This document shows positions 1-64,000 of a DNA stretch of 64,000 bases, in pieces. The translations under genes and the position numbers were made by a program. Source of the DNA: Lepisosteus oculatus (lineage: Eukaryota > Chordata > Actinopteri > Semionotiformes > Lepisosteidae); contig NC_090697.1 in assembly GCF_040954835.1 (NCBI RefSeq), positions 4,352,501 to 4,416,500 on the forward strand, read 5' to 3'. The notes under the pieces are model-generated. The model made no database searches. It was not told the DNA's origin and worked only from the letters and a program-made list of their open reading frames with translations. How positions within the stretch are numbered: the first letter of the stretch is position 1; the number at the start of each line of letters is the position of its first letter.

Positions 1-677
1 CAATCAGTAATTTAGTATTTGTAGCAATAGATCGATATTTTGCAGTATGTGATCCATTGCTTTATTCCACCAAAATAACTATTAAAATAACATGCTTATT
101 CATACTGTTGAGCTGGTTAGTGTCACTGCTGTACAATATAGCACTTATTTATTTTAATGGAAATATGAGCAAATCTGCAAAATTGAGTGCTTGCCTTGGA
201 GACTGCTTACTTTCAATTAGTGAACATTGGGGCACAGCTGACTTACTGATTACTTTTGTTTCGCCTTGTTCTATAATGTTAACACTTTACTTAAAAATCT
301 TTATAGTTGCTAGAAAACACGCACAAGCCATCAAATGTGCTGCAGATCAAATACATTCAACCACTGGGGTCCAAAGAACAATCCCCAAGAAATCTGAAAG
401 AAAAGCTGCAAAAACATTAGGGATCGTAGTTGGATTTTTTCTGCTCTGCTGGGTCCCCTATTACATCTGTACACTTGTAGAAGCAAACATGAATTTGTCA
501 TCCTCTTCTGTGCTAATGAATTTCCTCTCTTGGCTAGTGTATTTTAATTCTTTTGTTAACCCTGTTATTTACAGTTTACTTTACCCCTGGTTTCAAAAGT
601 CTATGAAACTCATTGTAACTTTTGAGATATGTAGTCCGGCATCCTCTTTGATGAACCTTTTCCCTGAAAATCATTAA
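1..677 (+). CDS. TAAR copy 1, 5' part outside window
   Basis: This is the C-terminal two thirds of a trace amine-associated receptor, an intronless rhodopsin-family GPCR expected in the olfactory neuron membrane. The frame is open from base 3 to the stop at 675-677, and it begins inside TM3 just before the DRY motif (AIDRYFAVCDPLLY). TM4 has the conserved Trp (ILLSWLVS), and ECL2 has CLGDC. TM5 has Asp5.42 eight residues before Pro5.50, ICL3 ends in SERKAAKTLGI, TM6 is FLLCWVPYY with Trp6.48 kept, and TM7 is NSFVNPVIY followed by YPWFQKS. It is the closest relative of copy 3 at 25520-26566: 263-421 matches that gene with one mismatch in 159 bases, while flanking parts differ more. The frame is undamaged, so it looks functional. 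Position 3.32 lies outside the window and cannot be read. Confidence 0.93.
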   Translation, partial: ISNLVFVAIDRYFAVCDPLLYSTKITIKITCLFILLSWLVSLLYNIALIYFNGNMSKSAKLSACLGDCLLSISEHWGTADLLITFVSPCSIMLTLYLKIFIVARKHAQAIKCAADQIHSTTGVQRTIPKKSERKAAKTLGIVVGFFLLCWVPYYICTLVEANMNLSSSSVLMNFLSWLVYFNSFVNPVIYSLLYPWFQKSMKLIVTFEICSPASSLMNLFPENH

Positions 678-1625
678 AATATTTGGTCATTTTTCTCTAG
701 TTGCAATCTATACTATTAAATTAAAATATTCTTTTTTTTTCCGTTTCCGTTTTTTGTGACTCACATATTTCAGAAAACAATACTGTAAAGAAAGTTGTAA
801 ATTTGTCATTTAGAAAGTGGAATGCAAGTAGAATGAAAAAATGTATTACAAGACATGAAACTATACTGTATATCTAATCTCTATGACTCTATGACTGTTG
901 ATTACAAAACTTTAAAATCTACTATAAATCTTCTATACAAAAAGGAAATATGGAATTTTAAAATATGAAGTACTTTACAAAATATGAAGTACTTTAAAAA
1001 ATATGAAGTTTGACATTCACATCGAATTTAATTGTTCGATGTGAAAGGTCACATCTAAGTTAAGATTTGTGTAAAAAACGTCCCAGCCATGTTAATGAAG
1101 CTGTTATCAGGGCTTATTTCAAGAAACCTCTTCAAGAGTTCCTAGAATGAATCACACCTGTAATACCACATTCATGAGAGTATTATTCCATTTAAAATAC
1201 ATTGGTGATAGAATTCTTATGTAAGACAATTTACAGTAATATATATCATTATTTAAACTTAGGCTCTTCAGGAAACCAAAAGGTACTGTATGTCTGTGTT
1301 TATATTTATACTGTACAGTATATCCAGTGGTTATGTATATTGTATGCCAATGGGAGAACTGTTAAATAACAGGAAATAACTTTTAAAAAAAGGGATATTA
1401 CTACAACCAAATTTTATAATCTTTCCCCATTGTTTTATCAAAGAAAATTGTAGGAAAGCAGTGATTCACAGCACAGTACAGTGACGTTTTTAAAGCAAGT
1501 TTATTCTTATGAAAAGGCTCCTTCTGTGAAAATAAAGGGAATACTTAAACATGTATCTTTTTCTGCAATGCTAAAAAATCAATCTCAAAAGCCTTTTATA
1601 ATGCTTGCGTATCCGCAGTTAATCT
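678..1625. other. AT-rich 3' flank of TAAR copy 1, no gene
   Basis: No coding frame or RNA gene is recognisable. A short imperfect tandem array of an ATATGAAGTACTTTA-type unit, about three copies, lies at about 962-1010. Confidence 0.6.
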
Positions 1626-1629
1626 CTTC

Positions 1630-1915
1630 TCTTGCATTACCATAATCATCCTGGATTGGACATCAGTCCATCACAGAGGACCTACAGATAAACTTATATA
1701 GTACACACGCACATCAGGGACACCAGGGACAATTTTTCCAGAACCCAGTTAACCTACCAGTAGATTTCTGTGTGAGGAAACTAGAGCACCCAAGGAAACC
1801 CAGATGAGCATAAGGAGAACATTGAAACTCTAAGCAGATAACATCTCAAGACTTTAACTCAGGGCCCGTGCAGCGTAAGGCTGCAGTGCTAATCATTATA
1901 CCAGCCTGCTGCCCG
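1630..1915 (-). repeat. tRNA-derived fish SINE, minus strand
   Basis: The reverse complement follows the common fish tRNA-head SINE: a head at about 1915-1870 with a box-B-like GAGTTAAAGTC, then a body containing the GGTTTCCTTGGGTGCTCTAG motif and ending near TGGACTGATGTCC. It is degenerate, with many substitutions and small gaps, which indicates an old copy. Confidence 0.6.
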
Positions 1916-2574
1916 AAGCGGATCCTTTATGTTCTTTTCTACAGTGAGTGCAAATCTGAGATCAGTCACTGAGAGATGTATCATTTCTCAGGGAAAAGGA
2001 ACCAGATACGATAAAGACAAAAATATAATAACAATGAAACACTGGAGAACGCCAAAACATGGACATGGATTGCTTATCCCCTTAGTATTCCCAAAAGCTG
2101 GTTAGTATCCTACTCCCTAATAGAGATTATCTGATGCACAGTGTGAAACTGTAGTTAGTTTCTGAGACTCCACCTCTATAAGTTATGAATCAAGATAAAC
2201 ATGGCAAAGGCCATGGAGGGGGTCCTAGTGCCACAGAGAGAGTCCATCTGGGATACAGTTCCAGCAACACTGGCTGCAGCTTTAGGCCCATTAATACAAC
2301 AGGCTTTGGGCCTTCTTCATAACATTTATGAGGGAATCTCATCAAAAACATTTGAACCAAAGCTGCTTCAATCAAAAGGTCTGTGATTGTCAGCAACAAG
2401 CTATTCAATCTAATAGATTAATAGATCAGGCTGAAACAGACTCACTGTCAGCCAAATCTACCTGATCAAGAAAACTCAAGTCTTTCTGATACCTGTTTCA
2501 CTTCATTCTCTACCAGCATTCTGTGAAATACTGAATATATACAAACAAACAAGCTGTCTATGTATCTGTGTAGT

Positions 2575-2845
2575 GTATATCTTCTCCGTGTTCACATGGG
2601 GTTCCTCTGGGTGCTCCAGTTTCCTCCCACAGTTTATAGACATACTAGTAAGTTAATTGATTTCTGGGGAAAACTGACCCGAGTGTGGGTGTGAGTGTTC
2701 TGTCTATGTGCCTGTCTGCCCTGCAGAAAATACTGCTTTCCTTTCCAGGGTGTACCCTAACTTGTGCCTGTTGCTTGTCATCTCTGGCTCCCCCGTGACA
2801 CTGAATTGAAAGAAGCAGTCAGTAAATGGATTGATGGATAATTTG
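2575..2845 (+). repeat. tRNA-derived fish SINE, 5'-truncated
   Basis: The body motif CTCCAGTTTCCTCCCACAG is followed by AAGTTAATTGATTTCTGGGG and a GTGTGGGTGTGAGTGT stretch. It ends with GGCTCCCCCGTGACACTG and a TGGATTGATGG tail. The same order occurs in the fuller copies at 8229 and 24570. The tRNA-like head is missing. Confidence 0.7.
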
Positions 2846-4430
2846 CTTGATTAAGCAAGCTTAGTCTAGTCTAGCTTTCCATACTAATTTTTTAACTCCT
2901 TCTTTGACAATTAAACCCTACTAGCTCATTATGACTGGTTCAAAATATGTCATGTGATGTCCCTAGAGATAAATAGCATGTCAGTGTTAAAATATATCCT
3001 CTCAAAACATAATCAGGTTTATCTAAGCAAACTCACTTGAAGACTTTTTTTTTTTTTTTAAACCTATGAGTTTGTTGTGAATCATACATTCAAAATAAAG
3101 ACAAGAAAAAGTTAAAGAGATTTAATGAGTTAGAAAAGTGATTGGCAGCTATGAGAAGAGGAATGACTTTGTATAGAAATTCCAAAATACCAAGGTGTTG
3201 AGTTATTAATTTGAGGTGCAAGGCCTAAAGCTGTGGTAATTCACTGGCTAAGACTGATCTGCTCAGACTTCTCATGTGCTTGGAGCAGCGTTAATTGGGC
3301 TCCTGCGCAGATTCAGACTTTCTCTTTTGTGTGTGCAAGTCCAGCGCTGACTGAAGCAGGAGGAGCATATCTACTTTCGTATTCATAAACAATTAAGCTT
3401 TGCACTACTCTTGTACCACCAATATTAATCTGTGTTACCTGTGTTACTCCTGTAACCTGTGTTACCTGTATTATCTTTTTACTTTCACTTTTTTGTTCTC
3501 TGGCTTGAGCTTTTTTATCAGCTTCAGAGAAAGACATGTCATTTTCTGTCAGGTTCTGATCGCCAGTTTTAATTGAATGTTTTAATATCTTGCATGCTGG
3601 ATTTTTTTAATACTTCTTCCTTATTCTTGACAGGATGCTTTAAATTAAAAAAAAAATATTACCTCACATAATTAATATTTATATTAAGTCTGTATTATTA
3701 GTGTTTTACCATTCATTTGAATAAATATGGTAAATAATATCACATTAAGTGAATTGAAATAAACAAATGCTAAACAGATGCTATTTTCATGGGTCTGAGT
3801 TTAATTTTCGAATTTGCAAGTAATGGAAGGTGTCCCTCCTCATTCTTCCACCAGAGGGAACACTTGATATGCTTAAGAGATATGCTCAGTCTCTGTGGGT
3901 GAGATTTGAAACTTTTTCCTTACCAATTCAGAAGTCCGTTAGTGCTGCTTATTGCAATAAAAACACTAATTCATCTTCTGTATTGTAAAATTATAAACTT
4001 GCTGTGATTATTATTATGTATTTTGGGGTACGTTCTTTTGATTTCTTCATAGGAAACTTCCTAAAATAGTGCAGTTCTATAGAAGTGTCAACCTTTCCTC
4101 TCTTGTTAAATTGTAGGCCCTTCCATTCTGTCTTAGGGACAATGATAAGGGTTCTGTTCTAATAGGCACAGGCAGAATTAACTTTCCTAAATTACTAAGT
4201 TGTTTTATGATAATTTTTGTGCAGTCTCACTTTTATCCCAAAGAAAAGGGCACATGGGACAATAGGACAATTTTGTCCCGGAAAAAGTTCTTATGACATA
4301 TGATATTGGAGTCACTATTAGAAGTTTCCCCAGAACAAGGTATGAGATTATTTCATACATGACCAGTTAATAGTACTGTATCAAGTGGGTAGTATCAAGC
4401 GTTCACAGACTGCAAAAGAACAAGTAAAGG
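2846..4430. other. Intergenic, no recognised gene
   Basis: AT-rich DNA with a T-run near 3048-3060. A minus-strand open frame of about 100 codons at about 3619-3313 encodes a Lys/Glu-rich start followed by repeated VTQVT and then INIGGTRVVQ. I do not recognise it, and no flanking exon could be placed. It is described under findings. Confidence 0.4.
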
Positions 4431-4436
4431 GTCTCT

Positions 4437-4515
4437 TCCACCTGAAGAAACAAAAACGTTTTGTTTCTTTTCTTCTCTTTCAGCATGGATTAAACCTGTA
4501 CTTGTCCCTTTGCTG
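4437..4515 (+). mobile_element. Penelope-like element tail repeat
   Basis: CACCTGAAGAAAC is followed by a polypyrimidine stretch, TTTCAGCATGGATTAAACC and TACTTGTCCCTTTGC. This is the tail module that recurs at 33131, 38349, 38563, 43083 and 45060. The part between CTGAAGA and the pyrimidine tract has lost the GGC/GCC hairpin seen in better copies. Confidence 0.6.
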
Positions 4516-4972
4516 TTAATAGTATCATTTGCTGCTGCTCCGTTACTTCTTCTATAGCACAAGAGTCAGTATTCATGCATTGAGTCTGTTACAGAAGTGA
4601 TGTTACCCTCTAAAAAAGAAAAACATTGTCAAACTCTGCCTAGCACAGGATCTGGTTTTTGGAATTATCAGCTGTCTAGGAAGTGGCACTGTGCAGCCTC
4701 ACAGCCCATGAGTACATGCTACACTGCTACACTGGTGCCATAATTTGGCTGATGTCTATCAGTCACTAAGGCTCCTGCTGAGAATACTAGATGGAATTTA
4801 GCAGGGCAAAATTTGACAGGGCTTATGCACTGAACCGGTTACAGCCAAATACACTCCTCTGATGGGTTGACTGTGTAAAATAATTACCCTTTTTTATGTA
4901 GGGAGTGAAGCTGTACAAACTCAGAACCTGCAAGCAATTGGGATCCAACCCAGCAGGGACAGGAAGAACACA

Positions 4973-5330
4973 ATGTTTTACATAAGCAGTAAAACTCATT
5001 GTGCCTTAATTCTGCTTAAGCATTCTAAAGAAATCTATCTCCTAGCTACAGAAGGTGATATAGATGTACTACGTCAAGGGGTATTAATTCACTATGAAGT
5101 AAATGTTATTACTCTACATTTCTGCTCTGTAGAAAAGCCACTTAAGAATCACACTGAGGGAAATGGTCAGAAGTTAAGGTAGAATGGTGGCTTAGCAGTT
5201 GGTGAATGTGGAGATCCCAAATCCCAAGAAAATAAATCTAAACGGGGAGAAAGCTATGCTGAAAGTTTATTAAGATACTTAGAAGACAAAGATATCAATT
5301 TATTTAGCATTTGTCTGATTGTGAATCAAA
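4973..5330. other. Unassigned intergenic stretch
   Basis: A 69-codon open frame at 4973-5182 has no recognisable domain and no flanking exon signal. I treat it as chance. Confidence 0.3.
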
Positions 5331-5339
5331 AAACAAATA

Positions 5340-6226
5340 TATTTAAACCCGCGTTTGCGATTTAAATCAAAACGCGATTTAAATCAATATAAATATTTAT
5401 ATTGTAACGCATAGGTGACTATTCATTGTTATTAAAATGACTTAAATTCAATCATGTTGTGATATTTAGAAATATAAATTTGTTTGGTGCGAGTGAGGTT
5501 TTATTTAATCTCTGACCAAGGGAAACGTTTCATTTTTTCAAAGAAATGTTTGTTAAAAAAAAGTCATGGCTCCAGCGGAATTCCATCACAGACCGTGTGA
5601 TGTTGGAGTCAGGAACCTAACCCACAGCGCCACCGGCAAGGTCACATGCAGAGTGCTGACAAAGCACTACAGAAACATTATCAACAGACAATGTACAGCG
5701 TGTACTATTCTTGTGTTGCGGTACATGAATATAATTATATCGTTATTAATTTCTTTAGATACGCGATTCCATATTATATTCCCTTTTAATCAAATTCTAA
5801 AAGTATGCTTGTTGACTACGGTATCACGTTAGTTAAAGACTTCGAAGCTTAAAATGTTTAGGGAGAAATGGAATACTGGTGTGTATTTTTTCTTTAAAGT
5901 ACCGAGACCAGCCATATACTGTATGTTTATGTTCCAAAATTAATATCGTGTATGGCCTTCACACGCGTTACAGTATGCTCCTATTCTTTTTATGCTCAGG
6001 TACTAAGATTTCCCTTCAGTGGTAAAATTCCATATGAATATTCAATGCTAAAATGGGCACAGTAAAGATATTTACTGTAAATCTTTCTACGACCAACCAA
6101 CGGACCACAAGTTCCCCTGTCGGTCAACCAATCACCTACCGCGATATTTTGCATCACGATGCGCGACGTCGTAGCCAATTACCTCCGGTACGTGTCTGTA
6201 CCGCGCACTTTAAATGGCTGTATCTG
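5340..6226. mobile_element. TIR-family element, right arm with tRNA-like module
   Basis: The stretch ends in AAATGGCTGTATCTG followed by TA, the shared terminus of the CAGATGCAGCC family. Its reverse complement matches 15668-16181 over several hundred bases, including the GGGAGAAATGGAATACTGGT block and the tRNA-like module. It also matches 51340-51540 and 33220-33540 in part. It has no transposase and is probably non-autonomous. The left end is not clear, because 5340-5520 is shared with an internal piece at 48700-48860. Confidence 0.6.
5563..5643 (-). repeat. tRNA-like module inside TIR element
   Basis: The reverse complement reads GACCTTGCCGGTGGCGCTGT, then GGTTAGGTTCC, and ends near GGAGCCATGAC. 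It is the counterpart of the better-preserved module at 16101-16181, which keeps a box B (GTTCGAATCC). Here box B is degraded. Confidence 0.45.
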
Positions 6227-6235
6227 TAGGTGTAT

Positions 6236-6762
6236 TGTCACGATTGTAAGCCCCTCCTCTTAAGGCTGTTTTCTTGTTTGATTTTTTGCACTTGCCTCCG
6301 GTTCCAGCCCTCTTCCTATAAAAGCCAGACACTCCTACCAAGCTGGGCTCAGCTTTGGAAGACGGACTCCCGGAAGCCCACCTACCAGCGAGTCCAGGAG
6401 AGGCTCAATGGCATAGGCTTCGCAATGGCATCCTGACCATCTGGGTCCGGGGCTTGGAGCGCCTGGCCCCGTTTCCCTTTTTATTCACCCGACCCTTCAC
6501 CGGACCCCGCTCCAGCTTTTAACTTCTGTCATGTCTGTCTTGGTTTGGATTACCCGGCTCTGGACTTTTGCATTCTCTGGATTTTCCTATGGACCCCCTT
6601 TGGACTTGTTTGCCTTGGCCACGCTCTCCTGAGCACCACCGCACCGTGGACACGCCCCCCTGTTCTTCCTCCAGCCCCGATCCCATTCTTTTTCGCCATG
6701 TTTGTCTCACTCCCCTCCGGATTCTGCCGTCTGCATAGGGTCCTGAAAAATGCTTCGGGACA
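6236..6762 (+). mobile_element. Solo LTR with 5-bp target duplication
   Basis: This 527-bp stretch starts TGTCACGATTG and ends TTCGGGACA. It is flanked on both sides by TGTAT, a 5-bp target duplication (6231-6235 and 6763-6767). Inside is a TATAAAAG promoter-like site near 6318. It is GC-richer than the surroundings and no internal retroelement genes adjoin it, so it is a solo LTR fossil, probably Ty3/gypsy type. It was inserted just beyond the end of the TIR element at 6226. Confidence 0.75.
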
Positions 6763-6954
6763 TGTATGGAAACCTGTTTCTGCCAGGGAGTAAAAAAAAC
6801 ACGCTATGGTATCTTGCAATTGCGACTTTGTATCCCAGAATTACAACTTAATAACTCGCAATTGCAACTTTTTATCTCCACAATTGCGAATTCGAAATAG
6901 GCCACATTTCGTTGTCTGTCCTTTTGTTATTGTAATAGATTTCGGTTCTAGGGC

Positions 6955-7030
6955 TTGTGCCCTTGCCGCTGCCTCCCTAGTTTGTGCCTCACTGCATGGA
7001 TTCGAACCCAGGTCTTGCCAGCTGCCAATA
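6955..7030 (-). repeat. tRNA-like sequence
   Basis: The reverse complement holds a perfect-looking box B (GGGTTCGAATCC, plus-strand 6998-7010) and a plausible box A (TTGGCAGCTGG). The rest does not fold into a convincing cloverleaf, so it is more likely a SINE head than a tRNA gene. Confidence 0.4.
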
Positions 7031-7059
7031 AACAATATTGCGGAATATTGCACTGTTTG

Positions 7060-8228
7060 AAGTTCAAGTTCAGTTCATTCCATCAAGGTAATTCCCATTA
7101 AAAAATGTGATTACAAAACACTCTACAGTCAGTCTACATTGACTGCATTAAAATATTTTTACAAAATTCACAAAAAGATTTTATACTCACACATGCTTAT
7201 AAGAAAATGTTTTCTTATGCTTATAAGAAAATAAGTTTTCTTATGAAAACCATGTAAGTCATATGTCTTTGAATCACTAAAACAACCTGGTTTATTTCTC
7301 AGTATGTACTGTATAACAATCCTGAAGCTCCTTTGTGATTTATATACGTTGTGCACCTGATAAGCACACCCGTTCATACTGTAGCAGGTGTTCATTAAAC
7401 CTTATTGGTTTTAATGAGTAAATTGTATTGGGGGAACTGCATTGAGAACTCGACCCCCTAATCATCACTTTAAGTGTTCTTACAACACCAGCTGCATGAA
7501 TGCAGCTCACAGCTTTACATTATAGTGTAAGAGGACAATACAGTGTTGCTAGGGATGTTCAGACACACAAAATGTCTCTTGGCACTCTGGGAACAGTAGT
7601 GTTATTGCTCTGTCATTTAAAGAAGTCATTTTAAAGATATAATTTCCTTTTGAAGCAAACATTTAAACAGCCTTTGTACGTTGAGTTTTTGTTGCTTTTT
7701 TTCTTACTCATAAGAAACCAATAGAATTAATAAATATGCCAAATGATCATGATTTTCTTTTGTTTGCTACTTCACATTTTATTTGTGCACTTAAACATAA
7801 TTTGAAATGCAATAATTTTGTGTCTTATACTGTTTATACAACATATCTATATTTGCACCCCAGAATATTAGAAAAGGACCCATTTCCCCAAAATACCTCC
7901 GAAAGCACAACTTTTATACACAAATTGTTTTCAAGTCAAAAAAGATGCATAGATAAAGTTACAAGGGTTCAAGGGATGATCAGACTTTTAAGAGGCCAAA
8001 TTCAAATTATTCTGAGAGCTAATATCTAAAGAAATTTCGTCACATACCAAAGTTATATAACCCTCTTCCAGATGGCACTGATCACGAGTGGTGTAAATCA
8101 CCTCTGTAGGTGAGTATAAAATTGAAAGACCAGTATCTTTGTTCTGCTCCTTATGTTGGACACTTTATGGAAGTGTTACAATAGAAGCTCTGTATTTAAT
8201 TATAATTAAATCATTAATAGAAGAACAT
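7060..8228. other. AT-rich intergenic, no gene seen
   Basis: Short open frames only (for example 7736-8029 plus), with no domain, no conserved motif and no splice context that I can support. Confidence 0.5.
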
Positions 8229-8505
8229 TTGGGCTGCATTGTGGCTCAATGGTCAGTGCTGCTGCCTTGCAACACTGGGGCCCTACGTACAGTTCCTGGG
8301 GTGCTATCCGCGCAGAGTTTGTATGTTCTCCCCGTGTACACGTGGTCTTCCTTTCCATGCTCTGGTGGTATAAAACTGGCTGTGATGTGAGTGTGCTTGC
8401 GTCTGTTTATCCAGGATGTGTCCCCTCTTACACCTTTTGCATGCCGGGATATACTCTGGCTTCCCGTCGACTCTGGATTCAATAAAAAGAATACAATATG
8501 GGTGG
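8229..8505 (+). repeat. tRNA-derived fish SINE
   Basis: The head reads GGGCTGCATTGTGGCTCAAT, GGTCAGTGCTGCTGCC and CAGTTCCTGGGG. The body contains GAGTTTGTATGTTCTCCCCG, and the copy ends in ATGGGTGGATGAATGG. Both A-box-like and B-box-like parts are visible but mutated. The small open frames here lie entirely within the SINE and are not genes. Confidence 0.75.
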
Positions 8506-8776
8506 ATGAATGGACATCAGCATGCATTACTGAATAAAACAAAACAATGCATTCTGAGTATATTGAATCTGATAGCCTGTAAAGATCATACTTTTACACA
8601 TGGTGCCCAGAGATCAGCCTGCTTGACACTGTGGTAACCAGGATGTTATCACATGTTACAAGTTCTCATGTGATATCCTCCTGGACAGGTTATTAGGGAT
8701 TGATCCCAACACTGCTGATCTCTAATTGTACACTTAGTTCACTGGGTGAGCTGGAGCAACCGGGGAAAAATACTTC

Positions 8777-8811
8777 ATTCGCTTCTCGGCCTTTTGGCTA
8801 AGATGAAGTGT
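8777..8811 (+). ncRNA. U2 snRNA 5'-end fragment (pseudogene or SINE head)
   Basis: TCGCTTCTCGGCCTTTTGGC followed by TAAGATGAAGTGT matches the first ~35 nt of vertebrate U2 snRNA, including stem-loop I and the start of the branch-point region. The match then stops, and the branch-recognition sequence and Sm site are absent. It cannot encode a working U2. It is either a truncated retropseudogene or the 5' head of a U2-derived SINE. Confidence 0.7.
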
Positions 8812-8904
8812 GTGTTGGTTGTCCACAGCATTGATTTTCAGTGATCGAAGCTTAAGAGTGCTTGAGCCGGTATTGTTTGAGTTGAGCCGATTGGGTTAAG
8901 TTCA

Positions 8905-9880
8905 AGTTCACGGAATTGTTTCTGGAATTGCAGTGGGTGCAAGTGGATTCCAGGGTGTTGAGGAGCCCGACAGCCTGCGGGAAAAAGCTGTTACAGAGTC
9001 TGGTGGAACAAGCTCGTACACTGCGATATCTTTTTCTAGATTGTAGGAGGGCAAAGAGTTTATGGGAGGGGTGGAAGAGTTACTCTACTATACTGAAGGC
9101 CCTGTTTATGAAGTGTTTGTGATAGGTGACAGAAATAGAAGGGAGGGAGGCTCGAATGATGTTTTCAGCTGTTTCCACAATTCGTTGCAGGGTCTTGTGG
9201 TCTGAAGCGTTGCAATTTCCAAAGCACACAGTGACACAGCTGGTCAAGGTGCTCTCAATGGTGCTTCTGTAGAAAGTGGTTAGAATGGGCGGAGGAAGGT
9301 TTGCCTTCCTCAGTCGCCACAGGAAATAGAGACGCTGCTGTGCTTTCTTGGCTAGGGAGGTGGTATTGAGGGACCTAGTGAGATCATCTGTAATGTGTAC
9401 ACCAAGAAACTTGATGCTTCTAACTGTCTCCACAGGGAAGCCGATGATGTACAGTCAGGAGTGATCAGCGCCGGCCCTCCTGAAGTCAAAGATTATCTCT
9501 TTTGTTTTATTTACATTAAGAGATAGATTGTTGTTTGTGCACCAGTCCATCAGCTGCTCCACTTCCTCTCTGAATGGTGACTCATCGTTGTTGCTAATGA
9601 GGCCCACCACTGTCGTGTCAACAGCAAACTTGATGACACAGTTTGAACTGTGCTTAGCAGTAGAAGTCGTCAGTGTGAACAGCAGTGGACTAAGCACACA
9701 GCCCTGGGGGGTTCCAGTGCTCATTGTGATGGTGCTGGAGATGTTATTACCAATCCGTACTGTCTGAAGTCTCTCGGTCAGAAAGTCCAGAATTCAGTTA
9801 CAGAGGGAGGCGTTGAGATTCAGTGAGTTTAATTTTTCTATCATCTTCTGGGGGATGATTGTATTACATTTTTTTTTCTT
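8905..9880 (-). mobile_element. LINE (CR1/L2/Rex-like) reverse transcriptase fragment
   Basis: Read on the minus strand, 9724-9455 encodes RT block [12 protein letters not shown] and a degenerate catalytic box (FAVD, where FADD is usual), then [10 protein letters not shown] and [14 protein letters not shown]. Segment 9433-9080 continues with IKFLGVHI, LYFLWRLRKANL and CFGNC in a shifted frame. The 3' end runs to about 8905 and includes the GGGAAAAAGCTGTTACAGAG block common downstream of fish LINEs. The element is 5'-truncated and carries at least one frame break and a catalytic substitution, so it is inactive. Confidence 0.85.
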
Positions 9881-10214
9881 TCAATCAGTCTGTCTTACTC
9901 ACAGCTTCCTCCTTAGCTGACTTTGGTATACCACCCAGCTCATTTGCCCTTTTACATACACAGCTCTCTGGTCCAGGTCTCTTCCTCTATTTTGTTTTCC
10001 CTCTCTGTCTTGTGATCCCCCTTGCTGCCGCTTCTCCTTGACTTGTGTCTATCAATTTGAGGTAGATACACCTGCTGCTTATTTGAGCACCTGCTGCAAT
10101 TAGGATACAGCCTGCAGCTCCTGTCATTCTCACAAGCCAGTTAAAGGCACGGCACTTCAGTGGAAAGGCACCACCCTGAAGGGACCATACAGTATATTGA
10201 ACATGATCTTGGGT

Positions 10215-10485
10215 AAATTAGATAAGATAAGATAAGATCACTTTATTAGCCATATACAATTTCTTGCATTAGGAATTTGTCTCTTCGCATACCCATAAAA
10301 CACACAGACAGTGAGAGAGAAGCTGGGGGTCAGAGCCCAGGGTCAGCCATTGTACAGCGCCCCTCGAGCAGTTGGGGTTAAGGGCCGGCCGCGGGATTTG
10401 AACCAGCAACTTTCCAGCCAGTTCAAATTCCACGGCCAGCAGAGGAATCCTACTCCGTTGGGCTTCTGAGCAAGAAATTTGTCTT
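10215..10485 (-). repeat. tRNA-derived SINE with GATAA microsatellite tail
   Basis: It begins (plus view) with a short GATAA array at 10217-10240, then CACTTTATTAGCC. At the other end it has GGGATTTGAACCAGCAAC, which is the reverse complement of a box B, next to a GGGTTAAGGGCC motif typical of fish tRNA SINEs. Read on the minus strand this is tRNA head, body, then simple-repeat tail. Confidence 0.55.
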
Positions 10486-10559
10486 GTAATGTGAACTCAA
10501 CCTATTTTAGAGTATCGTGTACAATTTGGTCACCATGTTATAGTAAATATACTGCTGCT

Positions 10560-10860
10560 CTAAAAAGATACATTCCTGGGCTTAGGGAAATGTCCCATAC
10601 TGACAAGCTGAAGGAATTGAAACTATTATAGCTTGATCAGAGAAAATAAGGAGGGGGACCTGATACAAGTCAAAAGTGTTGGTATTGACAGAGTCGGCCC
10701 AGTAGATGTTTTCTAATGCATTTAATAATGAGATAAAAAAGATGCTTATTTACACAAAGTGTTGTGGGAGTATGGAATAAGCTAACCAGTCATGCTGTTG
10801 AATCTGATACTGTGAAAGTTCAATTAACTACAAACTGTCCAACGGGCCTAACAACCTACC
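10560..10860 (+). mobile_element. Possible LINE fragment
   Basis: Conceptual translation gives broken pieces that recall the region after the RT domain of CR1-like LINEs (a short TDKLKELKLL-like part and later VVGVWNKLTSHAVESDTV). Several stops interrupt it. This is a weak assignment by resemblance only. Confidence 0.35.
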
Positions 10861-11310
10861 AAAAGCCTGGGAAAACTGTGAAAGCAAAAGTCTTAAATTA
10901 CGCTAAATGCTATGAATAAGTAATATAAATTATTTATAGAGAAAAATTTGAAAAACATCTTATTGAAAACTTCACAATGTTAAGGTTTAATGTTAGTTTG
11001 TTTTAGAATGACTTGATTTTGTTTTATTTTGTATTCTGCCTTCTATCCATTCTATCCAGACTGTGTAGTCTTATAAAAGTATAGCGTGTTGTTAAGTAAT
11101 TACCACCCTAAAGATGTGTACGTGTTCCGTCAGTCTCCTCATGTGCGTGTATATCCTGTGTTTGGTTTTGTGTGGTTGTTAATGAATAAAGCTAGCGCTT
11201 GGTTTGTTAATCGCCTCTCCACTGGTCCTTTGTTCTGAAAAAGAACCTGTAAACGCTACAATACTCATTATTTTTTTTATTTTCTTATGCTGGTGTGTTT
11301 TCTTAGTGTT

Positions 11311-11412
11311 CTCACATAACCCCAGGGCAATAGAGTTTATTTGGACCAGCAAATTGTCATCAAATTCTGCTAACAGCAGGAGGAGTCAACAACCCTCTGG
11401 TGTTATAAATGT
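11311..11412 (+). promoter_or_regulatory. Conserved TAAR upstream block (copy 2)
   Basis: The block holds CCCCAGGGC at 11320-11328 (fits the Olf-1/EBF core CCCNNGGG), then AATAGAGTTTATTTGGACC, AACAGCAGGAGGAGTCAAC, and a TATA-like TTATAAAT at 11403-11410, about 160 bp before the ATG. The same elements in the same order precede all other complete TAAR genes in the window. A promoter function is inferred from this conservation and position. Confidence 0.6.
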
Positions 11413-11567
11413 CAAACCACTATCAGTGACTTTCTAGACACAGCAAAGTGGACCATGTTGTTTTGATTGTGTCTGCTCATTATTCTGGATTTCTGATTAT
11501 ACCTGTACAGCACAGATTGGAAATCTGATTATTAAATACAGTTGGATTTTTAAAGTGATTTTGATTA

Positions 11568-12587
11568 ATGGATCTGTCAGAATTACAAGCAGTTGAATAC
11601 TGTTTTGAATCTAATTCTTCCTGCCTGAAGGAAGTGCGATCTCCAGCTGTGTATGTGGTGATGTATATTTCTGCAGCAGCAGTGGTGATGCTGACAGTGT
11701 GTGGAAACCTGGTGGTGATCATCTCTATCTCTCACTTCAAGCAGCTCCACACACCAACCAACTTCCTAATGCTCTCCCTGGCTGTGGCAGATTTTCTAGT
11801 AGGAATAGCTGTGATGCCTTTCTGCCTAATTTTATTGATAGAAACATGTTGGTATTTTGGTGACATTTTTTGCATGTTTTATAACTTATTTGTTTTTTTC
11901 CTCACTTCTGTTTCAATTAGTAATGTTGCATGCATAGCTATTGACCGCTATTTTGCTGTGTGTTACCCATTACTTTATTCTACTAAAGTAACAGTTAATA
12001 TAACATCTTCCGTCATATTACTTAGTTGGCTGATATCACTACTGTACAATTTAGCCTTCATGTATTTTAATGGAAATATTGGTGGTGCTGAAAAAATGAC
12101 CATTTGCCTTGGAGACTGTTTGCTTTTCAACACTAAGAGCTGGGTAGTAATTGATTTAATTTTTACATTGATTCTCCCTTGTTCTGTAATGATAACACTA
12201 TACTTCAAGATTTTTATAGTTGCTAGAAAGCACGCACGTGCAATAAACTCTGTTACAGAACAAATGTGCGGAGATGCAGGCAGTAATAAAATTTCTGCAA
12301 AATCTGAAAGAAAAGCTGCAAAAACATTAGGAATATTAGTGATTGTATTTCTTCTCTGTTTGGTACCATATTACATATGCTGTCTAGTTCTAAAAAATGT
12401 GGACCGGGAATCTACTAATATAGTACTGAATTTGCTTTGTTGGTTGTTATATTTTAATTCTGCTATCAATCCTATCATTTATGCTTTGTTTTATCCCTGG
12501 TTCCAGAAGTCTGTTAAGCTAATAGTTACTCTTAAAATATTTAAAATAGAATCCTCACTGATCAGTGTATTTTCTAAACAGAGTTAA
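11568..12587 (+). CDS. Trace amine-associated receptor (TAAR copy 2)
   Basis: A 339-residue intronless GPCR with all seven TMs. The N-terminus has a sequon NSS (16-18) and Cys12/Cys19. Landmarks: GN 46-47 (N1.50), D75 (2.50), C102 (3.25), DRY 126-128, W154 (4.50), D196 (5.42), P204 (5.50), SERKAAKTLG (246-255), W292 and Y295 (7.40, 7.43), NPIIY 301-305 and FYPWFQKS. The TAAR fingerprint is complete. Position 3.32 is V109, not the Asp that binds amines in classical TAARs, and position 6.48 is Leu265. D5.42 is the likely amine contact, by analogy with teleost class III TAARs. The start is the first ATG after the promoter block and gives the family's usual N-terminal length. Nearest relatives are copies 5, 6 and 7. 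Orthology to a named TAAR was not assigned. Confidence 0.95.
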   Translation: MDLSELQAVEYCFESNSSCLKEVRSPAVYVVMYISAAAVVMLTVCGNLVVIISISHFKQLHTPTNFLMLSLAVADFLVGIAVMPFCLILLIETCWYFGDIFCMFYNLFVFFLTSVSISNVACIAIDRYFAVCYPLLYSTKVTVNITSSVILLSWLISLLYNLAFMYFNGNIGGAEKMTICLGDCLLFNTKSWVVIDLIFTLILPCSVMITLYFKIFIVARKHARAINSVTEQMCGDAGSNKISAKSERKAAKTLGILVIVFLLCLVPYYICCLVLKNVDRESTNIVLNLLCWLLYFNSAINPIIYALFYPWFQKSVKLIVTLKIFKIESSLISVFSKQS

Positions 12588-14537
12588 ATGTGATATTGAT
12601 TGTAAAAAATATTTTTTATTTTATTTGCTATACTACTGTATATTAAATTCATATTCAATATTTCATTGTGGATCATCCAATTTTGTGCTAAATCAGTCAC
12701 GATTAAAGCAACATGAATATAACTTCAGTTATTTGAATTGAGGATTATTTATTTTTATGTAATGTCAGTGTATAAGTCTAGTTGTGAGAAGTGTGATGCA
12801 GTGTTAATGTTGTTTTACATGTTGATGTACTATTTTTATTTTTTGTTTCCAAAAATGTTTATGAATGATACTGTATGTAGAGATTTTAATATGATTTTGC
12901 TAATAAATACTGGATGAACTTTCACTGTTATACATTTAACTTTTATACTCGTAAACAGCATAAAATCCACATTTTTGTTATGTTATGAAAAACTGTGATA
13001 CTTGTGAATCAACTTTACAAAAATACTGTGTAAAGGACAAAGCTTTGAAAATCTGTTGCTACACTTCAATGACCAGGTCATTGCTTTTCTTTCTTCACAG
13101 TTTTATCACATTTCACTTATTAATTAAAACCATATTCAAAATTGTCACCTTAAGAAACTGTATTTAGTCATATAAGTAAACAAAACCCTGTGTTTTTTCA
13201 GTGTATCTGGTGTTAAAGATTTACTTTTTCTTTTGTTCCCATGGTTTTGAACTCTCTTTCATCACAAACATGCACAGAAAGATGCATGTTAAAAAGCATA
13301 CTTCTATACAAGTACATTTTTATTAATATTTTAGTACACCTTTGCCAAACAATCCCTGCAGTAGGGCAGAGAACCAACTAAAATGATACATTTTTATAAA
13401 AAATGTGAGTAATAATTAAAGCTAATCAAATTTAAATAACAATATTTTAGCTGTTTAGAGATTAAATCATGGTGTCACATAATGTATGTGAAACATTTCA
13501 GCTGATTACACCTTCATGGTGGCATATCACAAAATTTGACAAACAAAACAAAAAATAATAATAAAATAAATGAATGCATTTGCTTTATATAACAGCTGAC
13601 AGCAGACTTGGAAATTACAAAGATATTAATATTGTTACAAATGAGAGGGGAGTTATGACAATAGACAAAATCAATAACTGATCAAGCAGATTAGTCCATA
13701 ATAAAAGTATTATGACCCCTACCTTGTTTAGATTTCTGCAATAAATATACCCGAGCAGTTAGTATAGTTAGAGGCATGTGAATTATTTGTTCTCTAGCAC
13801 AGCTTTGAGCAAAACGGTAATAATTCAGGCATACTTGGTTAAACAAATATTTATTAACAATAACAGTAATGCTCACTACCGTGCACCGAACATAAACATA
13901 CAACACACATATTACTGTATTTACAAGTTCACAAACAAGGTGTTTCAGAGTCCTATGTCTAGTCCACCCAAAAAAAAAAACAAAGGCTGCTACCAAATAC
14001 TTAACTCTTGAATAATGCCCACATTGACCCAAGAAGAGATAAGCTGCCTTCTAACTAAATGCAATACAACCTGCAGTTAAATCTCTCTTTCTAACCCATA
14101 TGCCACAAAATAAATGGGAGTCTAACTCCCTATTCTAAAATGCACACACTAGCAGGAGAGGCAGTATTAAACTGAGGGATTCCTCACTCAGTAACTCCAA
14201 GTTCTGTAAAAGATACAGAATAGCAAGCTCTCTTAGCAAGATTCAGATACCGAGATCCAATCGGGATTTTGTTTTGCATGATCATGAAGTAGGGTCAGTT
14301 CTAGCCTGGCACAAGCTTCAGGTTTTAACTCTGATCTGATCTTACATGGTCTATTCTGGACTGCTGACTGACACAATCATTTACCCTGAAACTAATCATA
14401 TTAGGTAAACCAAGGTAAACTTTATGATGGCTTTGATCATAGATCACAAAGCAAACATCCCCACCGCTTTGAATCTAGAAAAGTTTCAAGTGCCACAGGT
14501 GTTAAACACTCTATAGAGTGACCTCTGTTGTCAAATA
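12588..14537. other. AT-rich 3' flank, no gene seen
   Basis: A polyadenylation-type AATAAA occurs at 12902-12907, about 315 bp after the stop of TAAR copy 2. The rest has no recognisable gene. 13690-14470 is somewhat less AT-rich and looks like repeat DNA, but I cannot name the family. Confidence 0.45.
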
Positions 14538-14659
14538 CAGATGCAGCCATTCAAAATGCAAGCCACCTAATGCAGTATATTGCACCACGCACACCTCGAG
14601 GCATCGCAGTGTGCTACAAATTAAAAAAAAAAATTCAGTTGTCTGACTGCACTACTTTG

Positions 14660-14755
14660 TAAAACCACCAGGTGGAGCAGTGGATGCTTAACATGGAGTG
14701 CAGAAGCATTGGGCTGTTGCCAGAAAATGTCTGGTTTTGAACCCCAGTCAATGAT
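14660..14755 (+). repeat. tRNA-like module in TIR element
   Basis: A box-A-like GGTGGAGCAGTGGATGCTTA and a box-B-like GGTTTTGAACCCC (14733-14745) lie about 60 bp apart. The same module in the same position occurs at 28680-28760 and 35341-35440. It has no intact anticodon arm, so I do not call a tRNA gene. Confidence 0.5.
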
Positions 14756-15559
14756 GGACAATCTTTTTCCAGTTGTAGAATTGAAAGTTGCATACTGTTT
14801 AGAGTTTTTTTCATTTTAAACTGTTTATGACAGAATATTAAGTATTAAATTAATTAGCAAAAATAAGTAGGGCTATTTTACAGGAATGAAATTATTCAGT
14901 TGGATATATATATAAAAAATCATTGTTTATTACAACTATACAGTAGCTTGTTTTGAATACAATTTGCTTCTTTCAAATTTACATCTTCATTAAGATATTC
15001 TATATTTTGTCTTATTGAAAATTTCAACAATGAGTATTCAGGAAACAATTTAATTAATTTAGATTATGAACAGTATATTTCACAATACTGTACTGTAGTG
15101 GCTTTAAACCAGTACACTATATGTAATGTTTACCCAATGTACATACAATAGATGGTAGTTGTAGCGTAATATAAAAACCAAAGTATGCAAAAGTATTCTA
15201 CCTTTTCATAAATATTTCATGCATCAAAATCTGTAACTCGGTTACTTATGGTGGTAATTTTGGAATGTTTTGGTGTGCTTGTTTTAACTATAAAGTTTCT
15301 ATACTTCATATAAAGCTATAATGTTTTATCCTTTTCTAACAGTATGTAATAAGAACACTTGCTGTTGCTGTGGTAAAAAAAAATACGGATATAATAATAC
15401 CACTTGATAGGGAATATTCATATGGAATCATGTAACAAGAAATTTTGACAGTTAAAAAAATGTGGATATTTTGGAAACATTTTTACATTTGTTTTTTAAT
15501 GACTTTTAAAACAGTAATGATGAAACACTCATAGACTATAATGTAATGCATTGTGCCCA

Positions 15560-15632
15560 TGCAGCAGTTTAGCACAGCAGTAAAGATAACAGCCTGCTAC
15601 TCGGAAGGAGAGCAGCTCAAATCCTGGACAGA
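15560..15632 (+). repeat. tRNA-like sequence
   Basis: TTTAGCACAGCAGTAAAGAT resembles a D-arm with box A, and GCTCAAATCCTGGAC resembles a T-arm with box B, at tRNA-like spacing. It lies immediately before the next TIR arm at 15668. It is probably part of the repeat family. Confidence 0.4.
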
Positions 15633-15667
15633 CCGTTGCTTTGGTTTATTTTTTAAATAGCGAGATG

Positions 15668-16195
15668 CAGATGCAGCCATACAAAGTGTGCGGCACAGAC
15701 ACGTACGGGAGGTAATTGGCTACCACTGAAGGGAAATCTTAGTAGCTGAGCATTAAAAAGAATAGGACCGTACTGTAACGCGTGTGAAGGCCATAAACGA
15801 TATTAATTTTGGAACATAAACATACAGTATATGGCTGGTCTCGGTACTTTAAAGAAAACATACACACCAGTATTCCATTTCTCCCTAAACATTTTAAGCA
15901 TTGAAGTCTTTAACTAACGTGATACCGGAGTCAACAAGCATACTTTTAGAATTTGATTAAAAGGGAATATAATATGGAATCACGTATCTAAGGAAATTAA
16001 TAACGATATAATTATATTCATGTACCGCAACACAAGAATAGTACACGCTGTACGATGTCTGTTGATAATGTTTGTAGGGCTTTTTCAACACTCCTCATGC
16101 GACCTTGCCAGTGGTGCTGTGGGTTAGGTTCCTAACTCCCACATCACACGTTGTGTGTTCGAATCCAGCTGGAGCCATGACTTTTGTTTTAACAA
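15668..16195 (+). mobile_element. TIR-family element, arm with tRNA-like module
   Basis: It starts CAGATGCAGCCATACAAAG. Apart from a shortened first part, it is the near-identical reverse complement of 5563-6226, sharing for example CATACAGTATATGGCTGGTC and GGGAATATAATATGGAATC. Unlike the other ends it is preceded by GATG rather than TA. The arms at 6 kb and 16 kb face each other as inverted repeats. Confidence 0.6.
16101..16181 (+). repeat. tRNA-like module, best preserved
   Basis: GACCTTGCCAGTGGTGCTGT followed by GGGTTAGG resembles acceptor stem, box A and D-arm. GTTCGAATCC at 16157-16166 is a perfect box B, and the module ends CTGGAGCCATGAC. Spacing fits a tRNA-derived pol III promoter. 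Acceptor-stem pairing is poor, so this is a tRNA-derived promoter module rather than a functional tRNA. Confidence 0.5.
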
Positions 16196-16199
16196 ACAT

Positions 16200-18205
16200 T
16201 TTTTTGAAAAAATGAGGAGTACTGTCTTGGTGTCTTCTGCCCACACCACTATATCAGGATGCAACGCGGTGCTGCAGACTTCCCTAGGAAATTGTAGCTG
16301 CCTGTCAAGGTACTCCCCTCCTGGTTTGAGGATCTTTGATGTTACCCTCCGTCTGCACTGCCCCACCTCTTGACTTTGTCTGACAGATAAAACTTGCTGT
16401 GCTGCAGGTGGTGGAGGACTATTTCCCTTTGCTTCCTGCCTCTTGGTCTCCACCACCTCTGCCAGCTTCCTGAGGACTTGTCAGGCAGATTGTCAGGTCT
16501 CCTCCATCAACTACAATTTCATGGCCAGACACTCCTTTTCCACTATGGAATATCTCTGCTCCTTCATGTGTGGAGAAATGTGTGGCTTAAAACCATGACA
16601 GGATGCTCCAACCCATCAAATTCCTGGGACAAAATCTGAAGCATCAGTGTGGAGGAAGAACAGGCCTACTAAATTGAGAAATAAACTGGCTAGTAATTTG
16701 CTAGCCCCAGAAAAGACCTCACATGTGTCTTCATCTGTGGAACCGGCCAGTCTCGGATGGCCTTGACCTTGTCGATCTGGTGCCGGATTTGGCCCTCACC
16801 CATTACATATCCTAGATACCAGGCTTTTCACAGGGTTAGCATGGAATCCTGCATCTTCCGGGGAGGAGAGTACCACTTGGCAGTGCTCTAAATGTAAAGG
16901 CCAGCCAATCTTCTCTAAGTATTACCACATTGTCAAGGTAAGCAGTCACATACTGAAGACGGGGTCTTAAGAGACAGTCCATCTGTTGTTGGAAGGTGGC
17001 CAGAGCCCTGAGAAGACCAAGGGAGAGTATCTTATACCCGAGGAAGTCACAAAAGCAGTTATTAGCTTGGCTGTAGTGGTCAGGGGAATCTACCAACACC
17101 CTTTTGTTAAACCTAAGGTGGTGATGTATTTCACCTTCCCTAGTTTATCCAGTAGTTTATCAATCCAAGGGGTATCTTCCTGAAGTCGTTTGCAAAAGCA
17201 CAAGGTACCATCAGGTTTAGGTATCAGGACAATGGTGCTGGACCAGGTCCAGCATCTTCTGTATCTCCTGACTGATTTTTTTTTACACTTGCTTTGGGTA
17301 TATGATATCGTGCTATTCTCATAACAACTCCAGGTGGTGTCTCTATGGGATGTTGCATGAGATGTGTAGGCCCCAGTAAAATGGAGAGCAGATGGTGAAG
17401 GAGAGCGGTAAGACCCAGACTTTCCCAGAACTCTCCAGCTACATTCAGGATACTCCAGGACTGTCTCCCATAAAGTAATTTGAATGTGAAGAACCCTGTT
17501 GAGGCTTGTGGCACTTCCCTGAATGCGAACACTAAAGGGTCAGGCGTTGATCCCAGATTGAACCACGTTCTTTAACATCTGCTGCAGAGTCCTGTTAAAG
17601 CGTTCCACCACTCTGACCTTTAGAGGGTGGTATACAGATGAAGTTATCATTTTCATTTGAAGAAAATCTGCAACTTTCTGCATGAGGAGGGAGGTGAATG
17701 GGGTTCCCTGGTCTGTCAGGATCTCTCTAGGTAAGTTGACACATGTAAATAAATTGAACACCTTCTTGGCAATCGCACTACTGACAGCCCTCTGTAGGGG
17801 GGACGGTCTCAGGGTATTGGAAGGTATAATTGACAACTACTAGGATATATTCATGCCTTCTAGACGTTTAAGGCAGGGGTCCTAGGAGATCCATCACAAT
17901 GCGTGAGACCTCTTCAATAATGGGCAGGGGCAATGGAGTGCATAAGTGGGGCTTTGGAGCTGATGGTCAGGGAAACTACTACAATAACAATAATTTTACA
18001 CACTCAGGTTGTGCGCTAATTTTGCCTCTCCTTCTACTAAGCTGGCTCCTCATCTAATCAAACCTGAACACATTCAGTATAAAACACCTGAACGTCCATG
18101 GGGAAGATGCTCTGTCATTTGAGCTACCACCTACAGTTATGCTGCACTCAGTCTTTTGTGTCTCTCAGTTCTTACAAACTTGTTCTAGCAAAATCCTGTT
18201 CCCGA
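16200..18205 (-). mobile_element. Ty3/gypsy retrotransposon fossil
   Basis: Minus-strand pieces show Ty3/gypsy parts: an integrase core region (about 17836-17540), a post-integrase segment typical of fish gypsy elements (about 17532-17224), and a reverse transcriptase piece (about 17099-16836). The order integrase before RT along the coding strand is not the normal one, so at least two copies or a rearranged copy are present. It is clearly broken, with five or more interruptions, and old. A possible LTR part lies near 18035-18205. The hAT element at 18216 was inserted beside or into it. Confidence 0.8.
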
Positions 18206-18215
18206 TTCCTTATTC

Positions 18216-19631
18216 CAGTGGTTCTCAAACTGGTACGCGTACCGGCAGTGGTACGTGGCGTGCCGCCAAGTGGTACGCCAAATGACCCTGGAACTGTGTT
18301 GTGTGCGCTGAAAAAATCGGGACGGGTTTTCATATTTTGTATTTTTATACGTGTCGAATACGCAGCCTACGTACTACGATACAGTGCGCGCTAATACTTC
18401 AGTGGACACAAGAGATACTCTGTAATTCTATACCACTCTATAGGAATGCGTGCTACGGACGCAAGTGACCAATTGTATTTAAAAAAGCTACTGTATCTCC
18501 AGCAAACAGGGAAAAAGGAGAATGTGCGTGATTTTGGAACAATGCCAACGTTGTAAACACGGAAATGCATAGAAATGCGTGCTACGAACGCTGGTAATCT
18601 TGTGAGCACAGGAAAGCGTGAAAAATAACAGAAAAATATTAAAGAACTGTTCTAAGTTAATTTGAGAAAAATACACCGAGCGTCTCTGTGTTTCTCTCCC
18701 ATGCGCATTAAATAAAATATTTAATAAAATAAAATAAACACTGAAATAAAAACGAAAACGTGGAAAAATGCAAGCTTGCGGATTGCTAAAGCAGGTAAGC
18801 CCCACACTATTATGTGTAGAGAAAAAGCTGCTGAACAGCTCGACCTCCTGCCTCCCCCCCCGAAAGACACAGTCATTCATAGAATTATTGAAATGAAGGA
18901 TTATATCAAAAGTACGCCGACAGAACGCGTTAAGATGAGCAGATGTTTTTCACTGCAATTAGATGAGTCTGTAGTCGATTTGGCCAATTTGCTCGTTTAC
19001 GTTAGATATGAGTTTGAGGGTATGTCCCGTGAGGACTTTCTGTTCTGTAAACCGCTACCAACAGGAACTACAGGAGAGCACGTATTTCAGCTGCTGAATG
19101 AATTTATCGAAGAGAATGGCATCGACTGGATAAACTGTGTTGGAGTTTGTACAGACGGTGCTAGAGCAATGACAAGCTGACACAGCGGTGTAGTTGCACG
19201 AATTAGAGAGGTTGCTCCAGAAATTAATGGTTTCATTGCAACATCCACCGCGAGACCTTTGCCGTCAAGAAAATGACTGACGATTTAAAATCTGTTAGAC
19301 TGTTGTGAATTGTATCAAGGCTCGAAAAATTAATTCACATCTGCTTTGGTCGACTAAACAGGCTCACCTCTCTCACTGAAATGGTGCTTTTTTATTTTTA
19401 TGTGTTGTTTTTTTTTCTGTAAAACACTTTGAGAAGCCACATTTTAATATATCAAACAAAGTTTATTATTATAATATTTATTATATGTATGTGTGAGTGT
19501 GTGTGCACATGCGCTCATGTTGGTCATTGATAATTTCTGGGGTTCCTATGAGATGATGACTTGTAGGTGGTACTTGGATACTTTGGTTGGATTAGGGGTG
19601 GTACTTGGTCCAAAAAGTTTGAGAACCACTG
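18216..19631 (+). mobile_element. hAT DNA transposon, internally deleted
   Basis: This 1416-bp element has TIRs CAGTGGTTCTCAAACT (start) and AGTTTGAGAACCACTG (end). It is bounded by a perfect 8-bp target duplication CCTTATTC (18208-18215 and 19632-19639), diagnostic of hAT elements. The TIR is of the Charlie type. The interior retains only part of the transposase gene, and a SINE tail (about 19410-19475) lies in its 3' half. It cannot move on its own. The target duplication is intact and the insertion lies within older repeat DNA. Confidence 0.9.
18776..19300 (+). pseudogene. hAT transposase remnant (ZBED/GTF2IRD2-like)
   Basis: The frame to 19180 encodes LRIAKAGKPHT, MSRCFSLQLDES, LANLLVYVRYEFEG and NGIDWINCVGVCTDGARAMTS. 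These are the family blocks around the first catalytic Asp of hAT transposases related to the ZBED5/FAM200 group. A stop follows. A continuation (SGVVARIREVAPE, then HCNIHRETFAVKKM after a frame change) runs to about 19300. The N-terminal zinc finger and the C-terminal dimerisation domain are missing, so it is a dead fragment. Confidence 0.8.
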
Positions 19632-19639
19632 CCTTATTC

Positions 19640-20100
19640 CAACATCATTTTCCAGAACTTGCCTGGACTCTGCTTTAACACACTGTCCCGGATGCTAGGT
19701 ACAGACCACTGAGCCAGTCTCCCCAATATAGGAAGTATTTACCCCCCCAGGTAAGGTGCTAACGCTTACTCACCCCCAGAAGCAGGAGTAGAATTCCTTG
19801 CTGAATGGAATGCTCCTCTCCTGTTAGCTGAGCTGTATTCATCCTCCAGCTGTTTCTTGAGACACATAGTTTCCCTGGCCGCCTTCCTTCTACAGTAGGT
19901 CTGTGCTGGCAGGGTTCTGGTCCTCTCCTTCACTGCTTCCTAACACTCCACTACCGAGCTATAGCCACCATTTGTCCCTCGTAATGTTCTCTGAGCAGTG
20001 GTCTGGAGCTGTCTTCCTCCCATATCTCCCAATTCTGCTTCCAAAACCACTGACCAAATGCCAGCATGTTGACATTAGCCATCACTAACATGCAGTCGTG
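19640..20100. other. Repeat-derived flank, unassigned
   Basis: GC-richer sequence continuous with the target of the hAT insertion. It is probably part of the surrounding retroelement nest, but I cannot name the part. Confidence 0.3.
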
Positions 20101-20109
20101 GTCAGAATA

Positions 20110-20640
20110 TCAAAACTGGGGCAGAACTGTGGGCTCTAGAGAGCAGGTCACATGCACAAAGATGTAATCCAGGCGACTGCACAGTTCCCTGAAGTTTCTC
20201 CAAGTCATTCCTGCATCATTTGGGCAACACCTCTGAAAACCGTCCTCCAAGGAGAATTGCTTGAGCAATGACTCTAGCTCTGCTGAACTGGTGTCACCCT
20301 CCTTCTCACAGTCTACATTTAAGTCACCAGTGAGTATAACCTGCCTGTTTGTTGTGCAGCAGTCAGCCAGGTAAGCGAACATTTCCTTCCATTCTGAGGA
20401 TGCAGTTAGAGCTTTGACGTTAATCGCTCTCATCTTCTGTCCTCTGCAGTCAATGTCTGCGACGAGGAGCTAGCCCTACACAACACTGAAGGTGACACTC
20501 ACCTTCATGTCTCAAGGAAGATTCCCATCCTGTAAGAGTGTAAGTTCTCCTACACTACAGCGTTCTTTCAAGAATGTCAGCTTGTCTCTTTCATTCCTCA
20601 GGTGGTTCCTATACGAAACATACTGAGAATGACAGGGAGG
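20110..20640 (-). mobile_element. LINE endonuclease fragment (L1/Tx1-like)
   Basis: On the minus strand, 20433-20110 encodes an APE-type endonuclease part: VILTGDLNV, then EDGFQRCCPNDAGMTWRN and SRLDYIFV. Further upstream (about 20640-20440), broken frames give VADIDCRGQKMRAINV, which is also endonuclease-like. It lies opposite in orientation to the RT part at 21330, as expected for a 5'-inverted LINE insertion. Confidence 0.75.
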
Positions 20641-21289
20641 CCACGTAGAGAAAAATTGTTTTTTCACTCAGTATCTTAACATCCTGACACTAGCAGACGT
20701 GAAAGTAAACTTTACTGGTACGACAGATTTTTATTAAAATTATTTGCCAATTGAGCTTATATTTTAAATGGACCAGAGTTATATATTCCTATATTTGGTG
20801 TTGCCTTAAATATAACTCCTGTCATTCAAGACTGGGGGGAATACACAGGGCTGTTTCGTGGTTTAGCTGGGGAGTAGAAAGAGAGATCACTGGCTGGACG
20901 TTTTCCTTATTATTTCTGCCTCACTCTCATAAGGGGTCAGGCAGTTCTCATCTATGATGAGCAGACTTTCAGCCATTCTCTCTGGGATTTTCTCCTCTTT
21001 GTTCCACTGGAGCTCCTTGTTTACCTTCTCCCCTATTTTGGGAAACCCTGGCAGACATAGTGAATGCAGTGGCACAACAAATATTCCGCCAGGGAAAACT
21101 CAGATGTAGGATTTGGAAAGGCATCATCCCTCTACTCTTCGGGGAGTGGCTAACCTCCAAAATTGGAAGCCCAAACGTTTTGCCTGGATGTTAAGATCTT
21201 GTTCAAGCTACTGGTCAGCAGACTGAGGACAGCCCTGCCCACATAAAACAGTGAAAAGACATTTGGAGTGGAGGGACAATCTGTCAGCT

Positions 21290-22770
21290 GAAACCTCCAG
21301 CTCACTCAATATACCATCGCCATTGGGCCAAGGACCGAAATGTGCACATGATGATAGTGAGCCTGAACCAGGAGAAAGTCTTTGACGGAGTAAACCACAG
21401 CTATCTATTCAGATTGCTGGAGCACTTCAGATTCAGAGAAACTTTCAGCTGGTGGGTAAAGATACTGTACTCTGAAGTGGGAAGAGCTGGCCATCAATCG
21501 CTTGGCGATACAGGGAGGCATGGGGAAAGTCCTGAAGATCACCCAGTATGCAGGTGACATGACGCTGTTTCTGAGCTTAGAAAGGGGGTTTCAGAGAGCA
21601 CTGCAGGTTATGTAGTCATACTTCAGGATCTTGAGCTCAAAACTAAACCGTAGAAGGAGCAAGGTCAGTTCTTCAGATCCTGGAGGGATAGAAACATGGT
21701 GCTGGAAGCTCTCGAGTTCTGCACGGAGCCCCTCAAGATACTAAAGGTTTTGTGCCAGATCTAGGACAACAAGACCATGAACAAGACAGAGAGGACCGCC
21801 AAGGTGAATGCAATGCTAAGTCTAGAAAATGAGGTTGCTGACCCTCATGAGGAAAGTGATGGTGTTAAAAGCAGACTTCAGTTTACCTGGCCATGGTGGA
21901 CCGGCTGCTGGCCAGACTCAGACAAGCGCTGCAAGGAATGGTCTTCAAGTTCATCTAGGGAACGACTACATCATAAGAAACCGGATGTGCCATGTGGTTG
22001 AGGAAAGGGGAGATGTGTTGCATTTTCCTTTGAAACTTGCATCTTCTGCAAACTCTGTCAGGGTTACAGGACCCAATCAGCCACAAGTACCAGTACTTTG
22101 ACAGGTTGAGGTTCTTCCTCCCATTTATGCAACTAATGCAGTGTTCAAACACTGGACTGAAAGCAGAAAGCAATCAGGAACCTATTCCCACACTGTCATG
22201 TGAAGGCAAAGGTATGAGGCCAAGAGACAGACAGAGCTCTGCACCAACCATAGAACCAACCTCTCATAAGGAGGTGAGAGGGCAACTGGTTGCTGGAAAG
22301 AAACTGGGGAAAGGACACAGCCAAAGGAACTGGACAACAAGTTGAAGGACCAAAACTGGAAGCTGGCTGCTTTACTGGCACATCAGGAACTCACACTGCT
22401 CCTGGGACAAGTGTTTTGTTGAGGAGCACATTTTCTGGAGCCGCCCTTTCACCACAGGGCAGAATGAACAATGGGAGTGGGAACAGTGCTAAGTTACCAG
22501 TGCATCCTGCTGGGGCTGGCACTGACTGGAATGGACAAAAGGATGCAATACCTGCTGTGGCTGCTGGTGTCCCTCACAAAACAAGGAGTGTGGAAAGCGA
22601 GGAATACTCTCAACCAGCACAACAGAGGGGGGTCGAAGAAACTGGGGGAGAGAATCCTTGTGAACCTCAGAGGAAAAATGAAGCATGACATAGCCAAGTG
22701 CGTTTTTTCCATGGCAAAGGAGCACTGGAAAAGGTCTGTGGGCCCTGTTTAAGGGCTGAAGTGAAAATGC
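21290..22770 (+). mobile_element. LINE reverse transcriptase region (L1/Tx1-like)
   Basis: Around 21345-21480 the plus strand encodes VSLNQEKVFDGVNHSYLFRL followed by LEHFRFRETF, which is RT block A of the L1/Tx1 group (SLDQEKAFDRV...). It continues with YAGDMTLFL-like residues near 21550, where YADD is usual. After that come several frame-shifted stretches of the C-terminal region to about 22770. Multiple stops and shifts show an old, inactive copy. Confidence 0.75.
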
Positions 22771-22845
22771 TAAAACCTGTCCCTTTAAGCTCCTGTGGAA
22801 ATACTGGATTATTGAAGTTTCAGAGCCAGGACAGGTTATAGCAAC

Positions 22846-22860
22846 GGGGGGGGGGGGGGG
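22846..22860 (+). repeat. Homopolymer G tract (15 G)
   Basis: Fifteen consecutive G lie near the 3' end of the LINE debris. It may be polymorphic in length, and its exact length may not be reliable in an assembly. Confidence 0.9.
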
Positions 22861-23516
22861 TAACACCCATGAGGCCTGTACTAACTTTGTTGTGCGAATT
22901 CAGCTTTAAAAGCCTTAATGGATAATCATCACTTTCAGACTGTTTTCAATTTTGAATTGTGATAATTGTATTTATCAACTGGCGGAAGGTCAGGAACCCA
23001 TATCCTGCATCTTGTAGCCTGATACGGCTCTTGACCTTCGTCTATTGCCTCACATTTTGTGCAGTGCATCCATCCAGTCTTAGTGAAGGTTCTCTTGGAG
23101 AGCATGTCAGTGTTTCCATGCCACTCGCCACCACAGTGCTGCATAGTGAAGTTCAATGTGAATCAAAATATGAATGTGAATGTAACAAATTGGTCGCAGG
23201 ATTGCAATATTACGGCAGTAATCATACAGGTTTTTTCCATGAAATAATTCTGTTTCATTTGCTGTACTTGCAATGGGGAGTACCTTAGAAACATTTTGGA
23301 ATGGAATCCGGAATGTTGCGACAAAAACCGGGAAAGAATTCCTGGATCCTGAATCCTGAAGGAAATCCTTAATCAAGGTGAGTAGTCGGCAGTTGAAGCA
23401 GTCACAGTGGTAGTCTGTTTGTAGATTACGTGAGCAGCTAAAAATTAAAATGAAGGAAACAGAGAAAAAAAAGTAAAAAAGAAAGGAAAAATTAATGAAA
23501 AGAAAAAGAATGAAAA

Positions 23517-24060
23517 CTAGATGAGCGGCAGCCAGATGCACCAGCATTCCCTCTTAACCGTAACTGTAATTTTACCGAAATTAACCTCACCTCGTCCCTC
23601 TGCAGTGGCGTCTGTGTCCTGGATGAAATGGAACTGTGGGTAGGCCAAGGTAAAAACTGGGGCTGAGCAGAGTGCCTCCCTCAGGGTCTTGAAGACCCTC
23701 TGTCTACTCAGGTCCCATGAGACCATATCTTTTTGGGTTAATTCATAGAGGGTGGCAGTGATGGTGGTGAATCTGGGCACAAACTGATGATAGAAGGAGG
23801 CCAGACCAAGGAAGCCCCATAACTGCTTGAGAGAGCTGTGCACCAGCCACTTTTGGAAACTGGCAACCTTGTCCTTGGCACTGGTGAGGCCTACTCTGCT
23901 CACCTTGTGCACAAGGAAAAGCACCTTTTTTCTCATCAGTTCACATTTTTCCAGGTGCAGTTTGAGTCCAGCTGCTGCAGTTGTTCACAGGACTGCTTGG
24001 AGGTCCGTATTGAACAAGTTGCCATGCACCATGAGTTCAGATTGTCAAGACTAACAGGAA
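23517..24060 (-). mobile_element. Ty3/gypsy fossil: RT connection / RNase H part
   Basis: The minus strand shows the gypsy region after the RT catalytic core (GLASFYHQFVPRF and LTQKDMVSWD types of motif) and the beginning of RNase H. It is broken, with at least two interruptions, and has no LTRs attached. It may belong to the same family as the fossil at 16200-18205, separated by later insertions. Confidence 0.75.
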
Positions 24061-24099
24061 AATGAAAGGAAGTAAATGACACAAAAGTCTTAGAGAAAA

Positions 24100-24480
24100 A
24101 CCTGCCTCAGTCTCCTAAAGCCCTTAAACTGGAATGACAATTAAACCTTGAAAAAATCGCAAACCTACATTAATGGTGTGTATTAATAAGAACAAAGTGG
24201 ATGTCCCTGAGTGGTCCAGTAAAAGTCCACACTTGAAGCCGATTGAAAATCTTTGGCAAGACTAGGAAATATTTGTCCATCATCTCTCCCCAAACAAATG
24301 GACAGAGCTTGACCAGAAAAATGAAGGACAAGAATGGACAAAAATAGCACCATACCATGATGCAAGGTTTGTAGATCCAGTATTTATCCAAAAAAGTTGC
24401 TCCCACCATGTATTAACTGTACTTAATGTATATTTTTGTTTTGGATTTTACATTTTGCAAAACTACTTTCTCCCATTAAA
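24100..24480 (+). mobile_element. Tc1-like transposase 3' remnant
   Basis: Around 24206-24400 the plus strand encodes a C-terminal Tc1/mariner piece: W-S-S-K-S-P-H-L-K-P-I-E-N-L-W-Q-D, equivalent to the family's SPDLNPIENLW with the third catalytic region. It is followed by FVHHLSPNKWTEL-like residues. The upstream catalytic Asp residues and both TIRs are not visible, and stops interrupt the frame. Confidence 0.75.
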
Positions 24481-24569
24481 ACATTCAGTTTATAGCTGAA
24501 TCAAAACATATTAACTTAAAATACACATACTGTATGTAATTTGTGATTTAACAAAATGGGACAAATTGA

Positions 24570-24870
24570 GGCGTCACAGTGGCACAGTAGGCAACATTGT
24601 TGCCTCACAGGGCTGGGGTCCTAGTTTCAGTTTTTGGGTTGCTATCTGCATAGAGTTTATATGATAGAGTCCAAAGACATACTGGCAGATTAATTGACTT
24701 CTGGGAAAATTGGCACTGGTGTGAGCATGTGTGTGCTTGTGTCTGTGTGTGCCCAGTGATGAACTACTGTCCCATCCATGGTATATCCTGCCTTGTGCCC
24801 TTTGCTTGCTAGGATAGGCACTGGCTCCCTAATGACAGTGTATTAATTGAAGCAGTTAAAAAACAGGTGA
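24570..24870 (+). repeat. tRNA-derived fish SINE, nearly full length
   Basis: The head GGCGTCACAGTGGCACAGTA with TTGCCTCACAGGGCTGGGGT resembles tRNA box A and the anticodon arm. The body has AGTCCAAAGACATACTGGCA and TTGACTTCTGGGAAAATTGG. It ends CTTGTGCCC, GGCACTGGCTCCC and a short tail. It is the most complete copy in the window. Confidence 0.8.
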
Positions 24871-25249
24871 CATGACGTGACACGATTGGAAAGGAAAGGA
24901 TTTTGGAAAGCAATTTATCTGAATATGGCATTAATCTAATAAATGTACATTTGCCTTTTAGTAATTATTCATGTCAATTTTAATAAGGCATACATCATTA
25001 ATTGAGGAGGTATTTCAATCAAAATGGAGGAATGTCCATATATGTTACATATATGTAAGACAATCTTAGGTGATATTTCATGTGCAGCCACAAATGATCT
25101 GTGAATAACATTTGAAATGAGATAGAAAATGCTTTCTTATGTTTTTTTCTTTACTTAAGCAAACTGTAGTTTCTCTCTGTCTACCATCTGTGTTTTCTCA
25201 TTTTTCATTTTAGTTTAATCTGAGCTTGGCGAGTATGCTTTATGGTCCT

Positions 25250-25355
25250 CCCACTATTCCCAGTAGAATAAGAGTCATTAGAGTGAGGAACAGTCACCAT
25301 CAACCCCTGCTGATTACAGGCAGGACCAGTACACCCCCTGTTATCATAAATACAG
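25250..25355 (+). promoter_or_regulatory. Conserved TAAR upstream block (copy 3)
   Basis: ATTCCCAGTAGAATAAGAGT, ATCAACCCCTGCTGATTACA, GGCAGGACCAG and TTATCATAAATAC follow the order of the block before copies 2, 5, 6 and 7, but with more substitutions. The TATA-like part lies at 25341-25353, about 170 bp before the ATG. Confidence 0.5.
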
Positions 25356-25519
25356 GAAAAAACAAGGCGCATTTGGAAAGTGACTGGTTTCAAACTAGTA
25401 TTATCTTAACCTTTTATTTCAAAATTGAGTGTCCTGCTTGTTAACGTACTGTATATATATATATAAACATTTTTCTTTAATTTCCTTGGATCTTATATCA
25501 ACTCTAAAAAGATTTTTTA

Positions 25520-26566
25520 ATGGATTACAAATTACTGGAATTACATGAGCTACAAGAGTTTAAAACATTGAATTATTGTTATCAGCAATATAATTTGTCC
25601 TGCTCTAAAGAAGTCCGATCTCCAGCTGTGTATGTGGTGATGTATATTTCTGCAGTGGCAGTGGTGATGCTGACAGTGTGTGGAAACCTGGTGGTGATCA
25701 TCTCTATCTCTCACTTCAAGCAGCTCCACACACCAACCAACCTCCTCCTGCTCTCCCTGACTGTGGCAGACTTTCTGGTTGGAGTCATGGTGATGCCTTT
25801 CTCTTTAATTGAACTAATAGAAACATGCTGGTATTTTGGGGAAACATTCTGCACACTTTATAACATTTTTGTGTTTGTATTGACCTCAGTTTCGATCAGT
25901 AATTTAGTATTTGTAGCAATTGATCGATATTTTGCAGTATGTGATCCATTGCTTTATTCCACCAAAATAACTATTAAAATACCATGCTTATTCATACTGT
26001 TGAGCTGGTTAGTGTCACTGCTGTATAATGTTGCACTCATTTATTGTAATGAAAATATAGGCAGATCTGCAAAACTGAATGCTTGCCTTGGTGACTGCCT
26101 ACTTTCAGTCAATAAAAACTGGGGAACAGCTGACCTACTGATTACATTTGTTGTGCCTTGTTCTATAATGTTAACACTTTACTTAAAAATCTTTATAGTT
26201 GCTAGAAAACACGCACAAGCCATCAGATGTGCTGCAGATCAAATACATTCAACCACTGGGGTCCAAAGAACAATCCCCAAGAAATCTGAAAGAAAAGCTG
26301 CAAAAACATTAGGTATTGTTGTTCTAGGTTTTCTTCTATGTTGGGTCCCATATTATATCTGTATTATTGTGGAAGCAAATATGAATTTGTCTTCTTCTGT
26401 GCTAATGAATTTTCTCTCTTTTCTGGTGTATTTTAATTCTTCTGTGAATCCTGTTATTTATGGTTTGTTTTACCCCTGGTTTCAAAAGTCATTGAAACTC
26501 ATTGTAACTTTCAAAATATGTAGTCCAGCATCTTCTTTGATTAACCTATTCCCAGAAAAACATTAA
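25520..26566 (+). CDS. Trace amine-associated receptor (TAAR copy 3)
   Basis: A 348-residue intronless GPCR. The N-terminus is about nine residues longer than in copies 2 and 5-7, with sequon NLS (25-27). Landmarks: N56 (1.50), D84 (2.50), C111 (3.25), V118 at 3.32, DRY 135-137, W163 (4.50), D205 (5.42), P213 (5.50), KKSERKAAKTLG in ICL3, W275 (6.48, kept), and NSSVNPVIY with FYPWFQKS in TM7. Position 7.40 is Phe, where Trp is usual. Like the others it lacks Asp3.32 and has Asp5.42. It forms a subfamily with copy 1 (1-677), with which it shares a 159-bp tract containing one mismatch. The frame is undamaged. The start is the first in-frame ATG, 165 bp after the TATA-like element. Confidence 0.95.
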   Translation: MDYKLLELHELQEFKTLNYCYQQYNLSCSKEVRSPAVYVVMYISAVAVVMLTVCGNLVVIISISHFKQLHTPTNLLLLSLTVADFLVGVMVMPFSLIELIETCWYFGETFCTLYNIFVFVLTSVSISNLVFVAIDRYFAVCDPLLYSTKITIKIPCLFILLSWLVSLLYNVALIYCNENIGRSAKLNACLGDCLLSVNKNWGTADLLITFVVPCSIMLTLYLKIFIVARKHAQAIRCAADQIHSTTGVQRTIPKKSERKAAKTLGIVVLGFLLCWVPYYICIIVEANMNLSSSVLMNFLSFLVYFNSSVNPVIYGLFYPWFQKSLKLIVTFKICSPASSLINLFPEKH

Positions 26567-28559
26567 CAATTTTCATTCCTTCACTTTCTGCTTGCTGTAT
26601 TCTGGGATTAAGATGTGTTTCTTCTTTATCTCTTTTTCTTTCTCATTTACTTTCTTGAGAAAAAATACTATAAACAGTTATATTTTAATTTAGCATGTAA
26701 TTTGTGGGTTTTAATATATAAAAGTATAGATTTATAGATTGAATCTTACTATCCTTGAATGTAAAGATACCTTAATAAAATATAATATGTACACATTTTA
26801 AGTTCTTTAGGCAACTAAAAGACTGAATTTCACATGTATGTAATGAAGGTACTTGTTTAATCACTTTTTCCTAACTATAGTTTAAATTACTGTAAACTAT
26901 CTAGTTCCATGCAAAACACTATTCAAATAAGAACCCAGAGTTCTGAGGGAACATTTGTGTTACATAAGGAAAGTAAGTTTAATTCTTTTTGGTTTGAGGA
27001 CACAGCAACTTTGCTTTGTTTTACAGTATGTCTGTTAAAAGCTGCAAACTATAATAAACTTTTTATTTTTCATGCTATGTGGTCTTTTCTGCTTTGTATT
27101 AAAAATAATCTTCAAATTCAAGTTGTATATAACAACCTTTTGCCTTAAACTAAATTCCTGCTCGTAGATTTCTGGTAAGTAAAAAAAACTGGAAAATTGG
27201 TTATCACAGTCTCCATTTGCTCACAACCAACTGAAGGAAAGCTGACTCTTAACAACCCAGCCCAGCTCTGTGGGCTAATAGATCTTTGAGTAAAAAACTC
27301 CTGTATTCACTAAAATTCTCAAAAAGTTAATCTATGGTGCTAAACACATTTGATGAAGCTTAATTCTCAATAGTAATTGCATATTTATGTATAGCTGACA
27401 ATATAAAGGTGATTAACTACTGTATATGAGAATAATATAACCTATGAGGTAGACAATAACAAAAGTTATAGTCAATATATTTTAACAAAAGTGAATACTG
27501 TCACTTTTCCTTTTACAGTCCAAAGGCATACTGTATATGTAGGTTAATTGACTCCTGGGAAAATCGGCTCTGGTGTGAGTGTGTCTACCCTGCAATTAAA
27601 GGAAGGTTATTTCAGATGATGACTAATGTCCAAATATCACAGAAACTGTTCAAGGCCATCATTCACTCACTGGGCTGAGATACTGAGTAAAACAATGTGG
27701 AATACACAGAAACATATTTAAAAGTTTTGTTTAATTGTTTTAGCCTTTTAAATACATTTTAGTCACTTGCATTTGTCTGTCCTATTTTTTGAATATTGTC
27801 AGATGTTACTGTTTTTTTATCAAATGTAAATAGTAATTCTACAAGGAAAATACATTTGTATGCTGTCACACAATTCATATTGTGATAATAAAAAATAAAT
27901 GTTTATTAACCCATTAGTGCTTCCCTGTGCTAAATATATTGTACAGTAATATTAAGAGATTAACAATGGTTTAAAAACAGTGTATTTAAAATCAAATAAG
28001 CATGTAATAAAACAAAGAGACATGACTTGTATCACTTTCAAAGTTGTCTACTGTAACTTACAGTGAAGCTGATACAAGTCAGCTCTCTATAAATGTGATT
28101 TCCTTAAAGAACAATCTCTTTCACCATAATAATTAAGGGAGAACATTTGTGATCTATAAATAAACATGCAGAACAGTGGGAAATGGAAAAAAAATAAAAC
28201 TCTCACCAGCCAGCAAAAAGGAAGCCACCTCAACACAGAGTGAATGTGGGGGTCCCGGCTGACAAAAGCCAGGAGAAGGTCAGGGTGAGAGCCTGAGGTC
28301 ACAAGCCCAGACAGGGAAACATAAGACAACCACACACGTATGCTCACATACCACGTAACAAACCCTTGTCCTTCCCCCCAAGATCCAGGAGTTAGCAATG
28401 TCCCTGACAGTTCCCACTTATCCAAGACAAATCCCTACCTATCCCAGCATGCTCTTCTGGGGCTGACATCGCCAGCCCCACTGTTTGTCTGCTTGGTGCT
28501 TGATGCCTGATGAGAACGCTACAATATTCATATTTTAATATTTAGCATACTGAGATATA
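26567..28559. other. 3' flank of copy 3; SINE scrap, otherwise no gene
   Basis: AT-rich DNA without genes. A fragment of the tRNA SINE body (AGTCCAAAGGCATACTGTAT, then TTGACTCCTGGGAAAATCGG) lies at about 27518-27595, plus strand. 28190-28520 is unusually GC-rich for this window and probably a foreign repeat that I cannot name. Confidence 0.5.
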
Positions 28560-31500
28560 CAGATCCAGCCATTTAAAATGCACGGCGTACGCTGCATCAA
28601 AATGCAGTAAGCATGGTGCATCATACCGCATTATACTGCATGCAAATTGAATTATGATAGTAGTATCCGGAAGCACCTTGTAAAACCGCCAGGTGGAGCT
28701 ACTGTAATAAAGCTTAACATCTCATGTACAGCATTTGAGATGACGCCAGAAAAGGCTGTGTTTTACAGCATGTTAATCATTATACTTTAAAAAATCTTTA
28801 CATTTTATCAAAGCAAGATTACTCAGCTGGACAAAAGTACACAACCTTCCACCTTCATCATAAATATTTTAATTATGCATAAATATTTTATGCATAAGAA
28901 TTAACGTTTTATCGTTTTATTGCTGTTATTGTAAAAAGATAAATGTTGTATTATAGCTTGTTGTTGGCTCTGGCATGAATTTGTGTATCTGGATAAATTA
29001 AGTGATGATATTGTGATTAAGGATTTCTTCACAACAATTCTTTAAGTTCAATAAAGGAGGGAAGAAGGGTTATTTTTCATTTGGCACTCTGAGATTCTGA
29101 CTGATTTAATTCCCCTCATTTAGCTGAAACGGATAAAGAAATCATGCAGTAGTTATATGTATTGGAAGGCACTCTGTTTTATTAACAGACACTCCGACTC
29201 AAACCTGTGTCGTACAGTGATATACAGTAGACGTGGGTTATGTCATCCCCATTAAACAATGTGCTTATCGCGCAAATCCCGCTAAACTAGAAATTAGACA
29301 CAAGGAGAGTATTATTGGACAATGTTGTGTGACTGTGGTGGAATTTCTCTGTAAACTGAAGAGTTATAGAGGAGACACATTCTGTATCGCCTCTTTCTAC
29401 ACTTGTAAGAACATTCCACTGTTAATGCGACATTGGAAGATATTATTACTAACCTTTTAAATTTTAAGTGGTTAACTCTACCTGCATGTCAAGATCAAGG
29501 TTTAAAAAAAAAAAAAAAACATCGAACATTTGATTGGATAAGAACGTCATGATTGTTTCACAAGGATGGGAAACGTGAAATATTGTAAAATATTTTATAT
29601 TTATTTGTCACTGCTGCAGTGGCTTGCAATGGCTGGATAGTTAACACTTCGAAATTTCTTTATCAGTCTGTCCGTCGGGGAGGGAGCTCTCCTTGACAGC
29701 TGACACTCCTCCATATGCTTAAGTGAAACATTTATAAAAGTGCCAATGTAAACATCATATTTACAATTTTTGAGAATTCACGTGGGGGGCTGTGTAAGCA
29801 TGTGTAGGCAGCAAAAGATCAGCTAAAGAGGGAAAAAAATGCTTTCAGAGAAAACAATGTTTCAGGTGTAGAGAATTCAATTACAGCCTAAACCTTTCCC
29901 TGCACATCCTGCCCCCGCTGAGATTGGAATATACACAAACAAAGCACTGAAAGCTTTACAGTAGTTGATCAGGTGTCTTGCAGACGTAGGGATAGTAGGT
30001 AATTCTGAGTTTATGAACTCACACCTGGGATTCGATTAATTCAAAATATATAGTTTTTAAAACTGCACCAGGTACTAGATCTTGTTTATATTAAAGTTAT
30101 ATCACTGGACAGTGGTGGACGGTTAGTGGATGGTGTGCTATTTTGTCTGTTAATCTTCTTAACACCTGTAGAAAACATGATTTTATTTCTGTACAGTTTG
30201 CGTGTTGCATTTACAAATTAAAATGTTTCAAATGTTAAATTAAGAAGTAAAAATCATTTACAGCTTACACAAAGACTCAAAGACCCTACGTGCATAAAAA
30301 GTGTTTTTAACTGATTTATATACAGTATTTTAATGTTGATTTAAGTGTACTTCTTTCAGCTGGATTACACGATTATTGTTATCATTTCTCTATTATTATC
30401 GTATCCATCAACTTGTTCACTTGTGATTATTTTGGAAATATTTTGGCATGTTCCTTTTAACTCATAGTTTGTAATGCCAGGCACTCTAAACGAATTAAGC
30501 TTTGATGCAGTACAAATAAATGTATTTCCCACAAGCTATACTGTAGTGGCTTTAAAACTATACAACATTGTGCTCTTTGCACATCTTTGTTCAGGTTTTA
30601 AAACTATAGTATGGAAAAAATGAGTGTTAAGAAAAAAAGGACATTTGATTGCTTATATTTATTTTTAAAAATGAAATAAAAAATAAGATACAATGACGTG
30701 TTCCTGCCTAACTCAAACATTTTGGACTTTAAAAGCTGTAAAACATGGTTTAGATAGCAGAAAGTCACCCTTTTCTTACAAGCAGCTCTGTTAAGCAGAG
30801 TTTGTGTTAACACAACACAACATTGTCAGTGAAAAAAATGACCACATGCATTTTTTCATTCTCCCCTATATTCTCATGTACTAGTAGAATAGGTGAGACT
30901 TCCAATGAAAGACTGGCAGGAAACAGTCAAAACTCGCCATACCCAGACTGCTAACACAATCAACCATTTTGACATGTTCCTCTTAACTACATTGCTGTTG
31001 ATATTGTCGCAATAGACAAAATGAAATGATTGGAGTTTGTAATATAGGGCGCTCTGAATGAGTTAAACTTTGATGAAGGACAAATAAATGTATTTCCCAC
31101 AAGCTATACTGTAGTGGCAATACAGTAGCAGTTTGAAATTTGTCATTGTTATTAGGCACATAGCTTTGAACATGTTGGGATATTTAGAAATATAAAAAAA
31201 TGTCAATATAGTGTCCATAATATCGCTTTTTTTTTTGCTCTATTTTATTTATTTTTGCTATTCGAGACCTCCTTCAGCCCATGCAGCCAACATCCCTGTT
31301 ATGCGCAGGGGAGTAGAGGGCTGTACTGTCATTTGAGACCCACGTGGGGTAACCCTGCCCTACCAGTTCCTGATTGGCTGATCGAGATGGAGGATGAGTA
31401 ACAATGCTCTCTGACTTTAGAGTTGTAAACAACCCGGGATGAGTCTCTCCCAAGGAATCTCCCAGACAGTAAGGCGCCAGAGATGACCATTTATTAGGGT

Positions 31501-32404
31501 GACTGGAGAATCTCAGCCTTGGGAGTTGTTCCTTATCAACTAGAAAAACACCTTACATGTGAACCAAATGGAATGGCCTCTCTGTATCCAGCACCACTGA
31601 TATGAAGGAGAAAGAGACTGGCAAGGGAGCAGAAAACTTAATTCCTGTATTTTTAATAAGCCTTGCTGCTACACTGCTGAGGGACAATCTTTTTCCAATT
31701 AAAACTATGTATTACAGCACGTTAAACATTAAACATTAAAAAGTTGGTATATTTCATAAAACCAAGATTGCTCAATTGGACAAAAGTATATAACCTTCCA
31801 CCTTCATCATGGGTATTTTAATTATGCATAAATATTTTTTCCATCAAAGTCTTTAACTTGGTAACTTACAGTGGGTTCTGGTTTTAACATGCTTGTTCTA
31901 AGATTATTAAGCTTTTATTCTGTACTTCATAAACAAATTATAACGTTTTATCCTTTTCTAAGAATACGTAGCAAGAACACCACTTGCTGTTATTGTAAAA
32001 AGATAAATGTAGTGATTTAACATCACTTGATATTTATATTAATATGGAATCATGTAACTAAGCAGGTAAAGTATCACAAGTGGAAAGTTTGGAAACATTT
32101 TGATATTTGTTTAATTAAAAAAAACTTATATTGTCCTTGTAGTACTCAATACGAGCACTGTAATGTAGCGAGCTGCACCTAGGCAGTTCAAAGTGAGATC
32201 AGAGCATTACTTTCTGTTTGTTTCTCATAGAGCCGAATGCACAAAAATAGCCCACTATTATTGCTAATTGTGAACATGATGTGTCTCTTTCAGGTTTACA
32301 TCAGAATTGAGAAAATGTATATTTTGTCTTAATCCAAATGTCAGCAGCCAGTAATCAGCCAACAAATTAACTTGGAATTTAAAAAAAAAGTTTACACTGT
32401 ACCA

Positions 32405-32480
32405 TATAGTACACTGCCTGGAATTGAACCTGGTCTGTCAGCGTCATTCAACAGGGAACCAGCTGACAGAATTATTATAT
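32405..32480 (-). repeat. tRNA-like sequence
   Basis: The reverse complement contains CTGTCAGCTGGTTCCCTGTT (box-A-like) and CCAGGTTCAATTCCAGGC (box B and T-arm, plus-strand 32416-32433). It is probably another tRNA-like module of the surrounding repeat family. Confidence 0.4.
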
Positions 32481-33070
32481 GTGACGGTTTTGTGTTTAAG
32501 GATTTCTTCTCAGAAATCTTTAAATTAATAGAGGGGGGGAGAAAGGATTATTTTTTACAATTGCCAGTAATAGGGGAACAGATTATCAACACGATGGGCA
32601 AACGATATTTTAAATTTTTAAAAACGAAACAAAATAAGATACAACGGCGTGTTCCTGCCTAACTCAAACATTGCATGACTTTAAAAGCTGTTAAAAACTG
32701 ATTTAGATAGTTAAAATCCACTTTTTACGCACAATAAACGGGTGATTTTTCTTTTTCATGATCAGCTTAGAATCTTTGTGTACGCTGTAAGATTTTTACT
32801 TTTTAATGTAACATTTCAAATACTTGAATTTCATAAAAGTTGTTCTGATTTAATATCTCTTGATAGTAATATTAATATGGAGTTGTGTAACTAAGCAGCT
32901 AAAGTATCACAAGGGGAAATTTTGGAAACATTTGACGTTTGTTTAAAAATATATATATATTATTGTCCTTATAGTGGTAATTTTAATACTATTTATTGAT
33001 TACCAAATAGTTTATGCACCTGACACCTGACTTTATTTAGATGTCTAAAAAATATTGAACTGATATTGAA

Positions 33071-33215
33071 CTGAAAATATTGAAAAGAGAAGAAAGAAAA
33101 CATAACATTTTGGCCGTGGAGCCTTCTTCATGTTTTCTTTCTTCTCTTTTCAGCATAGAAAAAACCTCTTACTTGTTCCTTTGCAGCCAACACATGCTGA
33201 CGCAGCTCCCCACCT
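33071..33215. mobile_element. Penelope tail repeats, head to head
   Basis: 33071-33130 is a minus-strand tail with the hammerhead-like region (reverse complement TGAAGAAGGCTCCACGGCC). From 33131 a plus-strand tail begins TGTTTTCTTTCTTCTC, TTTTCAGCATAG and TACTTGTTCCTTTGCAGCC. The junction sits at the predicted ribozyme cleavage position. Confidence 0.65.
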
Positions 33216-33540
33216 GAACTACAGTTTACATAATATGTTTATGTTCCTAAATTAATATCATTTGAACTTCAGATGTGTTATGCTCCTTTTCTTTTTATGC
33301 TCAGCTACTAAAATTTCCCTTTAGTTGTAAAATACCATATTACTATTCAATATTAAGCAGATTAAAACATACACAGTAAAGAGATTAAATTATTTAATCA
33401 CTCACTAACAACCAATGCACCACGAGTGCCCCTGTCGGTCATTTTGGCCAGCCAATCACATACTGCAGTACAACACGGTGAACTGTAGATAATTTCACAC
33501 AGTACAGGGTTGTACCGTGCATTTTGAATGGCTGCATCTG

Positions 33541-35175
33541 TATAAAATTAGCAAAAATGTAAATACAGAATAATTATAATTATTACACTTGATTATGAGC
33601 ACGATAAACAACATTTTTTAAGAAAATAAAAAAAAATGATGTGTCCCTACCTTACATAGGCATTGCACAACTAAACAAAGGATGATTTTTCTTCTTTGTG
33701 ATCATTTTAGAATCTGTGTGCACACTGTAAATTTTTCCATTATTCAAAAAAACTTTTGAAATACTTGAATTTATTAAGCAGCACTCATTTCATACAGAAG
33801 AATTAACATCTTCCTCTCTTCCTGTGGTGTGAACCAGATGAGCAGGTCTTTTTTTTTCAATGAGAGACTGAGAAAATAGCTCACCACCCACTGAGCTCCA
33901 TCAGAGAAGGAGCAGCACCATGAGAAATTGTTTCACTGGTTAAATTAAGGGAGTGCATCATGTAAGCCAGATTCAGGTGTTACTCCAATATTTGTTGTGT
34001 TTATGGTTCTTTAAATTTAATAATATTCATTATCTTTTCAAAATCCTACCAAAGAGATTGCACACTCATACAATTCAAACCATTTTTATTTTCATTGGTG
34101 TTTTTTTATTATATTTTAAAGTTAAGGGATAATCACTTGATAAGATTCACACCGTCTGCTGTTGAAATAAAACCTGATCCATTATTCAGGATCCCAACCA
34201 TCCTGTCCACTAACTGTTCTCCCCACTACACACTGGCACCAGGCACTGTGGCATTAAGGCACAAACCACAAGGCTGGCAAAAGCTTCTACCTTACAGCAG
34301 TGGGGATAATTAACAATTAACTGGGTGATGCCTCAAAATTCAAGGCACCTCTCCACTCTTTGCTTTTTACTTGGCTACCACGTATCTATTGTCCTTTGTG
34401 TTTATTGTTTTACCATCGTATGTTGTTTTGCTGTGTTGTGCATGATGGTTTGGTTGTTACTGTCGTTATTTATTATTTACTGTTTTGTAAGGTACTGTGC
34501 ACATTGTGTGGTGTTGTCTATTTATTGTGCACATCCCCAGAGTAAGATGCGTATAAGAATCCCAATGGACATGTACATATAGCAATAAACTCCTCTCTCT
34601 TTCGCTGTCCTGTTGGAGGTTGCTCTATATCCTGGCAGTACAGGCTGGACTGATAGCACAAGTATTTCCCAACCTTGCTATAACACCAGTCCAATGCAGG
34701 CACACAGAGAAAAGAAAAATTTTGAACAGCCATTCAAACTCAATCAACAGACATGTCTTTGAGTCGTAGGAGGAAATTAGAGTACCCAGGAAAAAAAAAC
34801 ACTAACACTGAAAAAATGTGCAAAGTAAGCACAGAAGGTGTCTATCCTGTGAACAATAAACTGTGACATACAGTAAACATGCAGACACCCAGAATGCATG
34901 ATATTTCTTCTAAATGTGTTACCTGTAATGCGGCTTGTTACATTATATAATTCACTGGCCAAAGATGATCGAAAGGTGGTTCAATTGCTTCATTTTTATC
35001 TGTTTCTCTACTGAGCATATTTAAATCCACTTAATATGGAACATTAATGTGGAAATTTACAACTAGTTGAAAATGAAAAAAAAAAACAATCATAATGTAG
35101 TATATACCCAATGTAAATAATGTAATGCAAATTTCAGCATGTCCTGTAGTGGCTTTAAAACCATATGTAATTCTG
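33541..35175. other. Repeat-rich intergenic, no gene
   Basis: A degraded minus-strand SINE piece (reverse complement near TCTAATTTCCTCCTACGACT) lies at about 34680-34790. A CCCCAGAGTAAGATGCGTAT stretch near 34534 also looks repeat-derived. No supported coding region was found. Confidence 0.45.
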
Positions 35176-35177
35176 TA

Positions 35178-36035
35178 CAGATGCAGCCATTCAAAACAAG
35201 CAGAGCACTCTGTGCAGTGGGCATGTCGCATCATGCAGTGGGCGTGTCGCATCATAGCAAGTCATAGCACGTCATTTCGATTCATACCACGTTTTACTGT
35301 ATGCAAATTAGATTGTTTATAGTATCCGGAATCCCCTTGTTAAACTGCTAGGTGGAGCTAATAAAGCTTAACCTCTCATGTAGAGCATTTGAGCTGTCAC
35401 AAGAAAACACCTAGTTTCGAATCCCGATCACTGCTGAGGGACAATCTTTATTCAATTAAGAATTTAAGTTATATACCCTTAAGACTTTTAAATTTAAACT
35501 GTGTATTACAGCATGTTAATCATTATACATTAAGAAGTTGGTATATTTTATGAAAGCAAGATTGCTCAGTTGGACAAAAGTACACAACCTAGCACCTTTA
35601 TCATAAATATTTTAATTATGCAGAAATATTTTATGCATCAAAGTCTTAACCGAAGATATTACTAACAGTGTTAATAATGAATAACCTTGGACAAGCTGTA
35701 AACTCAAAGTATAACTCTGGTCCACTGAATCTCCAATTCACCATGCCTTTTACATGCTTATAAACTATATTAATTTAGGAACATAAACATATTATGTAAA
35801 CTGTACTGTATATGGCTGGTATTGGTAGTTTAAAGAAAAAATACACACCAGTATTCCATTTCTCCCTAAACATCTTAAGCATCAAAGTCTTACATGTAGT
35901 TATTTCATAAACGTTTTTACGTGCTTCTGACCATATTACTGTATGTTTATATACTTGCGAAAATCGATCATTTTAACCTTTTCTGCAAATATGCTCGTTA
36001 TTGGAGAAGAAAGAAAACACAACATTGAGTTTTTA
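35178..36035 (+). mobile_element. TIR-family element, left arm; ends in Penelope tail scrap
   Basis: It starts CAGATGCAGCCATTCAAAAC after TA. It contains two tandem CAGTGGGCATGTCGCATCAT-type units (about 35215-35255) and a tRNA-like module (35341-35440), then the shared AT-rich body. A minus-strand Penelope tail scrap (GAGAAGAAAGAAAACACAAC) lies at 36003-36030. The right TIR was not found; it may have been lost. Confidence 0.55.
35341..35440 (+). repeat. tRNA-like module in TIR element
   Basis: A box-A-like GGTGGAGCTAATAAAGCTTA and a box B GTTTCGAATCCCG (about 35413-35425). It has the same layout as 14660-14755. Confidence 0.5.
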
Positions 36036-36190
36036 CTGTACATGTATACAGCATTTCGTTTTAAACACCACTATACATAATGATACTATGTATATTTTTA
36101 AATTGTGGCATTCAAATGTATATTTTAGTGTCAATGTGCCAGCATGTACAGTATTTGTTTTATCATTAGAAGTCTTTTAACGGTATATTC

Positions 36191-37222
36191 TTACCTGCTT
36201 TCAGGAAATAAGTTGATAAGGGATGATGCTATGTAGAAAATTCTAAGTGTAACAATGTGTTTCACAGTCTTCTGAAACCAGGGGTAAAAGAGAACATAAA
36301 TAATAGGATTGAGAAAAGAATTAAAATACAACAGCCAACTCCGAAAATTGTTGCTCATCACTGAAGAAGCATCAGCAGACAGAGTGCCATCTGAATAAGA
36401 AAAACTACACATAAAATATGGCATCAAACTCATGAGAAATGCAACAATTACAATTCCTAATGTTTTGGCAGATTTCCTCTCAGATTTTTTAGAAATTGCA
36501 TTTTTCCTTTTGTCAAAAGAATTATTTTTTTCCTTAACCAAACCAATAACTTTTGCATTACGTCTTGCTACAACAAAAACCTTTCCATACACCAATACTA
36601 TCACTGAGCAAGGAACAATAAATACAATAATTATATCGGCTACACCCCAGGTTTCACTCATAACAATCAAACAGTTTCCCAGACAATCGTTTGTTTTTTC
36701 TGTACCAGTGAAATTTCCATTAAAATAAATTAGTACCAAGTTGTATAGGATTGCAAACAGCCACACAAACAATATGAGAGACCTTGCTATACTTACTGTT
36801 ACTTTGGTGGAATAAAGTAAAGGGTCACACACAGCAAAATACCGGTCAATAGCGATACAGACAACATTATAAACTGGAACACAAACTACTATATAACTAA
36901 TTGTGTTGTAAAGTATGCAGAACATTTCCCCAAAATACCAACAGGATTCTATTAGAAGAATTAAGCAGAAAGGCAACACAGACATTCCTGCTACAAAGTC
37001 TGCCACAGCCAGAGAGAGCACGAGGAAGTTAGTTGGTGTGTGGAGCTGCTTGAAGTGAGAAATGGAGATGATCACCAACAGGTTTCCACACACTGTCAAG
37101 ATAACAACCACTGCTGCAAAAATATACATCACAACATACACAGCTGTAGATCGCACTTCCTTAAGACAGGAAGAGTTGTCAGCCTGAAAACAATACTGCA
37201 GAGTTTGAAATTTCTCTTCCAT
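36191..37222 (-). CDS. Trace amine-associated receptor (TAAR copy 4, inverted)
   Basis: A 343-residue intronless GPCR, the only complete copy on the minus strand and the most divergent. Sequons are NSS (16-18) and NFT in ECL2 (170-172). Landmarks: N47, D75, C102, DRY 126-128, W154, D196 (5.42), P204 (5.50), KKSERKSAKTLG in ICL3, NSFLNPIIY and FYPWFQKT in TM7. Position 3.32 is Ser109 and 6.48 is Leu266 (FLMSLMPYF), so the usual CWxP motif is lost. ICL3 and ECL3 are longer and differ from the other copies (NNSFDKRKN, and SYSDGTLSADASS before TM7). The frame is intact, so it is probably functional with a distinct ligand range. Its upstream block at 37382-37478 is in the matching minus orientation, so promoter and gene were inverted together. 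Confidence 0.94.
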   Translation of the reverse strand: MEEKFQTLQYCFQADNSSCLKEVRSTAVYVVMYIFAAVVVILTVCGNLLVIISISHFKQLHTPTNFLVLSLAVADFVAGMSVLPFCLILLIESCWYFGEMFCILYNTISYIVVCVPVYNVVCIAIDRYFAVCDPLLYSTKVTVSIARSLILFVWLFAILYNLVLIYFNGNFTGTEKTNDCLGNCLIVMSETWGVADIIIVFIVPCSVIVLVYGKVFVVARRNAKVIGLVKEKNNSFDKRKNAISKKSERKSAKTLGIVIVAFLMSLMPYFMCSFSYSDGTLSADASSVMSNNFRSWLLYFNSFLNPIIYVLFYPWFQKTVKHIVTLRIFYIASSLINLFPESR

Positions 37223-37381
37223 TGAATTTTAAATCAAATAAATTTTGTCTGATGTTATCCACACTTAAAATGTGAAGCTTTTTGAGGTCTTGAAGAATAG
37301 TCATAAATGTGATATAGACAGATTTAGTTGCTAGAATGGCACACATTCTACTCAGTGTCTGTAAAGCTGTTAATGTTGATA

Positions 37382-37478
37382 TGACATTTATATCAATACT
37401 TACTGGCCCCTCCTGTTGCTTTTGAGAGTTGATGACTCTTCTGTGTTTGTAATGACACCTGTTGTTCTGGGGTTATGA
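37382..37478 (-). promoter_or_regulatory. Conserved TAAR upstream block (copy 4)
   Basis: Read on the minus strand: ATAACCCCAGAACAACAGG, AGAGTCATCAACTC, AGCAACAGGAGGGGCCAG and a TATA-like GATATAAATG about 165 bp before the ATG. The order is the same as in the plus-strand genes, with more divergence. Confidence 0.5.
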
Positions 37479-37485
37479 GAAAAGC

Positions 37486-38280
37486 CCAGAGAACAGCCCA
37501 CAGTCCTCAGAGTAAACTGAGAATAAAAAAGCAGACAGAAAACAACATAGAACAAAGAAAAACAAATGATTTATTTTAAAAATAATGTGAATAGGGGCTC
37601 AGACTCACAGATAAAAAATAGTAAATAAAAGGTAAATACATCATCAAAATATTTAGAGGAAGGGATCAGCTCCTGATCCCACAGTTCCTGATCTCTATGT
37701 GTTAGTGCTGTTAGAATTGAATATGTTAATTGTTTCAAAATGTACTATAGCTTTAGTCATTAATGTTTATGCAATAATCTGCAAAATGAATCAAAATATG
37801 GAGCTCCCCAATCTCTCCAAGCAAAGATGTTTGAATCTATTGTTCACATACTGCTAAGTGGAACTTGGTCTCTATTATTATTTGTTACAGACAGGGATCG
37901 TCCAGGTACTGCAAAACATTTGACCAGTGTTCTACTGTGGTCAGCCAGGGTATCATTTATTTGAAAGGCACCTGTGACCATTGCAAACTATTGGGTCCCT
38001 TAAGGTTATGAGTTTTTCTGTCAGGGATGCACTACTTGTGCAATTGATGCTAACTCTCCTGTACAGTACTTAAAGTTTTATGTGCATTGTTGCCCTAAGT
38101 CAACACACCATGGCTATATCAAAAGGCATATTGCATTGCCTTTAAACAACCTGTAGTAGTCTCATATGGTGTATTTAGATAGATAAAGTGTAGATACACA
38201 CTTTATCTAAATCAACAATGGATGAAGTCAATCAAACAATGTAGCTCAGGTTCATAGCTGCATCAGCATGTGTATGCTGC
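37486..38280. other. Intergenic, no gene seen
   Basis: No coding potential was recognised. A 20-bp inverted motif around ACACTTTATCTAAAT and GATAGATAAAGTGTAG lies at about 38178-38212 and could form a short hairpin. Confidence 0.4.
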
Positions 38281-38282
38281 AA

Positions 38283-38660
38283 ATAAACAGGTAAAAGTTT
38301 ATTCCATGCTGAAAGGAAAAGATAAGAGATACTGTACGTTTTGTGTCTCTGAAGAAGGCTCCACAGCCAAAACATTGTGTCTCTTTTCTTTTCCTTTCAG
38401 CATGGAATACAATTTCACCTGGTTCCCTTGCATCAAACAATGCATACACCTCAGTCATGCAACTATTTAAGTGGCAAATGCAAGTCAGTAAGAGAGTAAA
38501 AGAGTCTGTGTTGTCATGAGAAGACCATAATGACTTAAAATGACAAGAGAATAGTCGGGCAGGTGACACCCAAAGAAGGCTCCACAGCCTAAATGTTGTG
38601 TTTCTTTTCTTCTGTTTTCAGCATTGGAATAAACATTTACTCTAGATCTTCTGGTTGCAA
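38283..38660. mobile_element. Penelope tail repeats (three, one inverted)
   Basis: 38283-38325 is a minus-strand tail (reverse complement CTTTCAGCATGGAATAAAC). 38349-38430 is a plus-strand copy with CTGAAGAAGGCTCCACAGCC and the pyrimidine tract. 38563-38655 is another plus copy with AAGAAGGCTCCACAGCC and TTTTCAGCATTGGAATAAAC. Confidence 0.65.
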
Positions 38661-38867
38661 GTAACTAATTGACTAGATTTCACTCAATCATTTCTTAATA
38701 GAATCATCCATCAGAGTTGCAGAAAATTTAGTGTCTGATCTGCCCTAGCTAGATTTTGTGGAATAGTCCCATAAGACTGCTATATTTGCAGGTCTCACAA
38801 ATTAGCAGTAGGCTCTGTCATTGTAAATTGTATAACTTGTTGGTCCACAAATGTAAACTGTATATAC

Positions 38868-39065
38868 AATGGTGTGAAAAAGTGTTTGCCCCCTTCCTGA
38901 TTTCTTTTTTTTTGCATGTTTGTTACACTGAAATGTTTCAGATCATCAAACAAATTGAAATATTAGACAAAGATAACACAAGTAAACACAAAATGCAGGT
39001 TTTAAATGAAGGTTTTTATTATTAAGGGAAAAAAAATCCAAAACTACATAGCCCTGTGTTTGTTG
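38868..39065 (+). mobile_element. Tc1-like terminal repeat fragment
   Basis: TGGTGTGAAAAAGTGTTTGC, CCCCTTCCTGATTTC and later CACAAGTAAACACAAAATGC match the long terminal inverted repeat of a widespread fish Tc1-like transposon. It is preceded by TATA, consistent with a TA target. Only one end is present. Confidence 0.75.
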
Positions 39066-39399
39066 TCAATAGAAAAACACATGGGGTTTACTTTTTTTCT
39101 GATATATTGACTAACAGTAGCAATAATACTCTTATAGACATATTCCTTAAGGATGGAATCTGCTTTTTGAGCTTTGAGCTAAAGGAGTTTACTTGGGATA
39201 ATAATAAGTCTTGTAGTGGACTGAATGTTGGGTGATCCAAAGGGCTGGTCTCCACTACTTAAACACATAGTTTAAGTTTCATATAAAACCATTGAAATTG
39301 TTATAATTGTAAGAAAATGTCTAAATACAGAAAAAATGTTTAATTGGAATGCAGTGTGGGAGAATATATGTAATGTTTCTAAAAGAACTAACCCCCAGT

Positions 39400-40110
39400 T
39401 AATCCAATTTAAAGTATACAGAGTCTATAGAGATAGAGGGAGGCTTATTAAATTAATCTTGCTTTTTGTTACAGTTTTTATGTTTTTTTTTATTGACCAA
39501 ATAAAACAAATCACCCAAAAAACAATAGCCCACTCTTTGCTGTGGATCTTGTGTTAGGACAAATAGTTAAATGATTAAATTTAATCAATTAAATACCATG
39601 CCATTTCAATGAATTACCTACTGCCAAATGGGCAAGTTGAGCTTCTTATTTTTAATCTTTTTCACATTTTGTAAAATAAACATGTTGAGTTTCATCATGT
39701 TTCTGATAATTAATATAGTAGAATTGATTGTTACCCCAAGTTTGCCAGAAGATATACTGTATCACCCTGCAAAGTAAAGCAGTAACCCACTGAAGCTAAG
39801 TGGGTGTGAACCTGGCCAGTACCTGGGTATGGAGACCTCCTGGGAAAACTAGAGTTGCTGGAAGAGGTGTTAGTGTTACCAGTTTTTAGTGCTCACCCTG
39901 CAGTCTGGGGGTCCTAATGCCCCAGTACAGTGATGGAAACACTTTACCATAAAAAAGGTGCTGTTAACTTTGTGAAATCTTTGTAAATGTACAGTACCTA
40001 TTTCCCTCGAGAAACTGTCTAAGAAGATACTTTCTAACTACTTTTAAGGCTTTAATAAACTCAGCCAGCAACTCTTTCTTTCAAGGCCTAAAATCTTCCA
40101 GGCCAGGTTC
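39400..40110 (+). repeat. Segmental duplication unit upstream of TAAR copy 5
   Basis: It is paralogous to 53250-53745, with shared blocks such as AATAGCCCA(C/G)TCTTTGC, CCAAATGGGC and TTTAATAAACTC followed by a CTTTCTTTCAAGG block. The 5S SINE at 39763 interrupts this copy only. It shows that the duplications producing copies 5 and 6 carried at least 2 kb of upstream DNA. Confidence 0.7.
39763..39975 (+). repeat. 5S rRNA-derived SINE
   Basis: CACTGAAGCTAAGTGGGTGT, CCTGGCCAGTACCTGGGTAT, GGAGACCTCCTGGGAAAACT is a clear 5S rRNA 3' half with its internal control region. It is followed by the SINE body GGAAGAGGTGTTAGTG and GCTCACCCTGCAGTCT, ending near ACACTTTACCATAAAAAAGG. It is a SINE3-type element, inserted in the duplicated flank of TAAR copy 5. 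Confidence 0.85.
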
Positions 40111-40129
40111 TGATGGTAACCTTTTTTTA

Positions 40130-40920
40130 GGCTTTTCTTTTTTTTTCATTAACACCTACCCACATTATTAACAGGGCCCTCTCCCAGCCCAAAAATAGCC
40201 CTTGGATCATAAAATAAATTAGGTACTCCCGGATTCACAACCTCTTTCCACTGGTTCTTCCGTACCATCCTAGCACTCATTCTATTACACCTAATCTGTG
40301 CAACCTTCTTGTTCCACTGACTGCCCACAGCAATCATCCACACCAAGCACTTTCCCCTGAAACAGAATTTGCTACATCACCTATAAATATATATCCAATA
40401 CCACATACAGTACATTCAAGTACATTCAATTATATCATGCTATTATTTCCACCAACCTCATTTACTGCAACTCTTGCAGAAAATGCCCAACTATTTACAT
40501 TGGTGAGACAGGAAGGAGACTGGAAGACTGTTTGAGGGAACAAGTCAGGGCTGTGAGGAGCGCTCCAAATCCATAGTTTCCACCTCTAACGGCCCTGATC
40601 ATAATGATCCTTCCGTCTGCATTCTTGAAGAGGGGTTTCTCAACTCCTATTGCAGAAAGACATCCGAAACCCAAATTATCCTGAAACTAGGATCACACCT
40701 TCCCCCTTCTCTCAATGAGACTCATCCCCTCTCTATTCACTTGTAGGGCTTTTGACTTCACACCTCTTCTCCAGTTTTCCCTGAGATTTTATACTCCTTC
40801 TCCCTTGCTCCCTGCTTCCTCTTAACTACCCTGTCTTTTGTTCTCCCATTCTTTATTATCAACTGGTTTCCTGCTCACACCTGAAGAAGACTCCACAGCC
40901 AAAACATTGAGTTTCCTTCC
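40130..40920 (+). mobile_element. Penelope-like retroelement, C-terminal part with GIY-YIG
   Basis: Plus-strand frames show PNLCNLLV (the conserved RT-thumb motif RRPPNLRNLLV, near 40290), then CNSCRKCPTIYIGETGRRLE followed by DCLREQ (about 40468-40545). The latter is the GIY-YIG endonuclease start characteristic of Penelope-like elements. It ends with the CACACCTGAAGAAGACTCC tail at 40880-40920. Stops and frame changes make it inactive. The RT core is not present, so the copy is 5'-truncated. Confidence 0.8.
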
Positions 40921-41295
40921 ACACATTAACAGAACTTGAATGCATTTTATGTTTGTGATTTTCTGAATGGGTTAGATATTCACTAGAGATTTAGTGCATT
41001 AAAAGCAAATATGAAACTAGTTAGGATCTCCAATAATTTAAAAATGTTTTGTTTTCAACCACTTTTTCTTGTGAATATCTTTGACAGCAGGCTGCAGTTA
41101 TACTTCTGTTTCTAACAAATACTGCCAATTTTTTATTATTTGTTATATACATATGTTGTCATTTCCTTTCCCATGTACTGCTTTTTAACAGCAAATATTT
41201 ATATGGCATATATATCTTAATTTTGCTGAGAAATGCATAATTTATCATTCTTATTTTTTTATACAGTTTAGACAGAGGATGGGGTTGGCTTTGTT

Positions 41296-41400
41296 GTATA
41301 ACCTCAGGAGAATAGAGAATATTAGGCCAAGAAAAATGTAATCAAATCCTGCTAACAGCAGGAGGAGTCAAAACCCCTCCGGTGTTATAAATGCTACATT
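41296..41400 (+). promoter_or_regulatory. Conserved TAAR upstream block (copy 5)
   Basis: TAACCTCAGGAGAATAGAG, ATCAAATCCTGCTAACAGCA, GGAGGAGTCAAAAC and TATA-like GTTATAAATG (TTATAA 41385-41390), 135 bp before the ATG. Confidence 0.6.
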
Positions 41401-41524
41401 ACCAACAAGGAATTGCCAGACACTGTAAAGCAGACCAAGTGAAACTGACTGTGTCTACATTCTATTACAAATTCATGATTATAGCAATACAGTACCAGTT
41501 TGAAAACTGAATAGTGACACATCA

Positions 41525-42541
41525 ATGGAACTATTAGAATTACAAGCAGTTGAATTTTGCTTTGAATCCAATTCATCCTGCCTGAAAGAAGTTCGACCTG
41601 CAGCTGTGTATGTGGTGATGTATACTTCAGCAGCAGCAGTGGTGATGCTGACAGTGTGTGGAAACCTGGTGGTGATCATCTCTATCTCTCACTTCAAGCA
41701 GCTCCACACACCAACCAACTTCCTCGTGCTCTCCCTGGCTGTGGCAGATTTTCTAGTAGGAGCTGCTGTGATGCCTTTCTGTTTAATTTTAATCATAGAA
41801 ACATGTTGGTATTTTGGTGACTTTTTTTGTATGTTTTATAACTTATTTGTTTTTTTCCTCACATCTGTTTCAATTAATAATGTTGCATGCATAGCTATTG
41901 ACCGCTATTTTGCTGTGTGTTACCCTTTACTTTATTCTGCTAAAGTCACAGTTAATATAACATCCTCTGTCATATCACTTAATTGGCTGCTATCACTACT
42001 GTACAATTTGGCATTCATGTATTTTAATGGAAATATTGGTGGTGCTGAAAAACTGAACATTTGTCTTGGAGACTGTATGCTTTTCACTACTAAAAGCTGG
42101 GTAATAATTGATTTAATATTTACATTGATATTGCCTTGTTCTATAATGATAACACTATATTTCAGGATTTTCATAGTTGCTCGAAAGCATGCACATGCAA
42201 TCAGCTCTGTTACAGAGCAGATGTGTTCAGCAGATGGAGGGAATAATAAAATTTCCACAAAATCTGAATGGAAAGCTGCAAAAACATTAGGAATATTAGT
42301 GATTGTATTTCTTCTCTGTTTGGTACCATATTACATATGCTGTCTTGTTCTTGAAAATAATGACCAGACCTCCTTAGTACTTCGTTTTCTAGGCTGGTTG
42401 TTATATTTTAATTCTGCTATAAATCCTATTATTTACGCCTTGTTTTATCCCTGGTTCCAGAAGTCAGTTAAGATGATTGTTACATTGAAGATATTTGAAA
42501 TAGAATCCTCCTTGATAAATGTGTTTTCTAAAGAGACCTAA
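41525..42541 (+). CDS. Trace amine-associated receptor (TAAR copy 5)
   Basis: A 338-residue intronless GPCR of the copy 2/5/6/7 subfamily. Landmarks: sequon NSS 16-18, N47, D75, C102, V109 at 3.32, DRY 126-128, W154, D196 (5.42), P204, Leu266 at 6.48 (FLLCLVPYY), and NSAINPIIY with FYPWFQKS. ICL3 carries SEWKAAKTLG, so Trp249 replaces the Arg that is otherwise kept in every copy of the array. This position is near the G-protein contact at the base of TM6, so coupling could be altered. ECL1 has CWYFGDFFC. The frame is intact. The ATG is the first after the promoter block, in the same ATCAATGGAA context as copy 6. Copy 6 (56485) is its closest relative, including long flanking homology. Confidence 0.95.
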   Translation: MELLELQAVEFCFESNSSCLKEVRPAAVYVVMYTSAAAVVMLTVCGNLVVIISISHFKQLHTPTNFLVLSLAVADFLVGAAVMPFCLILIIETCWYFGDFFCMFYNLFVFFLTSVSINNVACIAIDRYFAVCYPLLYSAKVTVNITSSVISLNWLLSLLYNLAFMYFNGNIGGAEKLNICLGDCMLFTTKSWVIIDLIFTLILPCSIMITLYFRIFIVARKHAHAISSVTEQMCSADGGNNKISTKSEWKAAKTLGILVIVFLLCLVPYYICCLVLENNDQTSLVLRFLGWLLYFNSAINPIIYALFYPWFQKSVKMIVTLKIFEIESSLINVFSKET

Positions 42542-43080
42542 ATTTACAGCCTTCCCTTTACTTACAAAATATAAATCATGTGAGAATTCCTTTAATTCTG
42601 ACAATCTTTATTAAAGTTGTTTATCCTGTGTTATACTATATGAATTTCAGATTTAATACTTCTTTAAAGATCGTCCAATATTATCCTATAAAGTCTTGAT
42701 CCAAGCAACTGAAAATACTTTTAAAAAATCATATTTCTTCTTAATATGGTTATTTTTAATATGTTATAAAAGTCAGTACAGATTCCAAATGTCGAGAAGT
42801 ATAATAAACCATACAGAAGTGTCTGCTTTAACAGGAGTGTTACTATTGTTTTACATTATGTAAATTACATTTTTCCTTTTATGTTAATGTCTTTAGAAAA
42901 TTAACAGTATGTGTAGAGTTGAGCTGCTGGGGCGATCTACCAGACGTCAGTACCCTACATCTACAGCTAAGATTGTATTATTATAAAGTAATAATTTTAT
43001 AATTAAATTAATATTATTTAATTGTATAATTAAATTTTGTATTTTTTTAATTTATAATTAAAATAATAATTTTAATTTTC
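42542..43080. other. 3' flank of copy 5, no gene
   Basis: AT-rich. 42905-42975 (GAGCTGCTGGGGCGATCTAC region) is paralogous to about 57745-57800 downstream of copy 6, so the duplicated unit also includes 3' flank. Confidence 0.5.
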
Positions 43081-43082
43081 CT

Positions 43083-43165
43083 TCACACCTGAAGAAGGCT
43101 CCACGGCTGAAACGTTGCGTTTTCTTTCTTTTTTTCAGCATGGAATAAACCTATTAATTATTATC
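43083..43165 (+). mobile_element. Penelope tail with hammerhead-ribozyme-like core
   Basis: CACACCTGAAGAAGGCTCC followed by ACGGCTGAAACGTTGCGTTT contains CTGAAGA, a 3-bp helix GGC/GCU with loop TCCACG, and GAAACGUU. This is the order of the conserved core of a type I hammerhead ribozyme (CUGANGA, stem II, GAAA, short stem III, UH). It is the best preserved of the tail copies. The polypyrimidine tract and CAGCATGGAATAAACC follow. Hammerheads are known in Penelope-like elements. Activity of this copy is not established. Confidence 0.6.
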
Positions 43166-43907
43166 ATATTATTATCATAAATGCTGATAAACTTTTTTTC
43201 AAATTTACATTCCTAAATATCAGCATAAAACCAGCCTAAATTAGAATTTTAAATGAAGTTTTGCTGTTCCATTACATAATTGTTTTGTCCTTTATCTCAG
43301 AGTATTTACAGAAATAGAGATCTGCGACTTTTTGCAAAAATCGTGTATTTGCTGAATTTATTGAATTTAATTGATTTATATTAATGATCAATGTCTTTAT
43401 CATATTTTGCCCACTACTGTATATAAAACCATATTCAAACATTCAATCTTAAGAAATTGAATTTGTTTAAAGATACAGCAACTCAGAATATGCATTATTA
43501 TTCAGCATACCTATCTTAACTTTTCACTGGCCAAAGAGGATTGGCAGGAGGCACTTTTAGTGTGTTCAATGCTTCTGAAACAATTGCTTCATTTAATCTG
43601 TTTTACCACTAGTTTAAATGTACTAAATATGGACTATTAATATGTAATCATGTAACTAAATGAAAATTTTGGGAGTTGGCAATAAAAATAACCGAAGTAT
43701 AACAACATCTCTGAATGTAATCTATCATATTAATTTATGAATATAAATATAATATACATATGTAGGTGGTAGTGGTAGCTAAAACATAAAAAAATGTACA
43801 CATCGGTATTCCACCTCCACCAATCTACCTGCTTGATTTTCAACATAAAGAATTAAACATGCTTGTTTTGACTGCATTTGTTATAATGGAAAATGAAATA
43901 TATATCT

Positions 43908-43981
43908 GAGTAACTCAGTGGTGGAATTCTTGCCATTTAGTTTCATGCAGGAGGTCTGGGTTCAATCCCAGCCTATGTGCA
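43908..43981 (+). pseudogene. tRNA-Gly-derived pseudogene or SINE head
   Basis: CAGTGGTGGAATTCTTGCC and GGAGGTCTGGGTTCAATCCC with AGCC closely follow eukaryotic tRNA-Gly (GCC): D-arm, T-arm and box B are intact. The anticodon arm between them is replaced by a longer unrelated stretch, and the first acceptor-stem strand does not pair well. It cannot be a working tRNA. Confidence 0.65.
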
Positions 43982-44414
43982 AGTTATACTTTTAACATAG
44001 TTGTTCCTTTGGCAAAATAAAGACTCTTACCCTAATAATAAAATACAATAAACGATATGTGTACTATATTTATATTTTATTATTTTATATATCACAGTAT
44101 GTTAAAATGTTATCCATAATGAATGAATGAAAGAGTAATGGAGTGTAAAGATGCCCTTTACAAAAAACGGTAATTGACGTTTTTACATGTATATTTGCTT
44201 TTAAATACTATAAAGCCACTATTTTTATATTTTTATAATTATCATCTGAAATATTTATGTGTAGTTTTTTTTAAGTTGATATAGTTTTTCTAAACATTTG
44301 GCTGAGCCAAATTTGTTTGTGTTTTCAGGCGTAGCACATATTTCAGCTTAACTTTTCTGATGTAAAACTAGATGGAGTCTCATGCCTTGGTGGCAAGCTT
44401 AGTTTTTTTCCAGG

Positions 44415-44480
44415 AGGTCTCCCATTCAGGTACTGACAAGGCTCACAAATGTTTAGTTTTAAGGGGTCGCCAGTTTTGAG
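44415..44480 (-). repeat. 5S rRNA-like SINE fragment, minus strand
   Basis: The plus strand reads GGTCTCCCATTCAGGTACTG, ACAAGGCTCACAAATG and TTTAG, which is the reverse complement of the 5S region seen at 39780-39830. It is short and degenerate. Confidence 0.6.
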
Positions 44481-44529
44481 TTTTTTATAAATATTTTATT
44501 TATCAAAAAGCAATAAAATATTTAGTTGT

Positions 44530-45310
44530 AAGTTGCAGGGTGATATGGCTGCTGGTTAATGACCATCTAGAGCATTTCCTGCATCACTTCACCAACTTCC
44601 ACCCATCCCTCCAGTATACAGTTAACATATCTTCCACTGCTCTTACGTTTCTGGACATTAACCCATCCATTAATCACCCACAACTCTCTAATTCTAATAC
44701 AAATCCACAAATGCACACAGCTAGCTCCTGTACAGCTCCTTTCACCCCACACATACTAAAAAGTTTCTCTGTTTTTCACAGTTCCTCAGGTTCTGATGAC
44801 TTTGCAGTAACAACATGGACATCTATAACCAAGCTTTCAAAATGCATTGTTTTTTAATTAAAAGAGGATTGTTAAGAGGAACAATGCCCATGTTATTTAC
44901 AGGCCATTCTTCTGAGCCAAACATAACCCTCGGATCAATCAAATTAGGAACTCCTGGAACTATATTCCATTGGTGCTGCCCTACCACCCTAACACCCTTT
45001 CTATTCTCAGGACCATTAATGTCAACTTTCCCATCTGAACAAGTAAAAGTTTATTCCATTGTGTTTCTTTTCTTCTCTTTTCAGCATGGAATAAACCTTT
45101 ACTTGTTTCTTTGCAGCCTACACATGCTGATGCAGCTACTCACTTGAACTTTCCCATTTTACAAGATGATCCCTCTACAGGTCCCCTCTTTTCTGACGAC
45201 CACATAATCTCATATCGCCGACCACCTAATCTGTGCAACCTTCTTGTTCACATCTTCCTTGACTGCCCACAGCAATTATCCAAACCAAATAAATGTGTTT
45301 TGCCTTTACA
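44530..45310 (+). mobile_element. Penelope-like retroelement fragment
   Basis: The plus strand shows an RT C-terminal piece (ISSTALTFLDINPS, where SINFLD is usual) and then, near 45187-45265, HIISYRRPPNLCNLLVHIFL, the highly conserved Penelope thumb motif. A tail module in head-to-head arrangement (45037-45109) is inserted or recombined into the middle. The segment around 44900-45000 matches 40190-40290. No GIY-YIG domain follows, so this copy is broken at the 3' end. Confidence 0.75.
45037..45125. mobile_element. Penelope tail, head-to-head junction
   Basis: 45037-45059 is the reverse complement of 45086-45109 (ATGGAATAAACCTTTACTTG). The plus part starts TGTGTTTCTTTTC at 45060, the predicted hammerhead cleavage point. 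Confidence 0.65.
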
Positions 45311-45365
45311 AAATTAAAGTGTTTTAAATGTTTAGTTAAAAAGTAAACAAAAAACTTACAGTTTA

Positions 45366-46896
45366 CAGATGTAGCCATTCAAAATGCACGGTAAGCTAGT
45401 CGAAGAAGTGGGCGACTCAAACATCGGAGCCCAGTGGGTACAGCAGCAGCAGCAACAATAATAGCGTGTATTCTTATAATTATAGTCAAGAATAACAAAA
45501 CAAAATTTAAAAGACAGCTGAAATTAAAAAAGAAGCATTTTGAATCTATTAGCTGGTATTAATAAACTAATATGGTTAATAATTATCAGATACATTATTA
45601 TAATTCAGAGTCATTTGTTTTCTCCAGTTTTCATAACCTTCACTTATTAAAAGGCCTATTTATGAGACCACGATTTTTCGGATGTCAATAACTTTGTGAA
45701 AAATGACACAGAGTCTTCAAACCACAGGCATTTAAAAGATATTGATTTGTGAAAATCTTCACAGCTTTTATTTAAACAATATCCAGTACCTGGCTGCATT
45801 TTTAGAAGCCTTTTTTTTAATGATGTAAACCCATTTTTTATGGCTTTTAAAGTCATGCAATTTCTAATTTAGGATGGGATACGTTATTTCTATTTTTTGA
45901 TTTTCCTTAAAAAATAAAAGAATCAGTTGCCTACTGTGCCACACAATATTATGTTACATTTTTTATATTTCTTAAAATCTTCAGAATGCTTTGACTGATG
46001 CATAAAAATTACTGATCCATAATGTGTTATCGCGTAATGAACTCACTTACACCAGGGATTCGCTTTATTCAAACTAAGGTTTATAAAAATGCAACCAGGT
46101 ACTAGATACTGTTTAAATAAAAGCTGTGAAAAATGTTTGCAAATTGCGTTCTTTAAAATCCCTGTGATTTGAAGTCTCTGTGTCATTTTTTGCAAAGTTA
46201 TTGACAACTGAAACATCGTATCTCGTAAATAGGCATTTTAAAAAGAAAGCGAAGGTTATGCAAACCGGAGAAAACAAATGACTCTTAAAAAGATACAAGA
46301 AGTTTGAAATTATTATTTATTATTAATAAATTAATACTGTTAATAACTGTTAATAAAGATCAGATACATAATTATAATATCAGTGGTCTTTTTAATACTA
46401 CTTTGTTATTCTCAATTATAATTATAATATATACAACAATATATTTGTTGTAAAGACATGTTAAATTGCCCTACTGGGATGAATAAAATATTTTAAATTG
46501 AATTGAATTAAACTGGTTGAACTGGTTTTGTGCTCATTTACATTTTTATTTCATTATTAATATAGTTAAACATTGAATAAGTTGTGATATATATAAACAA
46601 TAAATAATATAGTATGCATTATATTTATTACTTTGTTGGAAAAAAAAGTTGTGCCTTAAGCAGGAATTGAATTTGGATATACGAGATGGAGACCTTGCCA
46701 TAAAACCCATTGCACCAACTAGTCCCTCAGAATCACACTTGAAACAAACAGCTTAAATTGTTTCAAAAGTACTCATTAATGAATGAGTCAAAGAAAAAAT
46801 AAAACATGTATACAAAGAAAGTGGACTGCGGTAATACTACCATCTACAGTATACAGAATTCTGGATTTTACCATGCAGTTTGAATGGCTACATCTG
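45366..46896. mobile_element. Complete palindromic TIR-family element
   Basis: It starts CAGATGTAGCCATTCAAAAT and ends AGTTTGAATGGCTACATCTG, with TA on both outer sides. Long inverted arms extend inward: 45600-45830 pairs with the reverse complement of about 46085-46320, including GAGTCATTTGTTTTCTCC and AAATAAAAGCTGTGAA. The right arm has extra sequence with a tRNA-like module. The ends, TA flanks and long arms define the element at about 1.53 kb. No transposase frame was seen, so it is probably non-autonomous and foldback-like. Confidence 0.75.
46651..46728 (-). repeat. tRNA-like module in palindromic element
   Basis: The reverse complement reads GGGACTAGTTGGTGCAATGG (D-arm and box A), CAAGGTCTCCATCTCG and AAATTCAATTCCTGC (box-B-like), with AAGGCAC after it. 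The layout is that of a degenerate tRNA. Confidence 0.5.
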
Positions 46897-46974
46897 TATA
46901 CATGATGTAAAAAACTACATTTCCCAGAATCCCACACACTAAGTTGTCAAATCAGAGTGGCAGACTGATAATAA

Positions 46975-47400
46975 TAATAATTACTTACACTTATATAGCG
47001 CTTTTCTGGACACTCCTGTCACGGACGTCCAAAGGGACTAACCGTGGGGAGGAGGAGAGCGGAAAAGACCCATATGCGTAGCGGCGAGACGGGAAAAAGG
47101 CCCGGGCTCATTAGTGCAAAGAGTTCAGGAATGCCGTATAGAAACCTATAACCTCAGGGAGCGGACGTGGGGCGCCCTGGTGCTAGGCGGGTCTCAGGAC
47201 ATCCGAACGTCAATGCTGAGCGCAGACAGTGCAAGACCTGGAAATATATAGCCCAAGGGAAAGAGAGGGACAGGAAGGACAGCAGACCGGAAACTAGGGA
47301 AAGGACAGAGAAGGAGCGCCCTCTGGCTGCAGAGGGCGTGACAACTCCACTCACCACCACCACTGTGCAGCATTGTACCAGGAAGTACCAGGAAGAGGAT
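46975..47400 (-). repeat. SINE tail split by solo LTR
   Basis: The minus-strand fish SINE/LINE tail (plus view TTACACTTATATAGCGCTTT, then TCTGGACACTCC) is interrupted at 47017. It resumes after 47343 with the duplicated ACTCC and ACTCACCACCACCACTG. Confidence 0.7.
47017..47343 (+). mobile_element. Solo LTR with 5-bp target duplication
   Basis: This 327-bp stretch starts TGTCACGGACG and ends AGAGGGCGTGACA. It is flanked by ACTCC on both sides (47012-47016 and 47344-47348). The GC-rich character and TG...CA ends with a 5-bp duplication indicate a solo LTR fossil, probably Ty3/gypsy. It is younger than the SINE it interrupts. Its relation to the LTR at 6236 was not tested. Confidence 0.8.
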
Positions 47401-47547
47401 TTCTTTCTATTCAAAACGTGTATTTTAAAAGTTTAAGAAGTAAAAACCTTACAGCGTACACAGATTTCTAAACTGATCAGGATCGTTATCTTTGTCTTAT
47501 GCATAATAATGTTCACCGCTCTGTCCAGCAAATTAATAATAAACTTT

Positions 47548-47613
47548 ATTTTATATAGCGTTTTAAACGAATAAGTAATTATTTTATATAGCGTTTTAAA
47601 CGAATAAGTAATT
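47548..47613 (+). repeat. 33-bp perfect tandem duplication
   Basis: Two identical copies of ATTTTATATAGCGTTTTAAA followed by CGAATAAGTAATT. The unit itself resembles the SINE tail (TATATAGCG). Confidence 0.9.
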
Positions 47614-49560
47614 AGATTGCTCATTTTACTATTTTACTCTCGCAAAGTCCTCCAATTATCATAATCCCGCCCCTTATGCAAATTCAAACCTTCCTCCCAT
47701 CCCAGTTTATCCTGTTTATCATAAACAAAATCCACCTCAATTTTCAACATGAAGCATTACACAAAATCAATACCTCAACACTCCATACTCAACAACGATA
47801 ATTCACAAACAGCCAGAACACGTAACTACACATTCCCAAACAGACCTAATTTCCATAGCCCCGCCCCTTATGCAAAACCAACATCCCTCCCCTGTTCTCT
47901 CTCTCCCCTGGCGCTTGTAATTGTTTTTATTTTCAAATAAATTTTAGCAAAGTCATGTATTTTAAAAATCTTAAGATTTTTATATTTATGTCTTTATTTA
48001 GTGGTTTCATTAGTGACAAAGGCTAAACTTTCTTGGAAAAATGTCGTTTATGTAAACCATGTTTGCTATTAATTCATTCAGGGCTAAAATATGTTCATTG
48101 TCTTCTAATGAAAGAAGGGTTCCTTTCGCCGTAGTCGGGTTGAAATTAGAAGCTTGCCACGCCCGGACTGTTACACCAACGCATTAGCATGTTAAAGCGA
48201 TTTCATTGAGGAGCCTAGCCTTTAACTAGTAAGTACTGTACTTACTGGGTTTTTGAGGGGGGGAGGTGTCTTTCGCTGGAAATCTCGCCTCCTACTTTGA
48301 AAATACCCGTGAAACCGGTTCAATTCATCACAGCCAGCACTCCTGCAGAGAGGGGGGTTGTACTTGCAGTGTATACAGTACACGCGTTATGCTCTTCGTT
48401 AATGTCTAAGCCGGAAGATATCATTATATCTCATTTTGTATTTCTTAAAAAAAAAATCGTTTTCCCAGCCTAACAGTATTGTTTTTAACCTGTAAAGCGC
48501 TTTGAGGAGCCACCTTTAAAGGCGCCATATACAATAAAGTTCATTATTATTACTATTGTAAATTTGCTGGACAGAGAGGTGAACATTATTACACAGAAGA
48601 CAAAGATAGCGATTTACGTTGCATTGTGTATCGTGCTGCTTTAATACAGTTTTAAATAATTAAAAGTCTAAACAGTATCAGCTTTATTTATGGGTTTTAA
48701 ATAAAGGTGATTTAAATGCGATTTAAATCAATATAAATGTTTATATTGTAATGCATAGGTGACTATTCATTGTTATTAAAATGACTTAAATTCGATCATG
48801 TGATATTTAGAAATATACATTTGTTTGGTGCGAGTGAAGTTTTATTTAATCTCTGAGCCATACTGATTCTTCTGGAAGCCAGTTTCCGCCAGGGAGTAAA
48901 AAAAAAAAAAAACACACTATGGTATTCTCTCCAATGTAGTGCAGTTAAAAACATACCTCTGATGCTGCTCCTAAATGAATATCGTTTATGACCATCAGAA
49001 GCTTTATGCTCCTTTTCTTTTTTCCAGTGGATTGAACAGGGAGAGGCATTTCATGATGTACTTTTCACTGATGAAACAACAGTGGCTCTGGAACAGTTTT
49101 CAACCATGTCGTTTTATAAAAAGGGGATATATTCACACGTTACTGAAGCTAAAAGTTTAGCCTTTGTCACTAATGTAACCACTAAATAAAGACATATAGA
49201 AATCCCTACGTTACAGACTATATATGGCTGGTATTGGTAGTTTAAAGAAAAAATACACACCAGTATTCCACTTTCTCCCTAAACATTTTAAGCATCAGAG
49301 TCTTACATGTGGTTATTTCGGAAACGTTTGTACGTGCTCCTTCTGACCATGTTACTGTTTACTGTTACTGACCATATGAAGTTTAAGTGTCTGTGGGCAC
49401 TTTTCCTGTCCGTGGGGGGTGGACCGTCTTTCATTAGAAGGTTAGTCTGTTCTACTCTGAGAATGTAGAGGGGGTGGAAAGTGCCCACGGTCATTTAATT
49501 AGTATTAAAATCTTAGTTATCTTTCTAGTTCACAGGTTTGCATGCATAATTTAATTTTGA
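47614..49560. other. Mosaic of TIR-family internal pieces and SINE tail
   Basis: 48485-48550 is a SINE tail (GTAAAGCGCTTTGAGGAGCC). 48700-48870 repeats the block at 5370-5510. About 47965-48045 recurs at 51135-51215 and inverted at about 49110-49190. A GGGAGTAAAAAAA block at 48890 recurs at 6788. No gene is supported. Confidence 0.5.
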
Positions 49561-50078
49561 AAGCCACTGAGACATCAGGTACTACTGTTGTATTTATGAA
49601 AAAGAAACAAAACAAAAAACATACTAACAACTGTGCCATCCTACTCCTTAGTTAATACATTTCATTATTCATAAACAGTTAACATTGTTAGCAAAATATT
49701 TTGAATTACATTTAACCCTATTTTTTCTTTAGTTTTGTATTTAACTTATTATATGATAGTCAGACTTAATGTATATTTGAACAATGAAAATATATTTTTA
49801 CAAGATTTTACATTAAGCACTTAAAATTAATATGGTTAATAATAGTAAACTGTAACATGCTGTAACAAGATCGGTTAAACTGCGAAGAAAATGCTTTCAG
49901 AGAAAATGTTTCAGGTGTGAAGAACATAGATCTCCAATGCAATTTCAACCAAACCTGTTCCCACACACCCTGCCCCCACTACCATTAGAATATACACAAA
50001 CATTTTAACGTTTCATTCTGAGCAGAAGACCCTCACACCTGAAGAGTGCTGGCTGTGACGAATTAAACCGGTTTTACA

Positions 50079-50143
50079 GGTTTCAATCACAGACCATGTG
50101 ACATGGGAGTCAGTAAACTAACACACAGCGCCACCGGATTTGA
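50079..50143 (-). repeat. tRNA-like module
   Basis: The reverse complement GGTGGCGCTGTGTGTTAG, ACTGACTCCCATGTCAC and GTGATTGAAACC has the same layout as 16101-16181, with box B degraded. Confidence 0.4.
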
Positions 50144-50399
50144 TAACGCTATAAAAACGCTATAAAATAATGTGACTTGGCACAGAACAAGTTTACAGCA
50201 CAGTACAAAAATAAATGCTGACCATGACTTTAGAAGCATAAATTGCCTTACACTCAATTTAAACACAAGCTGTCTTTAGCCCTCTAAGCTGGTTCATACA
50301 GAAATGTAGAGATCCAGGCTCAGAACACACAGCTTCATTAGCGAATACATATGCAGGACAACTAGAGAAGACGTTTTACATAGGATGGATTTTTACAAA

Positions 50400-50489
50400 C
50401 ATCCCATCAGTGACATCACTGAAGTCAACTCCTAGGTACTGTAACATCCCATCAGTGACATCACTGAAGTCAACTCCTAGGTACTGTAA
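50400..50489 (+). repeat. 45-bp perfect tandem duplication
   Basis: Two identical copies of CATCCCATCAGTGACATCAC followed by TGAAGTCAACTCCTAGGTAC and TGTAA. Confidence 0.95.
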
Positions 50490-51339
50490 CTGTCGTGTGG
50501 ATAGTTTCACAAGAATCAGACAAAGGTTTAAGCATCGCTTGTTCTAGATAAAACTGCAAAAAAAAAACAACAACCCATAATGTACTTCTTTGCGGCTCTG
50601 TTTGCCCAAATCATATATTCACAACGTGAAATCTAGAAAATAATATTACGTAACCAAAATCCGCAATATGGAAACAGAACCTGTGTAATTGTTGATTGAT
50701 GATGTACTCGTAACATTTTTTCAAGACGAACTACAACATTTAAAAAATGACTTGTATGTACTTGATATCTCTAATCAATCCACGGGTCCCAGTACAAAAC
50801 GAAACTAAAACGCATAGCGTTTCGCGCTTCTTATTAGTTGCTCAAAAGTAATTTGACCGTATGAAATGCATAATATAAACCTAGAAACATATACGTGAGC
50901 AGTACTTAAGCACTGTAGTATCGGTGTTAAGATATACTCTCAAATACTGTAAATCAAGTTAAAAATATCTCAAGACCGATTCTGGTCATAATGAAACCAT
51001 GTTTCGTTTATGTTTTCTTTTTCATCTTGAAATAACTCATTTCTAAATACCTTTTTCACTGTTAACATCTTGCAGCAACTCTGCAACAAAATATACACTC
51101 TGACAGTTCATCCTGCTACCAACATTAAATAAAACAAATCTTAAGATTTCTATATTTATGTCTTTATTTAGTGGTTTCATTAGTGACAAAGGCTAAACTT
51201 TCTTGGAAAAATGTATTTTATGTGTTGCGGAAAAAACTGACTTGCTTTAACAAAATATGTTTACAAATCCTTTCACCTGGCATTTTCGTAGTTAGAAATT
51301 ATGGAACGCTCTGTTAAAAGCAAGGGAGTTTTTATGTCC

Positions 51340-52229
51340 GTTGCAGTTCTTTTGCAACATGAATATAATTATATCGTTATTAATTTCTTGAGATACGCGA
51401 TTCCATATTATATTCCCTTTTAATCAAATTCTAAAAGTATGCTTGTTGACTCCGGTATCACGTTAGTTAAAGACTTCGAAGCTTACAATGTTTAGGGAGA
51501 AATGGAATACTGGTGTGTATTTTTCCTTTAAAGTGCCGATTCCTGGAATCTGACTGGCTGACACCCCTCTGAAGTGGTTCCATAAAATCTGGTATACGGA
51601 AAAGAAAGCGTTGATAAATACAAGTGTCTTTTAATACACTCTTTGCTGTGCTCTTGAGGATCCTTGTGATATTTTAAGCTCTAGTTGAATGATAGGTGTC
51701 GCATTTTAAATCATTTTCGTAGCTAGAAATTATGAAACGCCCTGTTAAAAGCAAGGAAGTTTTTATGCCCGTTGAAGTAAAACAAAATGCCTGACAAAGT
51801 ATGGCTTGGACAGATTCCAAGTGCTTGTACAAATGTGCTAAAGAAATTATACTTTGAGTATACAGCTTGTCCAAAGTCATCCATTATTAATACTATTATT
51901 AATATCTTCAGTAAAGGCTTTGATGCATAAATATTTCTGATAAAGGTAGGTTGTGTACTTTTGTCCAACTGAGCAATCTTGCTTTCATAAAATATACCAA
52001 CATTTTAATGACTGATGATTAACATGCTGTAATACACAGTTCAAAATTAAAGGCTCAAATGCTGTAAATGAGAGGTTAAGCTCCCCCTGGCGGTTTTACA
52101 AGGCGACGCCGGATAGTTTCCGGCAGAGCGTCAAATGATACGTGACACCACGTGATACCGCGTGACACTGCGACACGCCCACCGGGGTATGCCGCGAAAT
52201 ACCTCACCCATTTTGAATGGCTGCATCTG
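51340..52229. mobile_element. TIR-family element, right arm
   Basis: It ends CCCATTTTGAATGGCTGCAT and CTG followed by TA. The inner part includes the same TATATTCCCTTTTAATCAAA and GGGAGAAATGGAATACTGG blocks as 5760-5880. The reverse complement near 51940-52090 matches the body of the left arms at 28800 and 35560. It abuts a misoriented copy of TAAR upstream DNA at 52230. Confidence 0.6.
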
Positions 52230-52510
52230 TATGCTATATGAAGGTGGAAAGCTAAATTATATTTACTTAGTGTTATTAAATAACAAGAAAAAGGAAAGTA
52301 CACCAAATAATTATAGCACACTGAAATAATAGGAAGTAGAGTATGTGTTAGAATCAGAGGTTTAACTGCAGCCTGCTGTCATGGATGTTAAAAGGGAAAG
52401 AAGGCTGAAAACAATGCATTTAAAAGTAAATCTTAGAGACACTAACTAGTCATGTATTTGTCTTTAATGCACTAAATCTTTAGTGCTCAGTGTTATTGTC
52501 ACAATATCAA
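52230..52510 (-). repeat. Inverted copy of TAAR upstream flank
   Basis: Read on the minus strand this matches the DNA upstream of TAAR copies 5 and 7 (GATTTAGTGCATTAAA and CAGCAGGCTGCAGTTA). It also matches the plus-strand DNA at 56057-56170 upstream of copy 6 (ACTTCCTATTATTT, TAAATATAATTTAG and TTTCCACCTTCATAT). It starts exactly at the end of the TIR element. Confidence 0.65.
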
Positions 52511-53250
52511 AAATGTGTCAGGCCTCCCTGGCTGCTGGGCTGTGGAACAAGCTAGAAAACACATAAAACTGTTTTTGACTTTGACCCTGGCTTTAAACTC
52601 TGAGTGAACCTGGTTACAGCCCTTGCTTCGCTTGGATTCTGAATCTGATCCTTACCTGTACCACACTCTGGACTCCCTAGGTAGCCACAACATCACATCT
52701 GCCTGCATGTGTGGCTACTCGGCTCGCCAGTCTGCAAGCAGCTTGCTCTCCAACCACAAAATGCATGATCCCCACTCCTCCCTGTCTCAGTAATGTGTTC
52801 TGTTTGCAGACTCCCCAACTTTGCTGCCTGTTCATCCTGGAATTCGGTTCTTAACTTCTAGGTTGCATAGAGTCCAATCTTGGGAGATTTCAAAATCATT
52901 ATTAAATTTAACACTAAACTATAAAATTGGGAAGGGCAAAATATTTTTTGACAAAAGCAAATGTTCAGGCTGTCTACAACATCTTTAAGACAATTGTGGC
53001 AGTTTAGCTATTACACAAGTCCTAACATATCAACAGAGTATTTGTCTTTCTTACATGTTTCTTGCTGCCATTGTAACATTATTGGAGCATTTGTTTTTCT
53101 CCAATATCACAAACTGTCTAACTTTATTAGTGAATGCTCTCCAGGTTATCATTGTACATAATTTATTGCTCGAGTTTTCTACTGTCACTTTCAAGACCCA
53201 GAGTATTAAAAATGAAAGATACAGGTGTGATTCTCATAAGGTCTGGGGAG
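52511..53250. other. Intergenic, no gene seen
   Basis: A less AT-rich stretch (52570-52860) shares GCCAGTCTGCAAGCAGC with 54347 and may be a repeat. No coding evidence. Confidence 0.4.
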
Positions 53251-53745
53251 AGAGGGAAGAGGATGGAAGAAATGTGTTAAATTGATCTTGTTTTTGAGTT
53301 AAAGTTTTTGTCTTTTAATGATCAAATTAAAAAAACAACTAAAAATAATAGCCCAGTCTTTGCCGTGGATCATTTGTTAGGATAGTTTAAAGTATTAAAT
53401 TTAATCAATTTAAGACTGTGATATTTAAATTAATCACCAGCTACCAAATGGGCTAGATAAGAAGATTGGCCTCCTCCTCACAATAAAATAAAAGTGTTAC
53501 CTTTATTGTGTTCTTATAATAATAAAGTTTCACCATATTTCTATTTATGAATGTAGTGAAAGTGAGTGTTACTACAAGTTACTTTGTGAAATGTTCTATT
53601 TTCCAAAAATTATGTAGTTTATATCGGCCTAAGTCACTGAGAAATTGTTTAGGCAGATACTTTTGGACTAATTTCTTAGACTTTAATAAACTCTGTTAGC
53701 AACCCTTTCTTTCAAGGTCTAAAAGTTTCCAGACGATGCTCTAAT
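53250..53745 (+). repeat. Segmental duplication unit upstream of TAAR copy 6
   Basis: Paralogue of 39400-40110 without the 5S SINE. It retains the AATAGCCCAGTCTTTGCC and CAACCCTTTCTTTCAAGG blocks in order. Confidence 0.7.
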
Positions 53746-55030
53746 TGCAGCTTGGGTTGAAGTGAACTCAAGTTTCTGTTATTACTAAAACTTTGCTTTG
53801 TCTCTTTTCGATGTGTTCAGCCCCGTAATCTGTAAAAGTTCTTTTAATGATAAGTACCGTTCTACAAGACTCATAATGTAGCTAGCTGTGTGCAGAGCCC
53901 TCCAGATCCCCCTAAGCGAATTATGCCTCAAGAAGTAAACTCCTTAAATGTGTGTCACATACTAATCTATCCACCTTATGAATCTTTGATGATCTTGAGA
54001 AAGATGACAACATCTGGTGGATTGACATGAGAAGAAAGAGAGATTAAGTGCTTTTCCTCACTTTTATAGGGGAAGGAGCGGAAATAGTGAGCCTGGTAAA
54101 GAGGAGAGCTCATGGGACAGTCCAACACCAAACACATAGTGGATTGCTGGGCACATGGTGAAGTGGGAACCAGCATTTTGAGCCAGCATGGTTGTGGAGG
54201 GCGCTGTCTTCTCCCCATCTCCTGTCTCTGCTCAACAGCCTTGCAGTGGCCCACCCACTCGTCGTCTAGCTGACCCCCAGCTCCCAGCTGCCTGGCAGAG
54301 TAATCACAGACAGTCTCACCACGATCTCTGTCTCATCACCCTTGCCAGTCTGCAAGCAGCCTCCTCTGGTTGCTACTGTATGCTTGTGGTGCAGGGAACA
54401 AAATAGGCCCTTTTCATTACAAAGGGGCATGCTATACACAGAGCAGGAGAATACTGTACGTGGGCATGCAGAGAGTGATGCACATGAGAAGAAAGAGGGA
54501 GAGTGTGTGAGCTTGCCCCCCTATATTAATAAGGGAGGAAGAGGAAAAAGTGAGCGCCATAAATGGCTAAAGAATAGAAGGTACAGGACAGACAAACACC
54601 GGGGGGTGCACAGTTCCCCATTTCATTTATTTTTGTTGTTTATTTTGACAGAGTACTTCGAGTACCAATCGAGTACTTCCTACTTTGAAAATACCTGTGA
54701 AACCGGTTTAATTCGTCACAGCCAGCACTCCCGCAGAGAGGGGGGTTGTACTCGTTAATGTCTTAGCACAAAGCAGAAACTTCTTGTATTTTCCGATGAC
54801 ATACAAGTGGAAAGATTACAGATTTTAATCGTCTTTTTTCTGAACCAGGGAAAATCTGATCATGTTTCTCTATAACAATAATAAAAAACTTTATTTTACA
54901 TATCACCTTTAAAAGTGGCATCTCAAAACAATACAGTAGATGTAAACCACATATTACAAAGTAAATACCCAGACAAACGCAAACACGTTTTTAATAAGAT
55001 GCTTTTATTCGTTCATAATCCGACGATCTC
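53746..55030. other. Repeat mosaic, no gene
   Basis: 54690-54755 (GAAACCGGTTTAATTCGTCA, then CAGCCAGCACTCCCGC) recurs at about 48310-48365 and inverted at 50050-50082. 54885-54925 is a minus-strand SINE tail. The open frames here have no recognisable domain. Confidence 0.45.
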
Positions 55031-55034
55031 AGGA

Positions 55035-55212
55035 AGACTAATGGGGGTCTGGCTTTTTTTCTGGAAAACCATAACTCTGGTCTTGTCCAGATTGACTGTC
55101 AGCGCTCAGGTCTGACAGTGCTGCTCCAGCAACGCCAGGTTCTGCCGCAGCCTCTTTTCTGTGGGCAACAGCAGGACCAAGTCGTCTGCAAAGAGCAGGA
55201 ACTCGATTTCTG
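55035..55212 (-). mobile_element. Non-LTR retrotransposon RT fragment
   Basis: The minus strand encodes EIEFLLFADDLVLL, LPTEKRLRQNLALLEQHCQT, one in-frame stop where Trp is usual, then ALTVNLDKTRVMVFQK. This is the catalytic FADD box and the following block of a LINE reverse transcriptase. Only about 55 codons remain, so it is inactive. Confidence 0.85.
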
Positions 55213-55499
55213 TAATTAATGCAGATCAGTAAATCAAGGGACAAAACAGTTATTGCGCCCGGCTCCTCAATGGGCTTTGACGTGCTAATGCGTTGGTTTA
55301 ACAGTCCGGGTGTGGCAATGTTTTTTATTATTGTTATAGAAAAACATGATCAGATTTTCCCCTGTTCAGAAAAAAGATCTAAAGTACTGTACTGTATACT
55401 AGTTTGTCACTCTTCTCATCCCCTCTTTGCTAAATGGCTTTTGAATAGAGTCACATGAAGACAGAGGTGAAACAGCCCTACACAGCCCTGTCGCAGTAC

Positions 55500-56056
55500 A
55501 CGAATATAATTATATCTTATTAATTTCCATATAAATATTCAATACTTAAACGGGCACAGTTAAGACATTAAATATACATATACATACTGTATACAGTACA
55601 GTTTGCATACGGTAATATGTTTATGTTCCTAAATCAATCTCTTTTATAAGCATGTGAAAGGCATGGTGAATCGATTCTCAAAAATTACTGTACTTTGCAT
55701 GATTGGAAACAAATGCGTAATGCTGTGGTGTTACTTTTACAAAGACGGTCAATGAAAAAAAGAATGTGGACCAGGGCAATACTTTGAGTTTACACTTACA
55801 GCTTGTCCAAGGTCATTCATTATTAATACTATTAGTAATATCTTTGTTAAAGACTTTGATGGCGACAGCCCAAACATGAGAGGTTGAGCTTAATTAGCTC
55901 CACCTTGCGGAAATTCCGGATACTATTATTTTGCTTGCGGTATTATAGGAGAATTTACGGTAACTAGCGGTATTTACCGGTAACTCGCGGTAGACTGCGT
56001 ACAGCGCACTGGAAAATAATGTGGTATCGCCCGCGCATTTTGAATGGCTGCATCTG
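55500..56056. mobile_element. TIR-family element, right arm
   Basis: It ends CGCGCATTTTGAATGGCTGC and ATCTG followed by TA. Body pieces are shared with 51830-52090, such as TCATTCATTATTAATACTAT. It carries short GCGGTA repeats near 55950-55990. The 5' end is unclear. It lies directly upstream of TAAR copy 6, about 200 bp before the conserved promoter block. Confidence 0.6.
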
Positions 56057-56258
56057 TACTTCCTATTATTTTAGTGTGCTATATTTTTTTGTTAGTCATT
56101 TTCTTTTATGTGTTATTTTTTAACAATAAGTAAATATAATTTAGGTTTCCACCTTCATATGGCATATTTCATATATTACGTTCGCTTAGAAACTCATTAT
56201 TTATAATTATTATTTTTAAAAAACAGTTGAGACAGAGGGAGGGGATAGCTTTGCCATG

Positions 56259-56355
56259 TAACCTCAGGAGAATAGAGATTATTAGGACAAGCAAACTGTC
56301 ATCAAATCCTGCTCACAGCAGGAGGAGTCAACACACTTCTTGTGTAATAAATTTC
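56259..56355 (+). promoter_or_regulatory. Conserved TAAR upstream block (copy 6)
   Basis: TAACCTCAGGAGAATAGAG, TTAGGACAAGCAAACTGTC, CACAGCAGGAGGAGTCAAC and a degenerate TATA-like GTAATAAAT at 56344-56352, about 135 bp before the ATG at 56485. Confidence 0.6.
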
Positions 56356-56484
56356 ACATCACCAACAAGGAATTCCCAGACACTGTGAAGCGGACCAAGT
56401 AGAATTGACTGTGTCTACATATTATTACAAATTTATGGTTATAGCCATACAGTACCAGTTTAAAATTTGAATAGTGACACATCA

Positions 56485-57489
56485 ATGGAATTGTTAGAAT
56501 TTCAAGTAGCTGGATACTGTTTTGAATCTAATTCTTCCTGCCTGAAGGAAGTGCGATCTCCAGCTGTGTATGTGGTGATGTATATTTCTGCAGTGGCAGT
56601 GGTGATGCTGACAGTGTGTGGAAACCTGGTGGTGATCATCTCTATCTCTCACTTCAAGCAGCTCCACACACCAACTAACTTCCTCGTGCTCTCTCTGGCT
56701 GTGGCAGATTTTTTAGTAGGAGCAGCTGTGATGCCTTTCTGTTTAATTTTATTCATAGAAACCTGTTGGTATTTTGGAGAAACATTTTGCATACTTTATA
56801 ATATATCTGTTTTTTTTCTCACATCTGTTTCAATTAATAATGTTGCATGCATAGCTATTGACCGGTATTTTGCTGTGTGTTACCCTTTACTTTATTCTGC
56901 TAAAGTCACAGTTAATATAACATCCTCTGTCATATCACTTAATTGGCTGCTATCACTACTGTACAATTTGGCATTCATGTATTTTAATGGAAATATTGAT
57001 GGTGCTGAAAAACTGAACATTTGCCTTGGAGACTGTTTGTTTTTCATAACTAAAAGCTGGGTAATAATTGATTTATTATGTACATTGATATTGCCCTGTT
57101 CTGTAATGATAACATTATATTTCAAGATTTTTGTAGTTGCTCAAAAGCATGCACGAGCAATCAGCTCTGTTACAGAGCAGATGTGTTCAGCAGATAAAAT
57201 ATCTTCAACATCTGAAAGGAAAGCTGCAAAAACATTAGGAATATTAGTGATTGCATTTCTGCTCTGTTTGGTGCCGTATTATATATGCAGTCTCATTCTT
57301 AAAAATGTGGGCCGAACCTCTTTAGTACTTAGTGTTCTAGGTTGGTTGTTATATTTTAATTCTGCTATCAATCCTATCATTTATGCTTTGTTTTATCCCT
57401 GGTTCCAGAAGTCAGTTAAGCTGATTGTTACCCTCAAGATATTTAAAATAGAATCCTCCCTGATAAATGTGTTTTCTAAGGAAATTTAA
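56485..57489 (+). CDS. Trace amine-associated receptor (TAAR copy 6)
   Basis: A 334-residue intronless GPCR. The start is the ATG at 56485 (ATCAATGGAA context, as in copy 5); an upstream TTG at 56467 is in frame but not a credible vertebrate start. Landmarks: sequon NSS 16-18, N47, D75, C102, V109 at 3.32, DRY 126-128, W154, D196 (5.42), P204, Leu262 at 6.48 (FLLCLVPYY), and NSAINPIIY with FYPWFQKS. ICL3 is four residues shorter than in copy 5 (SADKISSTSERK). Gln220 replaces the Arg of the ARKHA motif at the end of TM5. The frame is intact and probably functional. It is closest to copy 5, with flanking homology on both sides. Confidence 0.95.
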   Translation: MELLEFQVAGYCFESNSSCLKEVRSPAVYVVMYISAVAVVMLTVCGNLVVIISISHFKQLHTPTNFLVLSLAVADFLVGAAVMPFCLILFIETCWYFGETFCILYNISVFFLTSVSINNVACIAIDRYFAVCYPLLYSAKVTVNITSSVISLNWLLSLLYNLAFMYFNGNIDGAEKLNICLGDCLFFITKSWVIIDLLCTLILPCSVMITLYFKIFVVAQKHARAISSVTEQMCSADKISSTSERKAAKTLGILVIAFLLCLVPYYICSLILKNVGRTSLVLSVLGWLLYFNSAINPIIYALFYPWFQKSVKLIVTLKIFKIESSLINVFSKEI

Positions 57490-59080
57490 ATCTACAGTTG
57501 TCCCATTACATAAGAAAATTAGAAAAAACGAATTATTTAATTCATTTAAAAAAGAAATCTGGAGGATTGCTTTTATCCTCTGCGTGTATCTTTAATGTCA
57601 GTGTAGATGACCACCTCCAAGAAGTGTAATAAAACCTGCTGATGGGCTGTTTTGACTGGAGTGTTAATATTTTTGTTGCATGATGATTTCTTTCTTTTAT
57701 TTCAATGTCTTCACGGAGGTGTTTATGTTTATTAGTATGAATAGAGGGTGAGGTGCTGGGATGACGTGTGTCACATGGGTACCCTGCAGCAACAGCTGAG
57801 TTTTTAATATCATTTTACTCATAAATACTGGATAGATGTTGATTTTGATTTTGCATTCTTAAACAATAGCATAAAAACAAGATAAATCAATTTTAAATGC
57901 AATGTTATGGTTTATTACATAATTAATTTTCCTTTAATTTAAAGTGTTTATTAGAACCTGTAGCTACAGCTGTGATTTAATTAGCTAATTAATACTAGTT
58001 GAACTTTTATTTCAAGCTGACATACTTAACAGCATGAAAACCTAAAATGATACATTTAATTACTAATTTTGCATTGCAAAAAAAATGTTTAAAATGTTTC
58101 CCACTATTTTTGTCTTCTTTTTTCATCCTGGTACTTTTTGCAAAAGTATTGTACTCACGAATTTGTTATGCAAAAAAATAAATCTGAAGTTCAACACTTC
58201 CATGATAAAAGCAAATATTAACAGTTGTAGAGAAAAGCAGCACATTGATATGCAGGTCCTATATTGCTTTACTTTTTTTCTGTGTTTTTAAAACATTTCA
58301 CCTCTTATAAGAAAACATTGAAAAAATGTAAACATTAATTTAGTTAAATATGCAAAATTGTTTAATAAGACAAATTTATTTGGATTTGAAAGTTTAATTA
58401 TGTGGTTCTAGAGTTTTTTTTTCTGTGTTTTTTAACTTTACTTTAGATTTTTATTACATTTTGTCAATGTAGCTCCTTTGGGACAAAAAGGATAATTTTA
58501 TGCAAGTTTACTAAGACAGGCAACTTAATAAATTTTAACAAGTCAATTAAAAGGTTATTTAAATATAAACAATGATGATTAAATAGTTTAGAACTGAAAT
58601 AATATTAATGCGTGAGGACCGTTTTATAGTTCTGCAGCTGCCTACTGTATAGTTGTCAGATCAATTTTATTTTAATAACTAAATATTTAGCACAAATTTC
58701 ATTTTTATTATGTTACATATTAAAAGTCCTCTGTAGGAGAAATACATTCGATAGTGGAGTGTATGAAGTCTTAATTATGAGATAAAAATCCTCTATACAG
58801 CTGTACCTTAATTGGGAGAAAAAAAGTCCTACATGTGTTTTATGTACAGTACAAGTGGGACAATATCCAATCAGGACACTGCTGTAGAAAGCTAACAAAC
58901 CTGGTTGAAGATTGTTTAAGTTAAAGCATGTTTATATTGCTATAGTGAAAAGCAAAGCTCACAAGCCTTTCTCCTAGGATGAACCTCCATAGTTGTACAC
59001 TAACATAACTTATTGTCCATGTGAAGAACAAACCAAAAGATCAATAATTGATTTCCTGCCAGAACCTGCTGGTTTTAATA
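57490..59080. other. 3' flank of copy 6, no gene
   Basis: AT-rich with no genes recognised. Part of the proximal flank (to about 57850) is paralogous to DNA after copy 5. Confidence 0.5.
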
Positions 59081-59209
59081 TTGTGGGGAATCGGTCGACT
59101 CGGAGTGCGGATGAGAGAGAATGAGCAGACAGAAGGCGAGCTGCAGCAGTAAGGAGAGGAACTTATTGCCCTTTTGTTTACAAAAGGTGCGCTCGTCGCT
59201 GCAGGTGGG

Positions 59210-59348
59210 GGATGGAAGGAGGAGCTCACAGCTGTGAGGTAACCTCTAGTATGCCACGAGGGAAAAGAGAGAAAATTCATTCATTCGTTCATTACCTGAA
59301 AAGCGCTTTGAGTGGAGTGTCCAGAAAAGCGCTATATAAGTGTAAGCA

Positions 59349-59404
<56 letters not shown>

Positions 59405-59405
59405 A
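59210..59405 (+). repeat. SINE tail ending in (ATT)n microsatellite
   Basis: CCTGAAAAGCGCTTTGAGTG, GAGTGTCCAGAAAAGCGC and TATATAAGTGTAAGC is the fish SINE/LINE 3' tail. About 18 ATT units follow (59349-59403). A frame through this stretch would encode poly-Leu and is not a gene. Confidence 0.85.
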
Positions 59406-59499
59406 ATGCATCGGGGTCCCCCCTTATATAGCTCTCCTGGAAGGGGAAACTCCTGCTAGGAAGGGGTCGAAGGGTGACGGCTAAGCGGAACACTACAAT

Positions 59500-59755
59500 G
59501 ATATATTATACAGGCAGGCCCCTTTTCAGGTCATAAAGGCCCATGGGGGAATGGGGGGCAAGGGCCACCATTTATCTTGACCATCTGACACTGGAAGTGG
59601 AGGTGATGTGGTCAGCATCACACTCCGGCCGGCCGGTACTCATTTGGAAAGCAGGCTGAGTGGACCTGCGAGCCGTCTAGAATGAAATTAGAGCAAGCTA
59701 CATCACTTGCCCCTACCTGGGATTGAACCCGGAACCTTCCGGTCAGGAATAATAT
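59500..59755 (-). repeat. tRNA-derived SINE, minus strand
   Basis: The reverse complement has GGTTCCGGGTTCAATCCCAG (box B, plus-strand 59713-59732) and then GGTAGGGGCAAGTGATG. The body ends in CCTGAAAAGGGGCCTGCCTG. The box B is intact, so the head is tRNA-derived. Confidence 0.6.
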
Positions 59756-59784
59756 ATATATAATATAATACATAATGTTATTGT

Positions 59785-59920
59785 TATTCCTTACACTTAC
59801 ATTTCACTCCACTCAAAGCATTTTACAGGTAATAGGGACTCCCCTCCACCACTACTAGTGTCCAGCCCCCACCTGGATGATGCGATGGCAGCCTGGGTGG
59901 CACGGTGCACCATGTGGTAG
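59785..59920 (-). repeat. SINE fragment
   Basis: CTTACACTTACATTTCACTC, CACTCAAAGCATTTTACAGG and CCCCCACCTGGATGATGCGA are the reverse complement of a fish SINE core and tail. Confidence 0.55.
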
Positions 59921-60021
59921 CTGTATCCAGAAACTGAGTCAGTGGAATCAAAAGAAGTCACCTAGCATTATTGAATCTCATTTAATTGCAATAGCTTTAA
60001 TCAACGGTCTTGATTGTTTCC

Positions 60022-60545
60022 CACTCATGCCTTTTTGGGGGGAGAACATGTCAAAATCCGATGCCCAAATAGGCTCAGATAAAGATCGCAAAATTGCTCA
60101 GTTGACACCCCAGATAGGGTTAGGGTTAGCATTCACGCACTACTTAGACAATTTTTAAGCTCAGCGCTGGATTTTGGGGCCCATGTTAGGTTTAGGATGG
60201 GTAGTTTTATATTTCTATCTGACTTTTTTTTTTCAGAAGCCCTCTGGGGCCTGGATGACATGGAGCACTGCATGTTGTTTGTATCCCAAACTGTGTCGTT
60301 CGGATCAGAAGTTGTAACCAAACGTTGTAGAATCTTATGCATTTGCAAGAGCTTTTATCAACACTCATACTTTTTTTGGGGGGGAATATTTTGAAATCTG
60401 ATGCCCGGAGGACTTCAGATATTGATTGAGAAATGGGTTATCTGACACCCCAGCTATGGTTACGGTTAGCATTCACACACCAAGTAGACCATTTTTTTAC
60501 GCTCAGCGCTGAATTTTGGGGCCCAAGTCAGCTTTAGGATGAGTG
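60022..60545 (+). repeat. Two tandem copies of a ~340-bp unit
   Basis: 60022-60205 and 60360-60545 share TTTTTGGGGGGA, GACACCCCAG, GTTAGCATTCAC, GCTCAGCGCTG and ATTTTGGGGCCCA in the same order and spacing. A third, inverted piece (GGGCCCCAAAATTCAAACTG) follows at 60611-60632. The repeat family was not recognised. Confidence 0.75.
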
Positions 60546-60659
60546 ATTTTTTTATCTTATCTTAATTTGTTTAAGGACTTTTTTGTGTCTTGATGGCGCT
60601 AAGTCTTGGGCCCCAAAATTCAAACTGACTTGGCCCCTTTTACAGTATGTTGACACTCC

Positions 60660-61480
60660 AGATAGGGTACATTGAGTTATTCATGGCATCCTTTACACAC
60701 AACGATTTTGCATCAAGAAAGCCTTTTTAGTTTCGCTTTTCTAGCTTTCTGATTCACCATAGAGAAGTTTACAAGATATATTTCACCCACAGCCACCCAT
60801 ACACTGAATATCTCCAAAACATTTTAAGACTTCTTATCTTAGACATTTCTTTTTTTCTTTTACTCTCCCTGTGAACTAGATAGATTGTTTAGTTTATGTA
60901 TTGAGCCTATAAATAGTGTTTGTAAATATTATTTTATTTGAACTTCCAATTTCATTGACATGTCCTACAGATTGTATAGCCTGAACATTTGCATTCATTT
61001 TTTTATATCTCAAAATTAATGCTAACTCTTTGCAACACGTTCTTCAACACATTATGAGAAATGAAAATCATTATCTTATTATTTTATGTTTGTATTTTTC
61101 TGTCATGTGTGTCATGTGTGAGCACTAAAGGTTAAGTGTGTTAAAGACAAATATAATGCTAGTGTGAATTTTCAAAATGTATTGTTTTAATTGTGAAAAT
61201 CTAGTCTGCAGTTTCTTACTTCACATTACTTTTGTGTGTTATTTGTTGTCATTACCTCATAAAATGTTATTTTTCCACACTCAGTAAATATAACTACAGT
61301 GGGCACCTTCAAGACAAATTTGATTTATTTATCTTCCTGTACAGTTTTCTGCTTATACCATCTCATTATCTGATTATATTTTCTTAATTTATCTACACAA
61401 CACTATAAAATTAATCATTCTTTATTTTGTTACAGTTCATTCTGATGTAAGGTCTGCTAAGGGCTGTTCACTTAGCTTCA
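60660..61480. other. Upstream flank of copy 7, no gene
   Basis: AT-rich. 61115-61285 matches the flank upstream of copy 5 (about 40970-41170) and the inverted block at 52230-52510. Confidence 0.5.
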
Positions 61481-61484
61481 TCAA

Positions 61485-61582
61485 GTAACCCCAGGACATT
61501 AGAGATTATTAGGATAAATAAACTGACATCAAATCCCATAAACAGCAGGAGGAGGAGTCAACAACCCTTGTGCTATAACTGT
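61485..61582 (+). promoter_or_regulatory. Conserved TAAR upstream block (copy 7)
   Basis: GTAACCCCAGGACATTAGAG, ATTATTAGGATAAATAAACT, AACAGCAGGAGGAGGAGTC and TATA-like GCTATAACT (61572-61580), about 160 bp before the ATG. Confidence 0.6.
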
Positions 61583-61737
61583 CACATCACCAAGTAATTT
61601 CCAGGTACTGCAAAGCAGACAATGTGGTATTGATGTTGTCTGTATTATTTTAAGTTTTATGATTTTATATATATAATACAAGCTTGAAATTTGAATTGAG
61701 TATCAGTACTGTCTAAATTTCAAGGTGACTCTGTTCA

Positions 61738-62754
61738 ATGGAACAGTCAGAAATACAAGCAGTTGGATACTGTTTTGAATCTAATTCTTCCTGCCTGAAG
61801 GAAGTGCGATCTACAGCTGTGTATGTGGTGATGTATATTTTTACAGTGGCTGTGGTGATGCTTACAGTGTGTGGAAACCTGGTGGTGATCATCTCTATCT
61901 CTCACTTCAAGCAGCTCCACACACCAACTAACTTCCTAATGCTCTCTCTGGCTGTGACAGATTTTCTAGTAGGAGCAGTTGTGATGCCTTTCAGTATAAT
62001 TTTATTAATAGAGACCTGTTGGTATTTTGGAGAAATGTTTTGCATCATTTATAAAATCTTGTTTTTTTTCCTCATTTCTGTTTCAATTGGTAATGTGGCA
62101 TACATAGCTATTGACCGCTATTTTGTTGTTTGTTACCCATTACTTTATTCTACTAAAGTCACAGTTAATGTTACAGCTGCTGTCATATTGCTTAATTGGC
62201 TGATATCACTACTGTACAATTTGGCCTTCATGTATTTTAATGGAAATATGGGTGGTACTGAAATGCTAAACTTTTGCCTTGGAGACTGTTTGCTCTTCAT
62301 AACTAAAAGCTGGGTAATCATTGATTTATTATGTACATTGATATTGCCCTGTTCTATAATGATAACACTGTATTTCAAGATTTTTGTAGTTGCTCGAAAG
62401 CATGCACATGCAATCAGCTCTGTTACAGAGCAAATGCGTTCAGCAAATGGAGGGAATAATAAAATTTCCACAAAATCTGAAAGGAAAGCTGCAAAAACAT
62501 TAGGAATATTAGTGTTTGCATTTCTGTTTTGTGTGGTACCATATTATATATGCAGTCTCACTCTTGAAAATGTGGACCAGACCTCATTAGTATTTAGTCT
62601 TCTGGGTTGGTTGTTATATTTTAATTCTGCTATAAATCCTATTATTTACGCTTTGTTTTATCCCTGGTTCCAGAAGTCTATTAAGCTGATTGTTACTTTT
62701 AAAATATTTAAAATAGAATCCTCCCTTATAAATGTGTTTTCTAAAGAGATTTAA
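61738..62754 (+). CDS. Trace amine-associated receptor (TAAR copy 7)
   Basis: A 338-residue intronless GPCR of the copy 2/5/6/7 subfamily. Landmarks: sequon NSS 16-18, N47, D75 (in VTDFLVG where the others have VADF), C102, DRY 126-128 followed by FVVCYP, W154, D196 (5.42), P204, SERKAAKTLG in ICL3, Val266 at 6.48 (FLFCVVPYY), and NSAINPIIY with FYPWFQKS. Position 3.32 is Phe109, the bulkiest substitution in the array, so this binding pocket should differ most in shape from that of its sisters. TM3 also has FFFLISVSIGN in place of FFLTSVSINN. The frame is intact. The start is the first ATG downstream of the promoter block and aligns with the other copies. Confidence 0.95.
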   Translation: MEQSEIQAVGYCFESNSSCLKEVRSTAVYVVMYIFTVAVVMLTVCGNLVVIISISHFKQLHTPTNFLMLSLAVTDFLVGAVVMPFSIILLIETCWYFGEMFCIIYKILFFFLISVSIGNVAYIAIDRYFVVCYPLLYSTKVTVNVTAAVILLNWLISLLYNLAFMYFNGNMGGTEMLNFCLGDCLLFITKSWVIIDLLCTLILPCSIMITLYFKIFVVARKHAHAISSVTEQMRSANGGNNKISTKSERKAAKTLGILVFAFLFCVVPYYICSLTLENVDQTSLVFSLLGWLLYFNSAINPIIYALFYPWFQKSIKLIVTFKIFKIESSLINVFSKEI

Positions 62755-63460
62755 ATATACAGTCTTCTCATTACATACTAAATATAAGAATTCATTTAAT
62801 GCTGAAATTGTTTATTGTTAAAGTTTTATACTTTTTATTTTATTTTATGTTATACTATATTAAATTTGTATTTAATATGTCTTTAAAAATCACTTAAACA
62901 TCCTCATCAAAGCAAATATAAATACCTTTTATGAAAAAAAAACTGGAGCATTGCTTTTGTGCTTGGTCCTTATCTTTAATGGCAGAGTAGTTTTGCTCTT
63001 TTTAGAAATATAATTAATCCTGCTGGTGGGAATGTTTTAACTGGAGTGTTATTGCTGTTTCACATGATTACTTTTTCTTTTACTTTTACTTTTATTGTAA
63101 TTTACGAAAAAAGGAGAACTAGCAGCTGCATCTGTGATTATTTTTGCTCATCGATACCTTTTATTTCAAATGTATATTCTTAATAGCATGAAAGCAACCT
63201 AAAACACATTTTTATATAACTTTGCTTTGTAAAAAATACATTAAAATGTTTTTCAAATATCTTGTACTTGTGAATTTGTTATGCAATGAAATGAGTCTTT
63301 TTGAAGTTTAAACCTTTCAAGCATTTTAAAAGCAGGGCTTATCAGTTGCAGGACATTATTGTCCAGTTCCTACACTGTTTTCTTTAATATCTTTTTTTCA
63401 CATTTCATCTATTGAAATGAACACCTCATCCTTCAGAATTTAATTATACATAGTAGCATT
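62755..63460. other. 3' flank of copy 7, no gene
   Basis: AT-rich DNA with some similarity to the flanks after copies 5 and 6. No coding region. Confidence 0.5.
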
Positions 63461-63461
63461 T

Positions 63462-64000
63462 TCGGATTCGGTAAGAGCAGACACAGTGACTCAGTCACTC
63501 GTTGAGTGAAAAACGACGCTTTTATTGAATTTCGGCACAGCCAGCCCCACACTCCCACGCCCACAGAGAGAGAGGGAGAATGAGCAGGCGCCAGAGAGAC
63601 AAGAGAGAGAGAGCAACACACTGGGGTCTATTCGGGTAGTTACACAGCGATAGTGTGGCAGTTGGGTACAAGTATAACAGAGGTGCGAAACCAGGGAACT
63701 ATTTACAAGAATGCAGGTGATCTTACCAAACTGTACGCCCGTTTTGCAGTGGGTCAGCTGCACTGGTCAGCAGCTTTCCTAGTCCCCGCCCTGACCACTA
63801 CTACTCCCGTCCTGCCCCTCGCTGCGTACCCCAGCCGGGCGCTCTTCGACTGCAGCACCTGACGAATGCACTAAAACTGCCCCGATCTGAGATGTCTGAC
63901 GTCCCACTGACATCGAATAGCCCGTCTACGTCCAGCACACAATCCTGCAGCCTCCGCGGCGCCCACTGTGTCAAGGTGGAGCCAGGCGGTCCACCCCCTC
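63462..64000. other. GC-rich terminal stretch, unassigned repeat
   Basis: Composition changes sharply from AT-rich to GC-rich at about 63460. The minus strand has an AATAAA-type signal near 63522, and GA-rich and CpG-containing DNA follows to the window edge. It looks like the edge of an inserted element, possibly an LTR-type one, but no diagnostic domain or terminal repeat is visible. Confidence 0.35.

Follow-up and report, generated by a model that had tools for sequence, protein, structure and literature searches.

The clade III TAARs form a large set of amine receptors whose key salt bridge has reportedly shifted to helix 5 from helix 3. In zebrafish, 84 of 112 TAARs are described as having Asp5.42 without Asp3.32, and Asp5.42 occurs in 84 of the 85 receptors that lack Asp3.32 (PMC4695389). 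Amine responses have been reported for TAAR16c, TAAR16e and TAAR16f, which have D5.42 without D3.32, and neutralizing the charge at D5.42 abolished the responses of TAAR16c and TAAR16f, both of the receptors tested (PMC4695389). Receptors with this residue combination are also reported to be the majority of TAARs in medaka, stickleback, fugu and salmon (PMC4695389), and class III is described as having arisen, within the ray-finned fishes, from an ancestral taar13 gene (PMC8032801). According to PMC4415300 zebrafish TAARs have a single exon; the neoteleost subfamilies A1-A4 and A7 are spliced.

The stretch of DNA analysed here, a window of 64,000 nucleotides, contains seven TAAR genes, six of which are intact open reading frames and one of which is cut at the left edge. 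Copy 1 (c1, positions 1-677, plus strand) is represented by its 3' part, read in the frame from base 3 to a stop codon that ends at 677; the region from TM1 to most of TM3 lies beyond the left edge of the window. The full copies on the plus strand are c2 (11568-12587, 339 residues), c3 (25520-26566, 348 residues), c5 (41525-42541, 338 residues), c6 (56485-57489, 334 residues) and c7 (61738-62754, 338 residues). The remaining copy, c4 (36191-37222, 343 residues), is alone on the minus strand and is the most divergent, with 53-61% identity to the others. All six full frames are single-exon. Searching the window by tblastn with the six full copies as queries (E up to 1e-3) returned c1-c7 as the sole match sites and no further TAAR copies or fragments. 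The rhodopsin-family GPCR domain (Pfam 7tm_1) was found in all three copies submitted, c2, c4 and c7, with E-values of 4e-48 to 4e-52 (4.1e-52 for c2). The TM7 fingerprint NSxxNPxx[Y/H]xxx[Y/F]xWF, taken as printed in PMC4065256, is present in all seven copies and places them in the TAAR family.

Examination of TM3 and TM5 revealed the same residue swap throughout the array. In each of the six full copies R3.50 lies 25 residues after C3.25, and position 3.32 is non-acidic in all six: valine in c2 (GTT, 11892-11894), c3 (GTG, 25871-25873), c5 (GTT, 41849-41851) and c6 (GTT, 56809-56811), serine in c4 (AGT, 36896-36898) and phenylalanine in c7 (TTT, 62062-62064). In c1 this position lies upstream of the readable start. 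Eight residues back from P5.50, all seven copies have aspartate at 5.42, encoded at 240-242 in c1, 12153-12155 in c2, 26132-26134 in c3, 36635-36637 in c4, 42110-42112 in c5, 57070-57072 in c6 and 62323-62325 in c7. Copies c1 and c3 encode it by GAC and the other five by GAT, so that the copies differ synonymously at this conserved residue. As a control of the register the copies were aligned with zebrafish TAAR13c, whose D112 (3.32) and D202 (5.42) share columns with the residues read from the copies; from 5.42 to P5.50 this alignment is gap-free. Both residue claims of the original prediction, that Asp3.32 is lost from every readable copy and that Asp5.42 is present in all seven, are thus borne out by the codon reading and the TAAR13c register. 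A TAAR13-type diamine receptor has both Asp3.32 and Asp5.42, and the residues found at 3.32 in c2-c7 (V, V, S, V, V and F) do not fit this type.

The combination that defines clade III, Asp5.42 present (7/7) with Asp3.32 absent (6/6 readable), characterizes the array. It matches the pattern described in PMC4695389, and the tree set out below agrees weakly (81/82), in keeping with the earlier assignment of these genes to the non-classical class III TAARs. Taken together, the residues support, and the tree weakly supports, identification of the array genes as clade III TAARs.

The genes are also under constraint. Pairwise dN/dS (Nei-Gojobori) is 0.17-0.39 for all 21 pairs, and on account of these values we conclude that the array genes evolve under purifying selection. 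When neutral substitution of c5 was simulated, the numbers of stop-free ORFs were 20, 3 and 0 of 1000 at 0.11, 0.15 and 0.4 changes per site, respectively. The dN/dS values and the simulated loss of ORFs under neutrality together rule out decay of the copies.

The changes to the binding pocket extend beyond 3.32 and 5.42. All seven PDB TAARs of our alignment share R2.64, D3.32 and D6.58, none of which occurs in any of c2-c7, and the acid at 7.36 is replaced by Asn, Arg or Ser in all seven copies. Position 6.58 is Glu in c1 and c3, Tyr in c4 and Leu in c2, c5, c6 and c7, position 2.64 is Glu in c3 and Leu in the other five readable copies, and c3 has Phe at 7.40. Every copy can be read at 217 alignment columns. 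Of these, 80 are invariant, and three of the 80 hold an acid, namely the DRY Asp, D5.42 and a Glu at the helix-6 base. When the six full copies are considered, an acidic residue (Asp or Glu) fills nine columns without exception; by our own assignment from position, D5.42 is the sole orthosteric-pocket site among them, and the other eight are N-terminal (two), D2.50, in loop 1 (two), DRY, in loop 3 and at the helix-6 base. D5.42 is the only acid of the usual TM3/5/6/7 pocket positions that every readable copy has kept, and this supports a salt bridge on helix 5. Glu6.58 in c1 and c3 and Glu2.64 in c3 could hold an amine as well. The pocket geometry discussed here is based on alignment to solved relatives, as AlphaFold2 run on the seven-row alignment gave a mean pLDDT of 39 and was not used.

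With much of the classical amine pocket changed, the receptors might no longer sense amines at all: loss of D3.32, of the 7.36 acid and, in five copies, of W6.48 would mean that they detect other odorants, and D5.42 would be kept for structural purposes. PMC4695389 mentions an earlier proposal that clade III receptors do not sense amines. Two observations make such a change of ligand improbable in our judgement, namely that D5.42 is the sole pocket acid kept across the copies and that clade III receptors carrying this swap are reported to need both the ligand amine and D5.42 (PMC4695389). We consider it very probable that the locus is one section of a tandem array of clade III TAAR genes, intact and single-exon, from a fish or fish-like vertebrate, and that the amine of the ligand most likely pairs with Asp5.42. 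By homology with the characterized receptors, each copy would give rise to a G protein-coupled olfactory receptor. The partner of the ligand's amino group would be Asp5.42, on helix 5, rather than the Asp3.32 of helix 3, and the ligand would sit in an inverted orientation. It is on this comparative basis that we ascribe to the array receptors expression in olfactory tissue, agonism by amines and a salt bridge through D5.42.

The toggle-switch residue W6.48 is kept in c1 and c3 and lost in five of the seven copies, being replaced by Leu in c2, c4, c5 and c6 and by Val in c7. Single steps separate the codons at this position (TGG, TTG and GTG), in an order that matches the tree. Between c4 and c2, c5, c6 and c7, dS is 0.75-0.87. 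This looks like one Trp-to-Leu change before c4 split from c2+c5+c6+c7 (a join at 93/89), followed by a Leu-to-Val change in c7. Since the codon steps follow the tree and dS has reached these values, the replacement of W6.48 looks old and stably kept. In TAAR7f the W6.48Y substitution is reported to have abolished coupling (PMC11364543), so that amine agonism cannot simply be transferred to the five copies without W6.48. Tentatively, and as a rather unlikely proposition at present, the branch formed by c2, c4, c5, c6 and c7, which has passed from Trp to Leu to Val at 6.48 and has lost R2.64, D3.32, D6.58 and the 7.36 acid, may be an amine receptor that requires a mode of activation unlike that of other aminergic GPCRs. 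Our search of the literature on the TAAR toggle switch in teleosts found, in the texts seen, no treatment of clade III. With W6.48 stably lost from five copies, the array is a natural test of the need for the toggle switch in amine receptors.

Surveying the PDB for relatives returned zebrafish TAAR13c, a, e and d as the best matches to c6 (E 2e-87 to 2e-90), followed by chains of mouse TAAR9, TAAR7f and TAAR1 and by lamprey TAAR348. The best matches to c5 were zebrafish TAAR13a/c/d/e, and then mouse TAAR9, TAAR7f and TAAR1. A TAAR tree, proposed as a check alongside the original prediction, was built from 15 rows and rooted on HTR4; zebrafish TAAR13 is its sole clade III sample, and zebrafish TAAR14-20 and gar, coelacanth and bichir sequences are not among its rows. 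All seven copies group together (100/100) and fall into three local subgroups: c1+c3 (98/97), c4, and c2+c5+c6+c7 (100/99), the last two being joined at 93/89. From the clustering of the genes and this branching, we infer local duplication as the origin of the array. The array and zebrafish TAAR13, the only clade III member sampled, are joined at 81/82, but two rival groupings are not rejected, that of the array with TAAR7f/9 (p-AU 0.286) and that of TAAR13 with TAAR7f/9 (p-AU 0.133). As HTR4, TAAR1 and c4 lie on long branches, the join of the array with TAAR13 is only indicative. What the tree yields, given this small sampling, is a single array clade adjoining TAAR13, with both rivals still standing. 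Clade II TAARs are described as having lost one residue of TM5 at 5.44 (PMC8890504). The corresponding one-residue gap is present in mouse TAAR9 and TAAR7f and in none of the seven copies, which in this respect do not match the clade II TAARs (TAAR5-9).

Between the TAAR genes the window contains decayed transposable elements. Ten of the 121 open frames of at least 75 residues were tested against Pfam: three scored above the Pfam cut-offs, three below them, and four had no match up to E 0.01. Above the cut-offs are two adjoining frames at 9083-9793, a reverse transcriptase and an ALKBH8_N domain, the latter taken as the end of the same LINE as the former, and an endonuclease at 20113-20469. 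Those below are an integrase (17543-17836), a reverse transcriptase (21255-21554) and an RNase H (23520-23984). The window contained no Rfam family at the gathering threshold and, by tRNA scan, no tRNA gene. Neither the repeats nor the transposon fragments, as sampled by these ten frames, supplied a verifiable mark of the species. One scan of viral contigs gave 4 pattern matches and one of prokaryote contigs gave 22, and no relative was confirmed among either set. The strict EBF/Olf1 motif TCCCNNGGGA has zero matches in the window. Six copies have their upstream DNA inside the window, and for two of them a relaxed form lies in the 3 kb before the gene, at about -2.6 kb for c2 and about -1.8 kb for c3; we claim nothing from this motif.

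The original prediction described class III as known from teleosts. The premise of earlier work that the clade is confined to teleosts has been superseded. Gar TAARSG2-6 and coelacanth TAARC3 have been placed in clade III (PMC8890504), and a "teleost-only" clade III is outdated for that reason. Nor is D5.42 by itself a teleost novelty, as shark TAARS2 is reported to have D5.42 together with D3.32 (PMC8890504). The B4 subclade, expanded in ray-finned fishes and which we infer to be equivalent to clade III, is also described from coelacanth and lungfish (PMC10869828). Our literature search, with supplements and most subscription papers outside its reach, found no paper on Asp5.42 in bichir TAARs or on non-teleost class III TAARs.

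The composition of the window is GC 0.37 with a CpG observed/expected ratio of 0.38, values that, like the gene spacing, we judged too weak to point to a species. This ratio is low for a teleost, and cyprinid genomes are AT-rich. The array may belong to a teleost, for example a cyprinid, and fall inside the known teleost class III expansion, with the origin of the binding mode unchanged, and to this we give about an even chance. TAARs with D5.42 and without D3.32 dominate in zebrafish, medaka, stickleback, fugu and salmon (PMC4695389), the genes are single-exon like zebrafish TAARs (PMC4415300), and by far most of the ray-finned fishes with sequenced genomes are teleosts, with seven non-teleosts reported among 185 ray-finned fish genomes (PMC9438307). 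A teleost source sits less well with the identity to zebrafish TAAR13, only 40-46%, and with the wide gene spacing (seven TAAR genes in about 62 kb) and the CpG ratio, both of them weak indications.

Alternatively, the DNA may come from a polypteriform or another non-teleost, in which case the loss of D3.32 would either be shared with teleost clade III, and hence pre-teleost, or be convergent; we would put this at somewhat under an even chance. Polypteriformes are reported to have by far the most TAAR genes, with 497 in reedfish and 445 in bichir and 307 in the next fish in a survey of 1,527 genomes (PMC10869828), and these counts together with the wide spacing make a polypteriform origin plausible. 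The spacing and the decayed transposon pieces between the genes would also suggest a large genome. In our small tree the array forms a single clade whose sister is zebrafish TAAR13, although the sampling of that tree cannot separate a shared from a convergent loss of D3.32. If the array is from a non-teleost, it would help to date the transfer of the salt bridge to helix 5 and show whether this happened only once.

Comparison with known receptors places the array closest, among solved structures, to zebrafish TAAR13a/c/d/e (PDB 9m3s, 9m2s, 9m0x and 9m40), at 40-46% identity. Like the array, TAAR13 has D5.42 and no gap in TM5. In contrast, TAAR13 detects diamines and keeps D3.32, R2.64, D6.58, the acid at 7.36 and W6.48, whereas the readable copies in the window are without D3.32, R2.64, D6.58 and the 7.36 acid, and five of the seven are without W6.48. 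The clade II receptors TAAR7f and TAAR9 of mouse have Y6.51 and Y7.43 in common with the array, as well as membership of the TAAR family, but they keep D3.32, have Asn or Cys at 5.42 and show the one-residue gap in TM5. Gar TAARSG2-6 and coelacanth TAARC3 belong to the same clade as the array by their published placement, a likeness that does not draw on their residues at 3.32 and 5.42. The zebrafish clade III receptors TAAR16c and TAAR16f resemble the array, as judged from their published description, in lacking D3.32, in having Asp5.42 and in being encoded by a single exon (PMC4695389, PMC4415300). Considering that a receptor type with D5.42 and without D3.32 is already known, the genes of this array are best filed as new members of the clade III TAARs.

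The tryptophan at receptor position 6.48, the toggle-switch residue, has been replaced in five of the seven TAAR genes of the window (c1 to c7, numbered from the left edge). Four of these copies carry leucine and one carries valine (c2, c4, c5, c6, and c7 taken together), with TTG as the leucine codon and GTG as the valine codon, while c1 and c3 retain tryptophan, encoded by TGG. It looks as if W gave way to L once, long ago, and L later became V. The copy c4 (36191-37222) is the sole member of the array on the minus strand; it is also the most divergent of the copies and sits on a long branch in the tree.

The intervals between the TAAR genes contain transposon remains. These include decayed pieces of a reverse transcriptase (9083-9793) and an endonuclease (20113-20469), as well as weak matches to a retroelement integrase (17543-17836) and RNase H (23520-23984). 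A dispersed repeat is present in three copies (5673-5992, 15754-16073, and 51357-51539) that are 95-97% identical, the first two being inverted relative to each other, and is a young element. Perfect short tandem repeats are formed by two 33-bp units (47546-47614), two 45-bp units (50398-50490), and (ATT)18 (59349-59403).

Several other pocket residues common to the TAAR sequences in the PDB are missing. D6.58 and the acid at 7.36 are gone from c1 to c7, and both D3.32 and R2.64 are absent from the six copies readable at those positions (c2 to c7). Glutamate occupies 6.58 in c1 and c3 and 2.64 in c3; position 7.40 is phenylalanine in c3 and tryptophan in the remaining copies. In extracellular loop 2, an aspartate directly precedes the second cysteine (CLGDC) in every copy except c4 (CLGNC), and may provide an extra acid close to the pocket mouth. 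In contrast to this aspartate, found in six of the seven window copies, the seven solved TAAR sequences in the alignment have glycine at the same site in six cases and histidine in zebrafish TAAR13a.
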